Below are positions 1-64,000 of a stretch of 64,000 nucleotides of DNA, one piece after another; within the stretch, counting starts at the first letter, position 1, and the number at the start of each line of letters is the position of its first letter. The translations under genes and the position numbers were made by a program. Source of the stretch: Labilibaculum antarcticum (GTDB lineage: Bacteria; Bacteroidota; Bacteroidia; Bacteroidales; Marinifilaceae); contig NZ_AP018042.1 of NCBI RefSeq assembly GCF_002356295.1, positions 5,178,361 to 5,242,360 on the forward strand, read 5' to 3'. The notes under the pieces were generated by a model. That model searched no databases and had not been told where the DNA came from. It saw only the letters and a list, made by a program, of their open reading frames with translations.

Positions 1-1
1 T

Positions 2-430
2 TGGCCGCAAACCTTAAGAACTTCAAGTTCTCACCTTGAGGGCTGCGAGAGAAGATGGTCGCTTAGTTCTAAGGAGATTATAGGTGAAGAAGGAAAGGTG
101 AAAAAACTTACCATCACCCAAATTGAATGGACTAAGGATGAAAAGGGACAATTCAAAATGAATGAAGTTGCTGGAACGGAAGAAACGATTGATGCTGATT
201 TAGTTTTATTAGCGATGGGATTTGTTCATCCGGTGCACGAAGGACTGGTAAACGAATTAGGACTTGAATTAGACGGAAGAGGCAATATTAAGACTGATGC
301 CAAAGGTCAAACTTCAAATTCGAAAATTTTCTGTTCAGGTGATGCAACAACAGGTGCCAGTTTGGTTGTACGTGCGTTGGATCACGGACGCAAAACAGCT
401 CTGGGTATTCATCAATATCTTATAGCATAA
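2..430 (+). CDS. gltD: Glutamate synthase small subunit, C-terminal part (cut by left edge)
   Basis: The reading frame is open from base 2 and ends at TAA 428-430, giving about 142 C-terminal residues. It would be the NADPH-dependent small subunit of glutamate synthase, which feeds electrons to GltB for ammonium assimilation in the cytosol. The stretch read as EGCERRWSL followed by KEIIGEEGKV, then DADLVLLAMGF and the C-terminal FAD-binding motif with GDATTGASLVVRAL and GRKTA, is typical of GltD and related pyridine nucleotide-disulfide oxidoreductases. The GTG at 98 is internal and is not the start. A hairpin terminator follows 46 bp downstream, so this is the last gene of its operon. Confidence 0.9.
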   Translation, partial: WPQTLRTSSSHLEGCERRWSLSSKEIIGEEGKVKKLTITQIEWTKDEKGQFKMNEVAGTEETIDADLVLLAMGFVHPVHEGLVNELGLELDGRGNIKTDAKGQTSNSKIFCSGDATTGASLVVRALDHGRKTALGIHQYLIA

Positions 431-475
431 ATTAATGAGCAATAAGTAAACACTAGACATAGGCAGTTAAGTGGT

Positions 476-519
476 AAGAACCGATAGTTTAATCTCGACA
501 AGGATGACTATCGGTTCTT
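476..519 (+). terminator. Hairpin terminator after gltD
   Basis: A perfect 13-bp inverted repeat, AAGAACCGATAGT at 476-488 and its complement at 507-519, with an 18-nt loop and a T-rich tail, lies 46 bp after the gltD stop. The T-run is short, so termination strength is uncertain. Confidence 0.65.
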
Positions 520-629
520 TGTATTTTGTATTTATACACAAGTTTGATATTGATTATTAAATATTTACAGGAATACTAACGATTTGTTTTGATTATAAAA
601 TGTTGTTAGAATTCAAGAAAATTACTTAC

Positions 630-637
630 TATCTTTG
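630..637 (+). promoter_or_regulatory. Bacteroidota -7 promoter box
   Basis: TATCTTTG matches the Bacteroidota primary sigma -7 consensus TAnnTTTG and lies 21 bp before the ATG at 659. A clear TTTG -33 box at ideal spacing is not obvious. Confidence 0.55.
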
Positions 638-658
638 CGTTTTAAATTTTGAGAGCAA

Positions 659-1162
659 ATGAGTAAAAAAGACTTAAAAGAATACCTTCAACCACTAAAT
701 AAGAAGCAACTTCAAGAACAAATCACAGATCTTTATTCAAGATTTAAAGAAGTGAAGCAGTTTTACGATTTTGCTTTTAATCCTCAGGAAAATAAATTAT
801 TGGAAGAGTGTAAATTCAAAATATCAAAAGAATACTTTCCAGTCTCGAGGCGTAAAGCAAAAATGAGACGCTCGGTCGCTCAAAAATTCATTCGCCACTT
901 CAAGAAACTTGGCGTTGAACCAAGTTTAATTGCGGATGTAATGCTTTATCAGATTGAAATAGCAATCACCTACACTTCCAGTAAATACGTTAAGCAGGAA
1001 GCCTTTTATAAAAGTATGCTTAAATCTTTTGCCGAGGCAGTTACTTATATCAATGGAAATGCCATCAGAAACGATTTTAATGATCGAATTGTTAGAATTG
1101 CAGACGATGTGGCAGAACAGAATTGGATGGGTTGGAGAGGATTCGAACAATTAATCAAATAA
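659..1162 (+). CDS. DUF6155 family protein
   Basis: A 167-residue soluble protein of unknown function, recognised from its overall pattern as the Bacteroidota DUF6155 family: N-terminal MSKKDLKEYL, a central KISKEYFP, and KMRRSVAQKFIRHF followed by GVEPSLIADVMLY. It is mostly helical with many charged residues, and has no signal peptide or membrane segment. It has its own -7 box at 630 and stands alone; the next gene is convergent. Family assignment is from memory of the pattern, and no function is implied. Confidence 0.75.
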   Translation: MSKKDLKEYLQPLNKKQLQEQITDLYSRFKEVKQFYDFAFNPQENKLLEECKFKISKEYFPVSRRKAKMRRSVAQKFIRHFKKLGVEPSLIADVMLYQIEIAITYTSSKYVKQEAFYKSMLKSFAEAVTYINGNAIRNDFNDRIVRIADDVAEQNWMGWRGFEQLIK

Positions 1163-1179
1163 TAAAAACAGTGTATAGG

Positions 1180-2124
1180 CTATATTAAATCCTTAATAAC
1201 TTCCGGAACAGAGCGAATACTTTTGACAGCTTCAATACTTGGCCCAGCGCACCAAACATTTTGATAACTCGCTTTAAACGCAGATTTTTTGACCTTATTC
1301 ATTCCTTGCCAAGCAAGAATTAGTTTTGCATATTTTTTTAAAACAGAACTGTTATTGATCAGCCATTCCCAAAGATTAGACTTTGTGCCAATTCGCTGAA
1401 CATAGGAAGTGTTAATTACTGTAAGCGGCGACCCCGTTAATTTACTTGTTTTTACAATATCTTTTGAACCAAATTGAATCATGGCTTGCTTATACTCTTG
1501 AGATACGTTAGCTTCGTGAGTGGCGATAAAAATAGTCCCCACTGAAACTCCTGCGGCGCCCCACTCCATCATTTGTGCCACCTCCATTTTATTCATTATA
1601 CCACCTGCTGAAATAATGGGAATTGTTGTGGACTGAATCAATTGAGAAATTAATTCCTTTGCCGACAAATCACCACAATGACCTCCAGCCTTTGAATTAA
1701 CCGCGATTATTGCATCTGCTCCTAATTGTTCCACTTTTATTGCATATCTCACATCTGTAACATCACAAAAGACTTTTATTCCTAATGGTTTGCAGGCTGT
1801 AATTACTTCTTTGGGATTTCCTAAGGAAGTAATGATAAAATCGACCTTAAGCTCAAGCAAAGTCAATAATTGAGATTTGTATTTTGGGTTGGATTTATTT
1901 ACAATTAAATTAATGCCAAACGGCTTAGAACTCGCCTGTCGAATTTCCCGAATTGCGGCTCTTAATTCCTTTTCTGTTCGGTAGTTGAGAGCTGGTATTG
2001 CGGCGGTACAACCACACTTTAAAGCTTCAATCACCATCTTTGCGTTGGATATTAAAAACATTGGAGCAAGGAGTATTGGATGCTCAATACCCAAAATTTG
2101 CTTTAGAGTAGATCGTTGCTTCAT
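1180..2124 (-). CDS. Nitronate monooxygenase / 2-nitropropane dioxygenase family
   Basis: An FMN-dependent TIM-barrel enzyme of the NMO (2-nitropropane dioxygenase) family, about 314 residues, that oxidises alkyl nitronates. Visible family features are HPILLAPMFLISN near the N-terminus, the barrel strand IIAVNSKAGGHCG with the glycine-rich phosphate-binding segment, and ISAGGIMN followed by WGAAGVSVGTIFIATHEA near residues 170-205. The longest frame starts at a TTG at 2130, but the ATG at 2124 two codons downstream is the better start. It is convergent with the DUF6155 gene. Some members of this fold are enoyl-ACP reductases (FabK), so the substrate is unproven. Confidence 0.85.
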   Translation of the reverse strand: MKQRSTLKQILGIEHPILLAPMFLISNAKMVIEALKCGCTAAIPALNYRTEKELRAAIREIRQASSKPFGINLIVNKSNPKYKSQLLTLLELKVDFIITSLGNPKEVITACKPLGIKVFCDVTDVRYAIKVEQLGADAIIAVNSKAGGHCGDLSAKELISQLIQSTTIPIISAGGIMNKMEVAQMMEWGAAGVSVGTIFIATHEANVSQEYKQAMIQFGSKDIVKTSKLTGSPLTVINTSYVQRIGTKSNLWEWLINNSSVLKKYAKLILAWQGMNKVKKSAFKASYQNVWCAGPSIEAVKSIRSVPEVIKDLI

Positions 2125-2178
2125 ATACAAAGTAGTTAATGATAAGAAGATACAAATAATTCACTTAATGGAAGGCAC

Positions 2179-2209
2179 AAAAAAAAAGACCGACACTTTC
2201 GTATCGATC
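2179..2209 (-). terminator. Terminator downstream of tRNA-Leu
   Basis: On the minus strand a 9-bp stem with two G-U type mismatches (2188-2196 with 2201-2209) is followed by nine T. It lies directly after the tRNA 3' end. Confidence 0.7.
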
Positions 2210-2215
2210 TCTTTG

Positions 2216-2297
2216 TACGGATGAAGGGACTCGAACCCCCACGCCTCTCGGCACCAGATCCTAAGTCTAGCGCGGCTACCAATTACGCCACATCCGC
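2216..2297 (-). tRNA. tRNA-Leu (anticodon UAG)
   Basis: Read on the minus strand, GCGGATG at the 5' end pairs with CATCCGT at the 3' end (last pair G-U). The anticodon stem CTAGA/TCTGG encloses the loop CTTAGGA, giving anticodon UAG. A long variable arm typical of tRNA-Leu and the T-arm GGGGGTTCGAGTCCC follow. The discriminator is A and CCA is not encoded. A -7-like CATCTTTG (2317-2324, minus strand) lies about 20 bp upstream, and a terminator follows. Confidence 0.95.
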
Positions 2298-2316
2298 GTT
2301 TCATTTGATTGCGATA

Positions 2317-2324
2317 CAAAGATG
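2317..2324 (-). promoter_or_regulatory. Probable -7 box for tRNA-Leu
   Basis: CATCTTTG on the minus strand differs from TAnnTTTG at the first base only and is about 20 bp upstream of the tRNA 5' end. Confidence 0.45.
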
Positions 2325-2665
2325 GGGATTTTTTCTTATCCTCCAAATCTTTTTAAAGAAAAAATTCTCTACAGCTCTTTATTGATAGGCATTACATGAC
2401 TAAACAAGTTGAATTTCAAGCTTATCTGATTGTTTAAAAAAAAAATAAATTTTGTGAAATATATAGTGGTTGTCCAACTTTATCAATAATTTCACTTATC
2501 CAAGGATTTTCTGATTGTTAACACTCATTTTCAATTGACGTTCTCATAAGTGAAAACCCTACTTACAGATCATTCAATATAAAAACACATTCACGCAACA
2601 TAAATTAATTACTCAGAATCAAACGCTTAAATCACACACCAAAATTTTAACAAATTCTAACATAA
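2325..2665. other. Intergenic region without a recognised gene
   Basis: An AT-rich stretch between the tRNA promoter and the next small gene. I see no credible coding frame, RNA gene or strong hairpin in it. Confidence 0.5.
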
Positions 2666-2719
2666 ATGCGACAAGGCTTTGAAGTAGATTTTCATATATT
2701 TGCTCAAGAATTTAAAACT

Positions 2720-3016
2720 ATGCGGAATCCATCTGTCATTCTGGTTATCTTATCACTCTTCTTTCTTGTGATACCAATCATTCAACAAATGATTAAGGTA
2801 AAACAAGAGAGCAAGCTGGTATTGCTTACCGATACGGTCCCCAATTCTGATGAATCATCATCGGAGTATGGAGATACAGACATTGAAGATCTGGATGTGC
2901 TTTCTCTCCAAAAAACAGAATTCTATTGCTGCGACTTTGTTAATAACACTTATTCCTACAAAGCAACGAACTACCATTGCGGACGAAAACTCGAATCTCC
3001 ACCGCCCCAAGCTTAA
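2720..3016 (+). CDS. Small membrane-anchored hypothetical protein
   Basis: A 98-residue protein from the ATG at 2720; an upstream in-frame ATG at 2666 would add 18 residues. It starts MRNPSVI and has one hydrophobic segment at about residues 4-22, ending LFFLVIPIIQQ, so it probably has a short cytoplasmic N-terminus and an external acidic region rich in S, D and E. Near the C-terminus there are three cysteines, two adjacent. I do not recognise the family. The region could be non-coding, but composition and the clean membrane segment favour a gene. Confidence 0.45.
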   Translation: MRNPSVILVILSLFFLVIPIIQQMIKVKQESKLVLLTDTVPNSDESSSEYGDTDIEDLDVLSLQKTEFYCCDFVNNTYSYKATNYHCGRKLESPPPQA

Positions 3017-3243
3017 ACCTTCTTTCTTGTAGTAAATTTTAACGAATTCAGATTGTTTTCATTCTTTATTTAACGATTGCTATTGTCATTCTCTGAGAGA
3101 AATTGACAGCTTCGAAGCGCATGTATATTTTTCATCCAATAGATTCAGAATAAAACCACAATCAATTGCATGATTAAATATATGTTTCTAACAAATTATT
3201 GTCCGAATGTTATTGCTTTATTAAAATAGATTATAGCTAAATA

Positions 3244-3864
3244 ATGCCACAAATTGCACGAAAAAATCGAAAACCAAAATTTCAATTGCTACACCAATAT
3301 TATACCTACACTGGTTTTTATCAATTTATTGGTAATAATTTGAAGAAGGCCGTTATTCCTTTCCTGCTAATAGTTGGTCTTATTTTATTTCTGGAATATT
3401 ATGTGTTGGATTTTCAAAGTCTGTTTCATGAAACAACTAAAGCCTATTCCAGATTGAATGTATTCCTGCTCTTTTTTATTTCAGAATCGGTATTGGGATT
3501 AATTCCTCCGGAGTTGTTTATTGCCTGGGTGAAAACACTTCCTGCGCCAGTACTAAATCTTTCTATTCTTGCCCTACTCTCTTATTTGGGTGGATGCGCC
3601 TCTTACTTTATTGGAAAAACAATACTTACAATACCTGTTGTAAAAACTACGGTTGAAAGTAAAATGCACAAACACATTACCAATCTGAGGAAATGGGGAG
3701 GATTTCTTATTGTAGTTGGAGCGCTGTTGCCAATACCATTTTCCATTGTAAGTATGGCGTCTGGAATCATCGATTATAGCTTTAGAAAGTATCTTTTGTT
3801 TGGATTGTTTCGTTTTTTAAGGTTTCTTCTGTTTGGTCTGGCCATTTTTAATATTATGAGTTAG
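3244..3864 (+). CDS. VTT/DedA-like integral membrane protein
   Basis: A 206-residue inner-membrane protein with about five hydrophobic segments. The first (residues 33-50) contains VIPFLLIVGLIL. The re-entrant-type stretch SVLGLIPPELFIAW, then LSYLGGCASYFIGK and the late LPIPFSIVSMASGIIDYSFRKY, are characteristic of the VTT (SNARE-associated/DedA) domain, whose members act in lipid scrambling or transport across the membrane. It lacks the usual N-terminal DedA extension. A bidirectional terminator lies between it and the convergent next gene. Confidence 0.75.
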   Translation: MPQIARKNRKPKFQLLHQYYTYTGFYQFIGNNLKKAVIPFLLIVGLILFLEYYVLDFQSLFHETTKAYSRLNVFLLFFISESVLGLIPPELFIAWVKTLPAPVLNLSILALLSYLGGCASYFIGKTILTIPVVKTTVESKMHKHITNLRKWGGFLIVVGALLPIPFSIVSMASGIIDYSFRKYLLFGLFRFLRFLLFGLAIFNIMS

Positions 3865-3907
3865 AAATTCAGCAAGCACACTTCAACTTAATCAAATAGA
3901 CAGAATA

Positions 3908-3941
3908 AAAAAGATCGATACTCATGTACCGATCTTTTTTT
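3908..3941. terminator. Bidirectional terminator
   Basis: AAGATCGATAC and GTACCGATCTT form a near-perfect 11-bp stem around a TCAT loop, with an A-run on the left and a T-run on the right. It can serve both the gene to its left and the convergent gene to its right. Confidence 0.8.
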
Positions 3942-3966
3942 ATATCAATAAATAAAACGATTTTTC

Positions 3967-4320
3967 TTAGCTCTCAATTGGCTCCATTACAAACACACCA
4001 AAACAGTCATGATCATCGTAACTATGACCTACTATCTGATTGTTGGCATTCAGGATTCCTTCCCAAGTATCTAAATGGTATTCAAATTCTTTTTCAACAT
4101 CTAGCAATTCAACTTTTGTTCCTGTCACTTTAAAAGTAACACCGTCAAAACTACCTTCTACATCCTGTTGAACTCTAAAGGGAGTTTCATCATCAATTCT
4201 CTCAGTATAGACCACAACTCCAGTAAGCGCTTCCCCTATTTGGGTAAACTCGGCAAATCCTTCATCCTTGCCAAAGCCAAAATCTTCATTAAAAGTCCAA
4301 CGACCAGTTAGTGATTTCAT
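3967..4320 (-). CDS. Small conserved-looking hypothetical protein
   Basis: A 117-residue acidic soluble protein starting MKSLTGRWTF. Alternating hydrophobic and polar residues (GVVVYTERI, GSFDGVTFKVTGTKVEL, FGVFVMEPI) suggest an all-beta, lipocalin-like or immunoglobulin-like small barrel. There is no signal peptide, and I do not recognise a named family. It stands alone, ending at the bidirectional terminator. Confidence 0.6.
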   Translation of the reverse strand: MKSLTGRWTFNEDFGFGKDEGFAEFTQIGEALTGVVVYTERIDDETPFRVQQDVEGSFDGVTFKVTGTKVELLDVEKEFEYHLDTWEGILNANNQIVGHSYDDHDCFGVFVMEPIES

Positions 4321-4361
4321 ATTGTTAGTTGGTTTAATTCTGTTTTATAATTTAAGATCAA

Positions 4362-4440
4362 AGGTAAAAGATTAAAGTGGAAAGGTGAAAGGTTAAAAAG
4401 GATAAAGGGGAAAAGGAATAAGTATAAAAAGAAAAGTGTA
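4362..4440. repeat. Purine-rich degenerate tandem tract
   Basis: About 80 bases of nearly pure A and G on the plus strand, built from degenerate 7-9 bp units of the type GGTAAAAG, GGTGAAAGG and GGATAAAGGGG. It sits between a divergent gene pair, upstream of mnmE. Confidence 0.6.
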
Positions 4441-4538
4441 TTCCAAAGAGATGTAAAAAGTAGAATGGCTAATGGTAATACAAGTTACACAGATCCATAT
4501 TTAGTGAGCAGATCCATTCATAATTAGCAATTCTCTTC

Positions 4539-4546
4539 TATCTTTG
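4539..4546 (+). promoter_or_regulatory. -7 promoter box of mnmE
   Basis: TATCTTTG, a full match to TAnnTTTG, 26 bp upstream of the mnmE ATG. Confidence 0.65.
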
Positions 4547-4572
4547 CAAAACATTATTACAATTAGATAAAT

Positions 4573-5970
4573 ATGATTGATCAATCTACTATATGTGCAA
4601 TTTCTACAGCTCCAGGAAATGGAGCCATTGCGATTGTGCGCCTTTCGGGAACCAATGCACTTACAATTTGCGATAAAGTATTTACAGCGGCAAGTTCAAA
4701 GCAAATAAGTGAACAAAAAGCCAATACAGTTCATTTTGGAACCATTCAAGATGGCGAAGATATTATTGACGAAGTTTTGGTGAGTATTTTTAGAGCACCT
4801 CACTCCTACACCGGCGAAAACAGCATTGAAATTGCTTGTCACGGTGCTCCTTTTATTCAATACCGTATTCTTCAGGTTTTGCTTAAGAACGGGGCTCGTA
4901 GTGCCACTCCTGGGGAATATACGCAACGTGCCTTTTTAAACGGCAAAATGGATCTTTCACAAGCCGAAGCTGTCGCTGATTTAATAGCATCAAGCTCGGC
5001 AGCGGCTCATAAAGTTGCATTGCAGCAAATGCGTGGAGGGTTCTCTAACGAAATTGCCAATTTACGTGGACGATTACTAAATTTCATCTCCTTAATTGAA
5101 TTGGAATTAGATTTTGGGGAAGAAGATGTTGAATTTGCAGATCGTACTCAACTAACCAATTTAGTGAATGAAATACAAAGCTTAATACAGAAGTTGGTTA
5201 ATTCATTTGAGCTAGGAAACGTGATTAAGAACGGTGTTCCTGTTGCCATAGTTGGAAACACAAATGTTGGTAAATCGACACTGTTAAACGCTCTTCTGAA
5301 TGAAGATCGTGCTATTGTTTCAGATATTGCAGGAACTACGCGTGATGCGATTGAAGACACCATTAACCTTGGTGGAATAACCTTCCGATTTATTGATACT
5401 GCAGGTATTCGAACTACTCTGGATAAAATTGAGAGCATGGGAATCGAGCGTACTTACAGCAAAATGAAACAAGCTCAAATCGTCCTTCTACTGATTGATG
5501 CCGACCGTACTATTGAAGATGTAAATGATTCGATTCTTAGGGTTAATCAAGCTATCAATCGCGAAACTCAGCATTTGGTAGTTTGTATCAATAAAATTGA
5601 TTTGATAGCAGATCCTCAAGGATTCGCAAAAAGATTAATAGGAATAAATGCAGATGACAAAATGCTCTTCATATCTGCAAAACAAAAGCATAACATCGAC
5701 TCATTAACCGATGAACTGCTTAAAACAGTAAATATGGGTGCCATTAACGAGCAAGATGTAATTGTCACGAATATTCGCCATTTTGAGGCACTTAAAAATG
5801 CTTTGGGGAGTATCGATAGAGTTAATAATGGTTTAGAAGGTCAAATCCCAACCGATTTCTTGGCTCAGGATATTCGCGAGTGTCTTCATTTTCTTGGCGA
5901 GATAACCGGAGACATATCAACTGATGAAGTTTTAGGGAATATATTTAAGAATTTCTGCATCGGCAAATAA
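4573..5970 (+). CDS. mnmE: tRNA modification GTPase MnmE
   Basis: A 465-residue complete MnmE (TrmE), which with MnmG installs the 5-carboxymethylaminomethyl group on wobble uridine 34 of certain tRNAs. The N-terminal folate-binding domain (ICAISTAPGNGAIAIVRLSG, about 1-120) is followed by a helical domain and an inserted G domain with G1 GNTNVGKSTLLNAL (about 228-241), G2/G3 AGTTRD and DTAGIR, and G4 NKID. The C-terminal FCIGK motif with the catalytic cysteine is intact. It has its own -7 box. The 3' end abuts the start of an integration module; see the att entry. Confidence 0.97.
   Translation: MIDQSTICAISTAPGNGAIAIVRLSGTNALTICDKVFTAASSKQISEQKANTVHFGTIQDGEDIIDEVLVSIFRAPHSYTGENSIEIACHGAPFIQYRILQVLLKNGARSATPGEYTQRAFLNGKMDLSQAEAVADLIASSSAAAHKVALQQMRGGFSNEIANLRGRLLNFISLIELELDFGEEDVEFADRTQLTNLVNEIQSLIQKLVNSFELGNVIKNGVPVAIVGNTNVGKSTLLNALLNEDRAIVSDIAGTTRDAIEDTINLGGITFRFIDTAGIRTTLDKIESMGIERTYSKMKQAQIVLLLIDADRTIEDVNDSILRVNQAINRETQHLVVCINKIDLIADPQGFAKRLIGINADDKMLFISAKQKHNIDSLTDELLKTVNMGAINEQDVIVTNIRHFEALKNALGSIDRVNNGLEGQIPTDFLAQDIRECLHFLGEITGDISTDEVLGNIFKNFCIGK
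5953..5970 (+). other. Candidate ICE attachment site in the mnmE 3' end
   Basis: The last 18 bp of mnmE (FCIGK and stop) is the same gene position that SGI1-type integrases use as attB in Enterobacteria. Here a tyrosine integrase lies 1.2 kb downstream. The matching second copy should be at the far end of the element, which is outside the window. The site is inferred, and a hairpin terminator that looks native to mnmE lies 55 bp further on, so the junction may instead lie between 6050 and 6150. Confidence 0.35.
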
Positions 5971-6024
5971 CAAAGTAGAAAAAACATCAAAACAAATCAT
6001 TTACCACTGATAATCAATACACGC

Positions 6025-6055
6025 AAAACCCTTTGAAATAAAGGGTTTTGTCGTT
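6025..6055 (+). terminator. Terminator after mnmE
   Basis: A perfect 10-bp stem, AAAACCCTTT with AAAGGGTTTT, around a 5-nt loop, followed by a T-rich tail. Confidence 0.75.
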
Positions 6056-6160
6056 TTTAGTATCAATCCCATAGAATTCGTTAATTTTTGTACCTCATTT
6101 GTATAACTTTTAATTTTTCACTACCTTGTATGTAGATGATATGCAAGACAATGAAATAAT

Positions 6161-6196
6161 TAGACTAACATAGACTGCAATATAAGTGAGTAGACT
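6161..6196 (+). promoter_or_regulatory. Three helically phased TAGACT repeats
   Basis: TAGACT occurs at 6161, 6171 and 6191, that is at 10-bp multiples, ending 15 bp before the ATG of the multi-HTH gene. The phasing puts the sites on one face of the helix, as expected for an operator or recombination-directionality site bound by tandem HTH modules. No binding has been shown. Confidence 0.5.
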
Positions 6197-6211
6197 AAAA
6201 TTGGCGAATTT

Positions 6212-7123
6212 ATGAGTAGTAATTTACAAATAAAGAAGGTGTGTGCATGGTGTGAAAAACCATTTGTTGCAAAAACTACAACAACTAAATACTGTTCCCA
6301 CATTTGCAACTCTAGAGCTTATAAAGCTCAAAAAAAGAAAGAGAAAATCCAGCAACACACCAATCTGAATATTTTTGACATTTCAGAACAATCATACGAT
6401 TATCTGAATAGTAAGGAATATCTTAAAGTAAAAGAAGTTTCTACACTTCTTGGTTTGTGCAGGCAAACGATATACAATCTCATCTATACTGGCCAATTAA
6501 AAGCATCAAAAATATCACCAAGAATAACACTCATAAAACGTAGTGATATCGATGAAATGTTTGCTCAAGCAAATTCAAAACAGATCGACCCCATTCAATT
6601 GGTTAAAAAAGAAATGGAGTTTTATTCATTTTCTGAAATTAAAGAAAAATTTAATATTGGTGATACCTGGACATATAAGCTTATCAAGGAAAACGATATT
6701 CCTAAAGTTAAACGAAAAGGGAAAAGTTATTATAGCAAATCACACATAGATAATCATCTCAAAGGAAAAAACTTATCTAGCCAAATTGAAATAGACGATT
6801 GGGCAACAATCAAAGAGCTGTGTAACGAATTACATATGAAAGAATCAGGAATCTACTCTTTGGTTTCCCGAGAAGGTATTCCCAAAAAGCGAGAAGGAAG
6901 AAACATGCTATATTCCAGGAAGCACATCTTAATTTCGAAAGGTTTACAAAAAGAATCCTCCCCTCAATTTTACTCTATAGAAGAAGCTATGTTGAAATTT
7001 AATCTTTCCAGAGATAGCCTCTACTCTATCATTAAGAAGCACAGCATATCAAAATTAAAAGCTGGCAAATACATAAAAGTTTCTAAAACAGAACTTGATA
7101 AATTGCTTAATCCTCAAATTTAA
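6212..7123 (+). CDS. Zinc-finger protein with four tandem excisionase-type HTH units
   Basis: A 303-residue DNA-binding protein. Residues 8-35 hold a treble-clef-like cysteine cluster (CAWCEKPF, then YCSHIC). After a basic linker come four units of the HTH_17/MerR-like excisionase type, each with a helix-turn-helix and a short wing: YLKVKEVSTLLGLCRQTIYNL (about 69-115), FYSFSEIKEKFNIGD (about 131-185), WATIKELCNELHMKES (about 196-245) and FYSIEEAMLKFNLSR (about 253-300). Such proteins usually regulate or direct recombination in mobile elements. It ends 6 bp before the integrase ATG, so the two are probably co-transcribed. Repeats just upstream may be its own operator. Confidence 0.8.
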   Translation: MSSNLQIKKVCAWCEKPFVAKTTTTKYCSHICNSRAYKAQKKKEKIQQHTNLNIFDISEQSYDYLNSKEYLKVKEVSTLLGLCRQTIYNLIYTGQLKASKISPRITLIKRSDIDEMFAQANSKQIDPIQLVKKEMEFYSFSEIKEKFNIGDTWTYKLIKENDIPKVKRKGKSYYSKSHIDNHLKGKNLSSQIEIDDWATIKELCNELHMKESGIYSLVSREGIPKKREGRNMLYSRKHILISKGLQKESSPQFYSIEEAMLKFNLSRDSLYSIIKKHSISKLKAGKYIKVSKTELDKLLNPQI

Positions 7124-7129
7124 TCAATC

Positions 7130-8230
7130 ATGACATGCACGAAAGTAACTTTACGGAAAAAGGCTATAACAAAAGGAAGACATTCTCTATATCTTGATTA
7201 CTATCCAGCAATACGAAATCCGGGAACAATGAAAATGACACGTCGAGAGGTTCTTGGAATATATATCTTTCAAGTTCCTAAAAACAGTATAGAAGCAGAA
7301 TATAATAAAGAAATACTCCAAAAAGCGGAAGGTATTAGAGCAATTCGTGTACAATCATTAATCAATGAAGAATTTAACTTTCTTGACAAACATAAACAGA
7401 AGGCTAATTTTTTAGATTTTTTCTATGATATTGTACTAGAAAAGGATCAAAAATGGTTGATGGTGTATACTCATTTTTCAAACTTTGTAAATGGTAAATG
7501 TAAGTTTGAAGATGTTACCATTGATTTATGTCGGAAATTCAGGGCTTATCTTCTAAATGTTAAGAAACTGAATCATACTGAATTTAAAATTTCAAAAAAC
7601 TCCGCAGCAAGTTACTTTTCAACTTTCAGAGCACTTTTAAAAATTGCTTACAGAGATAAATTTATTCCTGAAAATATTAATGATTTTTTAGAAAAAATTG
7701 ATAATGAAGATACTAAAAAAGAATATCTCACATTAGAAGAGTTAAAGAAACTGGCAAATACTCCTTGTAAAATACCTGTATTGAAATCAGCATCGATTTT
7801 TGCTTGCCTCACCGGATTACGAATTAGTGACGTTTTGAAGTTAGATTGGAGTGAAATTGTTTTGGCCTCGGATGATGGATATTGCATGAGGATTCGAACA
7901 GAAAAAACGGAGACTGAAACAACCTTACCAATTAGTGAAGAGGCATTAGAATTATGTGGAACTCCAGGCTTAGGGAGAGTATTTAAAGGCCTAGATAGAT
8001 ATATGGTATATATACCTCTAAAGAAATGGGTTGCTGATGCTGGTATTACTAAAAATATCACATTCCATTGTTTCCGACATACTTTTGCCACTCTTCAAAT
8101 AGCAGCAGGAACAGACATTTATACAGTATCTAAAATGTTAACGCACAAAAATGTTTCCACAACCCAAATTTATGCAGATCTGGTAAGTTTTAAGAAACGT
8201 GAGTCTGCCAATAGAATAAGCTTAAAATGA
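7130..8230 (+). CDS. int: Tyrosine recombinase / integrase (CTnDOT-like)
   Basis: A 366-residue site-specific integrase. The N-terminal arm-binding region (about 1-95) is followed by a SAM-like core-binding domain (about 97-200) and the catalytic domain. Catalytic residues visible are Arg in GLRISD, the HCFRHT box (H-x-x-R), the LTHKN histidine and the nucleophile in TTQIYADL. The N-terminal phrase KGRHSLYLDYYP is typical of Bacteroidota ICE integrases. It would catalyse integration and excision of the element, presumably at or near the mnmE 3' end. It is preceded at 6 bp by the multi-HTH gene and followed at 26 bp by a small HTH gene. Confidence 0.92.
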   Translation: MTCTKVTLRKKAITKGRHSLYLDYYPAIRNPGTMKMTRREVLGIYIFQVPKNSIEAEYNKEILQKAEGIRAIRVQSLINEEFNFLDKHKQKANFLDFFYDIVLEKDQKWLMVYTHFSNFVNGKCKFEDVTIDLCRKFRAYLLNVKKLNHTEFKISKNSAASYFSTFRALLKIAYRDKFIPENINDFLEKIDNEDTKKEYLTLEELKKLANTPCKIPVLKSASIFACLTGLRISDVLKLDWSEIVLASDDGYCMRIRTEKTETETTLPISEEALELCGTPGLGRVFKGLDRYMVYIPLKKWVADAGITKNITFHCFRHTFATLQIAAGTDIYTVSKMLTHKNVSTTQIYADLVSFKKRESANRISLK

Positions 8231-8256
8231 AATTAACATGATTAATTCTGAACATT

Positions 8257-8610
8257 ATGAAAGAGGAAGAAATTACGTTTGAAAAATTACCTAAAGCAGT
8301 TGCTTATCTTATAAAGGAAATAACAGAACTAAGGAGTTTGGTAGAATCAGAAAAAAAGATAGTTCCAAAACAGAGAAAACCTATCGATATTAACACTGCC
8401 AGTAAACTTATCTTAAAATCGAAGAATACAATCTATGAATATGTTAGAAAAGGAAGAATCCCTTGTTACAAAGCAGGGAGAAAGCTTTATTTCTACGAGG
8501 ACGAGTTACTAGATTGGATTGGAAGCTACAAAAAGAAGACTCATGGCGAACTTATGGAGGAAATTCATAGCGAAATGACCTCTAAACGCGCACGATTTCA
8601 AAGGAGATAG
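8257..8610 (+). CDS. Small HTH_17 excisionase-like protein
   Basis: A 117-residue protein with an N-terminal coiled-coil-like region (about 10-40) and a single HTH_17 domain (about 45-95): DINTASKLILKSKNTIYEYVRKGRIPCYKAGRKLYF, here read in parts as the recognition helix KNTIYEYVRKG and the wing RKLYF. The family includes excisionases and regulators next to integrases in Bacteroidota conjugative transposons. It lies 26 bp after the integrase and probably belongs to the same transcript. Whether it is an excisionase or a regulator of transfer is open. Confidence 0.75.
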   Translation: MKEEEITFEKLPKAVAYLIKEITELRSLVESEKKIVPKQRKPIDINTASKLILKSKNTIYEYVRKGRIPCYKAGRKLYFYEDELLDWIGSYKKKTHGELMEEIHSEMTSKRARFQRR

Positions 8611-8837
8611 TGAAAAAAACGGCTAATTTCCTTTAATGACCAGTGACTGAGCTCCAATTATATCAACTATTCGAAAAACGCTGATAATACAGACCAGACA
8701 AACGTCCAACTATACGATATCGTTTTTAATGTTTCCACATTCCATCAGAAAATCCTGCAAAGAGAACAACTTCGTAGTACAGATTCAAACGTGAAACTAG
8801 TATTAGTCAAAAAACACAATAACAACAAATCAATCGT

Positions 8838-9806
8838 TTAACTATTCGTTTCATTACTCTTTTTACTAATAATAATAATTGCCAATTCTGCTGCAATATT
8901 ATTTAGTAAACTTCTTTCTTCCGTAAAAAAGGGGCCCTCGTTCATATCTGGACATTTTTCAGTATAAATAACTTCTACGACTCCACATTTTTCTTTTTCA
9001 ACCATAATGTCAGCTACAAGTTTATGCTCCCAACTAGTTATAGGAGTATTTGAATAGTCAATGCCATTTAGTGTAATTCGAGCTTGTGTTATTTCTGGGT
9101 ATTGCCAGGCAGGTGGTATTAGTTTAATAATCTGATGTATACTATCTTTCAGTGAAATTGAGCTTTGTTTAGTAATATTTGACATCTCATACAAGAAAGC
9201 CAACTCTTTTACACGTTCCAGTAAAAGTGCTTGTGTATACTGGTTAATAAGAATGGCACTTAAAGTTTGAGCAAATTCTTCGAATAAATTAGTACCTAAA
9301 CTTGAAAATAGCTCTCGCTTAATATTTTTAAATTGCACAAGCCCAACTCTTTCATTGCCATATAAAAATGGGATAATTAAAAGTGAGCAACTACTCTTTG
9401 GCTTCAGAAGATTATTATTTTCAACTAAGCCCAATTTCCTACGATAAGGAATGGAGAAATTATTAAAATCTATGGTCCAAAACGTTCCTTTTTCAGTAAA
9501 AAAAGTGGAAGTAGAATCGAAACTATTAGTTAATATTGGTTCCCAAAGAATTGTAGTTTCGTCTTCAGGCAGATGGTGTAATAAGTCATTTAAACTTATA
9601 ATTTTGTATTCAAAACTATCCTTAGTACAATGTACAAATTCGAATTGGGATTCATTTTCCCGCTTGTGAAATAAAAGCGTTAGTTCTGAAAACTTTAACG
9701 AGTCAATAAGTATATTCGACATTTCGTTCAGAAAAATAGACCTTGGTATCTCACGATTAGCAATTTTTAATATTTCATAAGACAAGGTTGGAAGGATATT
9801 TTTCAT
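8838..9806 (-). CDS. GAF-type sensor protein without an output domain
   Basis: A 322-residue soluble protein with two GAF-like halves. The first (about 10-185) includes CSLLIIPFLYGNERVGLVQF. A short helical linker (LLERVKELAFLYEMSN, about 195-210) resembles the signalling helix that normally precedes the sensor part of Bacteroidota histidine kinases and SpoIIE phosphatases. The second half (about 211-312) has WQYPEITQARITLNG, KCGVVEVIY and a final FFTEERSLLNNIAAELA. No kinase, phosphatase or GGDEF domain follows, so it is either a free sensor or a decayed kinase. A good -7 box precedes it. Confidence 0.7.
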   Translation of the reverse strand: MKNILPTLSYEILKIANREIPRSIFLNEMSNILIDSLKFSELTLLFHKRENESQFEFVHCTKDSFEYKIISLNDLLHHLPEDETTILWEPILTNSFDSTSTFFTEKGTFWTIDFNNFSIPYRRKLGLVENNNLLKPKSSCSLLIIPFLYGNERVGLVQFKNIKRELFSSLGTNLFEEFAQTLSAILINQYTQALLLERVKELAFLYEMSNITKQSSISLKDSIHQIIKLIPPAWQYPEITQARITLNGIDYSNTPITSWEHKLVADIMVEKEKCGVVEVIYTEKCPDMNEGPFFTEERSLLNNIAAELAIIIISKKSNETNS

Positions 9807-9844
9807 TTTGATAATTTAAATAAATGCACAGGCTATACTTTTGG

Positions 9845-9852
9845 CAAAGATA
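9845..9852 (-). promoter_or_regulatory. -7 box upstream of the GAF sensor gene
   Basis: TATCTTTG on the minus strand, about 39 bp before the ATG at 9806. Confidence 0.55.
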
Positions 9853-10032
9853 TTAAATGGTTGCAATTATAAAAGTATCTTTCCTAAATCTTAAATAAAA
9901 TAGATATCTCCTAGCAATCTCAATAGATTAACATGCCGTTTTTACCTTCATTAGAACAAATACAATGTAACTTTGAGTTTATTACCAGATCCAATTTCTA
10001 TTCTAGCAGATAACGACTATTTCATTTTTAAT

Positions 10033-10061
10033 AAAAAAATCCGGAATCGTTGAAATCCGGA
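10033..10061 (-). terminator. Terminator of the ADP-ribosylglycohydrolase gene
   Basis: On the minus strand TCCGGA and a second TCCGGA (10056-10061 and 10040-10045) form a 6-bp stem followed by seven T. It abuts repeat copy R1. Confidence 0.6.
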
Positions 10062-10097
10062 ACTCTTTGCCCCCAGATTACAAATCTGGGGAAACTG
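10061..10097 (+). repeat. Palindromic repeat R1
   Basis: First of four copies of a 37-bp repeat. The core CCCCAGATTACAAATCTGGG with one more G is a perfect 9-bp inverted repeat around ACA (10071-10091), flanked by AACTCTTTG on the left and a CTG end on the right. It contains the stop codon and last few codons (SVSPDL) of the gene to its right, so that protein's C-terminus is written in repeat sequence. Confidence 0.8.
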
Positions 10098-11043
10098 ATG
10101 AACTTATACGATTCTCCAAAGCATCTGCAAGATTTAGAATATCATCCTTACGAACCAATTGCATCATCCACTTATTAGGAATAGACTTATAGCCATATAG
10201 TAGCCCAGCCAGACCGCCAACTACTGCCGCGGTGGTATCTGTATCATCTCCCAAGTTTACTGCAAGCAGGACTGCTTCTTCATAAGAATTGGAATTGTAC
10301 AAACACCAAAGTGTCGCCTCCAGTATGTGGATTACATAACCAGAACTGGATATTTCTTCTCTGGAGAGATTACCAATTTTAGCATCGAATATTCTTTTGA
10401 AATGCTGCCCCTCGCCTTCCCAAGCAAGATTAGACTTTATCATTTTAGATACAATCTGAGATGCCAATTTCACCGCCTCATTAAAGCTTTTCCCATAGCC
10501 AATCCCGATTGCCAATTCGGTATAAAAGAAACAACAAAGCGTTGAGCGAATGTGCCCATGAGTCATTGAGGCGACCTCCTTTACTCTTTCAAATCGTTCC
10601 TGTAAGGGAAGATCCATTGTGTAGAGCACCAATGGAAGGATACGCATTAAAGCACCATTGCCATTATCCCCTTCATTGATACCGCCAGCTTGTTCAGGAG
10701 GCAAAGTTTTTGACTTTAAACGAGCAATTGCTTCACTGGTAGTTATGCCATAATCAAAAACAACACCGTGGGACGTCCACCAAGCTTCATCGAACCAAGC
10801 AATAAACTTTTGAGCAATATCTTTTAAATTATATCCATTTAGCAAACTCTCTGCCAAACAAAAGGCCATCGAACTATCATCAGACCATGTTCCTGCCGGC
10901 TGATTATGAATACCATATTCCTTCATACCAGTAACCGGATCTGCATCCAAGTCTGCTCTACTTAAAAATTCAATAGGCACTCCTAAGGCATCACCAACCG
11001 ATAATCCTATTAAAATATCTCTTGAATTACTCTGCTTTACCAT
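10078..11043 (-). CDS. ADP-ribosylglycohydrolase family protein
   Basis: A 321-residue ARH/DraG-type hydrolase, which removes ADP-ribose from proteins or small molecules using two magnesium ions. The first metal motif is in DILIGLSVGDALGVPIEF and TWSDDSSMAFCLAESL, and the second is LGDDTDTTAAVVGGLAGLLYG near the C-terminus. ATG at 11043 is chosen over an in-frame start 33 bp upstream that adds a non-conserved hydrophobic stretch. The final residues are encoded inside repeat R1. The promoter region is divergent from the nucleotidase gene. A macrodomain-like gene lies 25 kb away in the same cargo; no ADP-ribosyltransferase was recognised. Confidence 0.9.
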   Translation of the reverse strand: MVKQSNSRDILIGLSVGDALGVPIEFLSRADLDADPVTGMKEYGIHNQPAGTWSDDSSMAFCLAESLLNGYNLKDIAQKFIAWFDEAWWTSHGVVFDYGITTSEAIARLKSKTLPPEQAGGINEGDNGNGALMRILPLVLYTMDLPLQERFERVKEVASMTHGHIRSTLCCFFYTELAIGIGYGKSFNEAVKLASQIVSKMIKSNLAWEGEGQHFKRIFDAKIGNLSREEISSSGYVIHILEATLWCLYNSNSYEEAVLLAVNLGDDTDTTAAVVGGLAGLLYGYKSIPNKWMMQLVRKDDILNLADALENRISSSVSPDL

Positions 11044-11111
11044 GCGTTTCTTTTTATAGAATATCAAAACTAACAAAATACTTCAGTTTGATAAATTTAG
11101 ATGCAATTTAT

Positions 11112-11119
11112 TATATTTG
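11112..11119 (+). promoter_or_regulatory. -7 box of the nucleotidase gene
   Basis: TATATTTG, matching TAnnTTTG, about 60 bp before the ATG at 11180. Confidence 0.5.
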
Positions 11120-11179
11120 TTTACGAACAAAATGTACAACTTATCCTTTGCCGCTTAGGCGATAAATTCTATAAAAACA

Positions 11180-11989
11180 ATGAACAGAACAGCTCAAGAA
11201 GAAAAACGAAAATACGAAGAGGCACGCAAAGGCCTTAGTCCTAAACAAATAATTGAATTGGATGAAAAAGAAGCCTTAGAAAATGAAATAATGGGAATGG
11301 CCAAGCATTTCAACATACTCTTGTTTCCTGAAGAGTCTGATTTTTACACGTATGAAAAAAGCAATCCCTGGTCGGATGAATATACGGATAGAATTAGTCG
11401 GAAACGTGCAAAACTTGGCCTTTCTGAAGTAAACCATGAGTCAGCAGAAAGCTACGATGACACAGCCAATATTTGCGAAAGCTTAGCCCGTAAAGTTATC
11501 ATTGATAAAAGCCTTGAAAAAAAGATTCTCTACATCGATATGGATAGTGTACTGGTCGATTTCCAATCGGGAATTGATCAACTTAATGATGCCACAAAAA
11601 AGAAGTACGAAAATAACTTAGATGAAGTTCCCGGCATCTTTAGTCTGATGAAACCCACCTCTGGAGCTGTATATATCGTTGAAAAACTGGCTAAAATATA
11701 CGATATTTACATACTTTCCACCGCACCATGGGAGAATCCAAGTGCCTGGTCAGACAAGTTAGAATGGGTGAAAGAATACCTTCCCGAAATAGGTAAAAAA
11801 CGACTCATTCTCTCTCATCACAAAAATCTAAATATAGGTGACTACCTGATAGACGACAGAACCAAAAATGGTGCAGGCGAATTCAAGGGAGAATTAATCC
11901 ATTTCCTCACCGTCCAATATCCGGATTGGGACAGCGTTTTCGATCATTTGGTTGTTGAATATGTGAAACATGCACAAAATATAAAATAA
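11180..11989 (+). CDS. 5'(3')-deoxyribonucleotidase-like HAD protein with N-terminal extension
   Basis: A 269-residue protein. Residues 115-260 are a HAD-superfamily domain of the NT5C (5'(3')-deoxyribonucleotidase) type, which dephosphorylates nucleoside monophosphates: DMDSVLVDF with Asp120 and Asp122, the motif II region IYILSTAPWENPSAW, and motifs III/IV in RLILSHHKNL and YLIDDRTKNGAGEF. The catalytic acid/base pair D-x-D is intact. The first 110 residues are a charged helical region with two YTEKSNPWSDEY-like acidic stretches that NT5C enzymes lack; I do not recognise it. It lies 45 bp upstream of the FtsZ-C-like gene and may be co-transcribed with it. Confidence 0.75.
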   Translation: MNRTAQEEKRKYEEARKGLSPKQIIELDEKEALENEIMGMAKHFNILLFPEESDFYTYEKSNPWSDEYTDRISRKRAKLGLSEVNHESAESYDDTANICESLARKVIIDKSLEKKILYIDMDSVLVDFQSGIDQLNDATKKKYENNLDEVPGIFSLMKPTSGAVYIVEKLAKIYDIYILSTAPWENPSAWSDKLEWVKEYLPEIGKKRLILSHHKNLNIGDYLIDDRTKNGAGEFKGELIHFLTVQYPDWDSVFDHLVVEYVKHAQNIK

Positions 11990-12033
11990 AGCACACCTGA
12001 TATTCTCCCTGGTATAAACCCAACTCATAAATT

Positions 12034-12441
12034 ATGCACACAAATACCTTTCAAACCTGTCCTGCAAATATTATTCAAGCCATAGCATTGGTTCTTCAAA
12101 ATCCAGGATACATTAAGATTGATGCAGAAGACTTTGCTCATTTCACATCCAGTAAAGAAAATATCCAATATCTAATTTTAGAAGAAAAAGCAGAAAATTT
12201 AGATTCATCCTTACGAAAAGCATTACAAACGCTACCCTCTAAGCCTACAACTTCAGAAATACTCGTCTGTTTTACCTCTTCGGAGCCAGAAATCACTATG
12301 GTCGAAATCGGGAATTACATAGATCAGATTACAGAAAATTTTGGTGAGAAAAGCAACATTATTTGGGGTGTAAACAAAGATGAAAATCTAAAAGAGGACA
12401 CAAGAAAAATACTCCTTTTATTTTCCCCTCTTAAAAAATGA
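12034..12441 (+). CDS. Free-standing FtsZ C-terminal-domain-like protein
   Basis: A 135-residue protein that resembles only the C-terminal (activation, T7-loop) domain of FtsZ. Points of likeness are YIKIDAEDFAHF at about 28-39, which corresponds to the FtsZ segment after the T7 loop; ILVCFTSSEPEITMVEIGNYID at about 80-102 (split in FtsZ as a beta strand then helix); and the final strands NIIWGVNKDENLKEDTRKILLLF. No GTP-binding half is present upstream in any frame. It might interact with host FtsZ, but that is inference. A strong terminator follows directly. Confidence 0.55.
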   Translation: MHTNTFQTCPANIIQAIALVLQNPGYIKIDAEDFAHFTSSKENIQYLILEEKAENLDSSLRKALQTLPSKPTTSEILVCFTSSEPEITMVEIGNYIDQITENFGEKSNIIWGVNKDENLKEDTRKILLLFSPLKK

Positions 12442-12452
12442 TTAAAAACAGA

Positions 12453-12488
12453 AAAGCTGCAACAGATAACTGGTGCAGCTTTTTTTTC
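12453..12488 (+). terminator. Rho-independent terminator
   Basis: AAGCTGCA (12454-12461) pairs with TGCAGCTT and is followed by a run of eight T, directly after the FtsZ-C-like gene. Confidence 0.85.
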
Positions 12489-12511
12489 AAAACAATAAGT
12501 CAGTCTTCCTA

Positions 12512-12548
12512 AACTCTTTGCTCACAGATTACAAATCTGGGGGAGCTG
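12512..12548 (+). repeat. Palindromic repeat R2
   Basis: Second copy of the 37-bp repeat, 33 of 37 positions identical to R1 by eye, including AACTCTTTGC and CAGATTACAAATCTGGG. It lies 19 bp past the stop of the next minus-strand gene. Confidence 0.8.
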
Positions 12549-12566
12549 GGGTTTATAGCCACCCAT

Positions 12567-13112
12567 TCAATCAAAATAAAGCTTGAACAATTTTGAGTAT
12601 TGTGGCCATTTCTTAAGATTGTAATTCCAATGACGATAGAGTGGAATTAATGGTCTCCCTAATAAATTAGATATAGCAGGGATTGGGAGTAATTCCGGAG
12701 AATTATAAAGCTGAGAAGCCTTATATTTTTTTTCATCAGGGTTTATTAATACTTTGTAGAGTACTTCAGAAGTGAGAAAAACAGGTGTAGTGCCAGATGG
12801 ATCCAAATTATCAAACTCTTGTTTTCGAATAGCAATGTACTCCTGAGCCGTTTGATGCCAATTCTTGTTTTTACTGGTTTCTTCCTTTTGGTAATCAGTC
12901 ACCAGGTTTTGAACGTAAACTTTCTCAATTGATAAGCTAATCTGTTCCAAGTTGTCGATGACACCTTTAAAATAACGCTCGTCATTGCCTAGATCGAAAA
13001 CATATTCGAACTCTAAACGGTTTCCCGTTTTATCGAATGCTGTTGGGTCACATCCCAATACAAAAGCCTTTATGTTGTCAGTGTTGCTACAAAATGGTTT
13101 TGGTTCTTTCAT
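12567..13112 (-). CDS. Uracil-DNA-glycosylase-superfamily-like protein
   Basis: A 181-residue protein. Residues 16-25 (AFVLGCDPTAF) look like the UDG superfamily motif A, in which an Asp or Asn after Gly-x activates water. Residues 155-163 (LIPLYRHWN) occupy the place of the family's motif B, usually HPS or similar, here RHW. Length fits a single UDG-fold domain. The central part (EYVFDLGNDERYFKGV, SIEKVYVQNLVTD) is compatible with this. Such proteins excise uracil, or have lost catalysis. It is the last gene of a three-gene operon, 12 bp after the CBS-HEPN gene. Confidence 0.5.
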   Translation of the reverse strand: MKEPKPFCSNTDNIKAFVLGCDPTAFDKTGNRLEFEYVFDLGNDERYFKGVIDNLEQISLSIEKVYVQNLVTDYQKEETSKNKNWHQTAQEYIAIRKQEFDNLDPSGTTPVFLTSEVLYKVLINPDEKKYKASQLYNSPELLPIPAISNLLGRPLIPLYRHWNYNLKKWPQYSKLFKLYFD

Positions 13113-13124
13113 GATAATGATTTT

Positions 13125-13979
13125 TTAATCCATATTCTCTTTAGATTCACGAACTAACGATTTGGATAATTCGTCCATTTTTACGATTCCATTCCATAAT
13201 TCGATTAGAGATGAATGATCTTGTATTAAGCTTCTAGTTGGGTGTGCAACAGTGTTTCTAATTTTATTTAGGTAGGATGTGTGTTTCTTAAAACCATCAC
13301 CATTTTTGTACCCTAATATTTTGTGAAGGTCAAATTGATGAAACAGTTCTATTAATTGCCCAAAATATAGATACTCAGTAATTGCGGTATCTGAATTTTT
13401 TTTCTGATCTTCTTTATAACGATTAGAGGTGTCTTTGAACCATTTCCCTAAATCGTTGTCTTGAGAACTTAATTCTTCAATGCGATTACAAATTTGTTGA
13501 GTATCCAGTTGCGAGGAAAGCATTTTACCTAAACCTTGCTCCAAATCAACTAAGTTTTGATACAACCAATAATAGAAATACTTATTATTTAAGTTAGCAA
13601 TACTAAGCAACCCAACAACAGAAGTATGATTGGTTAGAAAATAGAAATTCCGTTTATTTTCAACCATCAATCTAATTGCATCGCTTATATGGGTTAAATA
13701 ATAAATCCCATCTTCTGCAAATTTAATACTCTTCATTTCTATATTGGAAAGGGAATAGTCCCCCCAGCTTGAAGTAGTAACATAATGAGCAAAACTTCCA
13801 CTTTTATTTTTTACTGGAATTACATCATAATGATTTTTTATCATTATATCATGAACAACCTGCTTATTTTGGGAAAATTCCTTTGTTGAAATTTCTTTCC
13901 AATCTGAATTATGAATACCCAAACTTGCCACAAGTAATTCTTTTCCTTGAATTTGGTTAAAATAAAATTGCTCTTTCAT
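13125..13979 (-). CDS. CBS-pair protein with C-terminal HEPN domain
   Basis: A 284-residue protein. Residues about 38-135 look like a CBS pair: VVHDIMIKNHYDVIPVKNKSG, then YYLTHISDAIRLMVENKRNFYFLT and SVVGLLSIANLN, the usual adenosine-nucleotide-sensing module. Residues about 200-265 are helical and contain IRNTVAHP, with Arg241 and His246 in the RN-x3-H pattern of HEPN ribonucleases. Domain order suggests a nucleotide-gated RNase, as in several abortive-infection proteins, but activity is inference. It lies 6 bp after a membrane protein gene and 12 bp before the glycosylase-like gene. Confidence 0.6.
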   Translation of the reverse strand: MKEQFYFNQIQGKELLVASLGIHNSDWKEISTKEFSQNKQVVHDIMIKNHYDVIPVKNKSGSFAHYVTTSSWGDYSLSNIEMKSIKFAEDGIYYLTHISDAIRLMVENKRNFYFLTNHTSVVGLLSIANLNNKYFYYWLYQNLVDLEQGLGKMLSSQLDTQQICNRIEELSSQDNDLGKWFKDTSNRYKEDQKKNSDTAITEYLYFGQLIELFHQFDLHKILGYKNGDGFKKHTSYLNKIRNTVAHPTRSLIQDHSSLIELWNGIVKMDELSKSLVRESKENMD

Positions 13980-13985
13980 TTGTTC

Positions 13986-14480
13986 TTATTCTATAGTTTT
14001 CTCAAGTAATGATTTCTCTAATTCAATCTTTTCCTCCTCAATATCATCATTAAAAAAAGATGACAACTTATTTGAAAGCCATACAAAGATTCTGTAAAGT
14101 AACCAGAAACACAATACGATAAAAGCTACCCGTAAACAGAATACCAAGATACCTCTTAGAAAACGACCCGTCACGTATATTATATTCACAATTATTTGAT
14201 AGCCCCACCACACATCAAAATCACTAATTACAGAAATCCATTCCGATAAAGTTTGGGCGTTAGCTTTCCCCGCAAAATAGGAAAAAACAACCAAATTAAT
14301 TAATATCAAATTTGACCACTTTAAATATTTCTTTAAAGTTAAAGTCCATCGATTTAGAGCTTTTAAAATAATAGAACTGAGAAAAACCTTAAATCGATCA
14401 ACTTGTTTAAAAACAATAGGTGAATCTAGGGCTTTCCTTACCCCTGGCTGATTCAATAGTTCAGTTAATGTTTCAATCAT
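13986..14480 (-). CDS. Membrane protein, first gene of a three-gene operon
   Basis: A 164-residue protein from ATG 14480; the longest frame begins at a less likely TTG at 14516. Hydrophobic segments are visible at about residues 45-65 (LILINLVVFSYFAG) and 90-135 (two segments, the second containing RVAFIVLCFWLLYRIFVWL). The N-terminus is amphipathic and basic, and the C-terminus is acidic (DDIEEEKIELEKS). I do not recognise the family. Tight spacing to the CBS-HEPN gene suggests it is the membrane partner of that protein. Confidence 0.6.
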   Translation of the reverse strand: MIETLTELLNQPGVRKALDSPIVFKQVDRFKVFLSSIILKALNRWTLTLKKYLKWSNLILINLVVFSYFAGKANAQTLSEWISVISDFDVWWGYQIIVNIIYVTGRFLRGILVFCLRVAFIVLCFWLLYRIFVWLSNKLSSFFNDDIEEEKIELEKSLLEKTIE

Positions 14481-14537
14481 ATTCTTATTATGCTCTATAT
14501 TATCAATTCTAGACAATTCAATACCTATTTTATAAAT

Positions 14538-14560
14538 AGTCTACAAATCTGCGGGGGCTG
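14538..14560 (+). repeat. Palindromic repeat R3 (right half only)
   Basis: TACAAATCTGCGGGGGCTG matches the right half of the repeat; the left arm is lost or diverged. It lies 15 bp past the stop of the RelE/UvrD gene and marks the boundary between two cassettes. Confidence 0.65.
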
Positions 14561-14575
14561 CATTCAACAAATACT

Positions 14576-16642
14576 CTAGAACCACTCTGATTTTTCGCCA
14601 ATACCACTAATAAATAATCCTTGGATTGCTCTTGAGAAGACAACGTAATAAAGCGATCGTTCCTGTTTTTCGTATTCTGCTTTTTCTTTAAAAGAGTAAT
14701 CCTGGTATCCTGAATGTTTAAGAGGAACATTTGCTTTAGATGCACCAAGGACAAATACAAATTTAAATTCATGACCTTTCATGTTATGAAAAGAGGAAAC
14801 TTTAATGGCGTTAGATAGAGCCTTTGAACTACTGATATCATTATACTTAATATCATTTTTATTTAAGGTCTTCTTAATATCATCTACAGCATAGTTGGTT
14901 CTTGCACAAACACAAATATCTGATGCTTCAGCCTGTTCATTATCAAGCAATCCTTTAATATTAGACAGAATATATTCATCTTGTTCCTCAGGAGTATTAA
15001 AAATTTGATACTGGGGTTCATCCCCATACATCAAAGAAACATAGCCCTTGCTATTTTCTTCTTCTCCATCAAAATTATCGTAGGACTCCTTTGATACAGT
15101 TTTCAATGCCATGAGCTTGATTTGTTCAGTTGTTCGGTAATTAATTTTCAACTTCTTACTTCTTTGCCCGCGAACGCTAATCCCTGATTGGGAGAAATTA
15201 ATTTTTCGCTGGTAAATATTCTGAAAGGGATCACCAACTAGAAACATATCATTTTCATGCTCCGAAACCAAGGATCTCATTAATGTCAATTCATTGTTCG
15301 TAAAATCCTGAATTTCATCACAAATTATATGGGAATATGGTTTATCATCTCTATTTGAAAAGAACTCACTTAATAAATTACATAACTCCAACTTAGAATA
15401 ATTCTCATCTTTTCTCTTGGCGAAATCTTGTATCAAATTCCAAATTTCGATTTTTTCTTTTCGTCCTATTCTTACTGTCCGACCTGTTCGCGAAGTTTTT
15501 AAATATTGTTCCAATGATTTTACATTCTTTCGTAAAAGAACATCATGATATTCAGACATTAAAAAATCCTCACTCATAGATGATGGGTTATATTCCAAGA
15601 CTTCTTTCCAAATTTCTAATTCTTGTTTTTCTGTTAGGAAACCTGAATTTGAAGGAATAACCTGATATTTTTTATCCCTTGCGATCTCAAATATCAATTT
15701 GTCGAAATTTATTATTTGAATAGAGTCAGCAGCAATGCCCAGATCAGAAATGGTGTTTTGCAAGTAAGATGTGAGAGACTTAGTGTAAGTAGTAAATAGA
15801 ATTGGTTTGGCAAATATCTCTATCTTTTGAGCTAAGTATTTAGCTCTGTGCATCGCACACACAGTTTTACCCGTTCCTGCGCCACCAGTAACTTTAACTG
15901 GACCTTTATAATCGCTAAAAGCCAGTTTACGCTGAGAAGGATGTAGAAAGACTTTCCATTTATCAAAATCACCTGAAAGTATTTTATCTATATCTTCATC
16001 ATCCGTAAGCATATAAATATGCTTTCTTGCATTATCACTAGATTCTGCCTCTAAATTATTTTTACCAGCTTCAATTTCTTCCAAAATTTCTTCGTAAGCA
16101 ATTCCTTCAGCCAGAAAATATAGATACTCGAAGTTGTCAGCAGGTAAGTTGTTTTTGATTTTAGTTAAGTCATCTATTGCACATAGATTACGTATGGTTT
16201 CTATCATTTGATCAGGCGTCCCAATCGCTTTCAGATGCGCCACAGAGTACTTGTTGTAAAGCGTTTCGTTCTCAATGATTTTTGTTTGAATCTTAGTTTC
16301 TGGAAGATCATACATTTGAAATGATTGAGTATTCTTGTTCCATTCAAAAACCTTATTCATTGCCCATGACATCGCTTCATCATGATTATCAACCCACAAC
16401 AAATGATAATTACTCCCTTCCTCAGGAGCTTGAATAATAGCCCGATACTTTAAATCGACCCGAACAGTCCGTAATGATTTATCTGAAAATGAGGATATTT
16501 TCTCATAATTAATAGCAGAAGAGGTTGGGTTCAGTTTGAATTTCTTAATTAATTCTCTGGTTTTTTTTTGAATGTTCTTAGGAACTCTAGAAAAGGAATC
16601 GAGAAAAGAGTCGTGAAGAATTAGATTTATAGAATTGCTCAT
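14576..16642 (-). CDS. RelE-like domain fused to UvrD-type helicase
   Basis: A 688-residue fusion, last gene of the five-gene operon. Residues 1-95 resemble a RelE/ParE toxin fold: NLILHDSFLDSF, VPKNIQKKTRELIKKF, SLRTVRVDLKYRAIIQ and YHLLWVDNHDEAMSWA. A linker follows, then a superfamily 1 helicase: Walker A GGAGTGKT near 252, DEIQDF as motif II, GDPFQNIYQ as motif III, INYRT as motif IV, NMKGHEFKFVFVLG as motif V and YVVFSRA as motif VI. All motor motifs are intact. The ATG overlaps the stop of the preceding gene (TAATG), so translation is coupled. The RelE-like part may bind or cleave RNA, or just be a docking fold. Confidence 0.85.
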   Translation of the reverse strand: MSNSINLILHDSFLDSFSRVPKNIQKKTRELIKKFKLNPTSSAINYEKISSFSDKSLRTVRVDLKYRAIIQAPEEGSNYHLLWVDNHDEAMSWAMNKVFEWNKNTQSFQMYDLPETKIQTKIIENETLYNKYSVAHLKAIGTPDQMIETIRNLCAIDDLTKIKNNLPADNFEYLYFLAEGIAYEEILEEIEAGKNNLEAESSDNARKHIYMLTDDEDIDKILSGDFDKWKVFLHPSQRKLAFSDYKGPVKVTGGAGTGKTVCAMHRAKYLAQKIEIFAKPILFTTYTKSLTSYLQNTISDLGIAADSIQIINFDKLIFEIARDKKYQVIPSNSGFLTEKQELEIWKEVLEYNPSSMSEDFLMSEYHDVLLRKNVKSLEQYLKTSRTGRTVRIGRKEKIEIWNLIQDFAKRKDENYSKLELCNLLSEFFSNRDDKPYSHIICDEIQDFTNNELTLMRSLVSEHENDMFLVGDPFQNIYQRKINFSQSGISVRGQRSKKLKINYRTTEQIKLMALKTVSKESYDNFDGEEENSKGYVSLMYGDEPQYQIFNTPEEQDEYILSNIKGLLDNEQAEASDICVCARTNYAVDDIKKTLNKNDIKYNDISSSKALSNAIKVSSFHNMKGHEFKFVFVLGASKANVPLKHSGYQDYSFKEKAEYEKQERSLYYVVFSRAIQGLFISGIGEKSEWF

Positions 16643-19600
16643 TATTTAATGTTTTTTAGATCAAAGTTTTCCAATGTATATTCAGAGTAATCATTCTTTA
16701 TGAAATAGGCTTGATCCTCTTCACTGAATGGATTTATAAAGAATTTTTTATCGTGCGAACCTAATTCCGCCGAAGCCATTATTTCTTCATTATGGAGTAA
16801 ATCAAAATCGTATTCAGTATTAAATTCAATACCTGCTTTAATTAACTGCCTTACAATATCATGAAGTGATTCTTCAAAATTGGTTAGTATTTCCAAATTA
16901 GAATCAGACTTATTTTCTGGGACAAGTTTACTTGTAAAACCAGCTTCAATTTGGTGAAATTGAGAAAGGTTATAAACCTGCCAAAAGAATTCCCAATTAT
17001 CCTTTTCCCATTTCTCTATTGTATCATTTAGTAAAGCAAATCCCTTTGTCTTAAGCGTCTGAAGATGAATGAAAATTGACATACTCATTTCATCAGTAAA
17101 GTTTAAGTTATCAGATAAAGCATATTCATTGGGTTTATTCTTAGTGCCTTTATCTAGCTGAATTTTTTTTGAGTCAATAAAAGTTTCCACTAGATCCTCG
17201 CTGAAACATATATTTAATGCCTGATGTTGACAAGAAAATAAAAGAAGAGATGACCATTTACTTATCTCCGTTTTATTAATTGGTGATAGCAATAGATAAT
17301 TGAATCGATCAAAACTGTTCCCATTCATTAAAGTTTCGTCACTGTATTCCTTAAGTAGAGAGTGTTTATCACAGAGTTGTTTTGCAATGTTCTCATTAAA
17401 ACTAGCGTTAAAAGCATCTTTCGCTTTTAATTTTGCTTTGGAAATAATATCGTCCCATGAAAAAACCCACAAATGATATTTTCCGGATTGAACAATAGCG
17501 TTTCTAATTTTCATATCAGAAGGCACTCTTGGATGCTCTTTTGTAGCATGGAACGAATAACCATCTAAATAAACGACAATGTCTTTGACTTCTTCAATTT
17601 CAGAAAATGATAAGAATTGATCATTCTTAGAAATTGACACACATTTAAAAACAAAATCAGGTGTGGTAGTATAATTCACTCCCTTAAGATAATTACCCAA
17701 ATTTTGTGGCCATATCTCATAGATCATTTTACAATCCCCTTGTTCAAGATTTAAAGTATACTTTTTCTCACCTGGATCTGAACTCTCATAAAAGTTAGCT
17801 TCAAATTTTTCGGACAAAAGCTCAATGAACCGATCTTCCAAATCAGACTCCTCACTGTTTGCAAAACCATCAATCCCCTTTAAACTATCTACCACATTCC
17901 ATTCACCCGCCTTCTCTATTATATTTTGGAATAGATTTTCCGCTTCATTTCGACTTAAAATATCTCTTTCATACTGATTGCCATAGGTGTATATACACTT
18001 ATAACAGCCATCTTTACCTTCGTCTTTACAAGTACATAAACGAATTTTATCGTATGCAATTTGTAACATCTTAGTAAACTCTATAGGATCAAAAAGCTTT
18101 GAAAGATAACCTGTACCACCTGGGATGGTTTCATACATAATCAGATACCTGTCTTTTCTATTTGATTCTTTATTGAACTCTTCATATTCACGAATATGAA
18201 CATGATCAGGATGACCTTTGTAGTAATTTTTCAATCCAAGAAATAAGCCTGCTTTAAAAATTGAAACTCTTTCTTCTGTTCTAAAATCCTGTACAGGTAA
18301 AAGAATCTTTATTGCCTCGGTATAGAATTCTCTGTATAAGTATATTTCTTTAAAATAATCATCAGAATGACCTTTGTACTCCTGCTTTTTATTTGAACAA
18401 TATCCAAAGTGATATGATTTCTTTTTAGAAGATAATTCATACTGTGTGTATGCCCTTTCAGCTGTTTTACCACAGGTTTGACATACAACAAAACCAACTT
18501 CCGGAAAATTGGTGCCATTAATTTCTATTTCGCTGGTACCAAAAAAACCGTCTTCTTTTATTCCGGTATTTATTTCAATGTATTTTGTTTTTGAAAAGAA
18601 CTCTATTCCAAATGGAATTCGTTTCAATATTCGAGCACCTTTTGATGTCGTAGGATCCGTTTTAATGTGAATTGATTTTTGATAGAATTTACGATCACGA
18701 TCATCCTTTGTATCGGTAATCTTGGATTTATCGCTGTCATTAACCGAGATTACCGATTTTAAACGAACGATTGTCTTTTTATTGCTGGTTGCTCCCCAAG
18801 AGTTGTGACCACATTTGGGACAAACCGATTGATTGGATGGGACATCAATATCCAATTGCATTTCATCACAATTACTGCATAAACGATAAATTTCATACTC
18901 TTCACGAGAGAATATCTCCAGACCATGCATTTCAAGCATATGCCCTTGAGAGTAAAATATATTAGCAGGTGCGAGTTCTGAAATAGCAGAAGAAGAAGGT
19001 CTTATGATATCACCAAAACTTTCGCTTTTAAAACTCACAACACCGTCTTTCTCATTTTTCTTTACCACTTGAGCATTCAAAGACACTCCCGTTTCAGGGA
19101 ATGCATAATTGGGTAATATGCCTATGTTGGTTAAATATTCTACTACATTTCTTTTATTAATATTGTAAATAGCACCAGATAAAGCTTTCTTTTCTTTTTT
19201 AAGAATCAAGGCTTCAGGACTGGTTATTGGTAATTTCTTAAGATCACTTTCAAGCTTCTTACGTTTTGATTCATAATACTTGATCTCTTCCAATAAATTA
19301 AAATGAATTCGAGTAATTGAAGTAATGAAGACACCTGATAACAAGTCTTGTTTAATGATATCAAAAACCAAAGGATCTTCCTCTCTAGCCTCCTTAAAAT
19401 GCCCAATAAATTGTTCAAAAAGAAAATCTTTATTAAGCTCTATAAATTTTGCGATTTGATTAAATACAAATCTGTTGTCATCAATAGGCAGTGATTTTAA
19501 AGCCAATCGCTTTACCACGAAAGGTATTCTATTTGAGTCCGGGTCTGAGGAAGCCCATGTATCAAAGCAATAGGCCATAAAATGCCTTCTTAAAATATCT

Positions 19601-22600
19601 TTAGCTCTTAGGTAGCAAGCGGGTGTTCTGACTTCCCCTGCCATCATCTCCATGGGATCCTTGTAGTAATACAAATCGTGCTGATCGCGACCTGCCATGT
19701 TCAGAATTAAAGATGTACCGCTAGATCTTCCAGCACGCCCCACTCTTTGCAAGTAGTTCGACGTTTCAGGAGGTAAGGATGAATTAAAGGTTATATTAAG
19801 GTCGCCAATATCGATACCCATTTCGAGGGTTGAGGTGGCAACTAATACATTTGTACTTTTATAGGAGGGTCTTTTCTTAAAATCGTTTTCCAGCTCTTCT
19901 CTTTTATTTCTATCGATTAAGCCTGTATGATCATTTGCAAAAATACGTAGCGAGCGCCCACGATTGTAAACCATACGGTAGTAATCAAAAATATCTTCGC
20001 TATTTAGTTTATATTTACCCGGACACCTGTACTGCAAGCAAGACATGCCAGAAGTTATGGTTTCGTTTAAAACGCCCACATTCATTTCATGTCCACAAGT
20101 ACTACAAATAAATGTTTTTACTTCATTTGTTATTGCCAAGCTATCTTCAGATAAACCATAGTTAAGAACACCTTCAGCATTTTTTTTATCCAATAAATTA
20201 TTAGACTCTAAATCATCTAAAAGCTGTTTGTAGAAATCATTTATCAGGTTGGTTTCCTCATAGTTAATTAGAGGGAAAGATTTACGAAAAAAAGTACTGT
20301 ACCAATTGTGTTTCTTATCTATTTGAATCACATCGAACACCGCTGTATTCTTAGCTCGTTCGAGAGTTATAAACTTAGGCAAGCGAGTATGCTTCCCAAA
20401 ATTCTTAATCAAGAAATTACTCTTATTTATATTTTGAGTTATCAAATAATAATTAGTTTTCCCTGTTCTGAATGATTTCAGATAAGTATGATCCACTCCC
20501 CCTCGTTGTCGCAAGCGATGAAGAAAACCATTCAGGAATTTAAGAAAATCCTCCTTTTCAATTCTGTTATCGAGCGCATTTGCCTTGAGCCAATCCTTCA
20601 TCTGCTCAAATACATCAGTCATTTTCTTTGTATCAAAACAAATGGCGGAGGCAGCCGATCTTTCTAATGTACGACCCGTTGTGGCATTATAAGTAAATTC
20701 CGACCAGAGTTCCCAACTGATTCTGTTTGAAAATTCTCTATCAAAAGCATAGGGAAACTTACCCGATTTGTCTTTATAATCATCAATGGATATTCGACTA
20801 TCACAGTCGGGAGGAAGAAATTTAAAATAGTATGCTTCTATTGGGTTTTCAGCATTTTCATCTGCCTTCTGTTTCCAATGGTTCTCAAATTGCTTATAAA
20901 AGTCAGGTAATAAGACAGGTGTTTTATTTAGATTGATAGTGCTCTGGATGGCATGTCGCATGCCAAAACGGAAGTTTCTATTTTCGATAAAACCTGCCTG
21001 ATGAGCGGCATCTTGAACGCCGTTGGTAAAAGCTAATAATTTACGCTGTTTATCAGGCGTATCATCCATAGATGAAGCCAAAACCTGAGCTGTTGCCACA
21101 GATTCGATAGTGGGAATACCCGTACCTATCAAAGACAAATTATCGACGGTATTGCAATGAGGGCATATTTTTTGAATCCCATGCTGATCCTGCACACGAA
21201 CACCAAATATTTTAAAGGATTCAACGCTAAGCTTTTTATCAGACAAAATTAAAGAATGAGGATCGATGTATGCATCGATTGGATCACCAGTGTAATTGTA
21301 ATCTTCAGCAAATACTTGCTTAAAATCAGCATCCTGTAAGGATGAGATAAAGTAAATGTTCTTATTTTGGCTATCTGCCATAAACAACTGGCGTGTTCTA
21401 GCTAAATCTTGTTCGAGGGTTTCACTCTGCTCTTTTTTTATTGCTATCCATCCAGAAGCCCCACATTCTCTGCAATAATAAGGTGGAAGAGACAAAACAG
21501 GATCGGAGGTATTTATCTCAGATTCCCATTCGAAAACAGGAGTCGGTTGAACTTTCCTCAATATTCGGTTTAAACTTCGCAACCAGTAGGTAATTTGCAG
21601 ATACAAAAATGGGAATTGCTTAGTGCCAGACTGTTCTTTGGCATAAGACATCAAAGTTAATAATGAAGCAAAAAGAGCGTGAATCTTGTCATTCGATAAT
21701 GTGTTGTCAAGTCCCGTTTTATGCCCCCACTTAATTAAAACATCCTGAATATGGGAAACATTAGATTGAGTAATCTGTAGAAGGTAATATAACCACTCAT
21801 TGGTTTTTAAAAGCTCCCCCAGTTCAACTCTATTTTTATCAGCATAGCCCCAAAAAGCAAGCTGCCTGTTTATGTAAATTCCATATTCATCGGACTCATT
21901 AAAGCGACAATCTTCAATTTCATCCAGATTTATATCCGGCATTACTAAATCACTGGCAAAAAACTCTTCGGCCTCTAGACGCTGCTCTTCAACTACGGCA
22001 TCTTTAGTTACATGAACCCCAAATACATCGGAAAAGAATTGCACCAATTCCTCTTTCCCTTTTTCGCCACCTCCCATGGTTGCGGAAGTCCCAATAGGTA
22101 CAATTTGATTGTGAGGCAATTTTAATTTCAATTTTAATCTTCGAATCAAATTCGCGACATCTGAACCTTTGGCTCCATCGTAGGTATGGAGTTCGTCGAG
22201 AACCAAAAACTTAAGCAAGTCTGGCTGATTGTAGTTATGGCGCCACAAGCCATTATACTCTGCCCTCATCAGTGCGAAATCGAGCATTTTAAAGTTCGTT
22301 AATATGATATCAGGAGGTGAGCTTGTTATCGTTTGCCTATCCTCAATGATACCATCGGGTTCCATACGGGTTGATCGGGTTTTTCCTTTTGCTTTGCCCT
22401 CCCCAATAAAAAGACCCGCTCGAATTTGACCTCTTAATATGTAATTACCATCCTCATCTTTAAAATTATTAATCTCTTCCGCTAATCTACGAGCCTGGTC
22501 GGTTGCCAGGGCATTCATAGGGTAAAGTATAATGGCTTTAATGCCCGGAGTATCTCTATGTTGATAGCAATAGTCCAATAAAGGGAAAAGAAAACTTTCT

Positions 22601-22929
22601 GTTTTTCCGGAGCCCGTACCTGTGGTAAGAATTAGAGGTTCTGGAGTATTTCCATTACGGGTAGATAGACGCTTAAAAGCTTCAAATTGATGCCTGTATG
22701 GGTCAAAACCAGGCTTTATTTTTATGAAATGCTCAATATGGTCCGATTCATCCGTTTTTTCGAATGGCAAACGTACCTGCATAAAGGGACCTTTGAACAT
22801 TCCCTTTCGTTTATCGAAAAGAAAATCATTTAAAGCGAGCTTCAGGTTTTTATCCTGAAAATTAAAGGTTGCTTTGAGATATTCGGTTACAGAATGCTTT
22901 ATTTCTTCGGCTTGTAATATTGGGAGCAT
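16642..22929 (-). CDS. Giant DEAD/DEAH helicase with DUF1998 and Vsr-like tail (DruE/DrmA-DrmB-like)
   Basis: A 2095-residue COG1205-type helicase. The first RecA lobe has TGTGSGKT (about 101-108) and DELHTYDGAKG (about 243), then TSATMGGG. The second lobe has ATSTLEMGIDIGD and QRVGRAGR near 1060. Zinc-ribbon pairs occur at CRECG, CPHC, CSTCG, CSNC/CPKCG and CQTCG. The DUF1998 region ends with CTC, then GCYKC near 1640. Residues about 1700-1830 (TTPDFVF, then IVVYLDGYSFH and WVFSWDD) resemble a Vsr/DUF559 endonuclease fold. Size and plan match DruE of Druantia, or DrmA plus DrmB of DISARM in one chain. It starts 1 bp after the upstream stop. Confidence 0.9.
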   Translation of the reverse strand: MLPILQAEEIKHSVTEYLKATFNFQDKNLKLALNDFLFDKRKGMFKGPFMQVRLPFEKTDESDHIEHFIKIKPGFDPYRHQFEAFKRLSTRNGNTPEPLILTTGTGSGKTESFLFPLLDYCYQHRDTPGIKAIILYPMNALATDQARRLAEEINNFKDEDGNYILRGQIRAGLFIGEGKAKGKTRSTRMEPDGIIEDRQTITSSPPDIILTNFKMLDFALMRAEYNGLWRHNYNQPDLLKFLVLDELHTYDGAKGSDVANLIRRLKLKLKLPHNQIVPIGTSATMGGGEKGKEELVQFFSDVFGVHVTKDAVVEEQRLEAEEFFASDLVMPDINLDEIEDCRFNESDEYGIYINRQLAFWGYADKNRVELGELLKTNEWLYYLLQITQSNVSHIQDVLIKWGHKTGLDNTLSNDKIHALFASLLTLMSYAKEQSGTKQFPFLYLQITYWLRSLNRILRKVQPTPVFEWESEINTSDPVLSLPPYYCRECGASGWIAIKKEQSETLEQDLARTRQLFMADSQNKNIYFISSLQDADFKQVFAEDYNYTGDPIDAYIDPHSLILSDKKLSVESFKIFGVRVQDQHGIQKICPHCNTVDNLSLIGTGIPTIESVATAQVLASSMDDTPDKQRKLLAFTNGVQDAAHQAGFIENRNFRFGMRHAIQSTINLNKTPVLLPDFYKQFENHWKQKADENAENPIEAYYFKFLPPDCDSRISIDDYKDKSGKFPYAFDREFSNRISWELWSEFTYNATTGRTLERSAASAICFDTKKMTDVFEQMKDWLKANALDNRIEKEDFLKFLNGFLHRLRQRGGVDHTYLKSFRTGKTNYYLITQNINKSNFLIKNFGKHTRLPKFITLERAKNTAVFDVIQIDKKHNWYSTFFRKSFPLINYEETNLINDFYKQLLDDLESNNLLDKKNAEGVLNYGLSEDSLAITNEVKTFICSTCGHEMNVGVLNETITSGMSCLQYRCPGKYKLNSEDIFDYYRMVYNRGRSLRIFANDHTGLIDRNKREELENDFKKRPSYKSTNVLVATSTLEMGIDIGDLNITFNSSLPPETSNYLQRVGRAGRSSGTSLILNMAGRDQHDLYYYKDPMEMMAGEVRTPACYLRAKDILRRHFMAYCFDTWASSDPDSNRIPFVVKRLALKSLPIDDNRFVFNQIAKFIELNKDFLFEQFIGHFKEAREEDPLVFDIIKQDLLSGVFITSITRIHFNLLEEIKYYESKRKKLESDLKKLPITSPEALILKKEKKALSGAIYNINKRNVVEYLTNIGILPNYAFPETGVSLNAQVVKKNEKDGVVSFKSESFGDIIRPSSSAISELAPANIFYSQGHMLEMHGLEIFSREEYEIYRLCSNCDEMQLDIDVPSNQSVCPKCGHNSWGATSNKKTIVRLKSVISVNDSDKSKITDTKDDRDRKFYQKSIHIKTDPTTSKGARILKRIPFGIEFFSKTKYIEINTGIKEDGFFGTSEIEINGTNFPEVGFVVCQTCGKTAERAYTQYELSSKKKSYHFGYCSNKKQEYKGHSDDYFKEIYLYREFYTEAIKILLPVQDFRTEERVSIFKAGLFLGLKNYYKGHPDHVHIREYEEFNKESNRKDRYLIMYETIPGGTGYLSKLFDPIEFTKMLQIAYDKIRLCTCKDEGKDGCYKCIYTYGNQYERDILSRNEAENLFQNIIEKAGEWNVVDSLKGIDGFANSEESDLEDRFIELLSEKFEANFYESSDPGEKKYTLNLEQGDCKMIYEIWPQNLGNYLKGVNYTTTPDFVFKCVSISKNDQFLSFSEIEEVKDIVVYLDGYSFHATKEHPRVPSDMKIRNAIVQSGKYHLWVFSWDDIISKAKLKAKDAFNASFNENIAKQLCDKHSLLKEYSDETLMNGNSFDRFNYLLLSPINKTEISKWSSLLLFSCQHQALNICFSEDLVETFIDSKKIQLDKGTKNKPNEYALSDNLNFTDEMSMSIFIHLQTLKTKGFALLNDTIEKWEKDNWEFFWQVYNLSQFHQIEAGFTSKLVPENKSDSNLEILTNFEESLHDIVRQLIKAGIEFNTEYDFDLLHNEEIMASAELGSHDKKFFINPFSEEDQAYFIKNDYSEYTLENFDLKNIK

Positions 22930-22930
22930 A

Positions 22931-25900
22931 TTAATTTTCTTTAATTTTTAACGAAATTAAATAATCTGCTGAGCTTACTGAATAGTGTTCATTATTTAAG
23001 AATGAATCTTCGTCGATAAAAAAGTTTTCTATGATATGGATGTTATTACCATGAACCAAAGCAATTTGATATCGATCCTTATAGTCAAAACCTGTTTTTT
23101 TCTCATCCTTGCTCAAATGGAATGTTCTACCATTAAAGGCTTTTACTTCCAAATAAAACCAATCGGGGTTGTTAATATTTTTATATTGAATATCGTAATG
23201 AAATGTATCTGACTTATCGGTTTTATATTTGGAATTGCCCGATACCCACTCCACCTCTTCAACATCAACAGAAGCTACTAGCGTGTTGAAAACCAACTCC
23301 TCTGCCTTTTCACCCAATTTCTTATTCCTACTAATATCCTTATCTGAATGTATCCACCTATTACTTGTTGGTTTACTAGTTCCTTTAGGTTCAATTGCAG
23401 TAGTTTGGCTAATAATAACATTACCTATCCGAGGTTCTATCTTTTTAAGATCGTCAGATTCGACAGAACACCTGGATAGGGAAATAAATTCCTTTTCCAG
23501 TTTTTCTTCGTTTCCTTCAAAATACAAAAGACTTTTCAATTTATTGTCCTGCAGGTCATCATCATGAAGACTATATTTATCCAATAGGTGTTTGTATTTA
23601 TTTTCAAAACATTTCTTTATTTCTACATCTACAAGTAAACTCAAGTTAAATAAACGATAGGTCGCATCTTTTATAATATCAATATAATTCAGGTCTAAAT
23701 TGAATTTATTGTCATCCAGTATTTGTAGGATAGATTCATCAGATTTTATTTGATCAAACGAAATTTGCTGATCAATAAGTAATGCTTGTTTTTCTTTCTC
23801 GTTGTTCAATTTGAGCCACAACAAAGAATTAAACCTAGACTTAAGATCTTTTAGTGTATTTTCCAAACCTCTCTTGTGAGAGCTTCGAATTCCAAAGGAG
23901 TTGCTTTCCAAAATTTCATCCAAGCTGAAATCCAATGCATTCGAAATCCAAACTAGAAAATTGAAACTTTCCAAGTTTTTAAAATCATTAAAGTCGACTG
24001 TCTGATAGTAATCTGGGAGAATAAGTGAAAATTCCTTTTCCAAAACAGAGCTTAAAATCTTTGTATTACTGATTGAACTCTGGAGGGATTTACCTTTAAG
24101 GACAAATACTTTTTCCCAAAACATCATTTCGACTTCTGAAAAACCCAATAATTTAAAAGCACGCATCCGAAGATCTGTTAATTCATCTACTTTAATAAGG
24201 TGCTCTACTTCACGAATATGATCTTTAAAAATAGTCCTGAACGTATTCTTCAGTTCCTTTATCTTAAAGCAGATGCAAATCATCTCTGCTATGGCATCAC
24301 AAAGAAAGGAATTCTTTTGAAGCTGATTAATATCTCTAAAATTAGGACTACTCTTTAGATAGAAGGTTGAATCGATATTTATAAATTCGTTTTCATCAAG
24401 TTCAATTTGTTTGATTTCTCCAAAACTGTATTGACAATTATCAACTAAACAAATGGACAGATTTTTGATTGAATTGACCTCAGTCTGTTCATTATCGCCC
24501 TTTTTAAGCGTATTCAACCGATAGGTTAATAGAAAAGGTTTGATTCGATCGAAATAAGAAATGAACGTTTTATTTAAAGGATGTCCTTCATAAGAGACTA
24601 ACTTAATGTTTTTCACTTCATCTTTAATGAGTGATACACCAAAAAACTCTTTTACATTTTGTTCTCCTTTACGTTTGGGTAAATTAAGCATCCAAAATTT
24701 ATTGAGAATATTTTGGGGTAAAATGTTATTATCAGAGTAATATACCTCACTCGCCATAATGGGTTCTAATTTTCCAGTTAATCCTCCTTTACGAGCGAAA
24801 TATTTAATTTCAGAAAAATCAGGCTTGTAACCCCTAAGTTTTGCCTCTTTATTTTTGGCGAAATATTCTAAAACTCGATTGTAGACTGTCTGACTCCCAT
24901 TTGCGTCATCGTTCGTGACTTGACGTAAAAGCTCATAAATTTTATGAGGTTGTAAATCATTAAATGATTTATTAGCACCTAGTTTTTTTAAGACATAATT
25001 TATATCAGTCCTGTCAATATTTAGTTCTGAAAAAACTCGATTCTCAAAATCGAATGTATCAAAACCGCTATTCCCTATTAATTCATCCTCAATCAGAATA
25101 TTTGCAAATAGATTTTCCCTGTATAATTGATGAAAAATATAAGAGGGTTTTTCATGAAGTTCTGTTGTGTTTTTATTGTAGGTATATTTAAAAACATCCT
25201 GATTTTCTCTTTCAAGCTGAGATAATATTTTCTTATCAATAAGTATCCATGCCACCAGTTTCTCTGTAGAAATATCCTTTGATTCCAGTATCTCAGCAAG
25301 GTTATCTATTGTAAAGACATTGTAATATTTCCAAGGATTGTTTTCAGGCGTACGCGTATTTTTAAATACAAAATCGATGTAGGGATCAGAGTTCCATCTA
25401 TTGACATCTTTTTCAATTTTTTTAAACTTTGTGTGTTTATTCACTCCAAGCCATAAAAAGAAGTTTTCGATGAATTTACTATCCATATCTTCTTGATAAA
25501 AATCCCATGAATCCATATCTGCAACAAAGTCCTTATTTTCATAAAAGTCCTCAAAAATAAGCTCTGTCTTATTTCCAGAAGGAAAGCCCTTCCCCAAAAA
25601 AAGATCACTACTAAGTGTTTCTTCTCCATTCCGGTTTAGTAAAAGAACTTTTTCGTCAATTATTCCTCTCCGTTCGGGGTTCTTTTTAAAAATATGGAAT
25701 AATGATTTGGAGTATTGTTGAAGTATTGTCTTCTTATCTACTGTAGTTGTTCGTAAATGACGATTGGTTGCACTGGTCATGTTCCGAATCACATCCGTTA
25801 TATCATTTGAGCCCATATTGAATAATGGCGATAAAACTTTTTTAAGTGGACGTGAAATATCTTCGTTGTTCGATCTATACTTTGCTATATCGGCAGAAAA

Positions 25901-27523
25901 ACGATTCGTGAGAGACAGGTATAAATTATTACTTATAAAAGACAGTTGTACGTATTCAGGTATTTCATACTCATCCGTTGAACCTTCTTTTAGAGTAAAC
26001 ACCTGCTTGCTGGCTTCCACAACTTTTTCATCATGATTTAATAAAAGGGGCAGAGAAATTTTATTATGGAATTGTGAAAAAGAATCATCCATTAAGAGGG
26101 CAATTAATTCCACTCTCTCCTCTATTTCAGAAATTTGAGATGTTAACTGACCCATTTTTTCCGTAAATTCGTCTTTGCTGTATTTGGCAGGAAAGTGCCC
26201 TGTATTAAAATTTATATCCTCATCTATTGGAATTAATAATTCAGGGAAAAATTCTTGAAAGCTGTTCTTCTGCACCCAGATTGCAAATTTGTTACCATAA
26301 TATTTAACAGAGGTCATTGTTCTGTAATTACCATCCAAACATGGATAGAGTGCAAGCGAATTTCTTTTATCCTGCAAATCTTGAAAAAAAGGAATCAATA
26401 ATTTACTATCACTCTTGCCTAAAGGCAAGAGTATTCTGTATGAATCCCAATTAGGCTCAGCACTATTTTGCAAGTTATCAATAGACAAACAAGCCAATAT
26501 TGAAACCAATTCCCTTAATATATATTTGTTATCGTCTGTCGGGTTTAAATAATTTCGTGACGGATCTAAATCAAAAGTGGCGTGAATTAAATAGGGCAAA
26601 TGTGTAGATAGCTGCGTTGGGAAATATGTGAAGAAACGAGAATCTTTATCCGACAAATCCTCTTTCCAAGCTATCTTAATCCTGTAATTTTTGTTTTCCT
26701 GTCCATTTATTTGCAAATCTTTAGAATCGTAAACTTGCCATTGTTCATTATTTACATTAATGAATTGTTGGTCTTCGATAATGGTTTTGGATAAGCTAAG
26801 GATTTTCTCATGGCCATCAGATTCAATACGAATTCGTTTTGTTGAATTCAAAAAAAGAAGAATCTCTGGTTTTAAAGTAGCCAGTTGTTTCTCAATATCC
26901 TCAATATATGCCGCTTTGTACTCTATTTGAATTGAAGTTATCCATTCTAAATCTGAATCGTAAATGGGTTCAAAACTTGGTATTGCTAGAACAGCAAAAG
27001 GGACAGTGCCAGCCTGTAAATCATCCTCTTCATCGATTAAAACTTGTCGTTGTATTTCATCTTCGATGATAGACTCAAATTGCTGTTTCGCAATTTGAGG
27101 TGAAAAAGTAAGGCATACCTCACTCGTCATAATCTTAACTTCGGTTGCCCAGTTTAAGATGGAGCGGAAGCCCAGTCCCTTATTTCCAATAAACTCTTTT
27201 TTGTTTTTAGAGCTGGTATTCGCCAACATCAATGATTGCAAGCCTTTTAAATCGAAAGGATTACCATTATTAGAAATCGTTAACAGCTGTTTCTCTTTAT
27301 TTAAGCTAATAAGAACTTCATCGGTTTTTGCATCGTCGGCATTCTGCAAAAGTTCCAGGAGTTGACGACCATTATAAGCCTCGGTAAAGCCCTTTTCCCC
27401 TCTATAATCACTTATAATCCTTTTTGTAGAAATTTTATAGGTAGCCACATTTTCCTTTATCAAAGCTTTAACACCTTCGATAAAAGTTGTATCGTGTAAA
27501 GTATCTGTTAAGTTCATTATCAT
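22931..27523 (-). CDS. Hsp90-like (GHKL) ATPase with C-terminal DUF3883 nuclease-like domain
   Basis: A 1530-residue protein. Residues 40-130 are a Bergerat-fold ATPase like that of sacsin and Hsp90: N-box LLELLQNADDA (55-64), G1 box ISNNGNPF (83-90), and G2 box IGNKGLGFRS (112-121). A long region with no recognised domain follows. Residues about 1395-1500 form a DUF3883/PD-(D/E)XK-like domain with GEKAEELVFN, HYDIQYKN and the E-x-K triad residues in YLEVKAF (near 1457). The likely role is ATP-driven conformational control of a nuclease. The start codon directly abuts the stop of the methylase gene, and an alternative ATG lies two codons in. Confidence 0.85.
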   Translation of the reverse strand: MIMNLTDTLHDTTFIEGVKALIKENVATYKISTKRIISDYRGEKGFTEAYNGRQLLELLQNADDAKTDEVLISLNKEKQLLTISNNGNPFDLKGLQSLMLANTSSKNKKEFIGNKGLGFRSILNWATEVKIMTSEVCLTFSPQIAKQQFESIIEDEIQRQVLIDEEDDLQAGTVPFAVLAIPSFEPIYDSDLEWITSIQIEYKAAYIEDIEKQLATLKPEILLFLNSTKRIRIESDGHEKILSLSKTIIEDQQFINVNNEQWQVYDSKDLQINGQENKNYRIKIAWKEDLSDKDSRFFTYFPTQLSTHLPYLIHATFDLDPSRNYLNPTDDNKYILRELVSILACLSIDNLQNSAEPNWDSYRILLPLGKSDSKLLIPFFQDLQDKRNSLALYPCLDGNYRTMTSVKYYGNKFAIWVQKNSFQEFFPELLIPIDEDINFNTGHFPAKYSKDEFTEKMGQLTSQISEIEERVELIALLMDDSFSQFHNKISLPLLLNHDEKVVEASKQVFTLKEGSTDEYEIPEYVQLSFISNNLYLSLTNRFSADIAKYRSNNEDISRPLKKVLSPLFNMGSNDITDVIRNMTSATNRHLRTTTVDKKTILQQYSKSLFHIFKKNPERRGIIDEKVLLLNRNGEETLSSDLFLGKGFPSGNKTELIFEDFYENKDFVADMDSWDFYQEDMDSKFIENFFLWLGVNKHTKFKKIEKDVNRWNSDPYIDFVFKNTRTPENNPWKYYNVFTIDNLAEILESKDISTEKLVAWILIDKKILSQLERENQDVFKYTYNKNTTELHEKPSYIFHQLYRENLFANILIEDELIGNSGFDTFDFENRVFSELNIDRTDINYVLKKLGANKSFNDLQPHKIYELLRQVTNDDANGSQTVYNRVLEYFAKNKEAKLRGYKPDFSEIKYFARKGGLTGKLEPIMASEVYYSDNNILPQNILNKFWMLNLPKRKGEQNVKEFFGVSLIKDEVKNIKLVSYEGHPLNKTFISYFDRIKPFLLTYRLNTLKKGDNEQTEVNSIKNLSICLVDNCQYSFGEIKQIELDENEFINIDSTFYLKSSPNFRDINQLQKNSFLCDAIAEMICICFKIKELKNTFRTIFKDHIREVEHLIKVDELTDLRMRAFKLLGFSEVEMMFWEKVFVLKGKSLQSSISNTKILSSVLEKEFSLILPDYYQTVDFNDFKNLESFNFLVWISNALDFSLDEILESNSFGIRSSHKRGLENTLKDLKSRFNSLLWLKLNNEKEKQALLIDQQISFDQIKSDESILQILDDNKFNLDLNYIDIIKDATYRLFNLSLLVDVEIKKCFENKYKHLLDKYSLHDDDLQDNKLKSLLYFEGNEEKLEKEFISLSRCSVESDDLKKIEPRIGNVIISQTTAIEPKGTSKPTSNRWIHSDKDISRNKKLGEKAEELVFNTLVASVDVEEVEWVSGNSKYKTDKSDTFHYDIQYKNINNPDWFYLEVKAFNGRTFHLSKDEKKTGFDYKDRYQIALVHGNNIHIIENFFIDEDSFLNNEHYSVSSADYLISLKIKEN

Positions 27524-30500
27524 TTATTCTTTCTCTTTAAAAACCTTCTCAAAATGTGCCCAGGCTGTTTTGTAATCCTCTACACGATCACATTTATCAA
27601 AAGGGGCATAATAAGTTTGCTTCTCTCCTTTATAGAGCTCACTTTTTGTAATGGTGTGCTCATAGGTTTCACCTGCGGCTAGGTCTTTTATCTTATTCCA
27701 CTCATTACGGGCTAAGCCAACACCCGTTAAGCCACTACTGAAAGTAAATACGATATTTCCTCTGGTATCATACCAAGTATCCGCTTCGTTTTGTTGCAAC
27801 ACTGGAAACTGCACATTGTAAATTAAAATTAACTCATCCAATGTAAGCCCAAAAGCCATAGCAGTAATTACATCAATCTCAACCAATGCCTGACGGCGTT
27901 CAAAATAATTTCGCAATGGTGTATCCCATTGCCAATCTTGGGTTAGTTTATTAAAGGGCTTTAAACGAATATCAGTTTTACTCCAATTATCCAAAGAAAA
28001 TTCAGATTGATAGTTTTGGCACCATAAAACAGTATAGTGTTCGTTAAGACAATTAAGTAAAAGGGTTCTTACAAATAATTGAGGGATAAAATAATTATCA
28101 ATACCAATCGGGAATTTTTTAATTAACTCACCTCGAAGATTTGACTTCCCGACAGACTTTATATAAAAATCCATCATTAGAGACGAACTTATACCTGCAA
28201 ATTCAATCAATTCTTTATTCGTTTTGAAAATAATTGTCACAACGCCATCAATATGAGATACTTTTGGTGGAATAATTGCAGGCTGAAGAGTGCGCTCTCC
28301 TGAAATGGAGAGCATTTTGCTAAAACATACTTTATACTCATGAATCCATGACTTAACAATATTATTACTCTTATTACGATCACAGAAATTATTCAAATTT
28401 TCATCGGGTATATAGTTGGTTCGAGGAATAAAATTGCCTTCTATCATCGTAAGGTCAATGGCGTCATAGTCAGAGTTTAGTTTACATTCACTACGTGGTG
28501 TTTTATACAAAGGAGTTGCCACAAAAAAATGCGGTCCACTATATATGAGTTCGTATTTATCAATGTCTGGAAACTGAGTATTCCGTATCATTATTCCGTC
28601 TTGTACAGCAATAGTTTCGTTCCAACAATCCGTTATATGGTATTTAGAATCTTCTACTTTTCCATTGAATATCGATAGCTTCTCCAATACTGAAAGAATT
28701 TGTCGAGTATGGATTGATACTAATTTCGCACCCTCCCATTTGGAGCTATTCTCGAAGGTTTGAGCCAATAGCCTGAGTTCATTTTCACCGAATTTAATTA
28801 TTCTGTCTTTATGAGATCGAATATTCCAATCCATTTTCCCTGTTTGTTCATCTATAGTCTTGTAGCCACCAGCCATGCCATGCCCATCATGAATAAAACT
28901 ACCATCTATTGTTGAGGGATGAAATAGATTATTTATGGAGATGAAACCAACATCTTCTTTTTTACCTTTATATACATGAGTACTATAGGCATTATGATGA
29001 TCAATTTCGGGAAAAAGCATTCGTTCATTTTTAAACTGAAAATGATATTTTAATCTTTTATATACTTCTCTTCGAAGATTGGTACCTTTAGGATCATCAT
29101 AAATACTTTCTGGATGAATTAAACCAACATAACCATTAATATTAATAAAATCAATACAATTAACTAATATAGACTTATATAAATCAGTTCGTTGACCTCT
29201 TAATAATTGATAGCATTGTTTACTTCCAAGGAAAGTCTTTGTCGATATAGCCCACAGTTCTTCTTTCGAATAACTAATCTTAAGCTTTGGTAATAGTTCA
29301 ATTTCCTTTAAAAGTAGATCTGACACCTTAGGGGCTGAATATTTTCGAAGAAAAACTTCCGGATAGTATTCTGATAGAATTCCAGTTTTATCCAGCTCGA
29401 TTGTTACCCATGGTGGATTCCCAACAATCACATCAAAACCACCCCGTTCTTTAAATACCTCAATAAATTCCAATTCGTTGTGGAAAAAGCGGTATTGGTT
29501 GCGCATTTCCAATACGCTAGCAATGCGGTTTCCTTCAAATAGAGTCAATTTATTGGCACCCTGATTTTGTAGTATGTATTTTATTTGATCGGTGCTTGTA
29601 TTTTCATCAATATCACTCAATTTGATACCCACCAAATTGGTCAATTCATTGTACCATTTTGTTCTGTCAGGCAAATTCTCCACATCTCGTACATCCCAAA
29701 ACCAGAGTGCGCACCAATAGTCCATAATGGTGCGTAATTTGTGATAAGCTCCAGCTCGGTTATTTTTACTATCGGTTAATCGTTCTTTATCGGCGTAGTT
29801 TTTTAAAGCCAATTTTGGCGAAGAATCCCCATATAATTGGTAATGTGAAGCTGTGTCATGCGCAATGGCGGTTATTTTTTGGTAGTGTTCTTCGAGCAAT
29901 ACATCAATTAATCGAGATAGTTTTACTACTTGTTTTACCTCTTCACCATTTAAAGGAGAACAAAATTCATGTTTCCAAGTCGTGAATTTATCTTTTTGTG
30001 CCTTTGTCAGCTCTTCCTTAAGCAGCTGGCTGTTGAAACTTGCTACCATTGCTTTATCAGGCAATAAAAAATGATAAACCTGTTTATCCACATTACGGTT
30101 CAATTTTCCTTGCTTGTTCCATTGCACTCGTTTTGGGGCTTTTGTCCACCAAGCTTTGGCAATTGGTTTGTTGCGCTGAGAAAGTGTCCCTTCAGAAGGG
30201 AACTCTGTATTAAAATCCTTAACTTCATATACCTTTAACCAAGCCCCTACTACGGCATTCCCTGTAGCCAAACGGTGAGCAAAGAATGGGGTTTCCATGT
30301 CTTTGTGCATGCAGTTAAGCCATAAAGACAATTTACCCAGTTCTACAGCTGTGGGATTTAAATCGACCCCATATACATTGTTGGCTGCAATAAAAGCTTT
30401 TACTTTTTGTAATTCATCGTTGTAATTCCCCGGGGTAATTCGTTTTCGTCCTTTATGTAGTTCCTCGTTTTCTTTTAACTCCAAATAAGTTACCGCCAAT

Positions 30501-32320
30501 TGATTAATCACCTCGTTATGGAAAGCTGCAGCTCCCATGGCTGGTTCAAGAATTTTCAGTTTTAGGATTTCATCAGCACAATATTCGCCATGAAATACCC
30601 CATCAATAATATTTTGCTTCTCTTTTAATTTGTCAACAATGCCTTTCAGGGTATATTTTACGGTACACTGGGTTAATACCTCAGGCGTATAATAAGAGGC
30701 TGATTTCTTTCTGTCACGACCATTCAGGCGGTAAACAAATTTACCGCGTTCGATTTCTGCATCCTGATCGGGATGTTCCGGATCTTTTAGAATTTCATTT
30801 TCTTTAAAATCATCACGTCGGCTTTTAGGTACTAAAAATGTACCCTCCTTACCTGTTTTGTCAGATGCTGCTTTTACTTCTATTAAGTTTTCATTGGCAA
30901 AAAAACCAGAGTAGGCCAGTAAGCTTTCATAAACACTCCCTAATTGGTTAATACCCAAATTGGCATAGGATATGCGCCCAATGCTTTTATTTTTAGTACG
31001 CTCTGAAAGTGATAAACGTAGGATTATTTCCTTTAATACATGATTTCTAAATTGAACCCCACTCAAGTGCTGCAATTTGGTATTATCAAACATTGGAGAA
31101 TCCAATGGTTTCATTTCAAAACCATTTCCTGCGGGAGATCCTTTATGAAGAAAGTCAAACAATTTCCATAAGCTCTCCGAGAAGAAGGTACCATTGCGTG
31201 ATGAATCCGTTTTAAGCTCCACCATTTCCAAATCGCGTAACATTTCTAGACTATAGCCTTTCTGATATACGGCATCTTTAACAGGTAAAATCTCTAAATC
31301 TTCACGAGCCTCAGCATAAAAAATAAATAATAGTCGATAAACGATTGTTAAACATTCATCCTTTAATTCTCTGGCAAAATTGGGATCTTTTCGAAGTTCT
31401 ACTATTTTACGTTGTTCTTCAATAGAATTAGCCGCTTTACGAAGTTTGTATTCGATGGCTTCGTTTGCTAAATTCTCTACGGCATAGACCACACCTTTTT
31501 TCAAGGTTTGAGTCACGCCATAAGCTGCTTTATGAGCATCTTCCTCGAGCGTATGCAATATGCTATCGGAATCAGAAATAAACTGATCTTTAGCCAGTAA
31601 GCCATAAAAAAGAGAAAGGTAATTTTTAAATGCAGGAAGCTTAGCCTCATCAAATAATTCTTCCAGATCGAATAATAGGAAACTATCATATTTCCATTTT
31701 TCGTAATGAATTAAAAATAGTTTAGGACCCGCCAATAAGATGACATACTGAGGGCGTTGCTCTTCGGGCAATAAAAACATTTCGGAAAGTGCTTCATTTA
31801 TCACATCCGGTTTAAGCGCATAATTTTCCCATGTATCGGGGAATACGTCTTGCCAATCGTCCAGATTATATACCTGGTCATAAATACCATTTGCATCATG
31901 TTCTCCCTCTTGTATCATGGCTTTCATTTCCATGACATACAAGTAAGGCTTATCCGCTTTGGTAAAACGATAACGCACGGGTATTACTTCATCCTCATTC
32001 AGATGTATGGGATATTCATATTCCTGATGCACCCCAAGATAACCCAATACCTTAAGCACCTCGGTATGAAAATCATGAGTCAACTTAACTCTATCCTTCT
32101 CCCTATGTAAGTTTAAATAATCGTTCTTAAAACGAAAATACTTCTCGCTTAAGGGTGACACTTTTTTATTGATACTACTTATATGGTTTTCAAGATCATT
32201 CCCATCATTATCCTTTTGTGTCGTGACAAAACCCGCACGATTAAAAACCTTTGTTGGGAATTCATCATTAAAAAAGTGTTGGGAAAAGTAGTCGCCTATA
32301 TTTTTAATAAATCGAATCAT
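27524..32320 (-). CDS. Eco57I/PglX-type DNA methyltransferase, very large
   Basis: A 1598-residue protein with an N6-adenine methyltransferase core. Motif I reads EPAMGAAAF near 590 instead of the usual DPACGSGAF, and motif IV is NPPW near 967 in FDVIVGNPPWVTIE. Around residue 540 the segment KSASYYTPEVL is the Eco57I signature. The N-terminal domain has RYRFTKADKPYLYVMEMKAM, where Glu131-x-Lys133 could be a nuclease E-x-K motif as in type IIG enzymes. It resembles DrmMI of class 1 DISARM and PglX of BREX but is longer. It lies 12 bp after the SNF2 gene. Confidence 0.9.
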   Translation of the reverse strand: MIRFIKNIGDYFSQHFFNDEFPTKVFNRAGFVTTQKDNDGNDLENHISSINKKVSPLSEKYFRFKNDYLNLHREKDRVKLTHDFHTEVLKVLGYLGVHQEYEYPIHLNEDEVIPVRYRFTKADKPYLYVMEMKAMIQEGEHDANGIYDQVYNLDDWQDVFPDTWENYALKPDVINEALSEMFLLPEEQRPQYVILLAGPKLFLIHYEKWKYDSFLLFDLEELFDEAKLPAFKNYLSLFYGLLAKDQFISDSDSILHTLEEDAHKAAYGVTQTLKKGVVYAVENLANEAIEYKLRKAANSIEEQRKIVELRKDPNFARELKDECLTIVYRLLFIFYAEAREDLEILPVKDAVYQKGYSLEMLRDLEMVELKTDSSRNGTFFSESLWKLFDFLHKGSPAGNGFEMKPLDSPMFDNTKLQHLSGVQFRNHVLKEIILRLSLSERTKNKSIGRISYANLGINQLGSVYESLLAYSGFFANENLIEVKAASDKTGKEGTFLVPKSRRDDFKENEILKDPEHPDQDAEIERGKFVYRLNGRDRKKSASYYTPEVLTQCTVKYTLKGIVDKLKEKQNIIDGVFHGEYCADEILKLKILEPAMGAAAFHNEVINQLAVTYLELKENEELHKGRKRITPGNYNDELQKVKAFIAANNVYGVDLNPTAVELGKLSLWLNCMHKDMETPFFAHRLATGNAVVGAWLKVYEVKDFNTEFPSEGTLSQRNKPIAKAWWTKAPKRVQWNKQGKLNRNVDKQVYHFLLPDKAMVASFNSQLLKEELTKAQKDKFTTWKHEFCSPLNGEEVKQVVKLSRLIDVLLEEHYQKITAIAHDTASHYQLYGDSSPKLALKNYADKERLTDSKNNRAGAYHKLRTIMDYWCALWFWDVRDVENLPDRTKWYNELTNLVGIKLSDIDENTSTDQIKYILQNQGANKLTLFEGNRIASVLEMRNQYRFFHNELEFIEVFKERGGFDVIVGNPPWVTIELDKTGILSEYYPEVFLRKYSAPKVSDLLLKEIELLPKLKISYSKEELWAISTKTFLGSKQCYQLLRGQRTDLYKSILVNCIDFININGYVGLIHPESIYDDPKGTNLRREVYKRLKYHFQFKNERMLFPEIDHHNAYSTHVYKGKKEDVGFISINNLFHPSTIDGSFIHDGHGMAGGYKTIDEQTGKMDWNIRSHKDRIIKFGENELRLLAQTFENSSKWEGAKLVSIHTRQILSVLEKLSIFNGKVEDSKYHITDCWNETIAVQDGIMIRNTQFPDIDKYELIYSGPHFFVATPLYKTPRSECKLNSDYDAIDLTMIEGNFIPRTNYIPDENLNNFCDRNKSNNIVKSWIHEYKVCFSKMLSISGERTLQPAIIPPKVSHIDGVVTIIFKTNKELIEFAGISSSLMMDFYIKSVGKSNLRGELIKKFPIGIDNYFIPQLFVRTLLLNCLNEHYTVLWCQNYQSEFSLDNWSKTDIRLKPFNKLTQDWQWDTPLRNYFERRQALVEIDVITAMAFGLTLDELILIYNVQFPVLQQNEADTWYDTRGNIVFTFSSGLTGVGLARNEWNKIKDLAAGETYEHTITKSELYKGEKQTYYAPFDKCDRVEDYKTAWAHFEKVFKEKE

Positions 32321-32332
32321 AATAACATCATC

Positions 32333-35161
32333 TTAAGCATTGTAATAAACTGCCAATAGTCGTAAAAAGGGTTGATTTCGTAATTGGAAAATTTCCTGAT
32401 AGAAATTATTCGTATTTTTGTGTACCGCTTCAACGTCTTTTTTTCGTTGATCTCGTTTCGAACTTTTAACGCTCTCTACCTTACCAAACTTTAACTCCAG
32501 TTGGTTTTCAGAATCATCCAACCAATTGTCTATTCGTGTTTTGTACACTTTCAATTTATCTTCCAAATCATCCTCTAAACTACCTTGCAATTGTGAGGTG
32601 TAAAGTGATTTTGCTATTTCAACAGCACCGGGTAACATGTCCTGCAGTATTTTAAGTTGGTTATCTTCTACCTCTAATGTTGGTAAGGTGTCGGATAATC
32701 GAAACTCTTTTATAAAATCGCTAAAGCTTTCGTAGTTCCCCTGGCTTTGACCAATAAATGATCTCCCTATTACAAAGTTCTTAGAGAGGATAGCTTGTCC
32801 TTTACCGTTGGAACTTATACCCTGAAATACAAACCAAGCCGAATTTTCAGGAAGTGGATGTCGCATTCGTGCTACCAATGCTCTTCCTTTATCGACCTTA
32901 GCCAATAGTTTATGCTGCATCCAGCGCGCTATAGGGTGCAAATCGTAAAGCAATTGAAATTTAGGCCATACATTTTTCTTTTTACGCGCTGATTCGATAG
33001 CTCGTTCTACAATTTCCTTATTCGTCGTTAATTTAAAAGTATCCTTCTTTGTAGGAAAGGCATTTTCTGGTAAATCATACAACACACCATCAAGTGATAG
33101 TTCTTTATCCTGACTGATTTCGATAATAGAATCTTCATTATCAACTGAAAAACGTGACTTCCAATGTTCGTCCGAATTTACAATTTCATCAACTAGATTA
33201 CGGTAGTAGGAAAATTCGTTGGGGTAAAATGAAGTGAATCCAGAATCAAAAGAGACTTGATTCCCATTAGATTTATTGTTCTCTTCTACACTAAAAATAT
33301 CCAGCCAATCCGTCTCTTCCTCTTTACTATCGTCAACAAGGGAAAGGTCTGAGCTCGCAATAGCTTTTATCGTTAAATTTTCCTCTTCTTTGGCATCAAA
33401 TAACTTCCAAACATTTCCGGCATCTCCCAAGTTTTTGTAAACTTCGTCTTCCTTTTCTTTTAATCTCTCCAAAATTCTAATATCCCCCTGTACCTTGTCG
33501 TTTTTAGAATTTGCTATTAGATAGTAGATAAAAGGTGTTTCAGTCTGGCCAAATCGATCGATACGTCCATTACGTTGATCGAGGGTAATTATTGACCATG
33601 GCACATCATAGTTAAACATTTGATGACAATGGTAATGAAGATTCACCCCTTGGCTACCTGCATCAGAAGCAAGAAACAGTCGGATTTCGCTGTCTTCCTT
33701 TGAGAAATCTTCAATAAGATCCTGTTGTTTGGTATCTAAAAGACTCCCATTAAACTGAACAACTGCTGAATTACTCAACGAAAAGTCATTTTTCAACTTT
33801 TCCTCCAGTTCATTCAAAGTAGCATACCTTTCAGCAAAAATAATTATGCGTTCATCTTTTTTACGCCCCTTCCAATTCAGAATATTTAGCTGTTCTTTCA
33901 GAGCCAAGTATTTAGCATCTAGTTTATTTGCTATAATATGTTCGATCCTTTTCTTTAAATCACACAAAAATTCTGAGACATTTTCCTCATCATTGCCACC
34001 TTCTAACCGTTTTGAAATAGTCGTTAAACAAGCTTTTGGAGAAGACATATAAGCTTTAAATAGCCCAATGGAAAATAGCAATATTCCATAAGTCATATTA
34101 CCATCAGCTTCCTCAAACGCCTCTCGTTTGAAATTATTGATAAGCTCCAAAACGTCCTCTTCTTCGTCAAAAAGTTTACAATCAAGTTTTTCAGTGACTC
34201 TATCTCTAAAGGAATCACCTACTTCAGATTCTACATCTTTTTTAAATCTCCGAACATATAAAGGAGCTATATCTTCCTTAATAAAATCACCATCACTAGG
34301 AATGGCAGTTGGATCCAATAGTTTAATTAGGTTGGCGAAGTTTTCTTTTTTACCATTATGTGGTGTTGCAGACGTCAATACCATAGCATCACATTTCGTA
34401 GATAAGAATTTCGCCAAACTACCCCTTTGACTGGCAGAATTTGCTACTGTATGGCACTCGTCAATAGCAATAATATCCCAATGCACTTTTTCAAGATTGT
34501 GACGAAATTTGGCATTGTTTTTAAGAGTGTCAATTGAAACAATTACCTTATCATAGTAATCAAATGGGTTCTTGTTTGTTGGGAGTATATTTTTAATGCG
34601 AGCGATACCCGTACTATCCAATTTCACCAAAGGAATAGCAAATCGGGCCCAAATATCTTGCTGAAATTGGGCTAAAATTGATTTCGGTGTCACCACCAGA
34701 ATTTTATTTCCCTTACCACGGCGAATCAACTCAGACAAAAAGATACCCACCTCAATTGTTTTACCAAGACCTACAGCATCAGCAATCAATATTCGTGGTT
34801 TTGGTAATCCCAAAGCCTTAATGGTTGGTTCAAATTGATAATTTGTTGCTTTTATGGCTGCTTTATCAGCTATTTCGATGGATTCGGTATAATGCGATGA
34901 ATTACGAAGTGTCGTTTCAATAAAAAGCTTCGTTCTACGATAATTTGGAGATTGATCTCCAAGCAAAATGGTATTTTCAGGGGTTATGATATCAAAATTC
35001 TCCAATTTTAAATCAAAGGAAAATTTCATGCCATTTACTAATTCTGTGATCCCCTCAACTTCAACAATGTGGTTTTTATTCTGTGTCACCAAGAAATCTT
35101 CTCCTCTAACAGTAATTCTAACTCCTGGAGTTATAGATGTAATCTGATCTTGTACTGTCAT
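32333..35161 (-). CDS. SNF2-family helicase (DrmD-like), first gene of the five-gene operon
   Basis: A 942-residue SWI2/SNF2 translocase. The N-terminus has a small beta-rich domain (1-65). Motif I is ADAVGLGKT (127-135), motif II DECH (234-237), motif III TSATPHNGKK, and the second lobe has LFLASDAGSQGVNL and QRNGRIDRFGQ as motifs V and VI. The C-terminal 400 residues have a RapA/HepA-like look without a nameable domain. It is similar in kind to DrmD of class 1 DISARM. Upstream lie a 12-bp palindrome and a 16-mer shared with the region upstream of recD. Confidence 0.88.
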   Translation of the reverse strand: MTVQDQITSITPGVRITVRGEDFLVTQNKNHIVEVEGITELVNGMKFSFDLKLENFDIITPENTILLGDQSPNYRRTKLFIETTLRNSSHYTESIEIADKAAIKATNYQFEPTIKALGLPKPRILIADAVGLGKTIEVGIFLSELIRRGKGNKILVVTPKSILAQFQQDIWARFAIPLVKLDSTGIARIKNILPTNKNPFDYYDKVIVSIDTLKNNAKFRHNLEKVHWDIIAIDECHTVANSASQRGSLAKFLSTKCDAMVLTSATPHNGKKENFANLIKLLDPTAIPSDGDFIKEDIAPLYVRRFKKDVESEVGDSFRDRVTEKLDCKLFDEEEDVLELINNFKREAFEEADGNMTYGILLFSIGLFKAYMSSPKACLTTISKRLEGGNDEENVSEFLCDLKKRIEHIIANKLDAKYLALKEQLNILNWKGRKKDERIIIFAERYATLNELEEKLKNDFSLSNSAVVQFNGSLLDTKQQDLIEDFSKEDSEIRLFLASDAGSQGVNLHYHCHQMFNYDVPWSIITLDQRNGRIDRFGQTETPFIYYLIANSKNDKVQGDIRILERLKEKEDEVYKNLGDAGNVWKLFDAKEEENLTIKAIASSDLSLVDDSKEEETDWLDIFSVEENNKSNGNQVSFDSGFTSFYPNEFSYYRNLVDEIVNSDEHWKSRFSVDNEDSIIEISQDKELSLDGVLYDLPENAFPTKKDTFKLTTNKEIVERAIESARKKKNVWPKFQLLYDLHPIARWMQHKLLAKVDKGRALVARMRHPLPENSAWFVFQGISSNGKGQAILSKNFVIGRSFIGQSQGNYESFSDFIKEFRLSDTLPTLEVEDNQLKILQDMLPGAVEIAKSLYTSQLQGSLEDDLEDKLKVYKTRIDNWLDDSENQLELKFGKVESVKSSKRDQRKKDVEAVHKNTNNFYQEIFQLRNQPFLRLLAVYYNA

Positions 35162-35280
35162 TATATTATCTTAAATTTTTATTCAATGAGTTCTAATAAG
35201 AATGTATACAATGATTTACAGTAACGATCTCCTTTTTTGAGATAAGAAATCATCATTATACATCAGTTGTGTTTATCTTA

Positions 35281-35292
35281 ACATTGCAATGT
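35281..35292. promoter_or_regulatory. Perfect palindrome upstream of the five-gene operon
   Basis: ACATTGCAATGT is a perfect 12-bp palindrome about 120 bp before the SNF2 start codon, a position where an operator is plausible. No regulator gene is present in the operon. Confidence 0.4.
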
Positions 35293-35315
35293 AGTAAAAA
35301 TGAGGCAAAATTGGG

Positions 35316-35331
35316 GGTGTCAAGTGTGCCA
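35316..35331 (-). promoter_or_regulatory. 16-mer shared with the recD upstream region
   Basis: On the plus strand GGTGTCAAGTGTGCCA. The copy at 53058-53073 is identical at 13 of 16 positions and lies in the same orientation and at a similar distance before recD. Confidence 0.4.
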
Positions 35332-35456
35332 AATTACAAGGGATTCGTAATTAATCGAGAAAGGAATCTCCTTTTAAAAAGGAGTGAAACGAATCTTTCA
35401 ACAGGACGATAAATAGATCAGGTAGTTATCTGATTATCCAGCAAAATTAAAATAGT

Positions 35457-35497
35457 AAAAAGCTAAGTCTCTACAGATTGTAGTAAGCTTAGCTTTT
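35457..35497 (-). terminator. Terminator for the macrodomain-like gene
   Basis: AAAAGCTAAG (35457-35466) and CTTAGCTTTT (35488-35497) form a perfect 10-bp stem around a 21-nt loop, with U-tract potential on both strands. Confidence 0.65.
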
Positions 35498-35542
35498 ACC
35501 TATTTCATTATAAAATATTACCTCACAGGATTGATAATCCTT

Positions 35543-35579
35543 AACTCCTTACCCGCAGATTACAAATCTGCGGAAGCTG
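35543..35579 (+). repeat. Palindromic repeat R4
   Basis: Fourth copy of the 37-bp repeat: CCGCAGATTACAAATCTGCGG core with the arm bases compensated (G-C instead of C-G) relative to R1. It lies 7 bp past the stop of the macrodomain-like gene. Confidence 0.8.
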
Positions 35580-35586
35580 GAGATCC

Positions 35587-36582
35587 TTATCCTGTTATAC
35601 AATTCACTAATGCACTCACGATCGAACTTGATTGACCATAACTCACAATTCTAATATCGAGAGGAGTGTTGGAAAATTCATGAATTGTTTTCACAATTGC
35701 ATTAGTTATCCACTCTGGTTCATTTCCAAAAGCACCACCACCAACCAGGGTTAGGAAGACTCTATTGTAACCTGTCTTTTCGTAATTCAGTAATCCAGCA
35801 TAAAATGTGGCTTCATAAGTGGCTTCTAATATCAGTCGAGCAAAGCTTTCCCAATGTTCTGAGCTTGCATGTGAGTAGGCAACAGGCAAGGCCGAACAAT
35901 AAGCTTGTGTTACATTATTGCTTGTATTTCCAATCGTAACCTGGCTATTCCATTGAATTCCAATTTTAAGTTTGCCTTTTAGGTTTTCGAACTCCTGATG
36001 TGATTTGCCTTTAATTTGTCTGCTGATATTTTGTAAACCTTCGGAATTGGCTAAAACATAACCATTTTTCATTTCCCAGAGGGCTTGTTTATCATTCCCC
36101 AGCTCTTTCCCTATTTCATCAAGACAGTCAATTTGATTGTGTGCAGACTGTCCTATTTGTCCATTCACTTCGGCAAAATAGTTTCTATAAATTGTTCCTG
36201 CTCCACAAGCTATTGCACATGCAGGACCCTGTGTGCGATCATTCTCATAAATTCCAACGCCATATTCAGGCGTTATTTGAGGGCCTACCATTTCTAAAAG
36301 ATTAAACTGGGAAGCTGCCTGAAACAAGGCGCCATTATTGGCTTTATCTTGATGAAAAACCTGAACATCTCCCACCTCTTCAGAAACTGATATTTTAGAT
36401 TTATACTTATCCAAAGCAGGAGCCTGATTTCTCAAATCTTCCAAAGAGGATACTTTAAGTTCTCCAAATGTGAATTCTTCTGAATTTACTTTAGAGATTA
36501 ATTTATTTCCTTCAATGCTAATATTTGCTCTAACCTGATCTGGATTATCTTCCTTAAATCCCACTAACTTTTCGAACCACAT
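35587..36582 (-). CDS. Macrodomain-like protein
   Basis: A 331-residue protein. The segment around 78-100 (DKANNGALFQAASQFNLLEM) and the glycine-rich late strand LVGGGAFGN followed by EWITNAI resemble the ligand loops of macrodomains, which bind or cleave ADP-ribose. Between them lie an ACGAGT turn and CSALPVAYSHA. The N-terminal 60 residues form a small separate region. Similar proteins occur in eukaryotes and bacteria. With the ARH gene in the same cargo, ADP-ribose metabolism is a reasonable inference, not a demonstrated function. Confidence 0.6.
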   Translation of the reverse strand: MWFEKLVGFKEDNPDQVRANISIEGNKLISKVNSEEFTFGELKVSSLEDLRNQAPALDKYKSKISVSEEVGDVQVFHQDKANNGALFQAASQFNLLEMVGPQITPEYGVGIYENDRTQGPACAIACGAGTIYRNYFAEVNGQIGQSAHNQIDCLDEIGKELGNDKQALWEMKNGYVLANSEGLQNISRQIKGKSHQEFENLKGKLKIGIQWNSQVTIGNTSNNVTQAYCSALPVAYSHASSEHWESFARLILEATYEATFYAGLLNYEKTGYNRVFLTLVGGGAFGNEPEWITNAIVKTIHEFSNTPLDIRIVSYGQSSSIVSALVNCITG

Positions 36583-36684
36583 TATTTAGAATATTTATTT
36601 AAAAAAAATAATTCTATGTTTCAATTACTTTTATCATTAATCTATTTTGTTTACCCAGTTAACAACTATAAACACAATTCCTAA

Positions 36685-37392
36685 TCATACACTTTTTAAG
36701 AGCAGATGAAAACTCTCCTCCCCCATGTTCTTTGGACTAAAAGTTGGGTTTCTAGAGTTTCGCAGTACAAAAGAGTTATTGTATTCTTTTAGTTCAGACA
36801 CCAATGCTTCCCATTTTGTTTTGCTTCGCATAAAAACAATTGGTGCATTTTTTGCCATAAAGGCTTTTACAATTTCTTTGGTATATTCTTGTGTTGGTAA
36901 ATTATGTTTTGGTTGCTTAAACTGTACCGAGTGGTATGGCATTAGCTGTAAACAGCAAATATTCTGAGCCAATTGTTTTTCGTCTATTTCTTCTATAAAC
37001 CAACGAAGTTTGCCTCGCCACCATTTAGAACCGGGGCAATCCAATTCTGGGTTTAAATAGTAAAAAGGATAGTCGTTTTTAGCTTGTGCAAGGTTTTGTT
37101 TGTACAAAAAACGAAAATTCTCATCTGCATGGGTTTTATAATCTTCAGCACTTAAACCGGGGTTTAAAGTCAGGAATAAAACATTGGCTTTTAAACTACC
37201 AATATAAGGGTCAGGCAATAGTGTTTTGCAGAATTTATATTCTTCTTTTGCTGTGGCATTAAATTCCTCCACCAATTCCATGTCCAAGGGATGGATGCTG
37301 GTTAGATCGGTATTTAAGTTTCTCCAGGGATTTCGCATTGTTTGTTCTTTAAGGTTTAGTGGCAAATGTAAGGAGCTGTTGTGCCAAAACAT
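36685..37392 (-). CDS. UDG-fold-like protein
   Basis: Up to 235 residues. VLFLTLNPGLSAED near 70-82 looks like a glycosylase-superfamily motif A (N-P-G-x), LQLMPYHS near 150 sits in the core, and the late RNSRNPTFSPKNM could be motif B, though the typical HPS is missing. The ATG at 37392 lies 2 bp after the stop of the upstream gene, which favours coupling; the later ATG (37338, MRNPWRN) better matches where the conserved part begins. The function is unknown. It is not close in sequence to the other UDG-like protein at 12567. Confidence 0.45.
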   Translation of the reverse strand: MFWHNSSLHLPLNLKEQTMRNPWRNLNTDLTSIHPLDMELVEEFNATAKEEYKFCKTLLPDPYIGSLKANVLFLTLNPGLSAEDYKTHADENFRFLYKQNLAQAKNDYPFYYLNPELDCPGSKWWRGKLRWFIEEIDEKQLAQNICCLQLMPYHSVQFKQPKHNLPTQEYTKEIVKAFMAKNAPIVFMRSKTKWEALVSELKEYNNSFVLRNSRNPTFSPKNMGEESFHLLLKSV

Positions 37393-37394
37393 GA

Positions 37395-38492
37395 CTAACT
37401 AATCTCTTCTTTTGGTATTTCCAAAGTGGAAACGACCTCTATTTCAGCTCCATTTTTAAAATAAATGTCTAGAAGCTTCGAACATTGTAGGCTAAATCGC
37501 TTCAATTTTTTTCGGGAATCATCAGTATAATAAAAGATGTTCTTTCGTTCATCATCTGGCTTCTTAACGCCATAATGCCCTCTATTTCTATCATTAACTG
37601 TTGCTAGTGTAATGTGTGCGTTTCGTGTTCCATTGTTTAATTCTAAACCGGAAACATTTAACACATAAGCCGAGAATTTATTTTTTATTGAGGCAATGGC
37701 ATACTCCTTATCAAACTCCAAATTATTTGCGAAATCGTTTAAGAGATCAATTACCGGTTTTCCGTAACTTTTCTTCTCCTGTATTTCTTTGCGTTCCTCA
37801 ACATAGCTTTTAAAGTTCGTTTTTATAAAAGACAAAAAGGATTTAATCAAATACGATGACTGATTGTTAATTGGATCGACAAATCCATTTTCCTCATCTT
37901 TAAATATTTTTATCAGCTTGTTAAATATTGAATTCTCGTGTTTATCCCAATAAATATGGCATTTTTGATTATAATCCAGCTTATTGAGAGAGTAAGTTGA
38001 AATTTCCGATGGAGTTGGTGTCAAATAAACCACGTATATCTCAGGACTTAGGTCATTTTCCTTGTAGTAGTTTCTTAATCCGCTTAGCTCATCTTCTAAC
38101 TGAGAATCTTTTTTGCTGATAGAGGCATCAGTAATTTTATTTTCCAGACATATTGCATACAACACTTCTTTCGATCTGTCATCAGTGATCTCAATAAGTA
38201 TGTCTATATCTCGGCGTTTCTTTTTGCCATCACCATTCAAATTTACCGCCATTTCGGGCACAATATTTATTGAGTATCCCGAATATTTCGAAAGATCAGT
38301 AATTCTATTGTCGAACTTTATTTTTTGTAAGAAATCCTCGTTTACAAGTAATAATTCATTCAGAATTTCTTGTAAAAGCAGTCCTGATATGCCATGATCC
38401 TCATTCGGATTTAAAAGATAAGCTAAAAATGAACTTACATTCGGTTCATTAATGGATCCATCATTGGAGGATAATATTCGGAAAATATTCAT
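37395..38492 (-). CDS. PD-(D/E)XK nuclease-like protein 1 (PDDEXK_4 type)
   Basis: A 365-residue protein. The N-terminus (NIFRILSSNDGSINEPNVSSFLAYLLNPNEDHGISG) carries the N-P-x-x-x-H-G signature of the PDDEXK_4 family, in which defence-island and SMR-like nucleases occur. The catalytic region is RRDIDILIEI followed by CLENKITDAS, giving D...E-x-K. Then comes an LYNY-like helix and IYVVYLTP. The C-terminus has a conserved-looking LKRFSLQC segment. It is tightly followed by the UDG-like gene. An inverted repeat lies about 100 bp upstream. Confidence 0.8.
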   Translation of the reverse strand: MNIFRILSSNDGSINEPNVSSFLAYLLNPNEDHGISGLLLQEILNELLLVNEDFLQKIKFDNRITDLSKYSGYSINIVPEMAVNLNGDGKKKRRDIDILIEITDDRSKEVLYAICLENKITDASISKKDSQLEDELSGLRNYYKENDLSPEIYVVYLTPTPSEISTYSLNKLDYNQKCHIYWDKHENSIFNKLIKIFKDEENGFVDPINNQSSYLIKSFLSFIKTNFKSYVEERKEIQEKKSYGKPVIDLLNDFANNLEFDKEYAIASIKNKFSAYVLNVSGLELNNGTRNAHITLATVNDRNRGHYGVKKPDDERKNIFYYTDDSRKKLKRFSLQCSKLLDIYFKNGAEIEVVSTLEIPKEEIS

Positions 38493-38584
38493 GCTTTAAA
38501 TTTGGTTTTATTATATGAGATTCATTATGCTATCTAATTTATCTTTTCATATTCGGCAATAATAGAATCACGAACTTGTTCTCC

Positions 38585-38606
38585 AATACCACAAGTGTTT
38601 GGTATT
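38585..38606. promoter_or_regulatory. Inverted repeat between two nuclease-like genes
   Basis: AATACCA and TGGTATT, 7-bp arms with an 8-nt spacer. It lies 20 bp past the stop of the gene at 38626 and about 95 bp before the start of the gene at 38492, so it could be an operator or a weak terminator. Confidence 0.35.
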
Positions 38607-38625
38607 TACTCTAGTGCAGCATCAA

Positions 38626-39846
38626 TTAGATCTGTTCTAATCTCTTTAGAAACGACTGAATATCGTTTATTGATTCATTCACAATACTATCCACATTTTC
38701 GCTTAGTACTTGCTTATCACAAAGATTAAATATTGCCTCTGAGTTAAAGTCTTTAAAATTAAGTCTAACCTCTGGGTATTTAAATCCTAACCAATATGGC
38801 GTAGATTCATAATCGCTATTTATTTCTTTAATCACATCTCGATATGCAGCAAATTCTTCCAATTCAGAAATTCCTTCATCACCATTTCGTTCAATCGTAA
38901 AACCATAATAGATGTCTTTTTCAATTTCTATTCCGTAATAAATTGTAATATCATCCTTCTCGAAAATCTTTAACCAAAGCCCATAATAAATATCCCTGTT
39001 CTTACTTTTCTCATAATAGCCACGAACTTTTTGCCAATCAACCTTTTTTGAATTATCACAAATTGAATATTGCTCTAAACTTTCAAATTTATTCATAAGC
39101 TCTTTCCAAAATAGCCACTGTAATTTTATTTTAGCAGCAGTCAATGTTTGATTTAATTTCACAGTGGTTTTTAGATTTTCTTTACTTGATACGATCAAAT
39201 CTCTCACTTCATTTTCCATAGTCTTATTTCTTGATTGTCCAACCAGTGTTTTCAACAAATTAACATAGTGTGAAATTCCCTCTCTTAACAAAGGGAGTTC
39301 TACCGCTTCTTTACGGCATATTTCCAACCAGCATATAATCTGATTCCGGTAAGAGATAATTTTAAAATCTTTATCTTTTTTTAATTTCCCTTTGCTTTTA
39401 TCGGTTGGGTCAGTTCCCAATAGATTTAAATAAAAGAGATTTTGAGGACTATGATTGTAATACCTTACTAATTGATTTTCCTGATCTCTGGCATATATTT
39501 TATTCTCTATCGTAATACTATTATTCAAAGCATCTTTGATAAAAATGTCTATTCGTCCCCCAGTTGTTTCCGTCGTTTCACCAATACTCATCTCAGGATA
39601 AACTGTAGCTGACTCATGATCGAAAGCTTCTATTTTTAATATTTTAATAAAATGTGATAGGAAGAGGCTACCTTGCCCATGCGAACCTCTTGGGTCAAGC
39701 AAATCAGATATTAATCTCGTATGCAATCTGACCTCATCTGAAGTGATATCAAGTATTTTAAATAAATTAAACTTAGTTCCTGAAACTAAATCAACCTTTT
39801 CATACTTACTCGTAATTACTTCTACCTGTTTAAAAAGTGTTTCCAT
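38626..39846 (-). CDS. PD-(D/E)XK nuclease-like protein 2 (PDDEXK_4 type)
   Basis: A 406-residue protein from ATG 39846; a TTG three codons earlier is the longest start. Features are DEVRLHTRLISDLLDPRGSHGQG at the N-terminus (D-P-R-G-x-H-G), GRIDIFIKD, then TIENKIYARDQENQLVRYYN as the E-x-K and following helix, and an elaborate C-terminal half. It is in the same family as its two neighbours but only distantly alike in sequence. Its role would be a nuclease of unknown target. Confidence 0.8.
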   Translation of the reverse strand: METLFKQVEVITSKYEKVDLVSGTKFNLFKILDITSDEVRLHTRLISDLLDPRGSHGQGSLFLSHFIKILKIEAFDHESATVYPEMSIGETTETTGGRIDIFIKDALNNSITIENKIYARDQENQLVRYYNHSPQNLFYLNLLGTDPTDKSKGKLKKDKDFKIISYRNQIICWLEICRKEAVELPLLREGISHYVNLLKTLVGQSRNKTMENEVRDLIVSSKENLKTTVKLNQTLTAAKIKLQWLFWKELMNKFESLEQYSICDNSKKVDWQKVRGYYEKSKNRDIYYGLWLKIFEKDDITIYYGIEIEKDIYYGFTIERNGDEGISELEEFAAYRDVIKEINSDYESTPYWLGFKYPEVRLNFKDFNSEAIFNLCDKQVLSENVDSIVNESINDIQSFLKRLEQI

Positions 39847-39905
39847 ATTATTCAATAAGTAAATAAATTAATAACAGAATATTAATAGTTCTTTAAAAAG
39901 GCTGA

Positions 39906-41051
39906 TCAAGCGATTTCAACCAACTCTTCTTTAGCCTCTTCTTTTACAAAAAAATCTTCTAGCTTATTGAAGATAGGAAGGAGATGATCTTTTTCTATTG
40001 TATCCACGATAAATTGGCTAAGGTTACTTATTTGTTCTGTAGTGATTGGATATTCCCATTGTCCAGCTAACTGAAAAACACCTTCATCATCACGTCCTTT
40101 GTAGTCTATATCCATGGAGGATTCGAATTCTTCTTTTGTAAAATATTCTTTCTTAAGATTTTCACAAGCGTTAATTGCATCGCCTTTAACCTCCACGAGT
40201 ATACCAATAGCGTTCACATTCGTGTATAAATGTTCTGTGGATATCATTATTGAAAGCTTATCGCATTTTGTAGAAATAAAACGTCTAGTATCACACTCAC
40301 TTCTCCTAGCTATATAAAATTCATAATCGAGCAAACCAATTCCTTTTTCAACTTCTTCAGCAATATGTATTCTAATGCTATCATTAAGTTCTAACAGTTC
40401 ATTTATCTTTTGATTATTATCAAAATAAAATTCTAAATCTTTCTTTTCCATAGTATTGGTGCTCAAATTAATGATATTTTGATATAAGTCTTTTAAATAA
40501 ACAAGGTACTTATCGTTGGCATTTAGCAAATACTTACCAGAATTTACCATCACACACTTGAAAAAATCAAGGTGCGTTATATTAATAAAATGCGGATGGT
40601 TAATCTGCTTAATCTTATACAGAGAAAGCACAATCCCGATCTTATTTTCCTCTAAAGAGCTCTCTATACTCTCCCAGTAGTCATCCAGATCGTTAATCAA
40701 ACCATGATAAACCTTATTTTCTATAATTATGGCATGGGAATCATTTGAAAGCAGTAAATCTATTCTTCCTCCATCATTAGTAGCAGATTCTGTTTCAATA
40801 TCAAAACCGTCATCAAAAACTATTTCTTTTCCCTTCCCTATTTCACTTTCTTCTATTAGCTGAGATAGTGAAGCAATGAATAGATCCTTCAATCCATGTT
40901 CTTCGTTCACATCAAAATAAAATGCATATAAATTTGATAATACATTTTCGTAATGAGGTTGGCGGGCAATCCCAAGAAAGGTTTTTGGTTTCGTTTTTAT
41001 CTCTGGTATATCCACAGAGTTTAGAAAACTATCTAGTTCGTTATAATCCAT
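39906..41051 (-). CDS. PD-(D/E)XK nuclease-like protein 3 (PDDEXK_4 type)
   Basis: A 381-residue protein. LSNLYAFYFDVNEEHGLKDLF at about 36-56 plays the part of the D-P-x-x-x-H-G motif, followed by GRIDLLLSND and AIIIENKVYHGLINDLDDYW with the E-x-K. The C-terminal portion (WEYPITTEQISNLSQFIVDTIEKD) has a form seen in these proteins. It heads a row of three related genes, all on the minus strand with gaps of 59-134 bp. Confidence 0.75.
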   Translation of the reverse strand: MDYNELDSFLNSVDIPEIKTKPKTFLGIARQPHYENVLSNLYAFYFDVNEEHGLKDLFIASLSQLIEESEIGKGKEIVFDDGFDIETESATNDGGRIDLLLSNDSHAIIIENKVYHGLINDLDDYWESIESSLEENKIGIVLSLYKIKQINHPHFINITHLDFFKCVMVNSGKYLLNANDKYLVYLKDLYQNIINLSTNTMEKKDLEFYFDNNQKINELLELNDSIRIHIAEEVEKGIGLLDYEFYIARRSECDTRRFISTKCDKLSIMISTEHLYTNVNAIGILVEVKGDAINACENLKKEYFTKEEFESSMDIDYKGRDDEGVFQLAGQWEYPITTEQISNLSQFIVDTIEKDHLLPIFNKLEDFFVKEEAKEELVEIA

Positions 41052-41214
41052 ATTGTAGTTCTAAATTTTAGATTCTATGTCTTTTCTATAATCCTCTTCT
41101 TCACATATTCATCTTGACTCGGCTACCATTGTATTGTAATTGCATAAACACAAACAACTTTAAAAAATCAAGTCTTCAACTTTGCATACAAATAGCCACA
41201 AATTCCAAGTAATG

Positions 41215-42321
41215 TTAGACTACTAGTTTTTCCTTATAATAATCATGTATTTCTTTATCGTTGGTGTGCTCAGCAAGAATCTTCTCTTTCATTTCGTTAA
41301 TGACTGTTCCAATTCCAATTGTTGGCAATGCCTCATTAAAGAAATAGTCAAAAACAAAAATAATACCTCGAATAGGCAATATAAGGCCTTGTAAAAATGT
41401 TGAAAGTACATTTTCATGGGCATCAAGTTTCCATAAATCTTCCTTGGAAACATTTAAATTGTCCTTTTGAAAACTACCTGAACTTTTATAAAGTGGCACA
41501 AGTACTTGCACTTCATAAAAACTAAGAGCGTCAGAAAAGATATCACCTAAGCGCCTCTCTGCTTTTTTTTGTACACGTAGATATGCTTTTTCGATATCCG
41601 ATTCTACTTCTTTTAAGGCTGATTTATTAATCGTATTAAAAGAATTTGATTCCTTCAATAATTTATCTTTAAAAACGTTGAACACGTTAATGGTAATGTT
41701 TTTTTGAAACTCCCTCTTTTTAAAATCTAGAATGACCTTCATTCGCTCGTAAAAAGACGAAATGGAGGACTCTTTGATCTTTTCCAACAGATCATCTTTA
41801 CCAAATTTAGTTTTGCTTGCGCCATTAGCCTTCCCCCACTTTATTGTTTTTTCAGCGCTACAAATTAAAATAGGTTTTATCCCTGTTTCGTTTTCAACCT
41901 CAATAGCAAAGTTGGCAGCACTTTTGGCATCACCTTTGGTTATGGCAATAACAGGATTTAATTTTTCCTTTAAAAGGACCTTAATAATTTCCTTTTCAAA
42001 ACTTTCAATACGTGCATTTTCACCAGACAAGCAGAATACGGCACTATGCAACCACTTGGATACATCAACTGTATCTTTTTTATCCTTTAGAAATATTTGA
42101 AAATCAGATAACCATGGAATCGTTTTTTCTGCCTCCAAACCTAAGGAGTCATACAAATTAATGGTATTGTTATCTACACTTCCTCTGTGAAGATGGAACC
42201 CGCGACCGGTAACGGGTTTTCCGCTACCGGTTTGGGCAATATCTTTACCAAAAAGGTAATTAACCAAAGAACTCTTACCTACTCCTGACTTTCCTATGAT
42301 GGCTATATTATATCCCTTCAT
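41215..42321 (-). CDS. P-loop GTPase A
   Basis: A 368-residue GTPase. G1 is GKSGVGKSSLVNYLFG (10-25), G2 lies around TGRGFHLHRG, G3 is DSLGLE, and G4 resembles TKGD. The rest is helical, with LILPIRGIIFVFDYFFNEALP near the C-terminus as a possible membrane-interacting segment. The ATG overlaps the stop of GTPase B (TAATG). The pair may act together, as paired dynamin-like or Era-like GTPases in defence loci do, but no specific function can be assigned. Confidence 0.8.
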   Translation of the reverse strand: MKGYNIAIIGKSGVGKSSLVNYLFGKDIAQTGSGKPVTGRGFHLHRGSVDNNTINLYDSLGLEAEKTIPWLSDFQIFLKDKKDTVDVSKWLHSAVFCLSGENARIESFEKEIIKVLLKEKLNPVIAITKGDAKSAANFAIEVENETGIKPILICSAEKTIKWGKANGASKTKFGKDDLLEKIKESSISSFYERMKVILDFKKREFQKNITINVFNVFKDKLLKESNSFNTINKSALKEVESDIEKAYLRVQKKAERRLGDIFSDALSFYEVQVLVPLYKSSGSFQKDNLNVSKEDLWKLDAHENVLSTFLQGLILPIRGIIFVFDYFFNEALPTIGIGTVINEMKEKILAEHTNDKEIHDYYKEKLVV

Positions 42322-43472
42322 TATTGGTTTTTCTTGTAATATGTTTTAAACAATTGCTCAAAATTATCATTAAACAGTTTAGCAAAATCACCAATTACAT
42401 CAGTATGTTTACTCAAATTGGATTTTAAAAATTGATATGTCAATTCGGAACTTGCTTTCCCCATTGCATAGGTTATTGCACTTGCAACACCTGCATTTAT
42501 TGCTCCACCTACAGCAGTTCCAACACCTGGAATACACTTTAATAGATTACCTACGATACTTTTTCCCAAATTAGAAATTACAATGGAAGTTCCTGATGTA
42601 GTCATTATTCCTTTAGCTATCGATTTAGCGTCACCCATTCCATACACATATAAAATTCGCACCAACATACCTGTTTGGCTAGTAATTAAAATCGGTGCAT
42701 CTGAAAAAGGTATCGGGCTAAATCCAACCAATGCATTCGCTCCTGAATGTTGAAGAATGATACTATCTGCTTTATTACGTTTTGCCGACAAGTTACTTAC
42801 CTGGGCTGCAACAAATCCGTCAACTAACATATCTGGCAATTGGCCTATAGACCAATTTACAATTTTAGAAACGTTTAAGTTGTCTTCGGACTCTTGCATT
42901 TCCTGAACGGTAGTTGCGAAAAATGGAGACTCTGCACTTTGGAAAATTTGGTCAAAGGAAGAAAACTCAAACAATTCTTTCACGCTTTTTTCAGTATCAT
43001 CCATAGATACCTCATCACATTTACTAAAGATTACTGCAATTGGAATCCCCAAATCTTTTATTACCTTATTCAATTCCTTATCGTAATCAGTTACTCTATT
43101 AGAACTTGCAGCAATTACCTGCCAAACAATATGAATCTGATTTTCAAGTGGCTCGTTTTGTCTCTCTTTAACAAACCCAATAATTTCATTTTTGAACTTA
43201 GTATTATTTTCATCACCTAACTCAAATCCTTCCGTATCATAAAGGACAATATCCTTATTTTCAGGAGCAATTCTATTAATTCCCTTTGTTATTGGTTTTC
43301 CTTCCCCGGTTTTAACCGTATCATCACCAAAAACCATATTTATTAGCGTACTTTTACCAACTCCAGTGCCACCCAATATTAATATGTTAGGCTTTTTAAT
43401 ATTTCTCTTAAAATCTTTAAATTCTTTTTCGAATTGATCTTTCAATCGATCTGTATCTTTTTCTGCGAACAT
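42321..43472 (-). CDS. P-loop GTPase B with DUF697-like C-terminal region
   Basis: A 383-residue GTPase. G1 is GGTGVGKSTLINMVFG (34-49), with TGEGKPITKG as G2, DTEGFE as G3 and SKCDE as G4. The C-terminal part has alternating glycine-rich hydrophobic stretches (GFSPIPFSDAPILITSQTGMLVRILYVYG, then GNLLKCIPGVGTAVGGAINAGVASAITYAMG), typical of DUF697-type membrane-associated GTPases. It is the first gene of the pair and translationally coupled to GTPase A. Confidence 0.85.
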   Translation of the reverse strand: MFAEKDTDRLKDQFEKEFKDFKRNIKKPNILILGGTGVGKSTLINMVFGDDTVKTGEGKPITKGINRIAPENKDIVLYDTEGFELGDENNTKFKNEIIGFVKERQNEPLENQIHIVWQVIAASSNRVTDYDKELNKVIKDLGIPIAVIFSKCDEVSMDDTEKSVKELFEFSSFDQIFQSAESPFFATTVQEMQESEDNLNVSKIVNWSIGQLPDMLVDGFVAAQVSNLSAKRNKADSIILQHSGANALVGFSPIPFSDAPILITSQTGMLVRILYVYGMGDAKSIAKGIMTTSGTSIVISNLGKSIVGNLLKCIPGVGTAVGGAINAGVASAITYAMGKASSELTYQFLKSNLSKHTDVIGDFAKLFNDNFEQLFKTYYKKNQ

Positions 43473-43729
43473 AATTATTAATTTATTAATAGTTTCATTT
43501 ACAATCGTGTTATACTTTAGTCTTTTCTTATTTGCTCAGTTTTAGATTCTTCGTATTCTTCAACTTCCCCTTAAATGATCATCTCTTAATGAATTTAATT
43601 ATCCTTCATTGTGAATTTTGAGATATAAATATTTTGCTTTATTGTGACATCCATTTTTCAAAATACAAATCTACAACTGACCTCCGCCATAAGCCGACGT
43701 AGCTAAGAATGTTTATTACGTTCTATTTT

Positions 43730-44530
43730 TTAAGCAATCTTCGGCACAACCCGATCTTCTATTTTTTGCAGGCCTGTGATTAAAAAATAAAGCGGAATTA
43801 GTTCGATTATCGTTTCAAGGATAGAGAAAGAATCTTCTTCACCATATACTATCGCTAAAATCAAAGCAGTTGGAAAAAGCACTAATTGTAGTGTGGCAAA
43901 CGTTCTCAAATCTTTGATTCCTGTAGCATTTTCATTGGATAGCTTTCCTCTTAATCGAACAAACTGATAAACATGTATGATCAGTGCTATTACTAAAACC
44001 ACTCCCATAACCCCCAACAATTCACCAGAAATACGGTCTTCAAATCCTTCTCTACTTGCAATTACTTCAAAAAGATAAATTGGAATCACACTTGCAATTA
44101 ACCAGCCCATGGTTCGGCTCAGACTTTCATTTTTAAGGATTCGGGAGAAGTATGCTCGTAAACCAAGAAATATCCGAACCAAAGCACTTGCGCTAAGAAA
44201 AATAACCAATCGAGAAAATCGCCCTTCTTCATTACCGGTAAGCTCTAGAATGCTAGTTATAATAGTAAGCAATACAAAACCCCATGCATAAACAACACTG
44301 TCTGACAAACGAGAAAAGGTTTTACTATTCGCCTCTTTGCTTCCCGGGACAGGCGGTGGAGTTACTTCAAAAAAACTTTGAAATTCAGCAATCTGTTTGG
44401 CTTTTTCCCAATCTTTCATGCCTTCACACCAAAGTAAAGTCTCCTTTCCAATTTTCCCTTTCAATTCATTTACCAGATATGGACCTTTTTTGTCTCCACT
44501 CTTCACATAGTACCATTGTTTGTTCATCAT
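43730..44530 (-). CDS. GYF-domain membrane protein
   Basis: A 266-residue protein. The N-terminal 50 residues form a GYF_2 (DUF4339) domain: WYYVKSGDKKGPYLVNEL, ETLLWCEGMKDWEKA. This is followed by a linker with PPPVPG and about five membrane segments (for example VVYAWGFVLLTIITSILEL and LVIALIIHVYQFV). GYF_2 domains bind proline-rich peptides. It is probably an inner-membrane accessory protein. It shares direction with, and lies between, the GTPase pair and recB, without evident operon membership. Confidence 0.8.
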   Translation of the reverse strand: MMNKQWYYVKSGDKKGPYLVNELKGKIGKETLLWCEGMKDWEKAKQIAEFQSFFEVTPPPVPGSKEANSKTFSRLSDSVVYAWGFVLLTIITSILELTGNEEGRFSRLVIFLSASALVRIFLGLRAYFSRILKNESLSRTMGWLIASVIPIYLFEVIASREGFEDRISGELLGVMGVVLVIALIIHVYQFVRLRGKLSNENATGIKDLRTFATLQLVLFPTALILAIVYGEEDSFSILETIIELIPLYFLITGLQKIEDRVVPKIA

Positions 44531-44591
44531 TAGGTATATTATATTTTAGATTTTTACTATAATTATCTCAGCTGTTTTTCAGTGATATTAC

Positions 44592-47500
44592 TTAATAAAC
44601 GGACGGAGCAAGAAATAAATCATCCATTGCTTCTATCTTTTCTTTATTTGGCTTGGCATAAAACACTCCGGTATTGCCTCCTGCCCTGCACCCTCGCAAA
44701 AACAGATAATACACACCGCCAAAATCGCGCTCGTAATTAAAATTTGGCAAACGCATTTTCAGGTAACGCTTTACTGCAATCGTATAGATCAGGTATTGCA
44801 GATGGTAATTGTTATCTGTCATCACCTCGTCTAGTCGCTCGGGAGAATAATCGGTTAAGGAATTGCCAAGGAAGTTTGATTTCCAGTCGAGGATATAATA
44901 TTTACCATCGTGTTCAAAAAACAGATCGATAAAGCCGGTCATAAAACCTTCCAGTGTTCGGGAATCATCAACACGTGCCTTTTCGCATAGCACACTAATT
45001 TCTTTCGGCGTAAATGCATTGATATCGAAGAAGAATTCCATCTCCGAAATCATTTTATTTTTGTCCGTTTGTTGCAGACACCACGGTTTTTCTTCCGATA
45101 AATTGGCTTGCAATACTTCTAACATCAACTGGTTGTAATTCTCCAGTTGCTCTTCCTTATAAACCGATGGATAGCCTTTCCCCACTCTTTTAATTATCGA
45201 ATGGAAGCTATTTTGGGTGAAATCTGCATTTTCGAATAATTCATGCAGAAAATTTCCGGCTACATTCCCCTTCGTTAACTGCTCAAATACAAATGTGTCG
45301 TAGTCATTTTCCAAATCGTGTTGTGTTTTGGGATAAGTCTGGTGGTGCTTGTTCAAGGCCGAAAAACTCAGCATTTGCCAGGAGACTTGTATGTTCCCCT
45401 CAAATTTCCTGGCTTTACGAAGCACTTTTTCTTCCTCATTGCTATATCTTTCACCCGATAGATCTTTTACGTCCTGTTTTTCGATATAAGGACAATTGGA
45501 TGGGTCGGAAAGAAAAGCCTCAACACTTCCACGCTTTGTGGTATACACATAAGCTTTATAAACCGTACGGGTAAGGCAAACATAAATTAATCGGCGATTT
45601 TCCTGTTCGGTTTGCTCTTGATACAAGCCTATTTCTCTCTCTGTTTTAAATTGAGAGATGCAGTATTTTTGATTCTCAGGATCTTTGTACTCTACAAAAG
45701 CTCTTCTCCAATTAAAATCATCTTTTAAATCCAGATAGGGAGCAAAAACAATGTTGTAGGCCAAACCTTTACTGGAATGTATGGTTACAATTTTCACGGC
45801 ATCATCGTCACTCTCCATGCGTTGCACATATTCATCGCCTTCTTCTTCGGCTCCGGCAATTAGCTTTTGCAGATATGATACTAGTTCTGCGGGCAACAAT
45901 TGCCTGTCAACTTCTGCTTTGTGAAGCAATTCGATAATTTGGAGCAGATTTGTGAGGGCCCGTTCTCCATCTGCCGAATTAAGCAAGTTAGACCCAACCG
46001 AATATTTTTTTAGGAAGAGAGTTAAAGAAGCATAGATTCCCGATTTTAACCAGGATTCTTTTATTTCTCTAAAGTTCTTCAATTCTTTTTCATCATCTAA
46101 AGTCAGAAGATCAGCTTTTGTACTGTTTGTTAAACGATTTAGCAAAGCTCGGTTGATATTTGCCTTATCTGGGTTTAAACAAGCTTGCAAGACGTAAGAG
46201 ATCAATATGGCTTCTTCCGATTGCAATACCTTGCTGTCATCGATACGTACCGCAGGAATTTTCATTTTTGAGAGGGCTGCCTTCACCTCTGCCCCCTGAT
46301 TTTTAGTGCGAACCAAAACCACAATATCGGATGGCTTCACCTTTCTATCTTCAAGCTTGTAATCGGAGCTCAATAAGTGATAGATCTCAGAAGCGACAGC
46401 CGGAGCGATTTCCTGATTGTTCTTCACAAACATCTGAGCCATGTTTTTTACCGGCTCATCTTGATATTGCATCTCCGACAAGGAAGTTCCTGCTTCCACC
46501 TGCTCATATCTGATTTTATCGTCACAAAAAGCATTGTCTGCCACCTTAAAAAAGCTATTGAGGGCCGCGACCATATTCGGTGTTGAACGAAAGTTATGAC
46601 TCATGGTGTATGAGTTCTGCACCTGGGAAGCTGCAAATTTGTAGGTGTCAATATCGGCACCTCTAAATCCGTAAATCGACTGTTTGGGATCTCCGATATA
46701 AAAGAGAATATTATTCTGACCAAAGAGACCGTTAAAGATATCGTACTGCATTTTATCGGTATCCTGAAATTCATCGATAAAAACAGCTTTGTATTTCTTT
46801 TGCAATTCTCCTTTCAGAAGGCCTGAATCGTCCTTTTCGACTGCACCCGCTAAATTTTGAATTAAATCATCATAGGTGAACACATTCAAATCCTGTTTCC
46901 GTTTTTGAATGTAATCTTTTGTGTCGGCGATGGCTTCTCCATACAAATAGCACTTGATGTCTTTCAATGATTCTTTGGCTTCTTCTATACTTTCCTGTAT
47001 GTTAAGAGCTGAATCGAGAAGAGTTGGAAATAGTTTACTCACATATCCTGTTCCCTTTTTCTCGATCAGTTTCGCTCTGAATTTCACAGAATCATTGGAA
47101 AGTGGCTCAAATGTCCTGTTCGGATTTTGTTGCTTTATTTTCGTAAAATCCCGCTCATTGGAAGTTTCAAACAATTGATCAAACCCCTGTTCGGCCTCAT
47201 CAATTTTTTCTCTTTTTGTAAAGTAATTTTTAAATTCCTCTGCTAAATCCAAGTCTTTGTCGTACACAAAATGTTTCCCGCTAAGGGCTTTCGACACCAC
47301 AGTGGCCAAATCTTCTCTCGAGATTTTATCACTCACAAGTAATTGAAGATGAGAGGATTCAAGGATTGTTATTTTTTGTCGCCAATATTCATTAATGGCG
47401 GTATTGACAATGGCCGCACTATTCTCGATTACCTCAGCAGAGAAAAGTTGTCCTGTTTCAAAAGCAAATTCAGTTAGTGTTTTCTGACAAAAACTGTGTA

Positions 47501-47873
47501 TGGTGAAAATAACCGTTTCATCCAGGTTCAGTTTGGCCTTTCGAAGACGATTCACCGCTTCTTCCCGACCTATTTCGGCAATGCTGCTATCTACGATTCG
47601 AGCAATCATGTCATCGCACGTTCCTGTTTGTCGTGCATAAGCTTGTGCCTCACGAATAAATTTTCGAATGCGAGACTCTAATTCAGCCACCGCTGCTTTG
47701 GTAAATGTTACCATTAGTATCTGAGGTAGATTTAAGTTTTTTTCCAAAATCAAGCGCAAGACTAATATCCCAATGGAAAAGGTCTTACCGGTTCCAGCAC
47801 TGGCTTCAATTAAATTACTCCCGCTTAGTTCAACACTATCAACCTTAAACTCTTGTTTGCTTAGCTCTGTCAT
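44592..47873 (-). CDS. recB: RecB-type exonuclease V beta subunit
   Basis: A 1093-residue UvrD-type helicase-nuclease, subunit of RecBCD which resects double-strand ends. Walker A is EASAGTGKTFSIGIL (22-36), motif II DEFQDTDKMQYD, motif III GDPKQSIYGFRGAD and motif VI YVCLTRT. The C-terminal nuclease has GFIDLFFEHDGKYYILDWKSN with D...DWK intact. It is the last of three consecutive genes recD-recC-recB, separated by 9 and 21 bp. A complete RecBCD inside a mobile cargo region is noteworthy. Confidence 0.9.
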   Translation of the reverse strand: MTELSKQEFKVDSVELSGSNLIEASAGTGKTFSIGILVLRLILEKNLNLPQILMVTFTKAAVAELESRIRKFIREAQAYARQTGTCDDMIARIVDSSIAEIGREEAVNRLRKAKLNLDETVIFTIHSFCQKTLTEFAFETGQLFSAEVIENSAAIVNTAINEYWRQKITILESSHLQLLVSDKISREDLATVVSKALSGKHFVYDKDLDLAEEFKNYFTKREKIDEAEQGFDQLFETSNERDFTKIKQQNPNRTFEPLSNDSVKFRAKLIEKKGTGYVSKLFPTLLDSALNIQESIEEAKESLKDIKCYLYGEAIADTKDYIQKRKQDLNVFTYDDLIQNLAGAVEKDDSGLLKGELQKKYKAVFIDEFQDTDKMQYDIFNGLFGQNNILFYIGDPKQSIYGFRGADIDTYKFAASQVQNSYTMSHNFRSTPNMVAALNSFFKVADNAFCDDKIRYEQVEAGTSLSEMQYQDEPVKNMAQMFVKNNQEIAPAVASEIYHLLSSDYKLEDRKVKPSDIVVLVRTKNQGAEVKAALSKMKIPAVRIDDSKVLQSEEAILISYVLQACLNPDKANINRALLNRLTNSTKADLLTLDDEKELKNFREIKESWLKSGIYASLTLFLKKYSVGSNLLNSADGERALTNLLQIIELLHKAEVDRQLLPAELVSYLQKLIAGAEEEGDEYVQRMESDDDAVKIVTIHSSKGLAYNIVFAPYLDLKDDFNWRRAFVEYKDPENQKYCISQFKTEREIGLYQEQTEQENRRLIYVCLTRTVYKAYVYTTKRGSVEAFLSDPSNCPYIEKQDVKDLSGERYSNEEEKVLRKARKFEGNIQVSWQMLSFSALNKHHQTYPKTQHDLENDYDTFVFEQLTKGNVAGNFLHELFENADFTQNSFHSIIKRVGKGYPSVYKEEQLENYNQLMLEVLQANLSEEKPWCLQQTDKNKMISEMEFFFDINAFTPKEISVLCEKARVDDSRTLEGFMTGFIDLFFEHDGKYYILDWKSNFLGNSLTDYSPERLDEVMTDNNYHLQYLIYTIAVKRYLKMRLPNFNYERDFGGVYYLFLRGCRAGGNTGVFYAKPNKEKIEAMDDLFLAPSVY

Positions 47874-47894
47874 TTTTTTGTCTTCCTGTATTTA

Positions 47895-50800
47895 CTAGAA
47901 CAACTCATCACTCACCAATCTGCCAAAAAGATTCTGACTTAAATTTTGTAAAGCTTCTTTATCAGGGGTCTCTGCATTCAAATTGCCAAACATCCCCAAT
48001 TCTATTTCTTTACTTATATAAACATTAGTCCAAGGTCTATAGTCATCATATATTCCTTCTTTTTTAAGATCCAAAAGCATTTTATTCTCATCATAGTTCT
48101 CATCCTTCACGAACTTAAATCCTTGTTTCGGCAAAAAAGGAATGATTTTTTCATGTCCCAATCGAAACAATACGACCAGCTCCTTCAAATTCTCCTTCGC
48201 TAATTCCGGAGACATTAGGTGGCGGCAAAACTCAACTGGTTTTTCTAAATATTTTGCCATAAAAACCGTATCCACATTGCAGGAATTGGCCATCAAAACC
48301 AAATGTTTAATCCAGGCCTCAACCAGATATTTATCGCGACTGCCTTCACTGGATACATTCACAAACAAATGCTTGTCTCCGTATATCTGATCAATTTCAG
48401 CATGCAGTTCTCCGGCAGCTATCTGTGGTAAATCATCCCAGGAAACAGTCAGGCTTAACTTTTGCTCCTCTTTTCCAGAACAAGCAATTTGCCATTGATT
48501 TCGAAGCACATCAATTTCATTACGAACGGCTATCATGCTAACTTCACCCATATTGGCCAAAGGCAGATAACCAATCCTCTTCCCTTTTATCAGATAGTTT
48601 TCCATATCCTGATCAAGCGTTTTTAGCAAATCCATTTTTCTGCCATACTGCTGCAACATATCAAGAGCAAACAATTCCGTTTCAGGCAAAAGAATCTCCT
48701 CATCGTTATAGTAAATCCGCAGAACATTATTGTAGTAGTATTTGAATGGATCCTTGCAAAAGCGGATCACATCCTTCATTTGTATCTGTGTAAGATCCGG
48801 CTTTTCTTCCTTCTCCGATTTTTCTATTTTAGCAGCCTTTGCCAAATCATCCCAATTGTTTAAATAGCTGTAGTACTTTTTATCCGACGAATAATAAATC
48901 TTACTAAAACTATGCATAGGATGACGGGTGAACAATAGGTCTTTTGCATTGGCATTCCCTGCCTGCAGGTAATCCAAAAATTCATCAAGCAATAGAGATG
49001 CAGGTTGCTCGGTGTTGTTTTTAACACTATTCCCAATATAGCTGAGATATAGATTCTTTCGAGCTGAAAGGATGGTCTCTAAAAACAAGTAACGATCGTT
49101 TACTGTTGTATCCCTGTCACCAATCCTCTTTTCAAAACGCATTAAATCGAAGCCATTGCAGGTCGATTTTCTGGGTAATTTATCAGAATCCAGTCCAAGC
49201 GTTGCAATCACTTTAAATGGAATACTGCGCAAGGGAATCATGGAGCAAAAGCTTAATCGGCCCCGATTAAATCCTCCCTTTCTGTTTTCCGAAAACAATC
49301 CGATATTAAATGCCTGATCAAATAAGTCATAGCTTATTTCGTCGCTAATAAAATCAGCTGAGCGATCAAAGGCATTTAATTGATCAACTATATATTTGTA
49401 TTCATCGTTACTGTCTTCATCAAATTCGATCAACACATCCAAAACGTCATTCAGCACATAATTTTTCCATTCGCTAAGCGTTCTGTTTTTCTCTCTTCCT
49501 TCTACTGCTTCGATCAAGACATCAACAAAGGCTTTGAATCGGAGCATTTCGTAGGCATCATTGCCTTCAAAACTATCCAATGGATGCAATACATCATCGT
49601 ATGACTGAACAGCTTCTCCCCCTTTTATGGCATAAGCCAAAAGCATTCTTTGCAAACCATACCGCCAGGAAATAAAACGGGTATCATCTTCCCTTCTTCC
49701 ATCAACTCCTGTTCTAATATTGGCTTCTCCGACCAAATTTCGAATGAACTCCAAATCCGTAATGTCAAACTTATTTCTGATAAAAGAAGAATCCAATAAC
49801 TGAACGACAATTTCTGAACTTAAATCTTCTTGTCTTAAACTCAAAATCTGATCCAATACTCCTACAATGGAATCAGCTCCTTTGTAGGATTTATCTGAAA
49901 TTGAATATGGAATTTTAACTGGAGCATGGTCAAAGACAGCCTTAATATAAGGGGCGTATTTTTCTAAATCGGATATCTGCACCAACACATCAGAGGCTTT
50001 CAATGAAGGATCTTTCTCAAAGGTCCTTAGCAGGTAATTGTAGAGAACTTCCAACTCGCGAACCGGCGTGTACGATGAAGCAATCTGAATACTTTCATCC
50101 CTTAGGTCCTGCTCTTCTATTTGATTTCTCTTTTCCAGCTCATTTGCATAAATGTCGTGCTGTATTTTTCCTAAAAGACTATTCGGAACAGGCATTTCAG
50201 AATGACTATCGTCCCAAACAATCAAGTCTGAATTGTTCTGCGTCAATAATGCATAAGATGTTTTTCCCAGGCCATTATAGCTATCGAACAATTCATTGTC
50301 AAGCAAATCATTTGTGAGTGGTCTCGAGTTCCAATCACTGTTAGGCGATGGATTCAGTACATAAAAGTTTAAATCTGCAAAGGCAGCTATCGCATTGTAA
50401 ATATCCATGTGATAATTGGAAATCACGGATAGTCCAAAAAAAGAGATTTGCGAAAAAGCATTTTTTATTTTATCCTGAAGCGTTTTATCACTTAATTTTT
50501 CCAATAAACGATTCTTCATTTCTACACGATCGGCACCCAAATCAGAAAAATTAGCCTTTACTTGCTGCCAAAGGTAGGATTGCCAAGCTTCCTGCTTCGC
50601 AAAGTCTTCTTGTAATTCTGAATCTATAAAACAAGGATGTTCTCCCTTGTTCCAAGCTTCGATATAATCGGTCCGAAACAACATGTACTGGTCGAAAATA
50701 TCAGCCAATTCGGCCGCTAATTGAAAGCGTTTGATCTCATTTCCATCAAAATAATTTGCAACCAAAGGAAAGCGCACAATAAAATCCTTTTTACCCAATA

Positions 50801-51083
50801 GAAGAAAAAGCATCCATCGCAAATTTTGCTGTCCATATCGGAAATCAAAATGTAAATCTGCCAATTTAAAAATCTGATTGATAAAATCAGTTGGATTACT
50901 AAAAGTGTGATTCGCAAAAATCCCATTGGTTTGAGAACTGGTCACTGCCAGCCAGGAACCAATTCCTTCGGTTTGTGTAATAATTACATCTGATCCAAAC
51001 ACCTGTGTATTTGCCCGATTGTTTTTACTAAATACTTTTGCTAAATTCTCCAGTAAGTTGGAGGTATATATGTATATGCTCAC
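47895..51083 (-). CDS. recC: RecC-type exonuclease V gamma subunit
   Basis: A 1062-residue protein matching the RecC pattern: N-terminal SIYIYTSNLLENLAKVF, IGSWLAVTSSQTNGIFANH (helicase-like motifs degenerate), the LEVLYNYLLRTFEKDPSLKASDVLVQISDLEKYAPYIKAVF segment, and GRLSFCSMIPLRSIPFKVIATLGLDSDKLPR, which is typical of RecC. A canonical Walker A is absent, as expected. It lies 9 bp downstream of recD and 21 bp upstream of recB. Confidence 0.88.
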   Translation of the reverse strand: MSIYIYTSNLLENLAKVFSKNNRANTQVFGSDVIITQTEGIGSWLAVTSSQTNGIFANHTFSNPTDFINQIFKLADLHFDFRYGQQNLRWMLFLLLGKKDFIVRFPLVANYFDGNEIKRFQLAAELADIFDQYMLFRTDYIEAWNKGEHPCFIDSELQEDFAKQEAWQSYLWQQVKANFSDLGADRVEMKNRLLEKLSDKTLQDKIKNAFSQISFFGLSVISNYHMDIYNAIAAFADLNFYVLNPSPNSDWNSRPLTNDLLDNELFDSYNGLGKTSYALLTQNNSDLIVWDDSHSEMPVPNSLLGKIQHDIYANELEKRNQIEEQDLRDESIQIASSYTPVRELEVLYNYLLRTFEKDPSLKASDVLVQISDLEKYAPYIKAVFDHAPVKIPYSISDKSYKGADSIVGVLDQILSLRQEDLSSEIVVQLLDSSFIRNKFDITDLEFIRNLVGEANIRTGVDGRREDDTRFISWRYGLQRMLLAYAIKGGEAVQSYDDVLHPLDSFEGNDAYEMLRFKAFVDVLIEAVEGREKNRTLSEWKNYVLNDVLDVLIEFDEDSNDEYKYIVDQLNAFDRSADFISDEISYDLFDQAFNIGLFSENRKGGFNRGRLSFCSMIPLRSIPFKVIATLGLDSDKLPRKSTCNGFDLMRFEKRIGDRDTTVNDRYLFLETILSARKNLYLSYIGNSVKNNTEQPASLLLDEFLDYLQAGNANAKDLLFTRHPMHSFSKIYYSSDKKYYSYLNNWDDLAKAAKIEKSEKEEKPDLTQIQMKDVIRFCKDPFKYYYNNVLRIYYNDEEILLPETELFALDMLQQYGRKMDLLKTLDQDMENYLIKGKRIGYLPLANMGEVSMIAVRNEIDVLRNQWQIACSGKEEQKLSLTVSWDDLPQIAAGELHAEIDQIYGDKHLFVNVSSEGSRDKYLVEAWIKHLVLMANSCNVDTVFMAKYLEKPVEFCRHLMSPELAKENLKELVVLFRLGHEKIIPFLPKQGFKFVKDENYDENKMLLDLKKEGIYDDYRPWTNVYISKEIELGMFGNLNAETPDKEALQNLSQNLFGRLVSDELF

Positions 51084-51092
51084 CTGAAAATA

Positions 51093-52940
51093 TTATTGAA
51101 TTCGTTCCATAATTCCTGATGCTCTCTCCACTTTTCGCTGCGCCGCATCATTTATCACTGTCTTGCTCCCAAATAGGATTACTTCCTTTTTACCTCTTGT
51201 TATTCCGGTGTATAGTAATTCCCGAGTGAGAATTGCTAAATCCTCATCGCCAGGCAATATGACCGCAACAGAGGAAAATTCCGATCCTTGGCTTTTATGT
51301 ATGGTCATTGCAAATACCGTATCGAAGGCAGATATGAAACCGGGTAAAACTTGTTTTAATTCACCATCAACACCCTCGAACCAAGCTTTTAAAACACCAT
51401 TCTCATCGTTACGAATGATTCCTACATCTCCATTATAAAGACCTAAGCTATAATCATTTCTAGTTACGATAATGGGTTGATTTTCGTAAAATCCTTCCTG
51501 AGGACTTAATAAAGATTTCTGCTGTAGGAATTTCGCAATGAGCATATTGTAATGCTTTACACCATACTTTCCTTCATGCACCGCACACAAAAACCGAACA
51601 TCATTTATATACTGCAAAGCCTTTGCTATATTTTCCTCACAGATGTATCTTTTGTATTTGATCATTAATTCGGATAAGATAGGCGAGTTTTCATTCTCCT
51701 CTACCTTTACAAATTCTCCCTGGCAATTTTCACTATCCTGATAGTCCTTTTCTGATACACTTCCCTGGATAAGAGCTTTACTAAACAAACCAATCCCTTC
51801 GGTACTCTTAAAACGATGACTTCTTTTTAATTCAACAATATGTTCGGCCATCAAATTCACGACAGGAGTAGTCCTTATAAATTTCTCTGACATTTGAGCA
51901 TCAGCTTGTGAAATGAAGCTGTTCATAAATGCACCATTCTCCTCAGAAAAGCGATTCATATCCTCACCAAGAGAGAGGCAGATATCGCCAAAAACGCTGC
52001 CCGCTTCCACCGATGCCAATTGGTTCTTGTCTCCTAACAATACAATTCTAGTTAAAGGGGAAACCGCTGCAAATAGCTTTGCCATAAGAGGAGCGGAAAT
52101 CATTGACGATTCATCAACTACAATCAGATCGTAATCCAATTTATTGATCGCATCATGTCTAAAATAAGGGGAGTTCATTTTATATCCCAAAAGCCTGTGA
52201 ATGGTTTTCGCTTCTAAATCATCAAATCGATCCTTTACATCCTGAGACAAATTTGGCAGAATATCACGAGCCTGACTTAAGGATTCTTTCATTCGTGCAG
52301 CAGCCTTTCCTGTTGGTGCAGCTAATGCAACTTTCAAATTTGGATTGTCGCGATATAAAATTGCAAGAATTTTGGCAACGGTAGTTGTTTTGCCAGTACC
52401 AGGTCCTCCTGTAATTATAGAAATATGTTTTTGAATAACAGACAAGCCTGCGACAAGTTGCCAATTGACCCGTTCTGCAAGTGACAAATTCTCCACAGTA
52501 TCCGATGAACTGAAAAGCGTCTGAATGAATTCTTTTTGATTGATTAAAATTGCCCTATTCTTAAACAGATTACGTTCCTCATTCTCAACAAAGGCTTTGA
52601 TCTGTTGAATAATTTCAGATTCATATTCGAAGTAGCGCTGTAAATAAAGTTTTCCGTTCTGTAAAACAAATGGTCTCGTTTCCGAATCTCCATTCATTAC
52701 AAAAGATGATTTTTTAATCTCATCAACACAAAATAAATGGCTCTTTTGTAGAAATGGGTTTATTTCAATAATCTCACTTTCCTCTTTACCGGTAATCAAA
52801 TCATTGTAAGCACCAATATCCAAACAAATATGACCTTCACTTAAGTTTTTAGAAACAGCATAAGCCAACGCTTTTATTTCAGTATCATCAAAATAATCAG
52901 CAAAAACTCTATGCGTATCAACTCCCTGTTTCATATACAT
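51093..52940 (-). CDS. recD: RecD-type exonuclease V alpha subunit
   Basis: A 615-residue 5'-3' helicase of superfamily 1B. Walker A is IITGGPGTGKTTTVAKIL (near 173), motif II VVDESSMI, motif III LGDKNQLASVEAG, and motif V AMTIHKSQGSEF. ATG 52940 (MYMKQGVD) is chosen over a TTG five codons upstream. It is the first gene of recDCB. Upstream are the 16-mer shared with the SNF2 operon and an unusual wide inverted repeat. Confidence 0.9.
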   Translation of the reverse strand: MYMKQGVDTHRVFADYFDDTEIKALAYAVSKNLSEGHICLDIGAYNDLITGKEESEIIEINPFLQKSHLFCVDEIKKSSFVMNGDSETRPFVLQNGKLYLQRYFEYESEIIQQIKAFVENEERNLFKNRAILINQKEFIQTLFSSSDTVENLSLAERVNWQLVAGLSVIQKHISIITGGPGTGKTTTVAKILAILYRDNPNLKVALAAPTGKAAARMKESLSQARDILPNLSQDVKDRFDDLEAKTIHRLLGYKMNSPYFRHDAINKLDYDLIVVDESSMISAPLMAKLFAAVSPLTRIVLLGDKNQLASVEAGSVFGDICLSLGEDMNRFSEENGAFMNSFISQADAQMSEKFIRTTPVVNLMAEHIVELKRSHRFKSTEGIGLFSKALIQGSVSEKDYQDSENCQGEFVKVEENENSPILSELMIKYKRYICEENIAKALQYINDVRFLCAVHEGKYGVKHYNMLIAKFLQQKSLLSPQEGFYENQPIIVTRNDYSLGLYNGDVGIIRNDENGVLKAWFEGVDGELKQVLPGFISAFDTVFAMTIHKSQGSEFSSVAVILPGDEDLAILTRELLYTGITRGKKEVILFGSKTVINDAAQRKVERASGIMERIQ

Positions 52941-53057
52941 ATTTTTAAATAACAACTCTACTCAGAAACTCCTATCTGAATTAGATACTAAAATCCTCCC
53001 AAACCACCCTATTATTATGTTGGATTTACAATGTACTAATTTGTACTTCATTAAAAA

Positions 53058-53080
53058 GGTGTCAAACCTGCCATGTTTGA
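53058..53080 (-). promoter_or_regulatory. Shared 16-mer and short inverted repeat upstream of recD
   Basis: GGTGTCAAACCTGCCA is the partner of 35316-35331. It overlaps TCAAAC/GTTTGA, a 6-bp inverted repeat with a 7-nt spacer, about 120-140 bp before recD. Confidence 0.4.
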
Positions 53081-53083
53081 AGA

Positions 53084-53122
53084 TAATCTATAAACTATTG
53101 TTTATCTTAAACTTATAGATTA
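53084..53122. repeat. 10-bp inverted repeat with 19-nt spacer
   Basis: TAATCTATAA and TTATAGATTA are perfect inverted arms in the 320-bp gap between recD and the relaxase gene. The wide spacer suits a protein binding site better than a terminator. Nothing else is recognised in this gap. Confidence 0.5.
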
Positions 53123-53260
53123 AATTTTAAAAAGATAAATTTATGTCAACACTACGCCAAAACTTGTCGTAACTAAAAATCACCTCTTTCTTCGCTTGTT
53201 GTTTTTCTTTGGTAATCGAAAACTTTTATTCTTTTTTTGCTCTTCCTTTCTTGCCAAATA

Positions 53261-54091
53261 CTATTTAAAAAATTCTTTCAATAAATCTTCAGTAACTCCG
53301 CACTTGGATGCTATTGTTTTCCTTGCGTTCTCTTTCGGTGTAGCATACAATTTTTCAGACAAATAGAAATTCGGCTTCTCTTGAAACTTAGACAAACGAA
53401 TTGGATAGCGAATTACCTTCCCAAGCCCATCAGTCACGACTACAATATGACCTCTCCCCGATTTACGGATCTCCACATTGAACAGTCTTAAGGTTTCATC
53501 ATATAATTCTCTCGTGTTAATGGCCTCCATCTGGTTGACCTGATAAAAAAGACTCTCCAGACTGTGCTTGATGTTCCGGCTTTGGGCTGAAAATTTAAAA
53601 ACGGCTTTCTCTGATCTTTTACGATTATCCAACTGATGTCTAAGTTCTAATTCCTTGATGAAATTCTGGGCCTTTTGCCGCTCATGATTGTCCTTGATTT
53701 TCTTACCGGTGTATTTGTCGATTCGCGTAGATACAATATGAAAATGAGTCCTCTCCAAATCTTTGTGTTTGTAGACAAAATACGTCTGATCCCCATAGCC
53801 CATGTGTTGCATAAACTGGTCAATTTCCTTTCGAATGATCGGATCATTTAATTTCAGAGAATCATCTGTAGATGGATTTACGGAGATGTGAAGGCATTTG
53901 TTTTTCACTCTAGGATTTAGCTTTTCGATATCGGTAAGTTCTTTTAAACGATGGCTCTTATCGAAAAAAAAGGGATTAATAGCTTTGGTATTCACACTAT
54001 GGAAATAACTCGCTACTTTCTGCTCCACCTTTTTTTCGTTATAAAGGAAAGCATTCTCGGTACTAGCAGTTTGATGGATAACGATAACCAT
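53261..54091 (-). CDS. mobB: MobB-type relaxase, short
   Basis: A 276-residue relaxase (MOBP-like, Bacteroidota MobB). Features are the N-terminal tyrosine region (AFLYNEKKV near 15-23), CLHISVNPS near 82, and the metal-binding HFHIVSTRID near 117-126, preceded by THF to give the H-x-H pattern. It nicks the origin of transfer and pilots the single strand. Many relatives have a longer C-terminus, so this one is compact. It lies 17 bp after mobA. Confidence 0.85.
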   Translation of the reverse strand: MVIVIHQTASTENAFLYNEKKVEQKVASYFHSVNTKAINPFFFDKSHRLKELTDIEKLNPRVKNKCLHISVNPSTDDSLKLNDPIIRKEIDQFMQHMGYGDQTYFVYKHKDLERTHFHIVSTRIDKYTGKKIKDNHERQKAQNFIKELELRHQLDNRKRSEKAVFKFSAQSRNIKHSLESLFYQVNQMEAINTRELYDETLRLFNVEIRKSGRGHIVVVTDGLGKVIRYPIRLSKFQEKPNFYLSEKLYATPKENARKTIASKCGVTEDLLKEFFK

Positions 54092-54108
54092 AAAAGGAGT
54101 TTTTGCTT

Positions 54109-54486
54109 TTATTCAATGACATCCATGTAGTTTTGCAAAACGGAAAAACAGTTCCGAAGCTCCTGCAAAACTTTTAGAAAGACTTCACGATCCGAAGCTC
54201 CAAATTGATGAACCTGACCGGAATTGATATTCTTGGAAATCTGGTTGAGATTCACGCCAATTTTATTGAGCTGGTAATCCAATTTTTTGGTGATCTGAAC
54301 AAAGTCTTCACTCACCTCAATTTTTCGGATTTCTCGTTTCTTCACCAGCTTTGCCCGGCAAAAATCACTCAGCGTTCGGTAGCCTTCCTTTTTGCATCTT
54401 TTTAGAAGTAGTTTCTTTTCCAGTTGGGTCAAACGAATCCGAACTCCATGTTCCAACTTATTGTATTCTTCTGTTTTAGGTCTCAT
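54109..54486 (-). CDS. mobA: MobA/MobC-type ribbon-helix-helix mobilisation protein
   Basis: A 125-residue auxiliary mobilisation protein. The N-terminus (RIRLTQLEKKLLLKRCKKEGYRTLSDFCRAKLV) is an RHH DNA-binding unit, and the C-terminal half has the LNQISKNINS segment typical of MobC-family relaxosome proteins. ATG 54486 is chosen over an upstream TTG because a strong AAGGAGG lies 7 bp before it, unusual in this window. It binds oriT and recruits the relaxase; a candidate oriT lies just upstream. Confidence 0.85.
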   Translation of the reverse strand: MRPKTEEYNKLEHGVRIRLTQLEKKLLLKRCKKEGYRTLSDFCRAKLVKKREIRKIEVSEDFVQITKKLDYQLNKIGVNLNQISKNINSGQVHQFGASDREVFLKVLQELRNCFSVLQNYMDVIE

Positions 54487-54518
54487 ATCTATTCCTCCTT
54501 GTCCTATGGACAATCAAG

Positions 54519-54580
54519 CTTTTCATCCCCAGATGAAAAGTCCCTGCCGGAAGGCACAAGAGTTTTTGTGGAACAAAAAC
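54519..54580. other. Candidate origin of transfer (oriT)
   Basis: Three consecutive inverted repeats lie just upstream of mobA: CTTTTCATC/GATGAAAAG with a 4-nt loop (54519-54540), TGCC-GGAA-GGCA (54545-54556), and GTTTTTGT/ACAAAAAC with a 3-nt loop (54562-54580). The location between mobA and the tra genes is typical for oriT of Bacteroidota elements. The nick site is not identified. Confidence 0.5.
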
Positions 54581-54704
54581 ACATCTTGCATTCCCCTCTT
54601 TACATTTTTTTAGTCGTCAAGTTTGAAGCTCCTTTTTTCAGAAAAGGGAAGACCACCAAACAAATGGATTTGTCCTCCCTCACCTTAACCCAAGCACGAT
54701 TATC

Positions 54705-55382
54705 TTATCCTACTTTCTGTTTTGTTCCTTTCTTTTTTTCGGTCTTCTGCTCCCTCTCCTTTTCTTTCTCCTGTTTAAAACCGGAAAAATTGATGCTCCG
54801 ATTGGCTGCATCTACCTGAAGAGATGCTGAAAATTTCTTTCCATTTTTCCCGGTCATCCCATCCAGATGAATTTTCTTTCCTGCTGCCAATTGCTGTTTT
54901 TGTTCTTCGGAAAGACTTGCTCCCTTGATCTTTTCCGGTACCCGGATGTGCTTGGAACGAAGAGGAATCAGTTCATTGGTTTTGGCATCCAAAGACAGAT
55001 AGTAAGTGTCCTTTTCGCCCTTTTGGTTGGTCATCTCAATGGTCTTTCCCAAATGTTTGTCTTCCAAAAGAGCCGTTTTTTCTTCCTTGGTAAATTTGTG
55101 GCCCAAATATTCATCGGGAATGTGCAGACGTTGAATGGGATGCACCTTTACGTTCACACTGCCATCTTCTGCCTGCTGCAACCTGATTTTCGCAGGAATC
55201 CGATACTTCTCTTCATTGATATTGGCATTGACCGTATAGAGTTTGGCAGACCGGAAGCCATTTAAGAAATCTTTCAATTCCTGACTTTCCATGCGATCCA
55301 CAAAATCTTTTTTGATCCCGGCTTTCTCCAGCTTTTCAAAAGGGATCTCTTCCTTGGTAATTCTTGTTGTTTGTTCCATCAT
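54705..55382 (-). CDS. DUF3945/DUF4099 protein of the transfer region
   Basis: A 225-residue basic protein. The N-terminal EEIPFEKLEKAGIKKDFV and LKDFLNGFRS correspond to DUF4099, followed by two copies of the DUF3945 motif: YLGHKFTKEEKTALLEDKHLGKTIEM and an incomplete second one near IKGASLSEEQKQQLAAGKKIHLDGM. The C-terminus is lysine-rich. It is commonly found between mob and topoisomerase-like genes of Bacteroidota ICEs, with unknown function; such proteins are usually much longer, so this is a short form. Confidence 0.75.
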   Translation of the reverse strand: MMEQTTRITKEEIPFEKLEKAGIKKDFVDRMESQELKDFLNGFRSAKLYTVNANINEEKYRIPAKIRLQQAEDGSVNVKVHPIQRLHIPDEYLGHKFTKEEKTALLEDKHLGKTIEMTNQKGEKDTYYLSLDAKTNELIPLRSKHIRVPEKIKGASLSEEQKQQLAAGKKIHLDGMTGKNGKKFSASLQVDAANRSINFSGFKQEKEKEREQKTEKKKGTKQKVG

Positions 55383-55424
55383 TTCAAATTTTATTTGTTA
55401 GCATTCTACTTACACAGGCTTCAC

Positions 55425-57356
55425 TTATTGCGTATTTCTTTTACTTTCCAATAAGATTTTCTGTATGTCTTCACAGATTCGGCTGCGATTGTTTTCCAGC
55501 ACAGCTTCCACATTATCAAATTGATAAATATCAGGGATGGACTGATAGTGCTTCTCCTCTGTTTTCACCTGACGGGCATCCACCTGAATCAAACTGTTGA
55601 AATTCTTTTGGCCGACCTCCTCTCCAAAATTATCGGCGATCTGTCCCACCATCACTCCTTGTGGCAGGGTAGCAATTTTCCCTTCCGGAACCAGATAATC
55701 CATCTGGGTGGAAAAGGAAGTGGATTGAGTGTTTCTGTTGATCGTAACGGACTGTCTCTCCTGCAGAATTTTCCCCATTCTGCTTTGAATGAACCTGGCC
55801 GTATCTCCAACTGACTGACCGGCAAACACATTCCCAATGTTGGTCAGGATGGCATTGGCCTGCTCCTTCCCGCAGTCCCGGATCAGCTGATCGATGGTCT
55901 GCATGCCCAGCAAAGTGGAAATCAGGTTGCTTCGGGCCGTTGCGATCAGGGTATCCAAACCCCGAAAATAGATGGTCGGCAGCTCATCAAAGATCAAGGA
56001 GGATTTGCGCTGGCCCTTTCGGTTCATCACCTTCAGCATTCTGGTGATGTAGAGGGAAAGTACGGCTCCGTACATTTCAATGCGAAGCGGATTGTTGGCC
56101 AGGCAAATTACTTTGGGCCGTTGGGGATCATTGATGTCCAAAGAGAAATCATTCCCAGAACAAATCCAGTATATCTCCCGGCTGCTAATCTTGGAAATAG
56201 CAATCTTTAAACTTCCCAACTGTCCTTCCAGCTGTTCACTGGCTCCCCTATGGTGCGCATTGAGAAAAGGGTTGATGATGTTCACCACATCCTTTTCCTG
56301 TGAAAGCACTTCAAACAGATCATCATAGTCCAGCTGCAGGAGTTCTATGGCATGAGGCAGGGTACAATACTGTCCGTTTTGGTAGCGCTTCAAAAACCAG
56401 ATGACCGCGGCAAAAAAGGAGACGGCAGATTCGGAAAAGAACTCCCCTTGTTTTCGAATCCACTCCCGGTTCAGATTGTAGAGAACCGTCCGGGATGATT
56501 CAAAGGCATCAATGGGGCTTTCCATGAGTTCAGGGGCCAAGGGATTGCATCTATAGGATTTTCGGATGTCATCAAAGTTGATGATGTAAAAGGCCGAAAC
56601 GGCCGGCAGTTTCCGGTTCTTTTTGGCCTTCAGAAAATGATTGTAGGCCACTTCCGATAAATCCGGAAATTTAAAATCATACACACACATGCAAAAACCC
56701 TTGTTCAGGTGCTGTTTGATAAAAGGCAGTACCACAGAAAAGGATTTCCCCGATCCAGGTGTTCCGATCACCATGCTTCCCCGAAATGGATTGACCACAT
56801 TGATCCATCCCTGCTTCTCTTCTCCCTGGTATTGAAACAGACTCGCCAGATTGACCGAATATTCATTTTCTTTCAGCTCCTGGTTCTGTGGAAAACTTTC
56901 ATTCTCCTTGTTGAAACGATCTTTCATCAGATTTACATTGATCAGTTTGGAAATGTTGTCAAAGGCAATGTTCAAAAGCACAAAGCCCCAAAAGGAAAAC
57001 AAAAGGTAAAGACCCGCCTGCCATTTGACCAGCAGCAAGCTGCCCCAGTACAAAAGCAAGCCAAACAGAACCTGAAAAATCAGGGTGGAAATCTTCAGTT
57101 CCCTGTCCTTTTTGGCTTTGGTGCCGATGCAGGTAATGATCAAAAACACCAGGCAGACCGTTTTGGAGTAAAGTGGCGAACTTAAAAACTCAAGACTCAT
57201 CAGTTTGGTAAACAGGGCTTCCAATTCTTCCTGATAGATCCCTGCACCTTTAAAAAAAGTCATTTGACTCAGATACAAAGACAGGATCAAAAGGGAGTAG
57301 GAAAAAAACCGAAATCCCTCATGCAGCTTGACCAATTCTCTGGATTCATCACTCAT
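55425..57356 (-). CDS. mobC: Type IV coupling protein (VirD4/TraG family, MobC of Bacteroides elements)
   Basis: A 643-residue inner-membrane ATPase linking relaxosome and secretion channel. The N-terminus has three to four membrane segments (for example FFSYSLLILSLYL, STLIFQVLFGLLLYWGSLLLV), then Walker A MVIGTPGSGKSFSVVLPFI (near 190-208), Walker B SSLIFDELPTIYF, and LISTLLGMQTIDQL. C-terminal all-alpha-domain features include VGQIADNFGEEVGQ. It lies 42 bp before the DUF3945 gene in the same direction. Confidence 0.9.
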   Translation of the reverse strand: MSDESRELVKLHEGFRFFSYSLLILSLYLSQMTFFKGAGIYQEELEALFTKLMSLEFLSSPLYSKTVCLVFLIITCIGTKAKKDRELKISTLIFQVLFGLLLYWGSLLLVKWQAGLYLLFSFWGFVLLNIAFDNISKLINVNLMKDRFNKENESFPQNQELKENEYSVNLASLFQYQGEEKQGWINVVNPFRGSMVIGTPGSGKSFSVVLPFIKQHLNKGFCMCVYDFKFPDLSEVAYNHFLKAKKNRKLPAVSAFYIINFDDIRKSYRCNPLAPELMESPIDAFESSRTVLYNLNREWIRKQGEFFSESAVSFFAAVIWFLKRYQNGQYCTLPHAIELLQLDYDDLFEVLSQEKDVVNIINPFLNAHHRGASEQLEGQLGSLKIAISKISSREIYWICSGNDFSLDINDPQRPKVICLANNPLRIEMYGAVLSLYITRMLKVMNRKGQRKSSLIFDELPTIYFRGLDTLIATARSNLISTLLGMQTIDQLIRDCGKEQANAILTNIGNVFAGQSVGDTARFIQSRMGKILQERQSVTINRNTQSTSFSTQMDYLVPEGKIATLPQGVMVGQIADNFGEEVGQKNFNSLIQVDARQVKTEEKHYQSIPDIYQFDNVEAVLENNRSRICEDIQKILLESKRNTQ

Positions 57357-57376
57357 TGTTTCCTGTTCTTTAGGAC

Positions 57377-58174
57377 TTATAAATTTTCAGCTTTTAGAAT
57401 GTCTCTGTTTTCCAATTCCAGACTGAGCTTTCTCCCGGTGTTCCCCAAGGCTTTTTCCAGCATTTCAATGCGCAGGATCCGCTGATCGGGAACATTCAGC
57501 TTGGGCAAAACAAAAATTTCCCGGACAGAGCTTTGAGCCGGGATGTAAGCCAGCGAGTAGTACTGAAAGCGGGGATGCAGCTGATACTCCTGAGCATTGC
57601 TGGCCCGAAACTGCCTTTTATCAGCAATCCACCATTGAAAACTCTCCACATCATACCCCATATCCGTATGATTTGTAATACTAACTTCAAAAAACAGGAC
57701 ATCATTGCTCAGGTAGATGTTCCTCAAGTGCAGACTGATGCCGTCTTTGGCCATTTTGTGGCTTCTGCCCCTTCGTTTTTGATCTGCCAAAATCCTTCTG
57801 CAGTTCTCATCCAGATCCTCCCTACTCATCAGCTGACCCAAGTACAGATCGGCCTCCCGGGACTCAAATTCCTGAAGCAGATAAGCGTTTTCCGGATCTG
57901 TGCCATAAGTCAGGAGCAGCGTATAGAGCTGTCCGGCAGAAACCAGAGTAATGGAGCTTTCCCCTTCAAATCCGCCCAAAGCTTTGATGCGAACCAGATT
58001 CGGATGTTCCGGTACAATTTCAGCCAGGACAACATCCTGATTGCCCAGCTGCAGATAGGTGATCTTATCCTCTGAAATCAGATGGATGACTTTGTTCTCA
58101 CAAACCTTGATCTGATTTTCTGCAAACAGGATCAAGGGAAACAAAAGAAAAAAGGTAATGCTGTATTTTTTCAT
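57377..58174 (-). CDS. traN: Conjugative transposon protein TraN (DUF4138, VirB9-like)
   Basis: A 265-residue secreted protein with a signal peptide (MKKYSITFFLLFPLILFAEN). Its beta-rich body has KVIHLISEDKITYLQLG and NHTDMGYDVESFQWWIADKRQFRASN, the latter typical of DUF4138/TraN. TraN contributes to the outer-membrane part of the transfer channel. The start overlaps the traM stop by 4 bp (ATGA). Confidence 0.88.
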   Translation of the reverse strand: MKKYSITFFLLFPLILFAENQIKVCENKVIHLISEDKITYLQLGNQDVVLAEIVPEHPNLVRIKALGGFEGESSITLVSAGQLYTLLLTYGTDPENAYLLQEFESREADLYLGQLMSREDLDENCRRILADQKRRGRSHKMAKDGISLHLRNIYLSNDVLFFEVSITNHTDMGYDVESFQWWIADKRQFRASNAQEYQLHPRFQYYSLAYIPAQSSVREIFVLPKLNVPDQRILRIEMLEKALGNTGRKLSLELENRDILKAENL

Positions 58175-59364
58175 GGCTGCTGATTTTTATTGATTAAATA
58201 AACAAGGGTATTTTTCTTGATGCTGACTTTTTTTAGTCTGACTCTTTTCAGGAGGATTTGGGTGGTTTGATCAGCTGCTGAAATACCCATATTGGCCAGC
58301 GGATCACTACTCATTCCCCATAGCGTTGAAGCATTGGTTCTGCTTCCCACCTCCTTGCTCACCCTTCTGGCCGCATTGTCCGGAATATACAGACCCGGCA
58401 GACCATCCAAATCATGAATCTGCAAATCCACGGGCAGAAAATAATCTGCAATGGGAAAACTGGAAACCCGGATGTGCAGGCGCTCATTGTTGATCTTACA
58501 AATCCCGTATAAAAAGGTATTCCCGGATACTTTCTGTCCGTTCAGCCAGGCATCTTCCAGCAGACGCATTTTGATGCGGTTCCCGTCCAGCACCTTGCTG
58601 CTTTCATAAATTTCGGCCCTGATCATGGCATGGGAAGTCCTCTTTCCGTTGAAGTTCAGCTCCTCTTTTTGTTCCAGGTTAAAGCTGCTGAGTCCTTGTT
58701 CTTTGAGCAGGGAAAGCTGCCTCTCCCTTTGCTCCAGATCAAATTTCAGGGAATCATTTTCCTGATTCAGACGGCTGTTCTCCTCAAAGACCTGTTCCAG
58801 TTCCTCCAGCCCTGTTTCCGATTCCAGAAAACTGGTTTTACTGTTTTTCAAATCCTTTTCCCGATCAATTGCAGGACTTTTAGCTTTAGCTGCCTGCTTC
58901 TTTCTGATTTTAGGCTCTTGCATTTGTTTCCCGGAAATCTCCTGTTCCAGTTCCCCTTTCATCAGCTCCTGCTTTTGCCGGATGTGTGCCAGCAAGGGTT
59001 CAGAAATATCTTCTTCGGATCCTTTTTTCAGAAGAACCAAAAGACTGTCCGGTTCTTTCAATGTTTCACTACCGGACAATCTGCTTTCTACAGAATCCAG
59101 CTCTTCCTGGGAGTTTTCATTTCCCATTTGAACAGCCAGATCCTGCTGCTGATAGGCCTCCATTTTATCAAAAATCACGATGTTCCTTTCCGCTTCGGGA
59201 AGAATGTAATTGACTCCTTCTTTTCCATCATTTTGATTTGCCAGGACCTTTTGATTCAGCGCCTTTTCTCCGCCTCCCAGAATGTAAAAAATGAGGATCA
59301 CAAAGGGAAGCAGTAGCAAAGGCAGGATCAGCAAGGCCTTATTTTTTTTCAGATAAGTTCTCAT
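58171..59364 (-). CDS. traM: Conjugative transposon protein TraM (VirB10-like)
   Basis: A 397-residue protein from ATG 59364 (MRTYLKKNKALL), chosen because the 30 residues that the longest frame adds precede the conserved start. A single N-terminal membrane segment (LLILPLLLLPFVILIFYIL) is followed by a charged, coiled-coil-rich periplasmic region and a C-terminal TraM domain (AMIRAEIYESSKVLDGNRIKMRLLEDAW, then GSRTNASTLWGMSSDPL). It spans the periplasm as the channel scaffold. The start overlaps the end of traL by 26 bp. Confidence 0.88.
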   Translation of the reverse strand: MRTYLKKNKALLILPLLLLPFVILIFYILGGGEKALNQKVLANQNDGKEGVNYILPEAERNIVIFDKMEAYQQQDLAVQMGNENSQEELDSVESRLSGSETLKEPDSLLVLLKKGSEEDISEPLLAHIRQKQELMKGELEQEISGKQMQEPKIRKKQAAKAKSPAIDREKDLKNSKTSFLESETGLEELEQVFEENSRLNQENDSLKFDLEQRERQLSLLKEQGLSSFNLEQKEELNFNGKRTSHAMIRAEIYESSKVLDGNRIKMRLLEDAWLNGQKVSGNTFLYGICKINNERLHIRVSSFPIADYFLPVDLQIHDLDGLPGLYIPDNAARRVSKEVGSRTNASTLWGMSSDPLANMGISAADQTTQILLKRVRLKKVSIKKNTLVYLINKNQQP

Positions 59365-59674
59365 GTAAATTTCGTTTAAGTTGATTTTCAAATGAATCCA
59401 CCGGCATCTCAAATGTTGGCTTGCCGGATTCCATCTCTCTTGTTTCATAGGCATTTCCAGAGGGTGATTCCATCCTGGTCCCTAAAAACTGCGCCACCGG
59501 CAAGCAGACAAAAGAGCCGGCAAACAGAAGGGAAAATGCAAACAGAATCAGTGCCCATTTTCCTTTTCTCACATTCGGAGCCAAGGCCTTGTCCTTTTCA
59601 TCGGCTTTGCTCAGCCAGTCATCAAAAAGCATTGTAAGACTTTTGATCTGCCTAGTAGATCTCTTCTTTTCCAT
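59339..59674 (-). CDS. traL: TraL-like small membrane protein (DUF3989 position)
   Basis: A 111-residue protein between traK and traM, the position of TraL in Bacteroides conjugative transposons. It has one membrane segment (WALILFAFSLLFAGSFVCL, about 46-64) and a polar C-terminus. Identity rests more on synteny and architecture than on motifs. Its 3' end overlaps the traM start by 26 bp. Confidence 0.65.
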   Translation of the reverse strand: MEKKRSTRQIKSLTMLFDDWLSKADEKDKALAPNVRKGKWALILFAFSLLFAGSFVCLPVAQFLGTRMESPSGNAYETREMESGKPTFEMPVDSFENQLKRNLHENLSEKK

Positions 59675-59685
59675 AATGATATTTT

Positions 59686-60312
59686 TTAGAATTGTTTTCG
59701 TCTGGTGGTTTCCAAATCCTTATTGTCCTCTATCCTCCAGTTCTCCAGTAAAAAGCCATGGGGATTGTTATCCGTTCTGGAGATGTTCCGCATCGCTCCG
59801 GAAGTGCTTAAATTCCGAATGGTGATGTTGGACTTGCGGACAATCTTCTGTTTTCCAAAAAAATGGAAGCGGTAGGGATAGGCTGAAAAGTCCAGATCAA
59901 TCGAGTCGGTCTGCAGGGTCATGCTGATGTCGGAGGCAATCACCTGATTGTAGACATTGTTCTCCTTGAAGGACTGGTATTGATCCATGGCCGAACGATC
60001 CGATAGATACAGGGCTTCCCTAACATTGTTTTCGATGTACTCCTTGTCGGGTTCCAGGGTAAAGAACAGCTCATGAAAGCGTTTCACATGATCCCTGGCT
60101 TCCGCATTCCGGTTCTCGGTGATGTCTTCCCGAAGGGCTACTAAAAGAGATTTCCCATTGTCCAGCACATAGATTTTTTGCTTGGACCGTTCCACCAGAT
60201 CCAAGGAAATGGAGAACACATAAACGCTTAACCCGATCAGGGAGATACTGGTAAGAAGCAGCACATAAACGGTGAATCGGAATTTTCTTTGAATGTCGAA
60301 TATTTTTCGCAT
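59686..60312 (-). CDS. traK: Conjugative transposon protein TraK (VirB8-like)
   Basis: A 208-residue bitopic protein. It starts MRKIFDIQRKFRF, has one membrane segment (YVLLLTSISLIGLSVYVFSISL), and a periplasmic NTF2-like domain with VKRFHELFFTLEPDKEYIENNVREALYLSD, DISMTLQTDSIDLD and a final HGFLLENWRIEDNKDL, all typical of TraK. It nucleates assembly of the secretion channel. It lies 11 bp upstream of traL. Confidence 0.92.
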   Translation of the reverse strand: MRKIFDIQRKFRFTVYVLLLTSISLIGLSVYVFSISLDLVERSKQKIYVLDNGKSLLVALREDITENRNAEARDHVKRFHELFFTLEPDKEYIENNVREALYLSDRSAMDQYQSFKENNVYNQVIASDISMTLQTDSIDLDFSAYPYRFHFFGKQKIVRKSNITIRNLSTSGAMRNISRTDNNPHGFLLENWRIEDNKDLETTRRKQF

Positions 60313-60327
60313 AATTTCCTCTTGTAT

Positions 60328-61278
60328 TTATTTCAACATGCCTTTGGTAATTGCCATGGTGGCTGCAGTCCGGACCATTCTTCCTCCTCCGGAACCTGTT
60401 CCCGAGGCCTGTACAATCCAGGAGGCAATCCTGGGCACCATACTCAGGCCTATGATTCCGCAAACCGGAACAATCAGGCTGGAGACATAGAACATTTGAG
60501 GCTGATAAATCAGCATGCTGTTGATCTGAATGATCTCCCATTCCAGCATGTAAATCAGCACCTCCTGATCCAATGAGAGAATCAAAAGAGCAATGGGCAG
60601 ATAGAGGTTTACATTGATAAAACGGGCGATCCATTGCAGGTAGTTGTCCTGAAATCCATCAAAAATGGACAGGGCAAAAACCAAGGGGCCAAAGATCACC
60701 AGCAGGACACAAAAGACCGTGCGCAGAAAAGCAATCAAATAAACAATGGCCTCAAACAGGGATTCCAGCACCTGCCGGATGGCATCCATGATGTAAAAGT
60801 TAATCTGGTTTTGAATGGCCCTTCCGGTGATGATGTTGTAGCTGGTCAGCAGTAGGTTAATACCCTTGTCCCAAAGAGCTGCTTCCTTCTCCTCATTTTC
60901 ATAGAAAATGGGTAAATCCGATGCCAGCATGGCATCCTGTTTCTGCTCCAACAAGAGGGCCACCAGCGCCTTTTTGTTGGCGTAGATGCTTTCTGAAAGG
61001 GAAGCCAGTCCTTTGGTCGGCACTAGGAGCAGATTCACAAAAACGCCCCAAAAACTCAGAACCAGAACAAAGGCAAAGGGACGCAATAGAGGCAAAAGTG
61101 AAATGGGATTGTCCGCAATGAGCTCCTCGTAAATCCGTTTGGAGATGTAAAAGAAGGCTGCAATTCCCCCAATGGCTCTGGCCATGTCCACCAAAAGCCG
61201 GGCATGGTCGATTCCGCCGACAATCAAAGTATCTGTAAAGGCAAAAAAATCATCTGTTGTGAGTACTTGTAAGAACAT
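60328..61278 (-). CDS. traJ: Conjugative transposon protein TraJ (VirB6-like)
   Basis: A 316-residue polytopic inner-membrane protein with about six membrane segments. Recognisable parts are IGGIAAFFYISKRIYEELIADNPISLLPLLRPFAFVLVLSFWG (here described in full extent at about 36-78), PIFYENEEKE, and IVYLIAFLRTVFCVLLVIFGPLVFALSIFDGFQDNYLQWIARFINVNLYLPIA. These are hallmark TraJ segments. A glycine-serine-rich tail (GTGSGGGRM) ends the protein. Confidence 0.92.
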   Translation of the reverse strand: MFLQVLTTDDFFAFTDTLIVGGIDHARLLVDMARAIGGIAAFFYISKRIYEELIADNPISLLPLLRPFAFVLVLSFWGVFVNLLLVPTKGLASLSESIYANKKALVALLLEQKQDAMLASDLPIFYENEEKEAALWDKGINLLLTSYNIITGRAIQNQINFYIMDAIRQVLESLFEAIVYLIAFLRTVFCVLLVIFGPLVFALSIFDGFQDNYLQWIARFINVNLYLPIALLILSLDQEVLIYMLEWEIIQINSMLIYQPQMFYVSSLIVPVCGIIGLSMVPRIASWIVQASGTGSGGGRMVRTAATMAITKGMLK

Positions 61279-61288
61279 GACATTCGTT

Positions 61289-62008
61289 TTATTGGGTTAA
61301 AAAGGCATAAGAACTGCTATGCTGCGTCGTAAATAAATTGAAGTATTTTAGTTTGTTGTAGGTATAATCCAGTTCACCACTGAATTTGTGTACAGCCATT
61401 TTCAGATCTGTGAAAGCCTGCAGCTTCTCTCCCTGTTCGGATTCCAAAAAGTTGACCATCAGAAACTGCTCCAGCATTTCATTGGCTTCCTTTTTAAGCA
61501 CTTTCTTGACTTCCCCTCCCTTTTCCAGATGATCCAAACGATCCAGATTCTCATACAAGGCAATGAATGTTTCGGTAAGGCCATAGAGGTCTTCCAACTG
61601 ATCGGAACGGCTGTCGAATAATTTTTGACCGATTTCTTTTTGCCCTGCATTCAGTATTTTAATCCAGTTTGTTTCCTGGTATCTTCCCTTGAACTGGAAA
61701 CGCTCCATGAGTTTTGCTGCCAGACGCATCAATCCCGTTTTTGTCTTTCCTTCCAATTCCTCAGAATCCGTTACCGGCATGGATTTCACTTTCCAGTAGT
61801 AATGCGTGAGCGGTGTTTTGATAAACAAGTGAGGCACGGGAGGCAACCACCCCTTAAAGGCAATAAAAGTGAGTGGGTAATCATTCTTCATCTGTGGGTA
61901 TCTACCCTTCCATTTTTTGATGGCAACGGCTCGTCCGCTTACTATTCCTGCTGATTGAAACAGCAAAAACAGAACAAACAGAATGCCGGCTAATTTTGAT
62001 TTTTTCAT
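61289..62008 (-). CDS. Secreted transfer-region protein, VirB5-like position
   Basis: A 239-residue protein from ATG 62008, where a clear signal peptide begins (MKKSKLAGILFVLFLLFQSAG); the longest frame adds 21 non-signal residues. The body is helical (for example FDSRSDQLEDLYGLTETFIALYENLDRL), as in VirB5-type minor pilins and TraI-adjacent proteins. I do not recognise a named family. It lies between traI and traJ with gaps of about 10 bp, so it is part of the tra operon. Confidence 0.7.
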   Translation of the reverse strand: MKKSKLAGILFVLFLLFQSAGIVSGRAVAIKKWKGRYPQMKNDYPLTFIAFKGWLPPVPHLFIKTPLTHYYWKVKSMPVTDSEELEGKTKTGLMRLAAKLMERFQFKGRYQETNWIKILNAGQKEIGQKLFDSRSDQLEDLYGLTETFIALYENLDRLDHLEKGGEVKKVLKKEANEMLEQFLMVNFLESEQGEKLQAFTDLKMAVHKFSGELDYTYNKLKYFNLFTTQHSSSYAFLTQ

Positions 62009-62018
62009 GGGAATCAAA

Positions 62019-62669
62019 TTATTTGTACAAAGAGTAATACATGGCAAAGCCTTCCAGCGTATTGCTTTCATAACTTTTCAGATAGGAAGCATAAAGCAGC
62101 TTGTTGTAGAGGTAACAAATGGTTCCGTAATGCTGTTTCACATTCAGGTACACCCCATTGATAGTATCGTAGCGCTGCTTGTCATCCATCATCAGAAGAT
62201 TGTCTTTCAGAATGGTAGTTAGGACGGTATTCACCAGTTGACTGCTGTCGTCCAGAATCAAATCAAAGGATTGAACGATGGCCACGGCCTGCTGATTGGT
62301 GAAGTTCTCATCCTTGATGAGCTGTGGCAATTTATGGGTATAAATGTCCGTGATCTTGCCCAGCATATTTTTGGTTTCCTGCACTCTTTTGTAGTCCTTG
62401 ATCAGAGCAGATACTTTCTCCAGGCTTTCCAGCATCTTCTGGTCGATGCCCAGCATTTCTCCGGTCAGGCCTTTGATGTCTCCGTTCAAGGCTTTGATCA
62501 GCACATTGTACCAATTGATTTTGGACAGAATGCTTTTTTCCTTCGTCCAAAGGGCTTCCCTTTGGATTCCTGCTCCCACATCAGTGACGGCGGCCTGTGC
62601 AATAGCTTTTTGCGACCTGATTCCCATGAGTAGTAAAAGCACTCCCAGCACAATTAATTTTGTTTTCAT
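62019..62669 (-). CDS. traI: Conjugative transposon protein TraI (DUF4141, VirB5-like)
   Basis: A 216-residue helical periplasmic protein with a signal peptide (MKTKLIVLGVLLLLMGIRSQKAIAQ). The segments AAVTDVGAGIQREALWTKEKSI, GMLGID-like EMLGIDQKMLESLEKVS and IYTHKLPQLIKDENFTNQQAVAI correspond to DUF4141 proteins. It lies between traG and the secreted protein gene, the usual place for TraI. Confidence 0.75.
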   Translation of the reverse strand: MKTKLIVLGVLLLLMGIRSQKAIAQAAVTDVGAGIQREALWTKEKSILSKINWYNVLIKALNGDIKGLTGEMLGIDQKMLESLEKVSALIKDYKRVQETKNMLGKITDIYTHKLPQLIKDENFTNQQAVAIVQSFDLILDDSSQLVNTVLTTILKDNLLMMDDKQRYDTINGVYLNVKQHYGTICYLYNKLLYASYLKSYESNTLEGFAMYYSLYK

Positions 62670-62686
62670 CTTCTTTTCATTTTTGA

Positions 62687-64000
62687 TTACATATTTGTTA
62701 GTATTTCAATCAGGGAATTCTCCCCGGAGAGTTTGGTCAGGATCATTTCTTTCTCCTTCTGTTCTGTGGTATAACAGAAGTATTCAGCACGACTCACCTC
62801 CAGGGCAAAGACTCTGGAATAGGAGCCCAGTGCAATGAATACCTCTTTAAGTTTCCGGTCTCCCGGTAGATTCTTATTGATGGAGAGAATTTGTTCTTTC
62901 TGAAAATCTGACAAGCCCAGAAGCTGGCTGATCTGTCCAAATTTATTTTTAAACTTGCTCATGTCCAGCAGGATTCTGGTATCTGCATTGTTGATGATGG
63001 CATCCCGGATAATGGGAGAAGAGATGATATCATCCACCTCCTGAGTCACCACCATGGCTTCCCCAAAGAACTTGCGGATGGTCTTGAAAAAGTATTTCAA
63101 ATAGGCAGCCATTTGAGGAGTGGCAATTGCCTTCCAGGCTTCTTCTATGCAGATCACTTTTCTTACACCGCTGAGTCGTCTCATTTTCTGAAGAAAAATG
63201 TCCATGATGATCAGGGTGGCTACCGGAAAGATCACCGGATGGTCCTTGATGTTGTCCAGCTCAAACACCAGAAAAGGACAATTGAAAAACTCATCCGTCT
63301 TCATGGGTTTATTCAGCAGGTAATCATACTCTCCTCCCTCAAAGTATTTGCTGAGAATAAAAAAATACTCATGGCTGTTGAATTCCAGGGACTGCTTCTC
63401 CACCAAATCAGGAATGTAGTCCCTGCAAAAGCTGTAGTACCCATTGAAAGAGCGTTCCAGGCCCGGCGTTTGCAAAAAATCCGTAACCGAATGGGCAATC
63501 ACGTCTTTTTCCATGTCCGAGAGCTGTTCCTTGTAGATGGTGTAAATCACCGACAGAATGGTCTGTTTGCGTTCCACGCTGAGTTCCCCTTCCAGCACAA
63601 AAGGATTAAAAGAGATGGGGCTTTCCGTTGTGAACTCCACCATCATGGCACCTCCTTGCTCTTTGAGACTCTCATTCAGGTAACGGGTCAGTATCTCATA
63701 GCTTCTGCCCACATCCAGAAGCACCACATGGCAGTTGCCGCTTTCGGCATACTGGCGCAAAAGGTGATTGGTAAAAAATGATTTCCCGGAACCTGATCCC
63801 CCAATGATGAGTTTGTTCCGGTTGTGGATCAAATGCTTTTCCATGGGTTCATCCGAAAGATCTATTTTCACCGGACAGCCCTCCTGACGATTGGAAAACT
63901 GAAGGGTAAATTCCGAATTGGAATTTCTCACTTCTCCTTCAAAATTGCACAGGCAACAGGCCTGTGGCACCTGGGTAATGAAAAGTTCCGTTTCCGGTAG
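62687..64000 (-). CDS. traG: TraG VirB4-type ATPase, C-terminal part (cut by right edge)
   Basis: The frame is open to the right edge, so the 5' part is missing; the GTG at 63970 is internal. At least 437 residues remain. Walker A is IIGGSGSGKSFFTNHLL, Walker B lies in VICIEEAWKAI, and the segment ETELFITQVPQACCLCNFEG before it is typical of Bacteroidota TraG. It is the energising ATPase of the type IV secretion system. Usual length is about 800 residues, so roughly half is present. Confidence 0.9.
   Translation of the reverse strand, partial: LPETELFITQVPQACCLCNFEGEVRNSNSEFTLQFSNRQEGCPVKIDLSDEPMEKHLIHNRNKLIIGGSGSGKSFFTNHLLRQYAESGNCHVVLLDVGRSYEILTRYLNESLKEQGGAMMVEFTTESPISFNPFVLEGELSVERKQTILSVIYTIYKEQLSDMEKDVIAHSVTDFLQTPGLERSFNGYYSFCRDYIPDLVEKQSLEFNSHEYFFILSKYFEGGEYDYLLNKPMKTDEFFNCPFLVFELDNIKDHPVIFPVATLIIMDIFLQKMRRLSGVRKVICIEEAWKAIATPQMAAYLKYFFKTIRKFFGEAMVVTQEVDDIISSPIIRDAIINNADTRILLDMSKFKNKFGQISQLLGLSDFQKEQILSINKNLPGDRKLKEVFIALGSYSRVFALEVSRAEYFCYTTEQKEKEMILTKLSGENSLIEILTNM

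Follow-up and report, generated by a model that had tools for sequence, protein, structure and literature searches.

Gene content of the locus

The window analysed, a stretch of 64,000 nucleotides from Labilibaculum antarcticum (contig NZ_AP018042.1), contains five minus-strand open reading frames that together span positions 14576-35161 (20,586 bp) and are separated, from armA to armD, by joins of 12, 0, 1 and -1 bp. An earlier sequence-only reading had described five tightly joined minus-strand genes at these positions, which was borne out by the list of open reading frames and by their translations, none of which contains an internal stop. The genes and features considered here are the following.

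32333..35161, minus strand: armA, SNF2/RapA-type (BrxHII/DrmD-like) helicase, 942 aa (Pfam SNF2-rel_dom and Helicase_C)
27524..32320, minus strand: armB, PglX/YeeA-like adenine DNA methyltransferase, 1598 aa (Pfam Eco57I)
27548..27607, minus strand: conserved armB 3' end (APFDKCDRVEDYKTAWAHFE), which anchors the slot on its left side (comparison of 23 ArmB C-termini)
22930..27523, no strand assigned: armB/armC cargo slot, holding one gene here (gap statistics, slot contents, E. coli junction search)
22931..27523, minus strand: tmtA-like cargo gene (Tiamat type), 1530 aa (PADLOC TmtA PDLC03964, 1014.5 bits, residues 15-1528)
23048..23302, minus strand: residues 1408-1492 of the TmtA-like protein, its NOV_C domain (29.2 bits in Pfam, against a cut-off of 22.1)
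16642..22929, minus strand: armC, YprA/DruE-like helicase with a fused zinc-binding MZB (DUF1998) region, 2095 aa (Pfam DEAD, Helicase_C and MZB)
17440..17832, minus strand: approximately residues 1700-1830 of ArmC, a predicted nuclease region of Vsr type (conserved residues)
16645..16902, minus strand: tail domain at the ArmC C-terminus, approximately residues 2010-2095 (profile search)
14576..16642, minus strand: armD, RelE-like N-terminus and UvrD/GajB-like helicase, 688 aa (Pfam UvrD-helicase and UvrD_C)

The domain content given in the sequence-only reading was backed by Pfam for the SNF2, methylase, sacsin/HATPase plus NOV_C, DEAD/Helicase_C/MZB and UvrD domains, but not for the RelE-like N-terminus of ArmD, which remained below threshold (ParE_like at 17.7 bits, cut-off 24.4); this N-terminus aligns with E. 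coli ArmD. The same reading had taken the operon to be bounded by two repeats, R3 (12505-12548) and R4 (35536-35579). Their positions stand, and a further copy of this palindrome is found at 10054-10097. As its core, CAGATTACAAATCTG, occurs in 9 copies in the 5.72-Mb genome (0 for the reversed control), the repeat is dispersed and was therefore not taken as an operon boundary; on the same copy number, R3 and R4 were rejected as the ends of an element.

Four of the five genes occur, on one strand and interrupted by a single gene, in the published order of ARMADA type II. In the available text of Bell et al. (bioRxiv 2025, PMC12458937), this system comprises an SNF2 protein (ArmA), a PglX-like methylase (ArmB), a YprA-like helicase (ArmC) and a RelE-UvrD protein (ArmD) in strict order, and the four-gene E. 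coli system is experimentally active without TmtA. When compared with ARMADA II proteins from plasmids of five genera, the window proteins were 33-37% (ArmA, five proteins), 30-39% (ArmB, five), 28-30% (ArmC, four) and 27-34% (ArmD, five) identical. The window residues aligned with the published motifs ArmA K136/D236, ArmC K110/D234, ArmD K266/D454 and ArmB NPPW were invariant in the alignments, namely K134 and D234-E235 of ArmA (at the places of K136/D236), NPPW at 968-971 of ArmB, K109 and D245-E-x-H of ArmC, and K259 and D442-E443 of ArmD. These motifs are reported to be needed for defence in E. coli, with D454N causing only a partial loss of activity (PMC12458937).

Further features of the core proteins were consistent with these assignments. 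ArmB matched PADLOC PDLC03614 over its full length (2233 bits); the label of this model, REase_MTase_IIG, is probably a catch-all, and a type IIG restriction-modification enzyme, in which a single chain with methylase and endonuclease works by itself, was considered improbable for armB, as Pfam finds a methylase domain only and armB occurs together with armA, armC and armD. ArmC would be placed in the type II clade of the YprA family by its gene order and similarity. Towards its C-terminus, where ARMADA II proteins have a Vsr-type nuclease, D1758 and D1789-G-x3-H1794 were invariant across 26 ArmC C-termini, and the Vsr-like Pfam model REase_MTES_1575 was matched (7e-4) by one of the 26 members, which is not that of the window. 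A structure search with the model of the window ArmC C-terminal region returned no match at E <= 0.001, and a profile search of solved structures returned just four weak matches, to repeat proteins.

The fifth gene encodes a protein with an N-terminal sacsin/Hsp90-type ATPase and a C-terminal NOV_C nuclease-like domain, as expected for Tiamat, and matches PADLOC TmtA over its full length. The NCBIfam P_loop_sacsin model scored 72.5 bits (cut-off 50), and a profile built from the window protein and eight relatives matched solved sacsin and HtpG chains. Its G1-box reads N-x-G; the usual form of this box is D-x-G. In the NOV_C domain, which we take to be the same as DUF3883, the residues E, D and E-x-K were invariant in six sequences including that of the window. 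The best solved matches of its predicted model were Hjc resolvases (probability 1.00, E 1.3e-3, with none at E <= 0.001), and the tail is probably an Hjc-like PD-(D/E)XK nuclease. Tiamat is known as a stand-alone gene, whereas the gene in the window is co-directional within another defence operon, with joins of 0-1 bp.

Sequence comparison thus assigns four genes to ARMADA type II, with a gap inside the operon that holds the fifth, a defence gene of separate identity. The locus is very probably an ARMADA type II operon (armA-armB-armC-armD) whose armB/armC slot is filled by a Tiamat-type defence gene. It resembles ARMADA type II in gene types, strict order and catalytic motifs, and differs from the system, as far as the available text describes it, by an additional TmtA-like gene (1530 aa) that separates armB from armC.

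The armB/armC junction in other genomes

In a scan of 80 loci, gaps of at least 600 bp were found at 42 of 74 resolved armB/armC junctions, compared with 8 of 86 armA/armB and 0 of 41 armC/armD junctions. Six loci with an occupied armB/armC slot likewise have a closed armC/armD junction, of -4 to 26 bp. The 74 junctions exclude loci without a resolvable downstream armC, 12 of which show at least 1500 bp past armB. A more even draw of 12 loci had 9 closed armB/armC junctions, and 514 of 518 matching E. coli genomes covered at least 80% of the joined junction in one place, so that the high occupancy reflects a bias towards relatives of the window. The E. coli search merges pieces that lie within about 1.1 kb of one another; all 40 among the matches listed were single pieces. 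Near-isogenic pairs with empty and occupied slots, sought in these 518 genomes, were not found among the matches listed.

The loci were not thinned for likeness, and the near twins L032/L038 and L051/L060 were both kept in the counts. L035 was placed outside the slot counts because it was retrieved via TmtA and not ArmB, L151 (3.2 kb) was too short to use, and G1322 (a 799-aa fragment) was left out. L142, L131, L137, L138, L139, L140 and L141 are L051, L100, L047, L039, L069, L040 and L053, respectively, with other ends, and L157, whose contig has the same length as that of L079, very probably comes from that contig. The contig of L132 ends before any armC, and armD is absent from the visible stretch of L152. 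Both armC and armD are present beyond L131, L133 and L153, and the last was therefore counted as occupied, with a slot some 24 kb long. Searches of Flavobacterium (3 of 398 matched) and Chryseobacterium (1 of 173) yielded nothing new to the locus set. Among viral contigs, no close relative of P0003 was found; ArmB relatives are, however, encoded on 7 viral contigs, one of which (L125) has another TmtA in its slot, so that mobile elements may carry such loci.

The slots hold Zorya, AbiE, McrBC, GmrSD-like, dynamin-like, Mokosh-like and Tiamat-like genes, among others. Five Marinobacter loci (L131-L135) differ in cargo while their ArmB proteins are 72-87% identical to each other, and the closest relatives of the window, L138 and L139 (ArmB 58-59%, ArmC 56-58%), have no TmtA in their slots but MkoA-like/PIN/AAA and patatin/P-loop ATPase genes. 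The sequence-only reading had seen the Hsp90-type gene as a replacement for the nuclease DrmC; it is instead a Tiamat-type gene at a place where other ARMADA II loci have nothing or unrelated systems. Against the cargo reading, a TmtA-like gene of Marinobacter L174 lies outside the slot, immediately past armD, and no recombinase was found among 20 cargo proteins scanned with Pfam.

The edges of the slot were also compared. Beyond the conserved armB 3' end, the residues of 23 ArmB C-termini differ from locus to locus, and nucleotide homology among the Marinobacter loci L131-L135 stops about 20-50 bp ahead of the armB stop; for two Marinobacter loci the right edge was compared as well, and it lies at the armC ATG. 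Second copies of the armB end, 54-108 bp in length and two of them with their own stop codon, lie within the slots of L072, L087, L125 and L133. Among the 106 sequences that the test listed, 4 have such a clear displaced end, and the slot of the window has none; matches of only 16-24 nt in L041, L071 and L102 were left uncounted. As sequence features, the displaced ends in these four slots suggest that cassettes were inserted there.

The C-terminal tail domain of ArmC was found by profile search to end ZorE2 and several slot cargo proteins of other loci as well. It had no match in the window TmtA-like protein. When the tail was compared with the Vsr region by hhalign, no similarity emerged, and the tail is therefore not claimed as a decayed Vsr domain.

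Alternative readings of the operon

The sequence-only reading matched the operon to no system that it could name, a view superseded by ARMADA type II, which covers four of the five genes in the available text (PMC12458937, posted 15 September 2025). Its more general proposal, a probable anti-phage operon having parts in common with class 1 DISARM and Druantia, holds: the helicase and methylase families are common to all, and the gene order is different. That the operon is itself a variant of one of these systems is highly improbable. ArmA does match NCBIfam DrmD at 320.8 bits, and DruE models match ArmC at 188-320 bits among the PADLOC matches listed (DruE1, 320 bits), but the ArmA score is far under the curated DrmD cut-off of 610, and in gene order, as in its RelE-UvrD gene, the operon agrees with ARMADA II. 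Class 1 DISARM was rejected since Pfam finds no separate DUF1998 protein (DrmB) and no PLD nuclease (DrmC) among the five, in agreement with the earlier remark that DrmC is missing; the PLD domain was also absent from 13 flanking window genes. The helicase and DUF1998 functions do lie in one DruE-like chain, as had been proposed, with MZB, which we take to be the equivalent of DUF1998, fused within the helicase ArmC. Druantia was considered improbable as its partners DruH (type III) or DruA-D (type I) were not among the PADLOC matches listed for the five, and the order differs.

A true five-component system, in which TmtA is an integral subunit ('ArmE') working only with ArmA-D, for example as a sensor or an extra nuclease, is unlikely. 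Apart from the window, twelve loci do have TmtA-like proteins downstream of armB, with two copies in L040/L140 and L047/L137, and four other bacteria (L053/L141, L061/L166, L111/L167 and L089/L168) share the five-gene order and have nothing but TmtA in the slot; in one of them (Bowmanella, L089) the TmtA-like protein and ArmC end in the same tail domain. The refuting conditions named in the sequence-only reading thus gave a mixed result: no single described system with all five was found, and the five recur in this order in these four bacteria, but the fifth is interchangeable. TmtA is, however, absent from many ARMADA II loci, including the active E. coli system and the closest relatives of the window, and the TmtA of the window itself has no match to the ArmC-type tail. 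TmtA subfamilies vary by locus and do not track ArmB kinship (L048-L137, ArmB 67% and TmtA 28%; L111-L137, ArmB 52% and TmtA 43%). That the extra genes are ordinary defence-island clutter at no special site is very unlikely. Defence genes do cluster in islands, the PADLOC models are broad (30 of 39 cargo matches as a raw count, several of them partial or generic), and most armB/armC junctions in the even draw were closed. Against this, the adjoining junctions are seldom open, cargo genes of at least 150 aa in 43 slots are co-directional in 87 cases and not in 10, the edges fall within the same few codons on the armB side and at the ATG in the two compared on the armC side, and armB ends are duplicated within four slots.

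Proposed mechanism and significance

Under the preferred reading of an ARMADA type II operon with a Tiamat-type gene in its slot, and by analogy with the tested E. coli system, ArmB would mark self DNA, ArmA and ArmC would open or travel along invading DNA that lacks the mark, which would be cut by the nuclease end of ArmC, and ArmD would assist via its helicase and RelE-like parts, so that the phage would be blocked and the cell not killed. TmtA would form a second, largely independent layer, presumably read from the ARMADA transcript because the gene is co-directional with joins of 0-1 bp. It may act as an ATP-driven sacsin/Hsp90-like clamp, the closure of which on DNA or a protein trigger would let its Hjc-like nuclease domain cut DNA. 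Cassettes would enter at the armB 3' end, each bringing its own copy of the end and leaving armB intact; strains would then exchange them by homologous recombination via armB and armC.

Defence genes nested within type I restriction-modification and Hma operons have been described in the available texts for TgvAB (PMC11411939) and DarTG2 (PMC12255303), in which hsdS-hsdR is termed a potential recombination hotspot (with Payne et al. 2024 bioRxiv as cited there). In these, as in the window, one defence system is nested between genes of another; as far as those texts go, the window differs in that the host is ARMADA II, the slot lies at armB/armC and some slots contain displaced armB 3' ends. 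No account of the armB/armC junction as a variable slot was found in the literature searched, and an insertion between armB and armC is not described in the available part of the ARMADA II report (PMC12458937).

An apparently nameless operon is thereby turned into a known system and a testable rule. Judged by its matches, the PADLOC 2023 library would break the operon up into a spurious type IIG enzyme, a Tiamat and partial matches to Druantia or DISARM. The armB/armC gap, with its differing defence genes, suggests that one immune system can carry others. A further and rather doubtful idea is that ARMADA type II is a cargo platform, with the armB 3' end as a dedicated capture site at which cassettes insert and the gene is restored, and with the tail common to ArmC, ZorE2 and several unrelated cargo proteins as a docking or DNA-recognition tag coupling captured systems to ARMADA. 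This tail may also be the unassigned extension that has been reported at the ZorE C-terminus in Zorya II associated with Druantia. If the junction is a capture site, the slot genes would be ready-made candidates for new defence systems, and their nested co-expression would explain some of the synergy between defence systems, on which the tail common to ArmC and cargo would offer a concrete handle.

Identity of the operon and of its fifth gene

The lengths, strand and joins (12, 0, 1 and -1 bp) of the five genes were confirmed by ORF listing and translation, and their products were assigned by Pfam and NCBIfam matches.

32333-35161 (-): armA, SNF2 helicase
27524-32320 (-): armB, Eco57I-type methylase
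22931-27523 (-): tmtA-like gene, 1530-aa protein (P0003) with a sacsin/HATPase N-terminus and a NOV_C tail
16642-22929 (-): armC, DEAD helicase and MZB (DUF1998-like) domain in one chain
14576-16642 (-): armD, UvrD helicase whose start is only weakly ParE-like

The sequence-only reading had held that this combination matched no nameable system. This did not stand: four of the genes are those of ARMADA type II and the fifth is, on sequence comparison, a Tiamat-type TmtA. Bell et al. (preprint, PMC12458937) describe ARMADA type II as ArmA-ArmB-ArmC-ArmD in strict order (BrxHII/RapA-like, PglX-like, YprA-like, and GajB-like with a RelE-like N-terminus, respectively), and report that the operon of E. 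coli NCTC 12900 protected against 13 of 80 phages, with all four arm genes required and key residues given. The six plasmid loci used for comparison (two from E. coli and those of Aulosira, Pseudanabaena, Microvirga and Tsukamurella) all had the order A-B-C-D with no gene annotated between B and C, whereas the window carries one extra gene, tmtA-like, at this position. Identity of the window proteins to those of five plasmid loci was 33-37% for ArmA, 30-39% for ArmB and 27-34% for ArmD, and 28-30% for ArmC with Tsukamurella, in which ArmC is split, excluded. The ATPase and NPPW motifs important in E. coli were invariant across the aligned window and plasmid Arm proteins. PADLOC-DB 2.0.0 calls the window ArmB (27524-32320) a type IIG restriction enzyme (2233 bits), a label likely to misname ARMADA II loci. 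In Lujinxingia (locus L097, 94-6504 (-)), armC is inverted and lies upstream of armA, which breaks the strict order.

The PADLOC TmtA model PDLC03964 matched residues 15-1528 of the fifth protein with 1014.5 bits, and a profile of the window TmtA and eight relatives matched solved sacsin and Hsp90/HtpG ATP-binding domains. A model of the last 200 residues, built on six sequences with a modest mean pLDDT of 69, had Hjc Holliday-junction resolvases as its nearest PDB structures (probability 1.00, E 1.3e-3, TM 0.38/0.58), the structure search returning no PDB match at E <= 0.001; E, D and E-x-K were invariant in the tails of the six sequences. We infer that TmtA would be an ATP-driven clamp with a predicted nuclease tail.

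Further elements were observed around the operon; the palindrome core has nine exact copies genome-wide, three of them in the window.

37395-41051 (-): three adjoining genes upstream of armA (365, 409 and 381 aa), each matching PDDEXK_4 of the PD-(D/E)XK nuclease family
12567-14516 (-): three short genes that follow armD directly (181, 284 and 176 aa), possibly further defence genes; sub-threshold Abi_2/HEPN_Swt1 matches in the middle one, no Pfam matches in the others
10054-10097, 12505-12548, 35536-35579: dispersed 44-bp palindromic repeat

Occupancy of the armB/armC junction

Loci of other genomes (L numbers, paired where one locus was taken twice with different ends) were taken from an ArmB-alignment scan as the best 80 of 582 relatives, a set biased to relatives of the window, plus seven viral-contig and the six plasmid loci. 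In tblastn searches of these with the five window proteins, the armB/armC junction (the slot) was often open, gaps of at least 600 bp being found at 42 of 74 resolved B/C junctions, 8 of 86 A/B and 0 of 41 C/D. As C/D was at first visible mainly where B/C was short, six occupied-slot loci were added, and all their C/D joins measured -4 to 26 bp; this junction was tight too in L136, L138, L139 and L141. Slot genes of at least 150 aa followed the operon strand in 87 cases and opposed it in 10 (43 slots). A rarer second insertion place, of 1.8-2.4 kb, was seen between armA and armB in L044, L049, L056 and L059.

A more even draw, known loci included, covered 10 of 395 genomes of the phylum to which the window belongs and 7 of 398 of Marinobacter's, and gave 13 stretches; among the 12 evaluable junctions (one probably on the L079 contig), 9 were closed, two held inserts of ~1.3-1.4 kb and one was a ~24-kb slot (L153/L175). 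Of 5,426 E. coli genomes, 518 matched a joined armB-armC query and 514 of these had one place spanning at least 80% of it, in a search where inserts below ~1.1 kb would leave a place unsplit. B/C occupancy thus depends on lineage.

The five-gene order recurred with TmtA as sole cargo in Chryseobacterium gilvum (L053/L141), a Fermentimonas MAG (L061/L166) and Kaistella chaponensis (L111/L167), with a different TmtA subfamily as sole cargo in Bowmanella pacifica (L089/L168), and with one further gene in L048/L169. By tblastn, P0003 matched ten ARMADA loci among the best 80 of 582 plus viral and plasmid loci, always downstream of armB and nowhere else. Outside the slot, a TmtA-like gene directly follows armD in Marinobacter L174 (~9932-10978), and a 1584-aa DUF3883 protein is encoded downstream of, and convergent with, ARMADA II on Microvirga plasmid pMVF16-5 (L036, 18336-23090 (-)).

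Probable exchange of cargo and possible traces of insertion

ArmB was present in 6 of 124 Marinobacter genomes, and other genes followed armB in all six; armC was then found in five (after cargo in L134, L135 and L136, after ~15-16 kb in L131 and L133), the contig of L132 ending before any armC. Although ArmB of L131-L135 was 72-87% identical between loci, the cargo differed, with the exception of a Zorya II-like block adjoining armC that was common to L131, L133 and L134. Homology among L131-L135 ended ~20-50 bp before the armB stop; on the armC side, compared for L134 and L135, it restarted at the start codon. ArmB itself closes with a conserved C-terminal block and, behind it, a few variable residues. 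The window's closest relatives among the best 80 of 582 (L138 and L139; ArmA-D ~56-64% identical over full length) carry cargo quite unlike its TmtA, and the kinship of TmtA disagrees with that of ArmB. Judged from these alignments, cargo at armB/armC appears to be swapped between loci.

A test for second copies of the armB 3' end was applied to 106 listed sequences, those with <300 bp after armB being skipped. Copies of 54-108 bp (85-88% identity) lay between cargo modules in four loci, with frame and stop codon kept in L072 and L087 and the frame shifted in L125 and L133; the window had none by the same test. These displaced ends suggest that the 3' end of armB has been a target of insertion more than once, of which they would be the expected trace. 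Integrases leave such duplicated ends at gene ends; no recombinase was found by Pfam among 20 cargo proteins scanned.

Cargo content and a common C-terminal tail

PADLOC (E limit 1e-3, or 1e-4 in one scan) matched 30 of 39 cargo proteins, which were selected from the 165 slot ORFs of 120 aa or longer and supplemented with Marinobacter ones; some matches were partial or generic, and the rate is a raw one that includes any chance matches. Slots held the Zorya I components ZorA1, C1 and D1 (Marinobacterium L088; a 254-aa gene lying between the first two was outside the scan), the Zorya II components ZorA2, B2 and E2 (Enterovibrio L087), AbiEi/AbiEii (L051), PsyrA with a partial pAgo-like match (L091), MkoA-like helicases (L039, L135) and GmrSD-like HEC-05/06 (L131, L135), and a LeoA/LeoBC dynamin-like pair followed armB in L132, whose contig stops before armC. 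McrBC (Pfam) was found in L065, and patatin with P-loop ATPases in L069. TmtA-like cargo of several PADLOC subfamilies was present in L043, L089 and L125, and by clustering in L040, L047, L048, L053, L059, L061, L064, L072 and L111.

When 6,836 ORFs were searched with a profile built from the C-terminal 150 residues of 52 ArmC proteins, it matched the C-termini of eight cargo proteins (E 9e-22 to 4e-7) and, weakly, a few other ORFs; the window TmtA gave no match.

Cargo proteins matched by the ArmC tail profile
L087, L110, L131, L134: ZorE2-type
L135: HEC-05-like
L062: 711-aa protein
L089: TmtA
L108: UvrD-type

Outside the slot, the tail was found on ZorE2-type proteins (L108, 1661-2776 (-); L101, 5368-6510) with 38-41% identity to the L087 ZorE2, and, upstream of armA, on second helicases of the YprA family (L087, 577-6978; L112, 578-6901). 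In the accessible part of PMC13192584, an unassigned nuclease-like C-terminal extension is reported for 53 of 59 Druantia-associated ZorE leaves; going by its description, we think that this may be the same domain.

Nesting of defence genes inside other defence operons is already known from the parts consulted of PMC11411939 and PMC12255303, and from Payne et al. 2024 as cited there; the armB/armC slot is not reported in the accessible literature on ARMADA or defence-gene embedding, supplements and most subscription papers excepted. The operon of the window is a known system with a known gene, and its novelty lies in how they are arranged, with armB and armC enclosing an internal slot for cargo.
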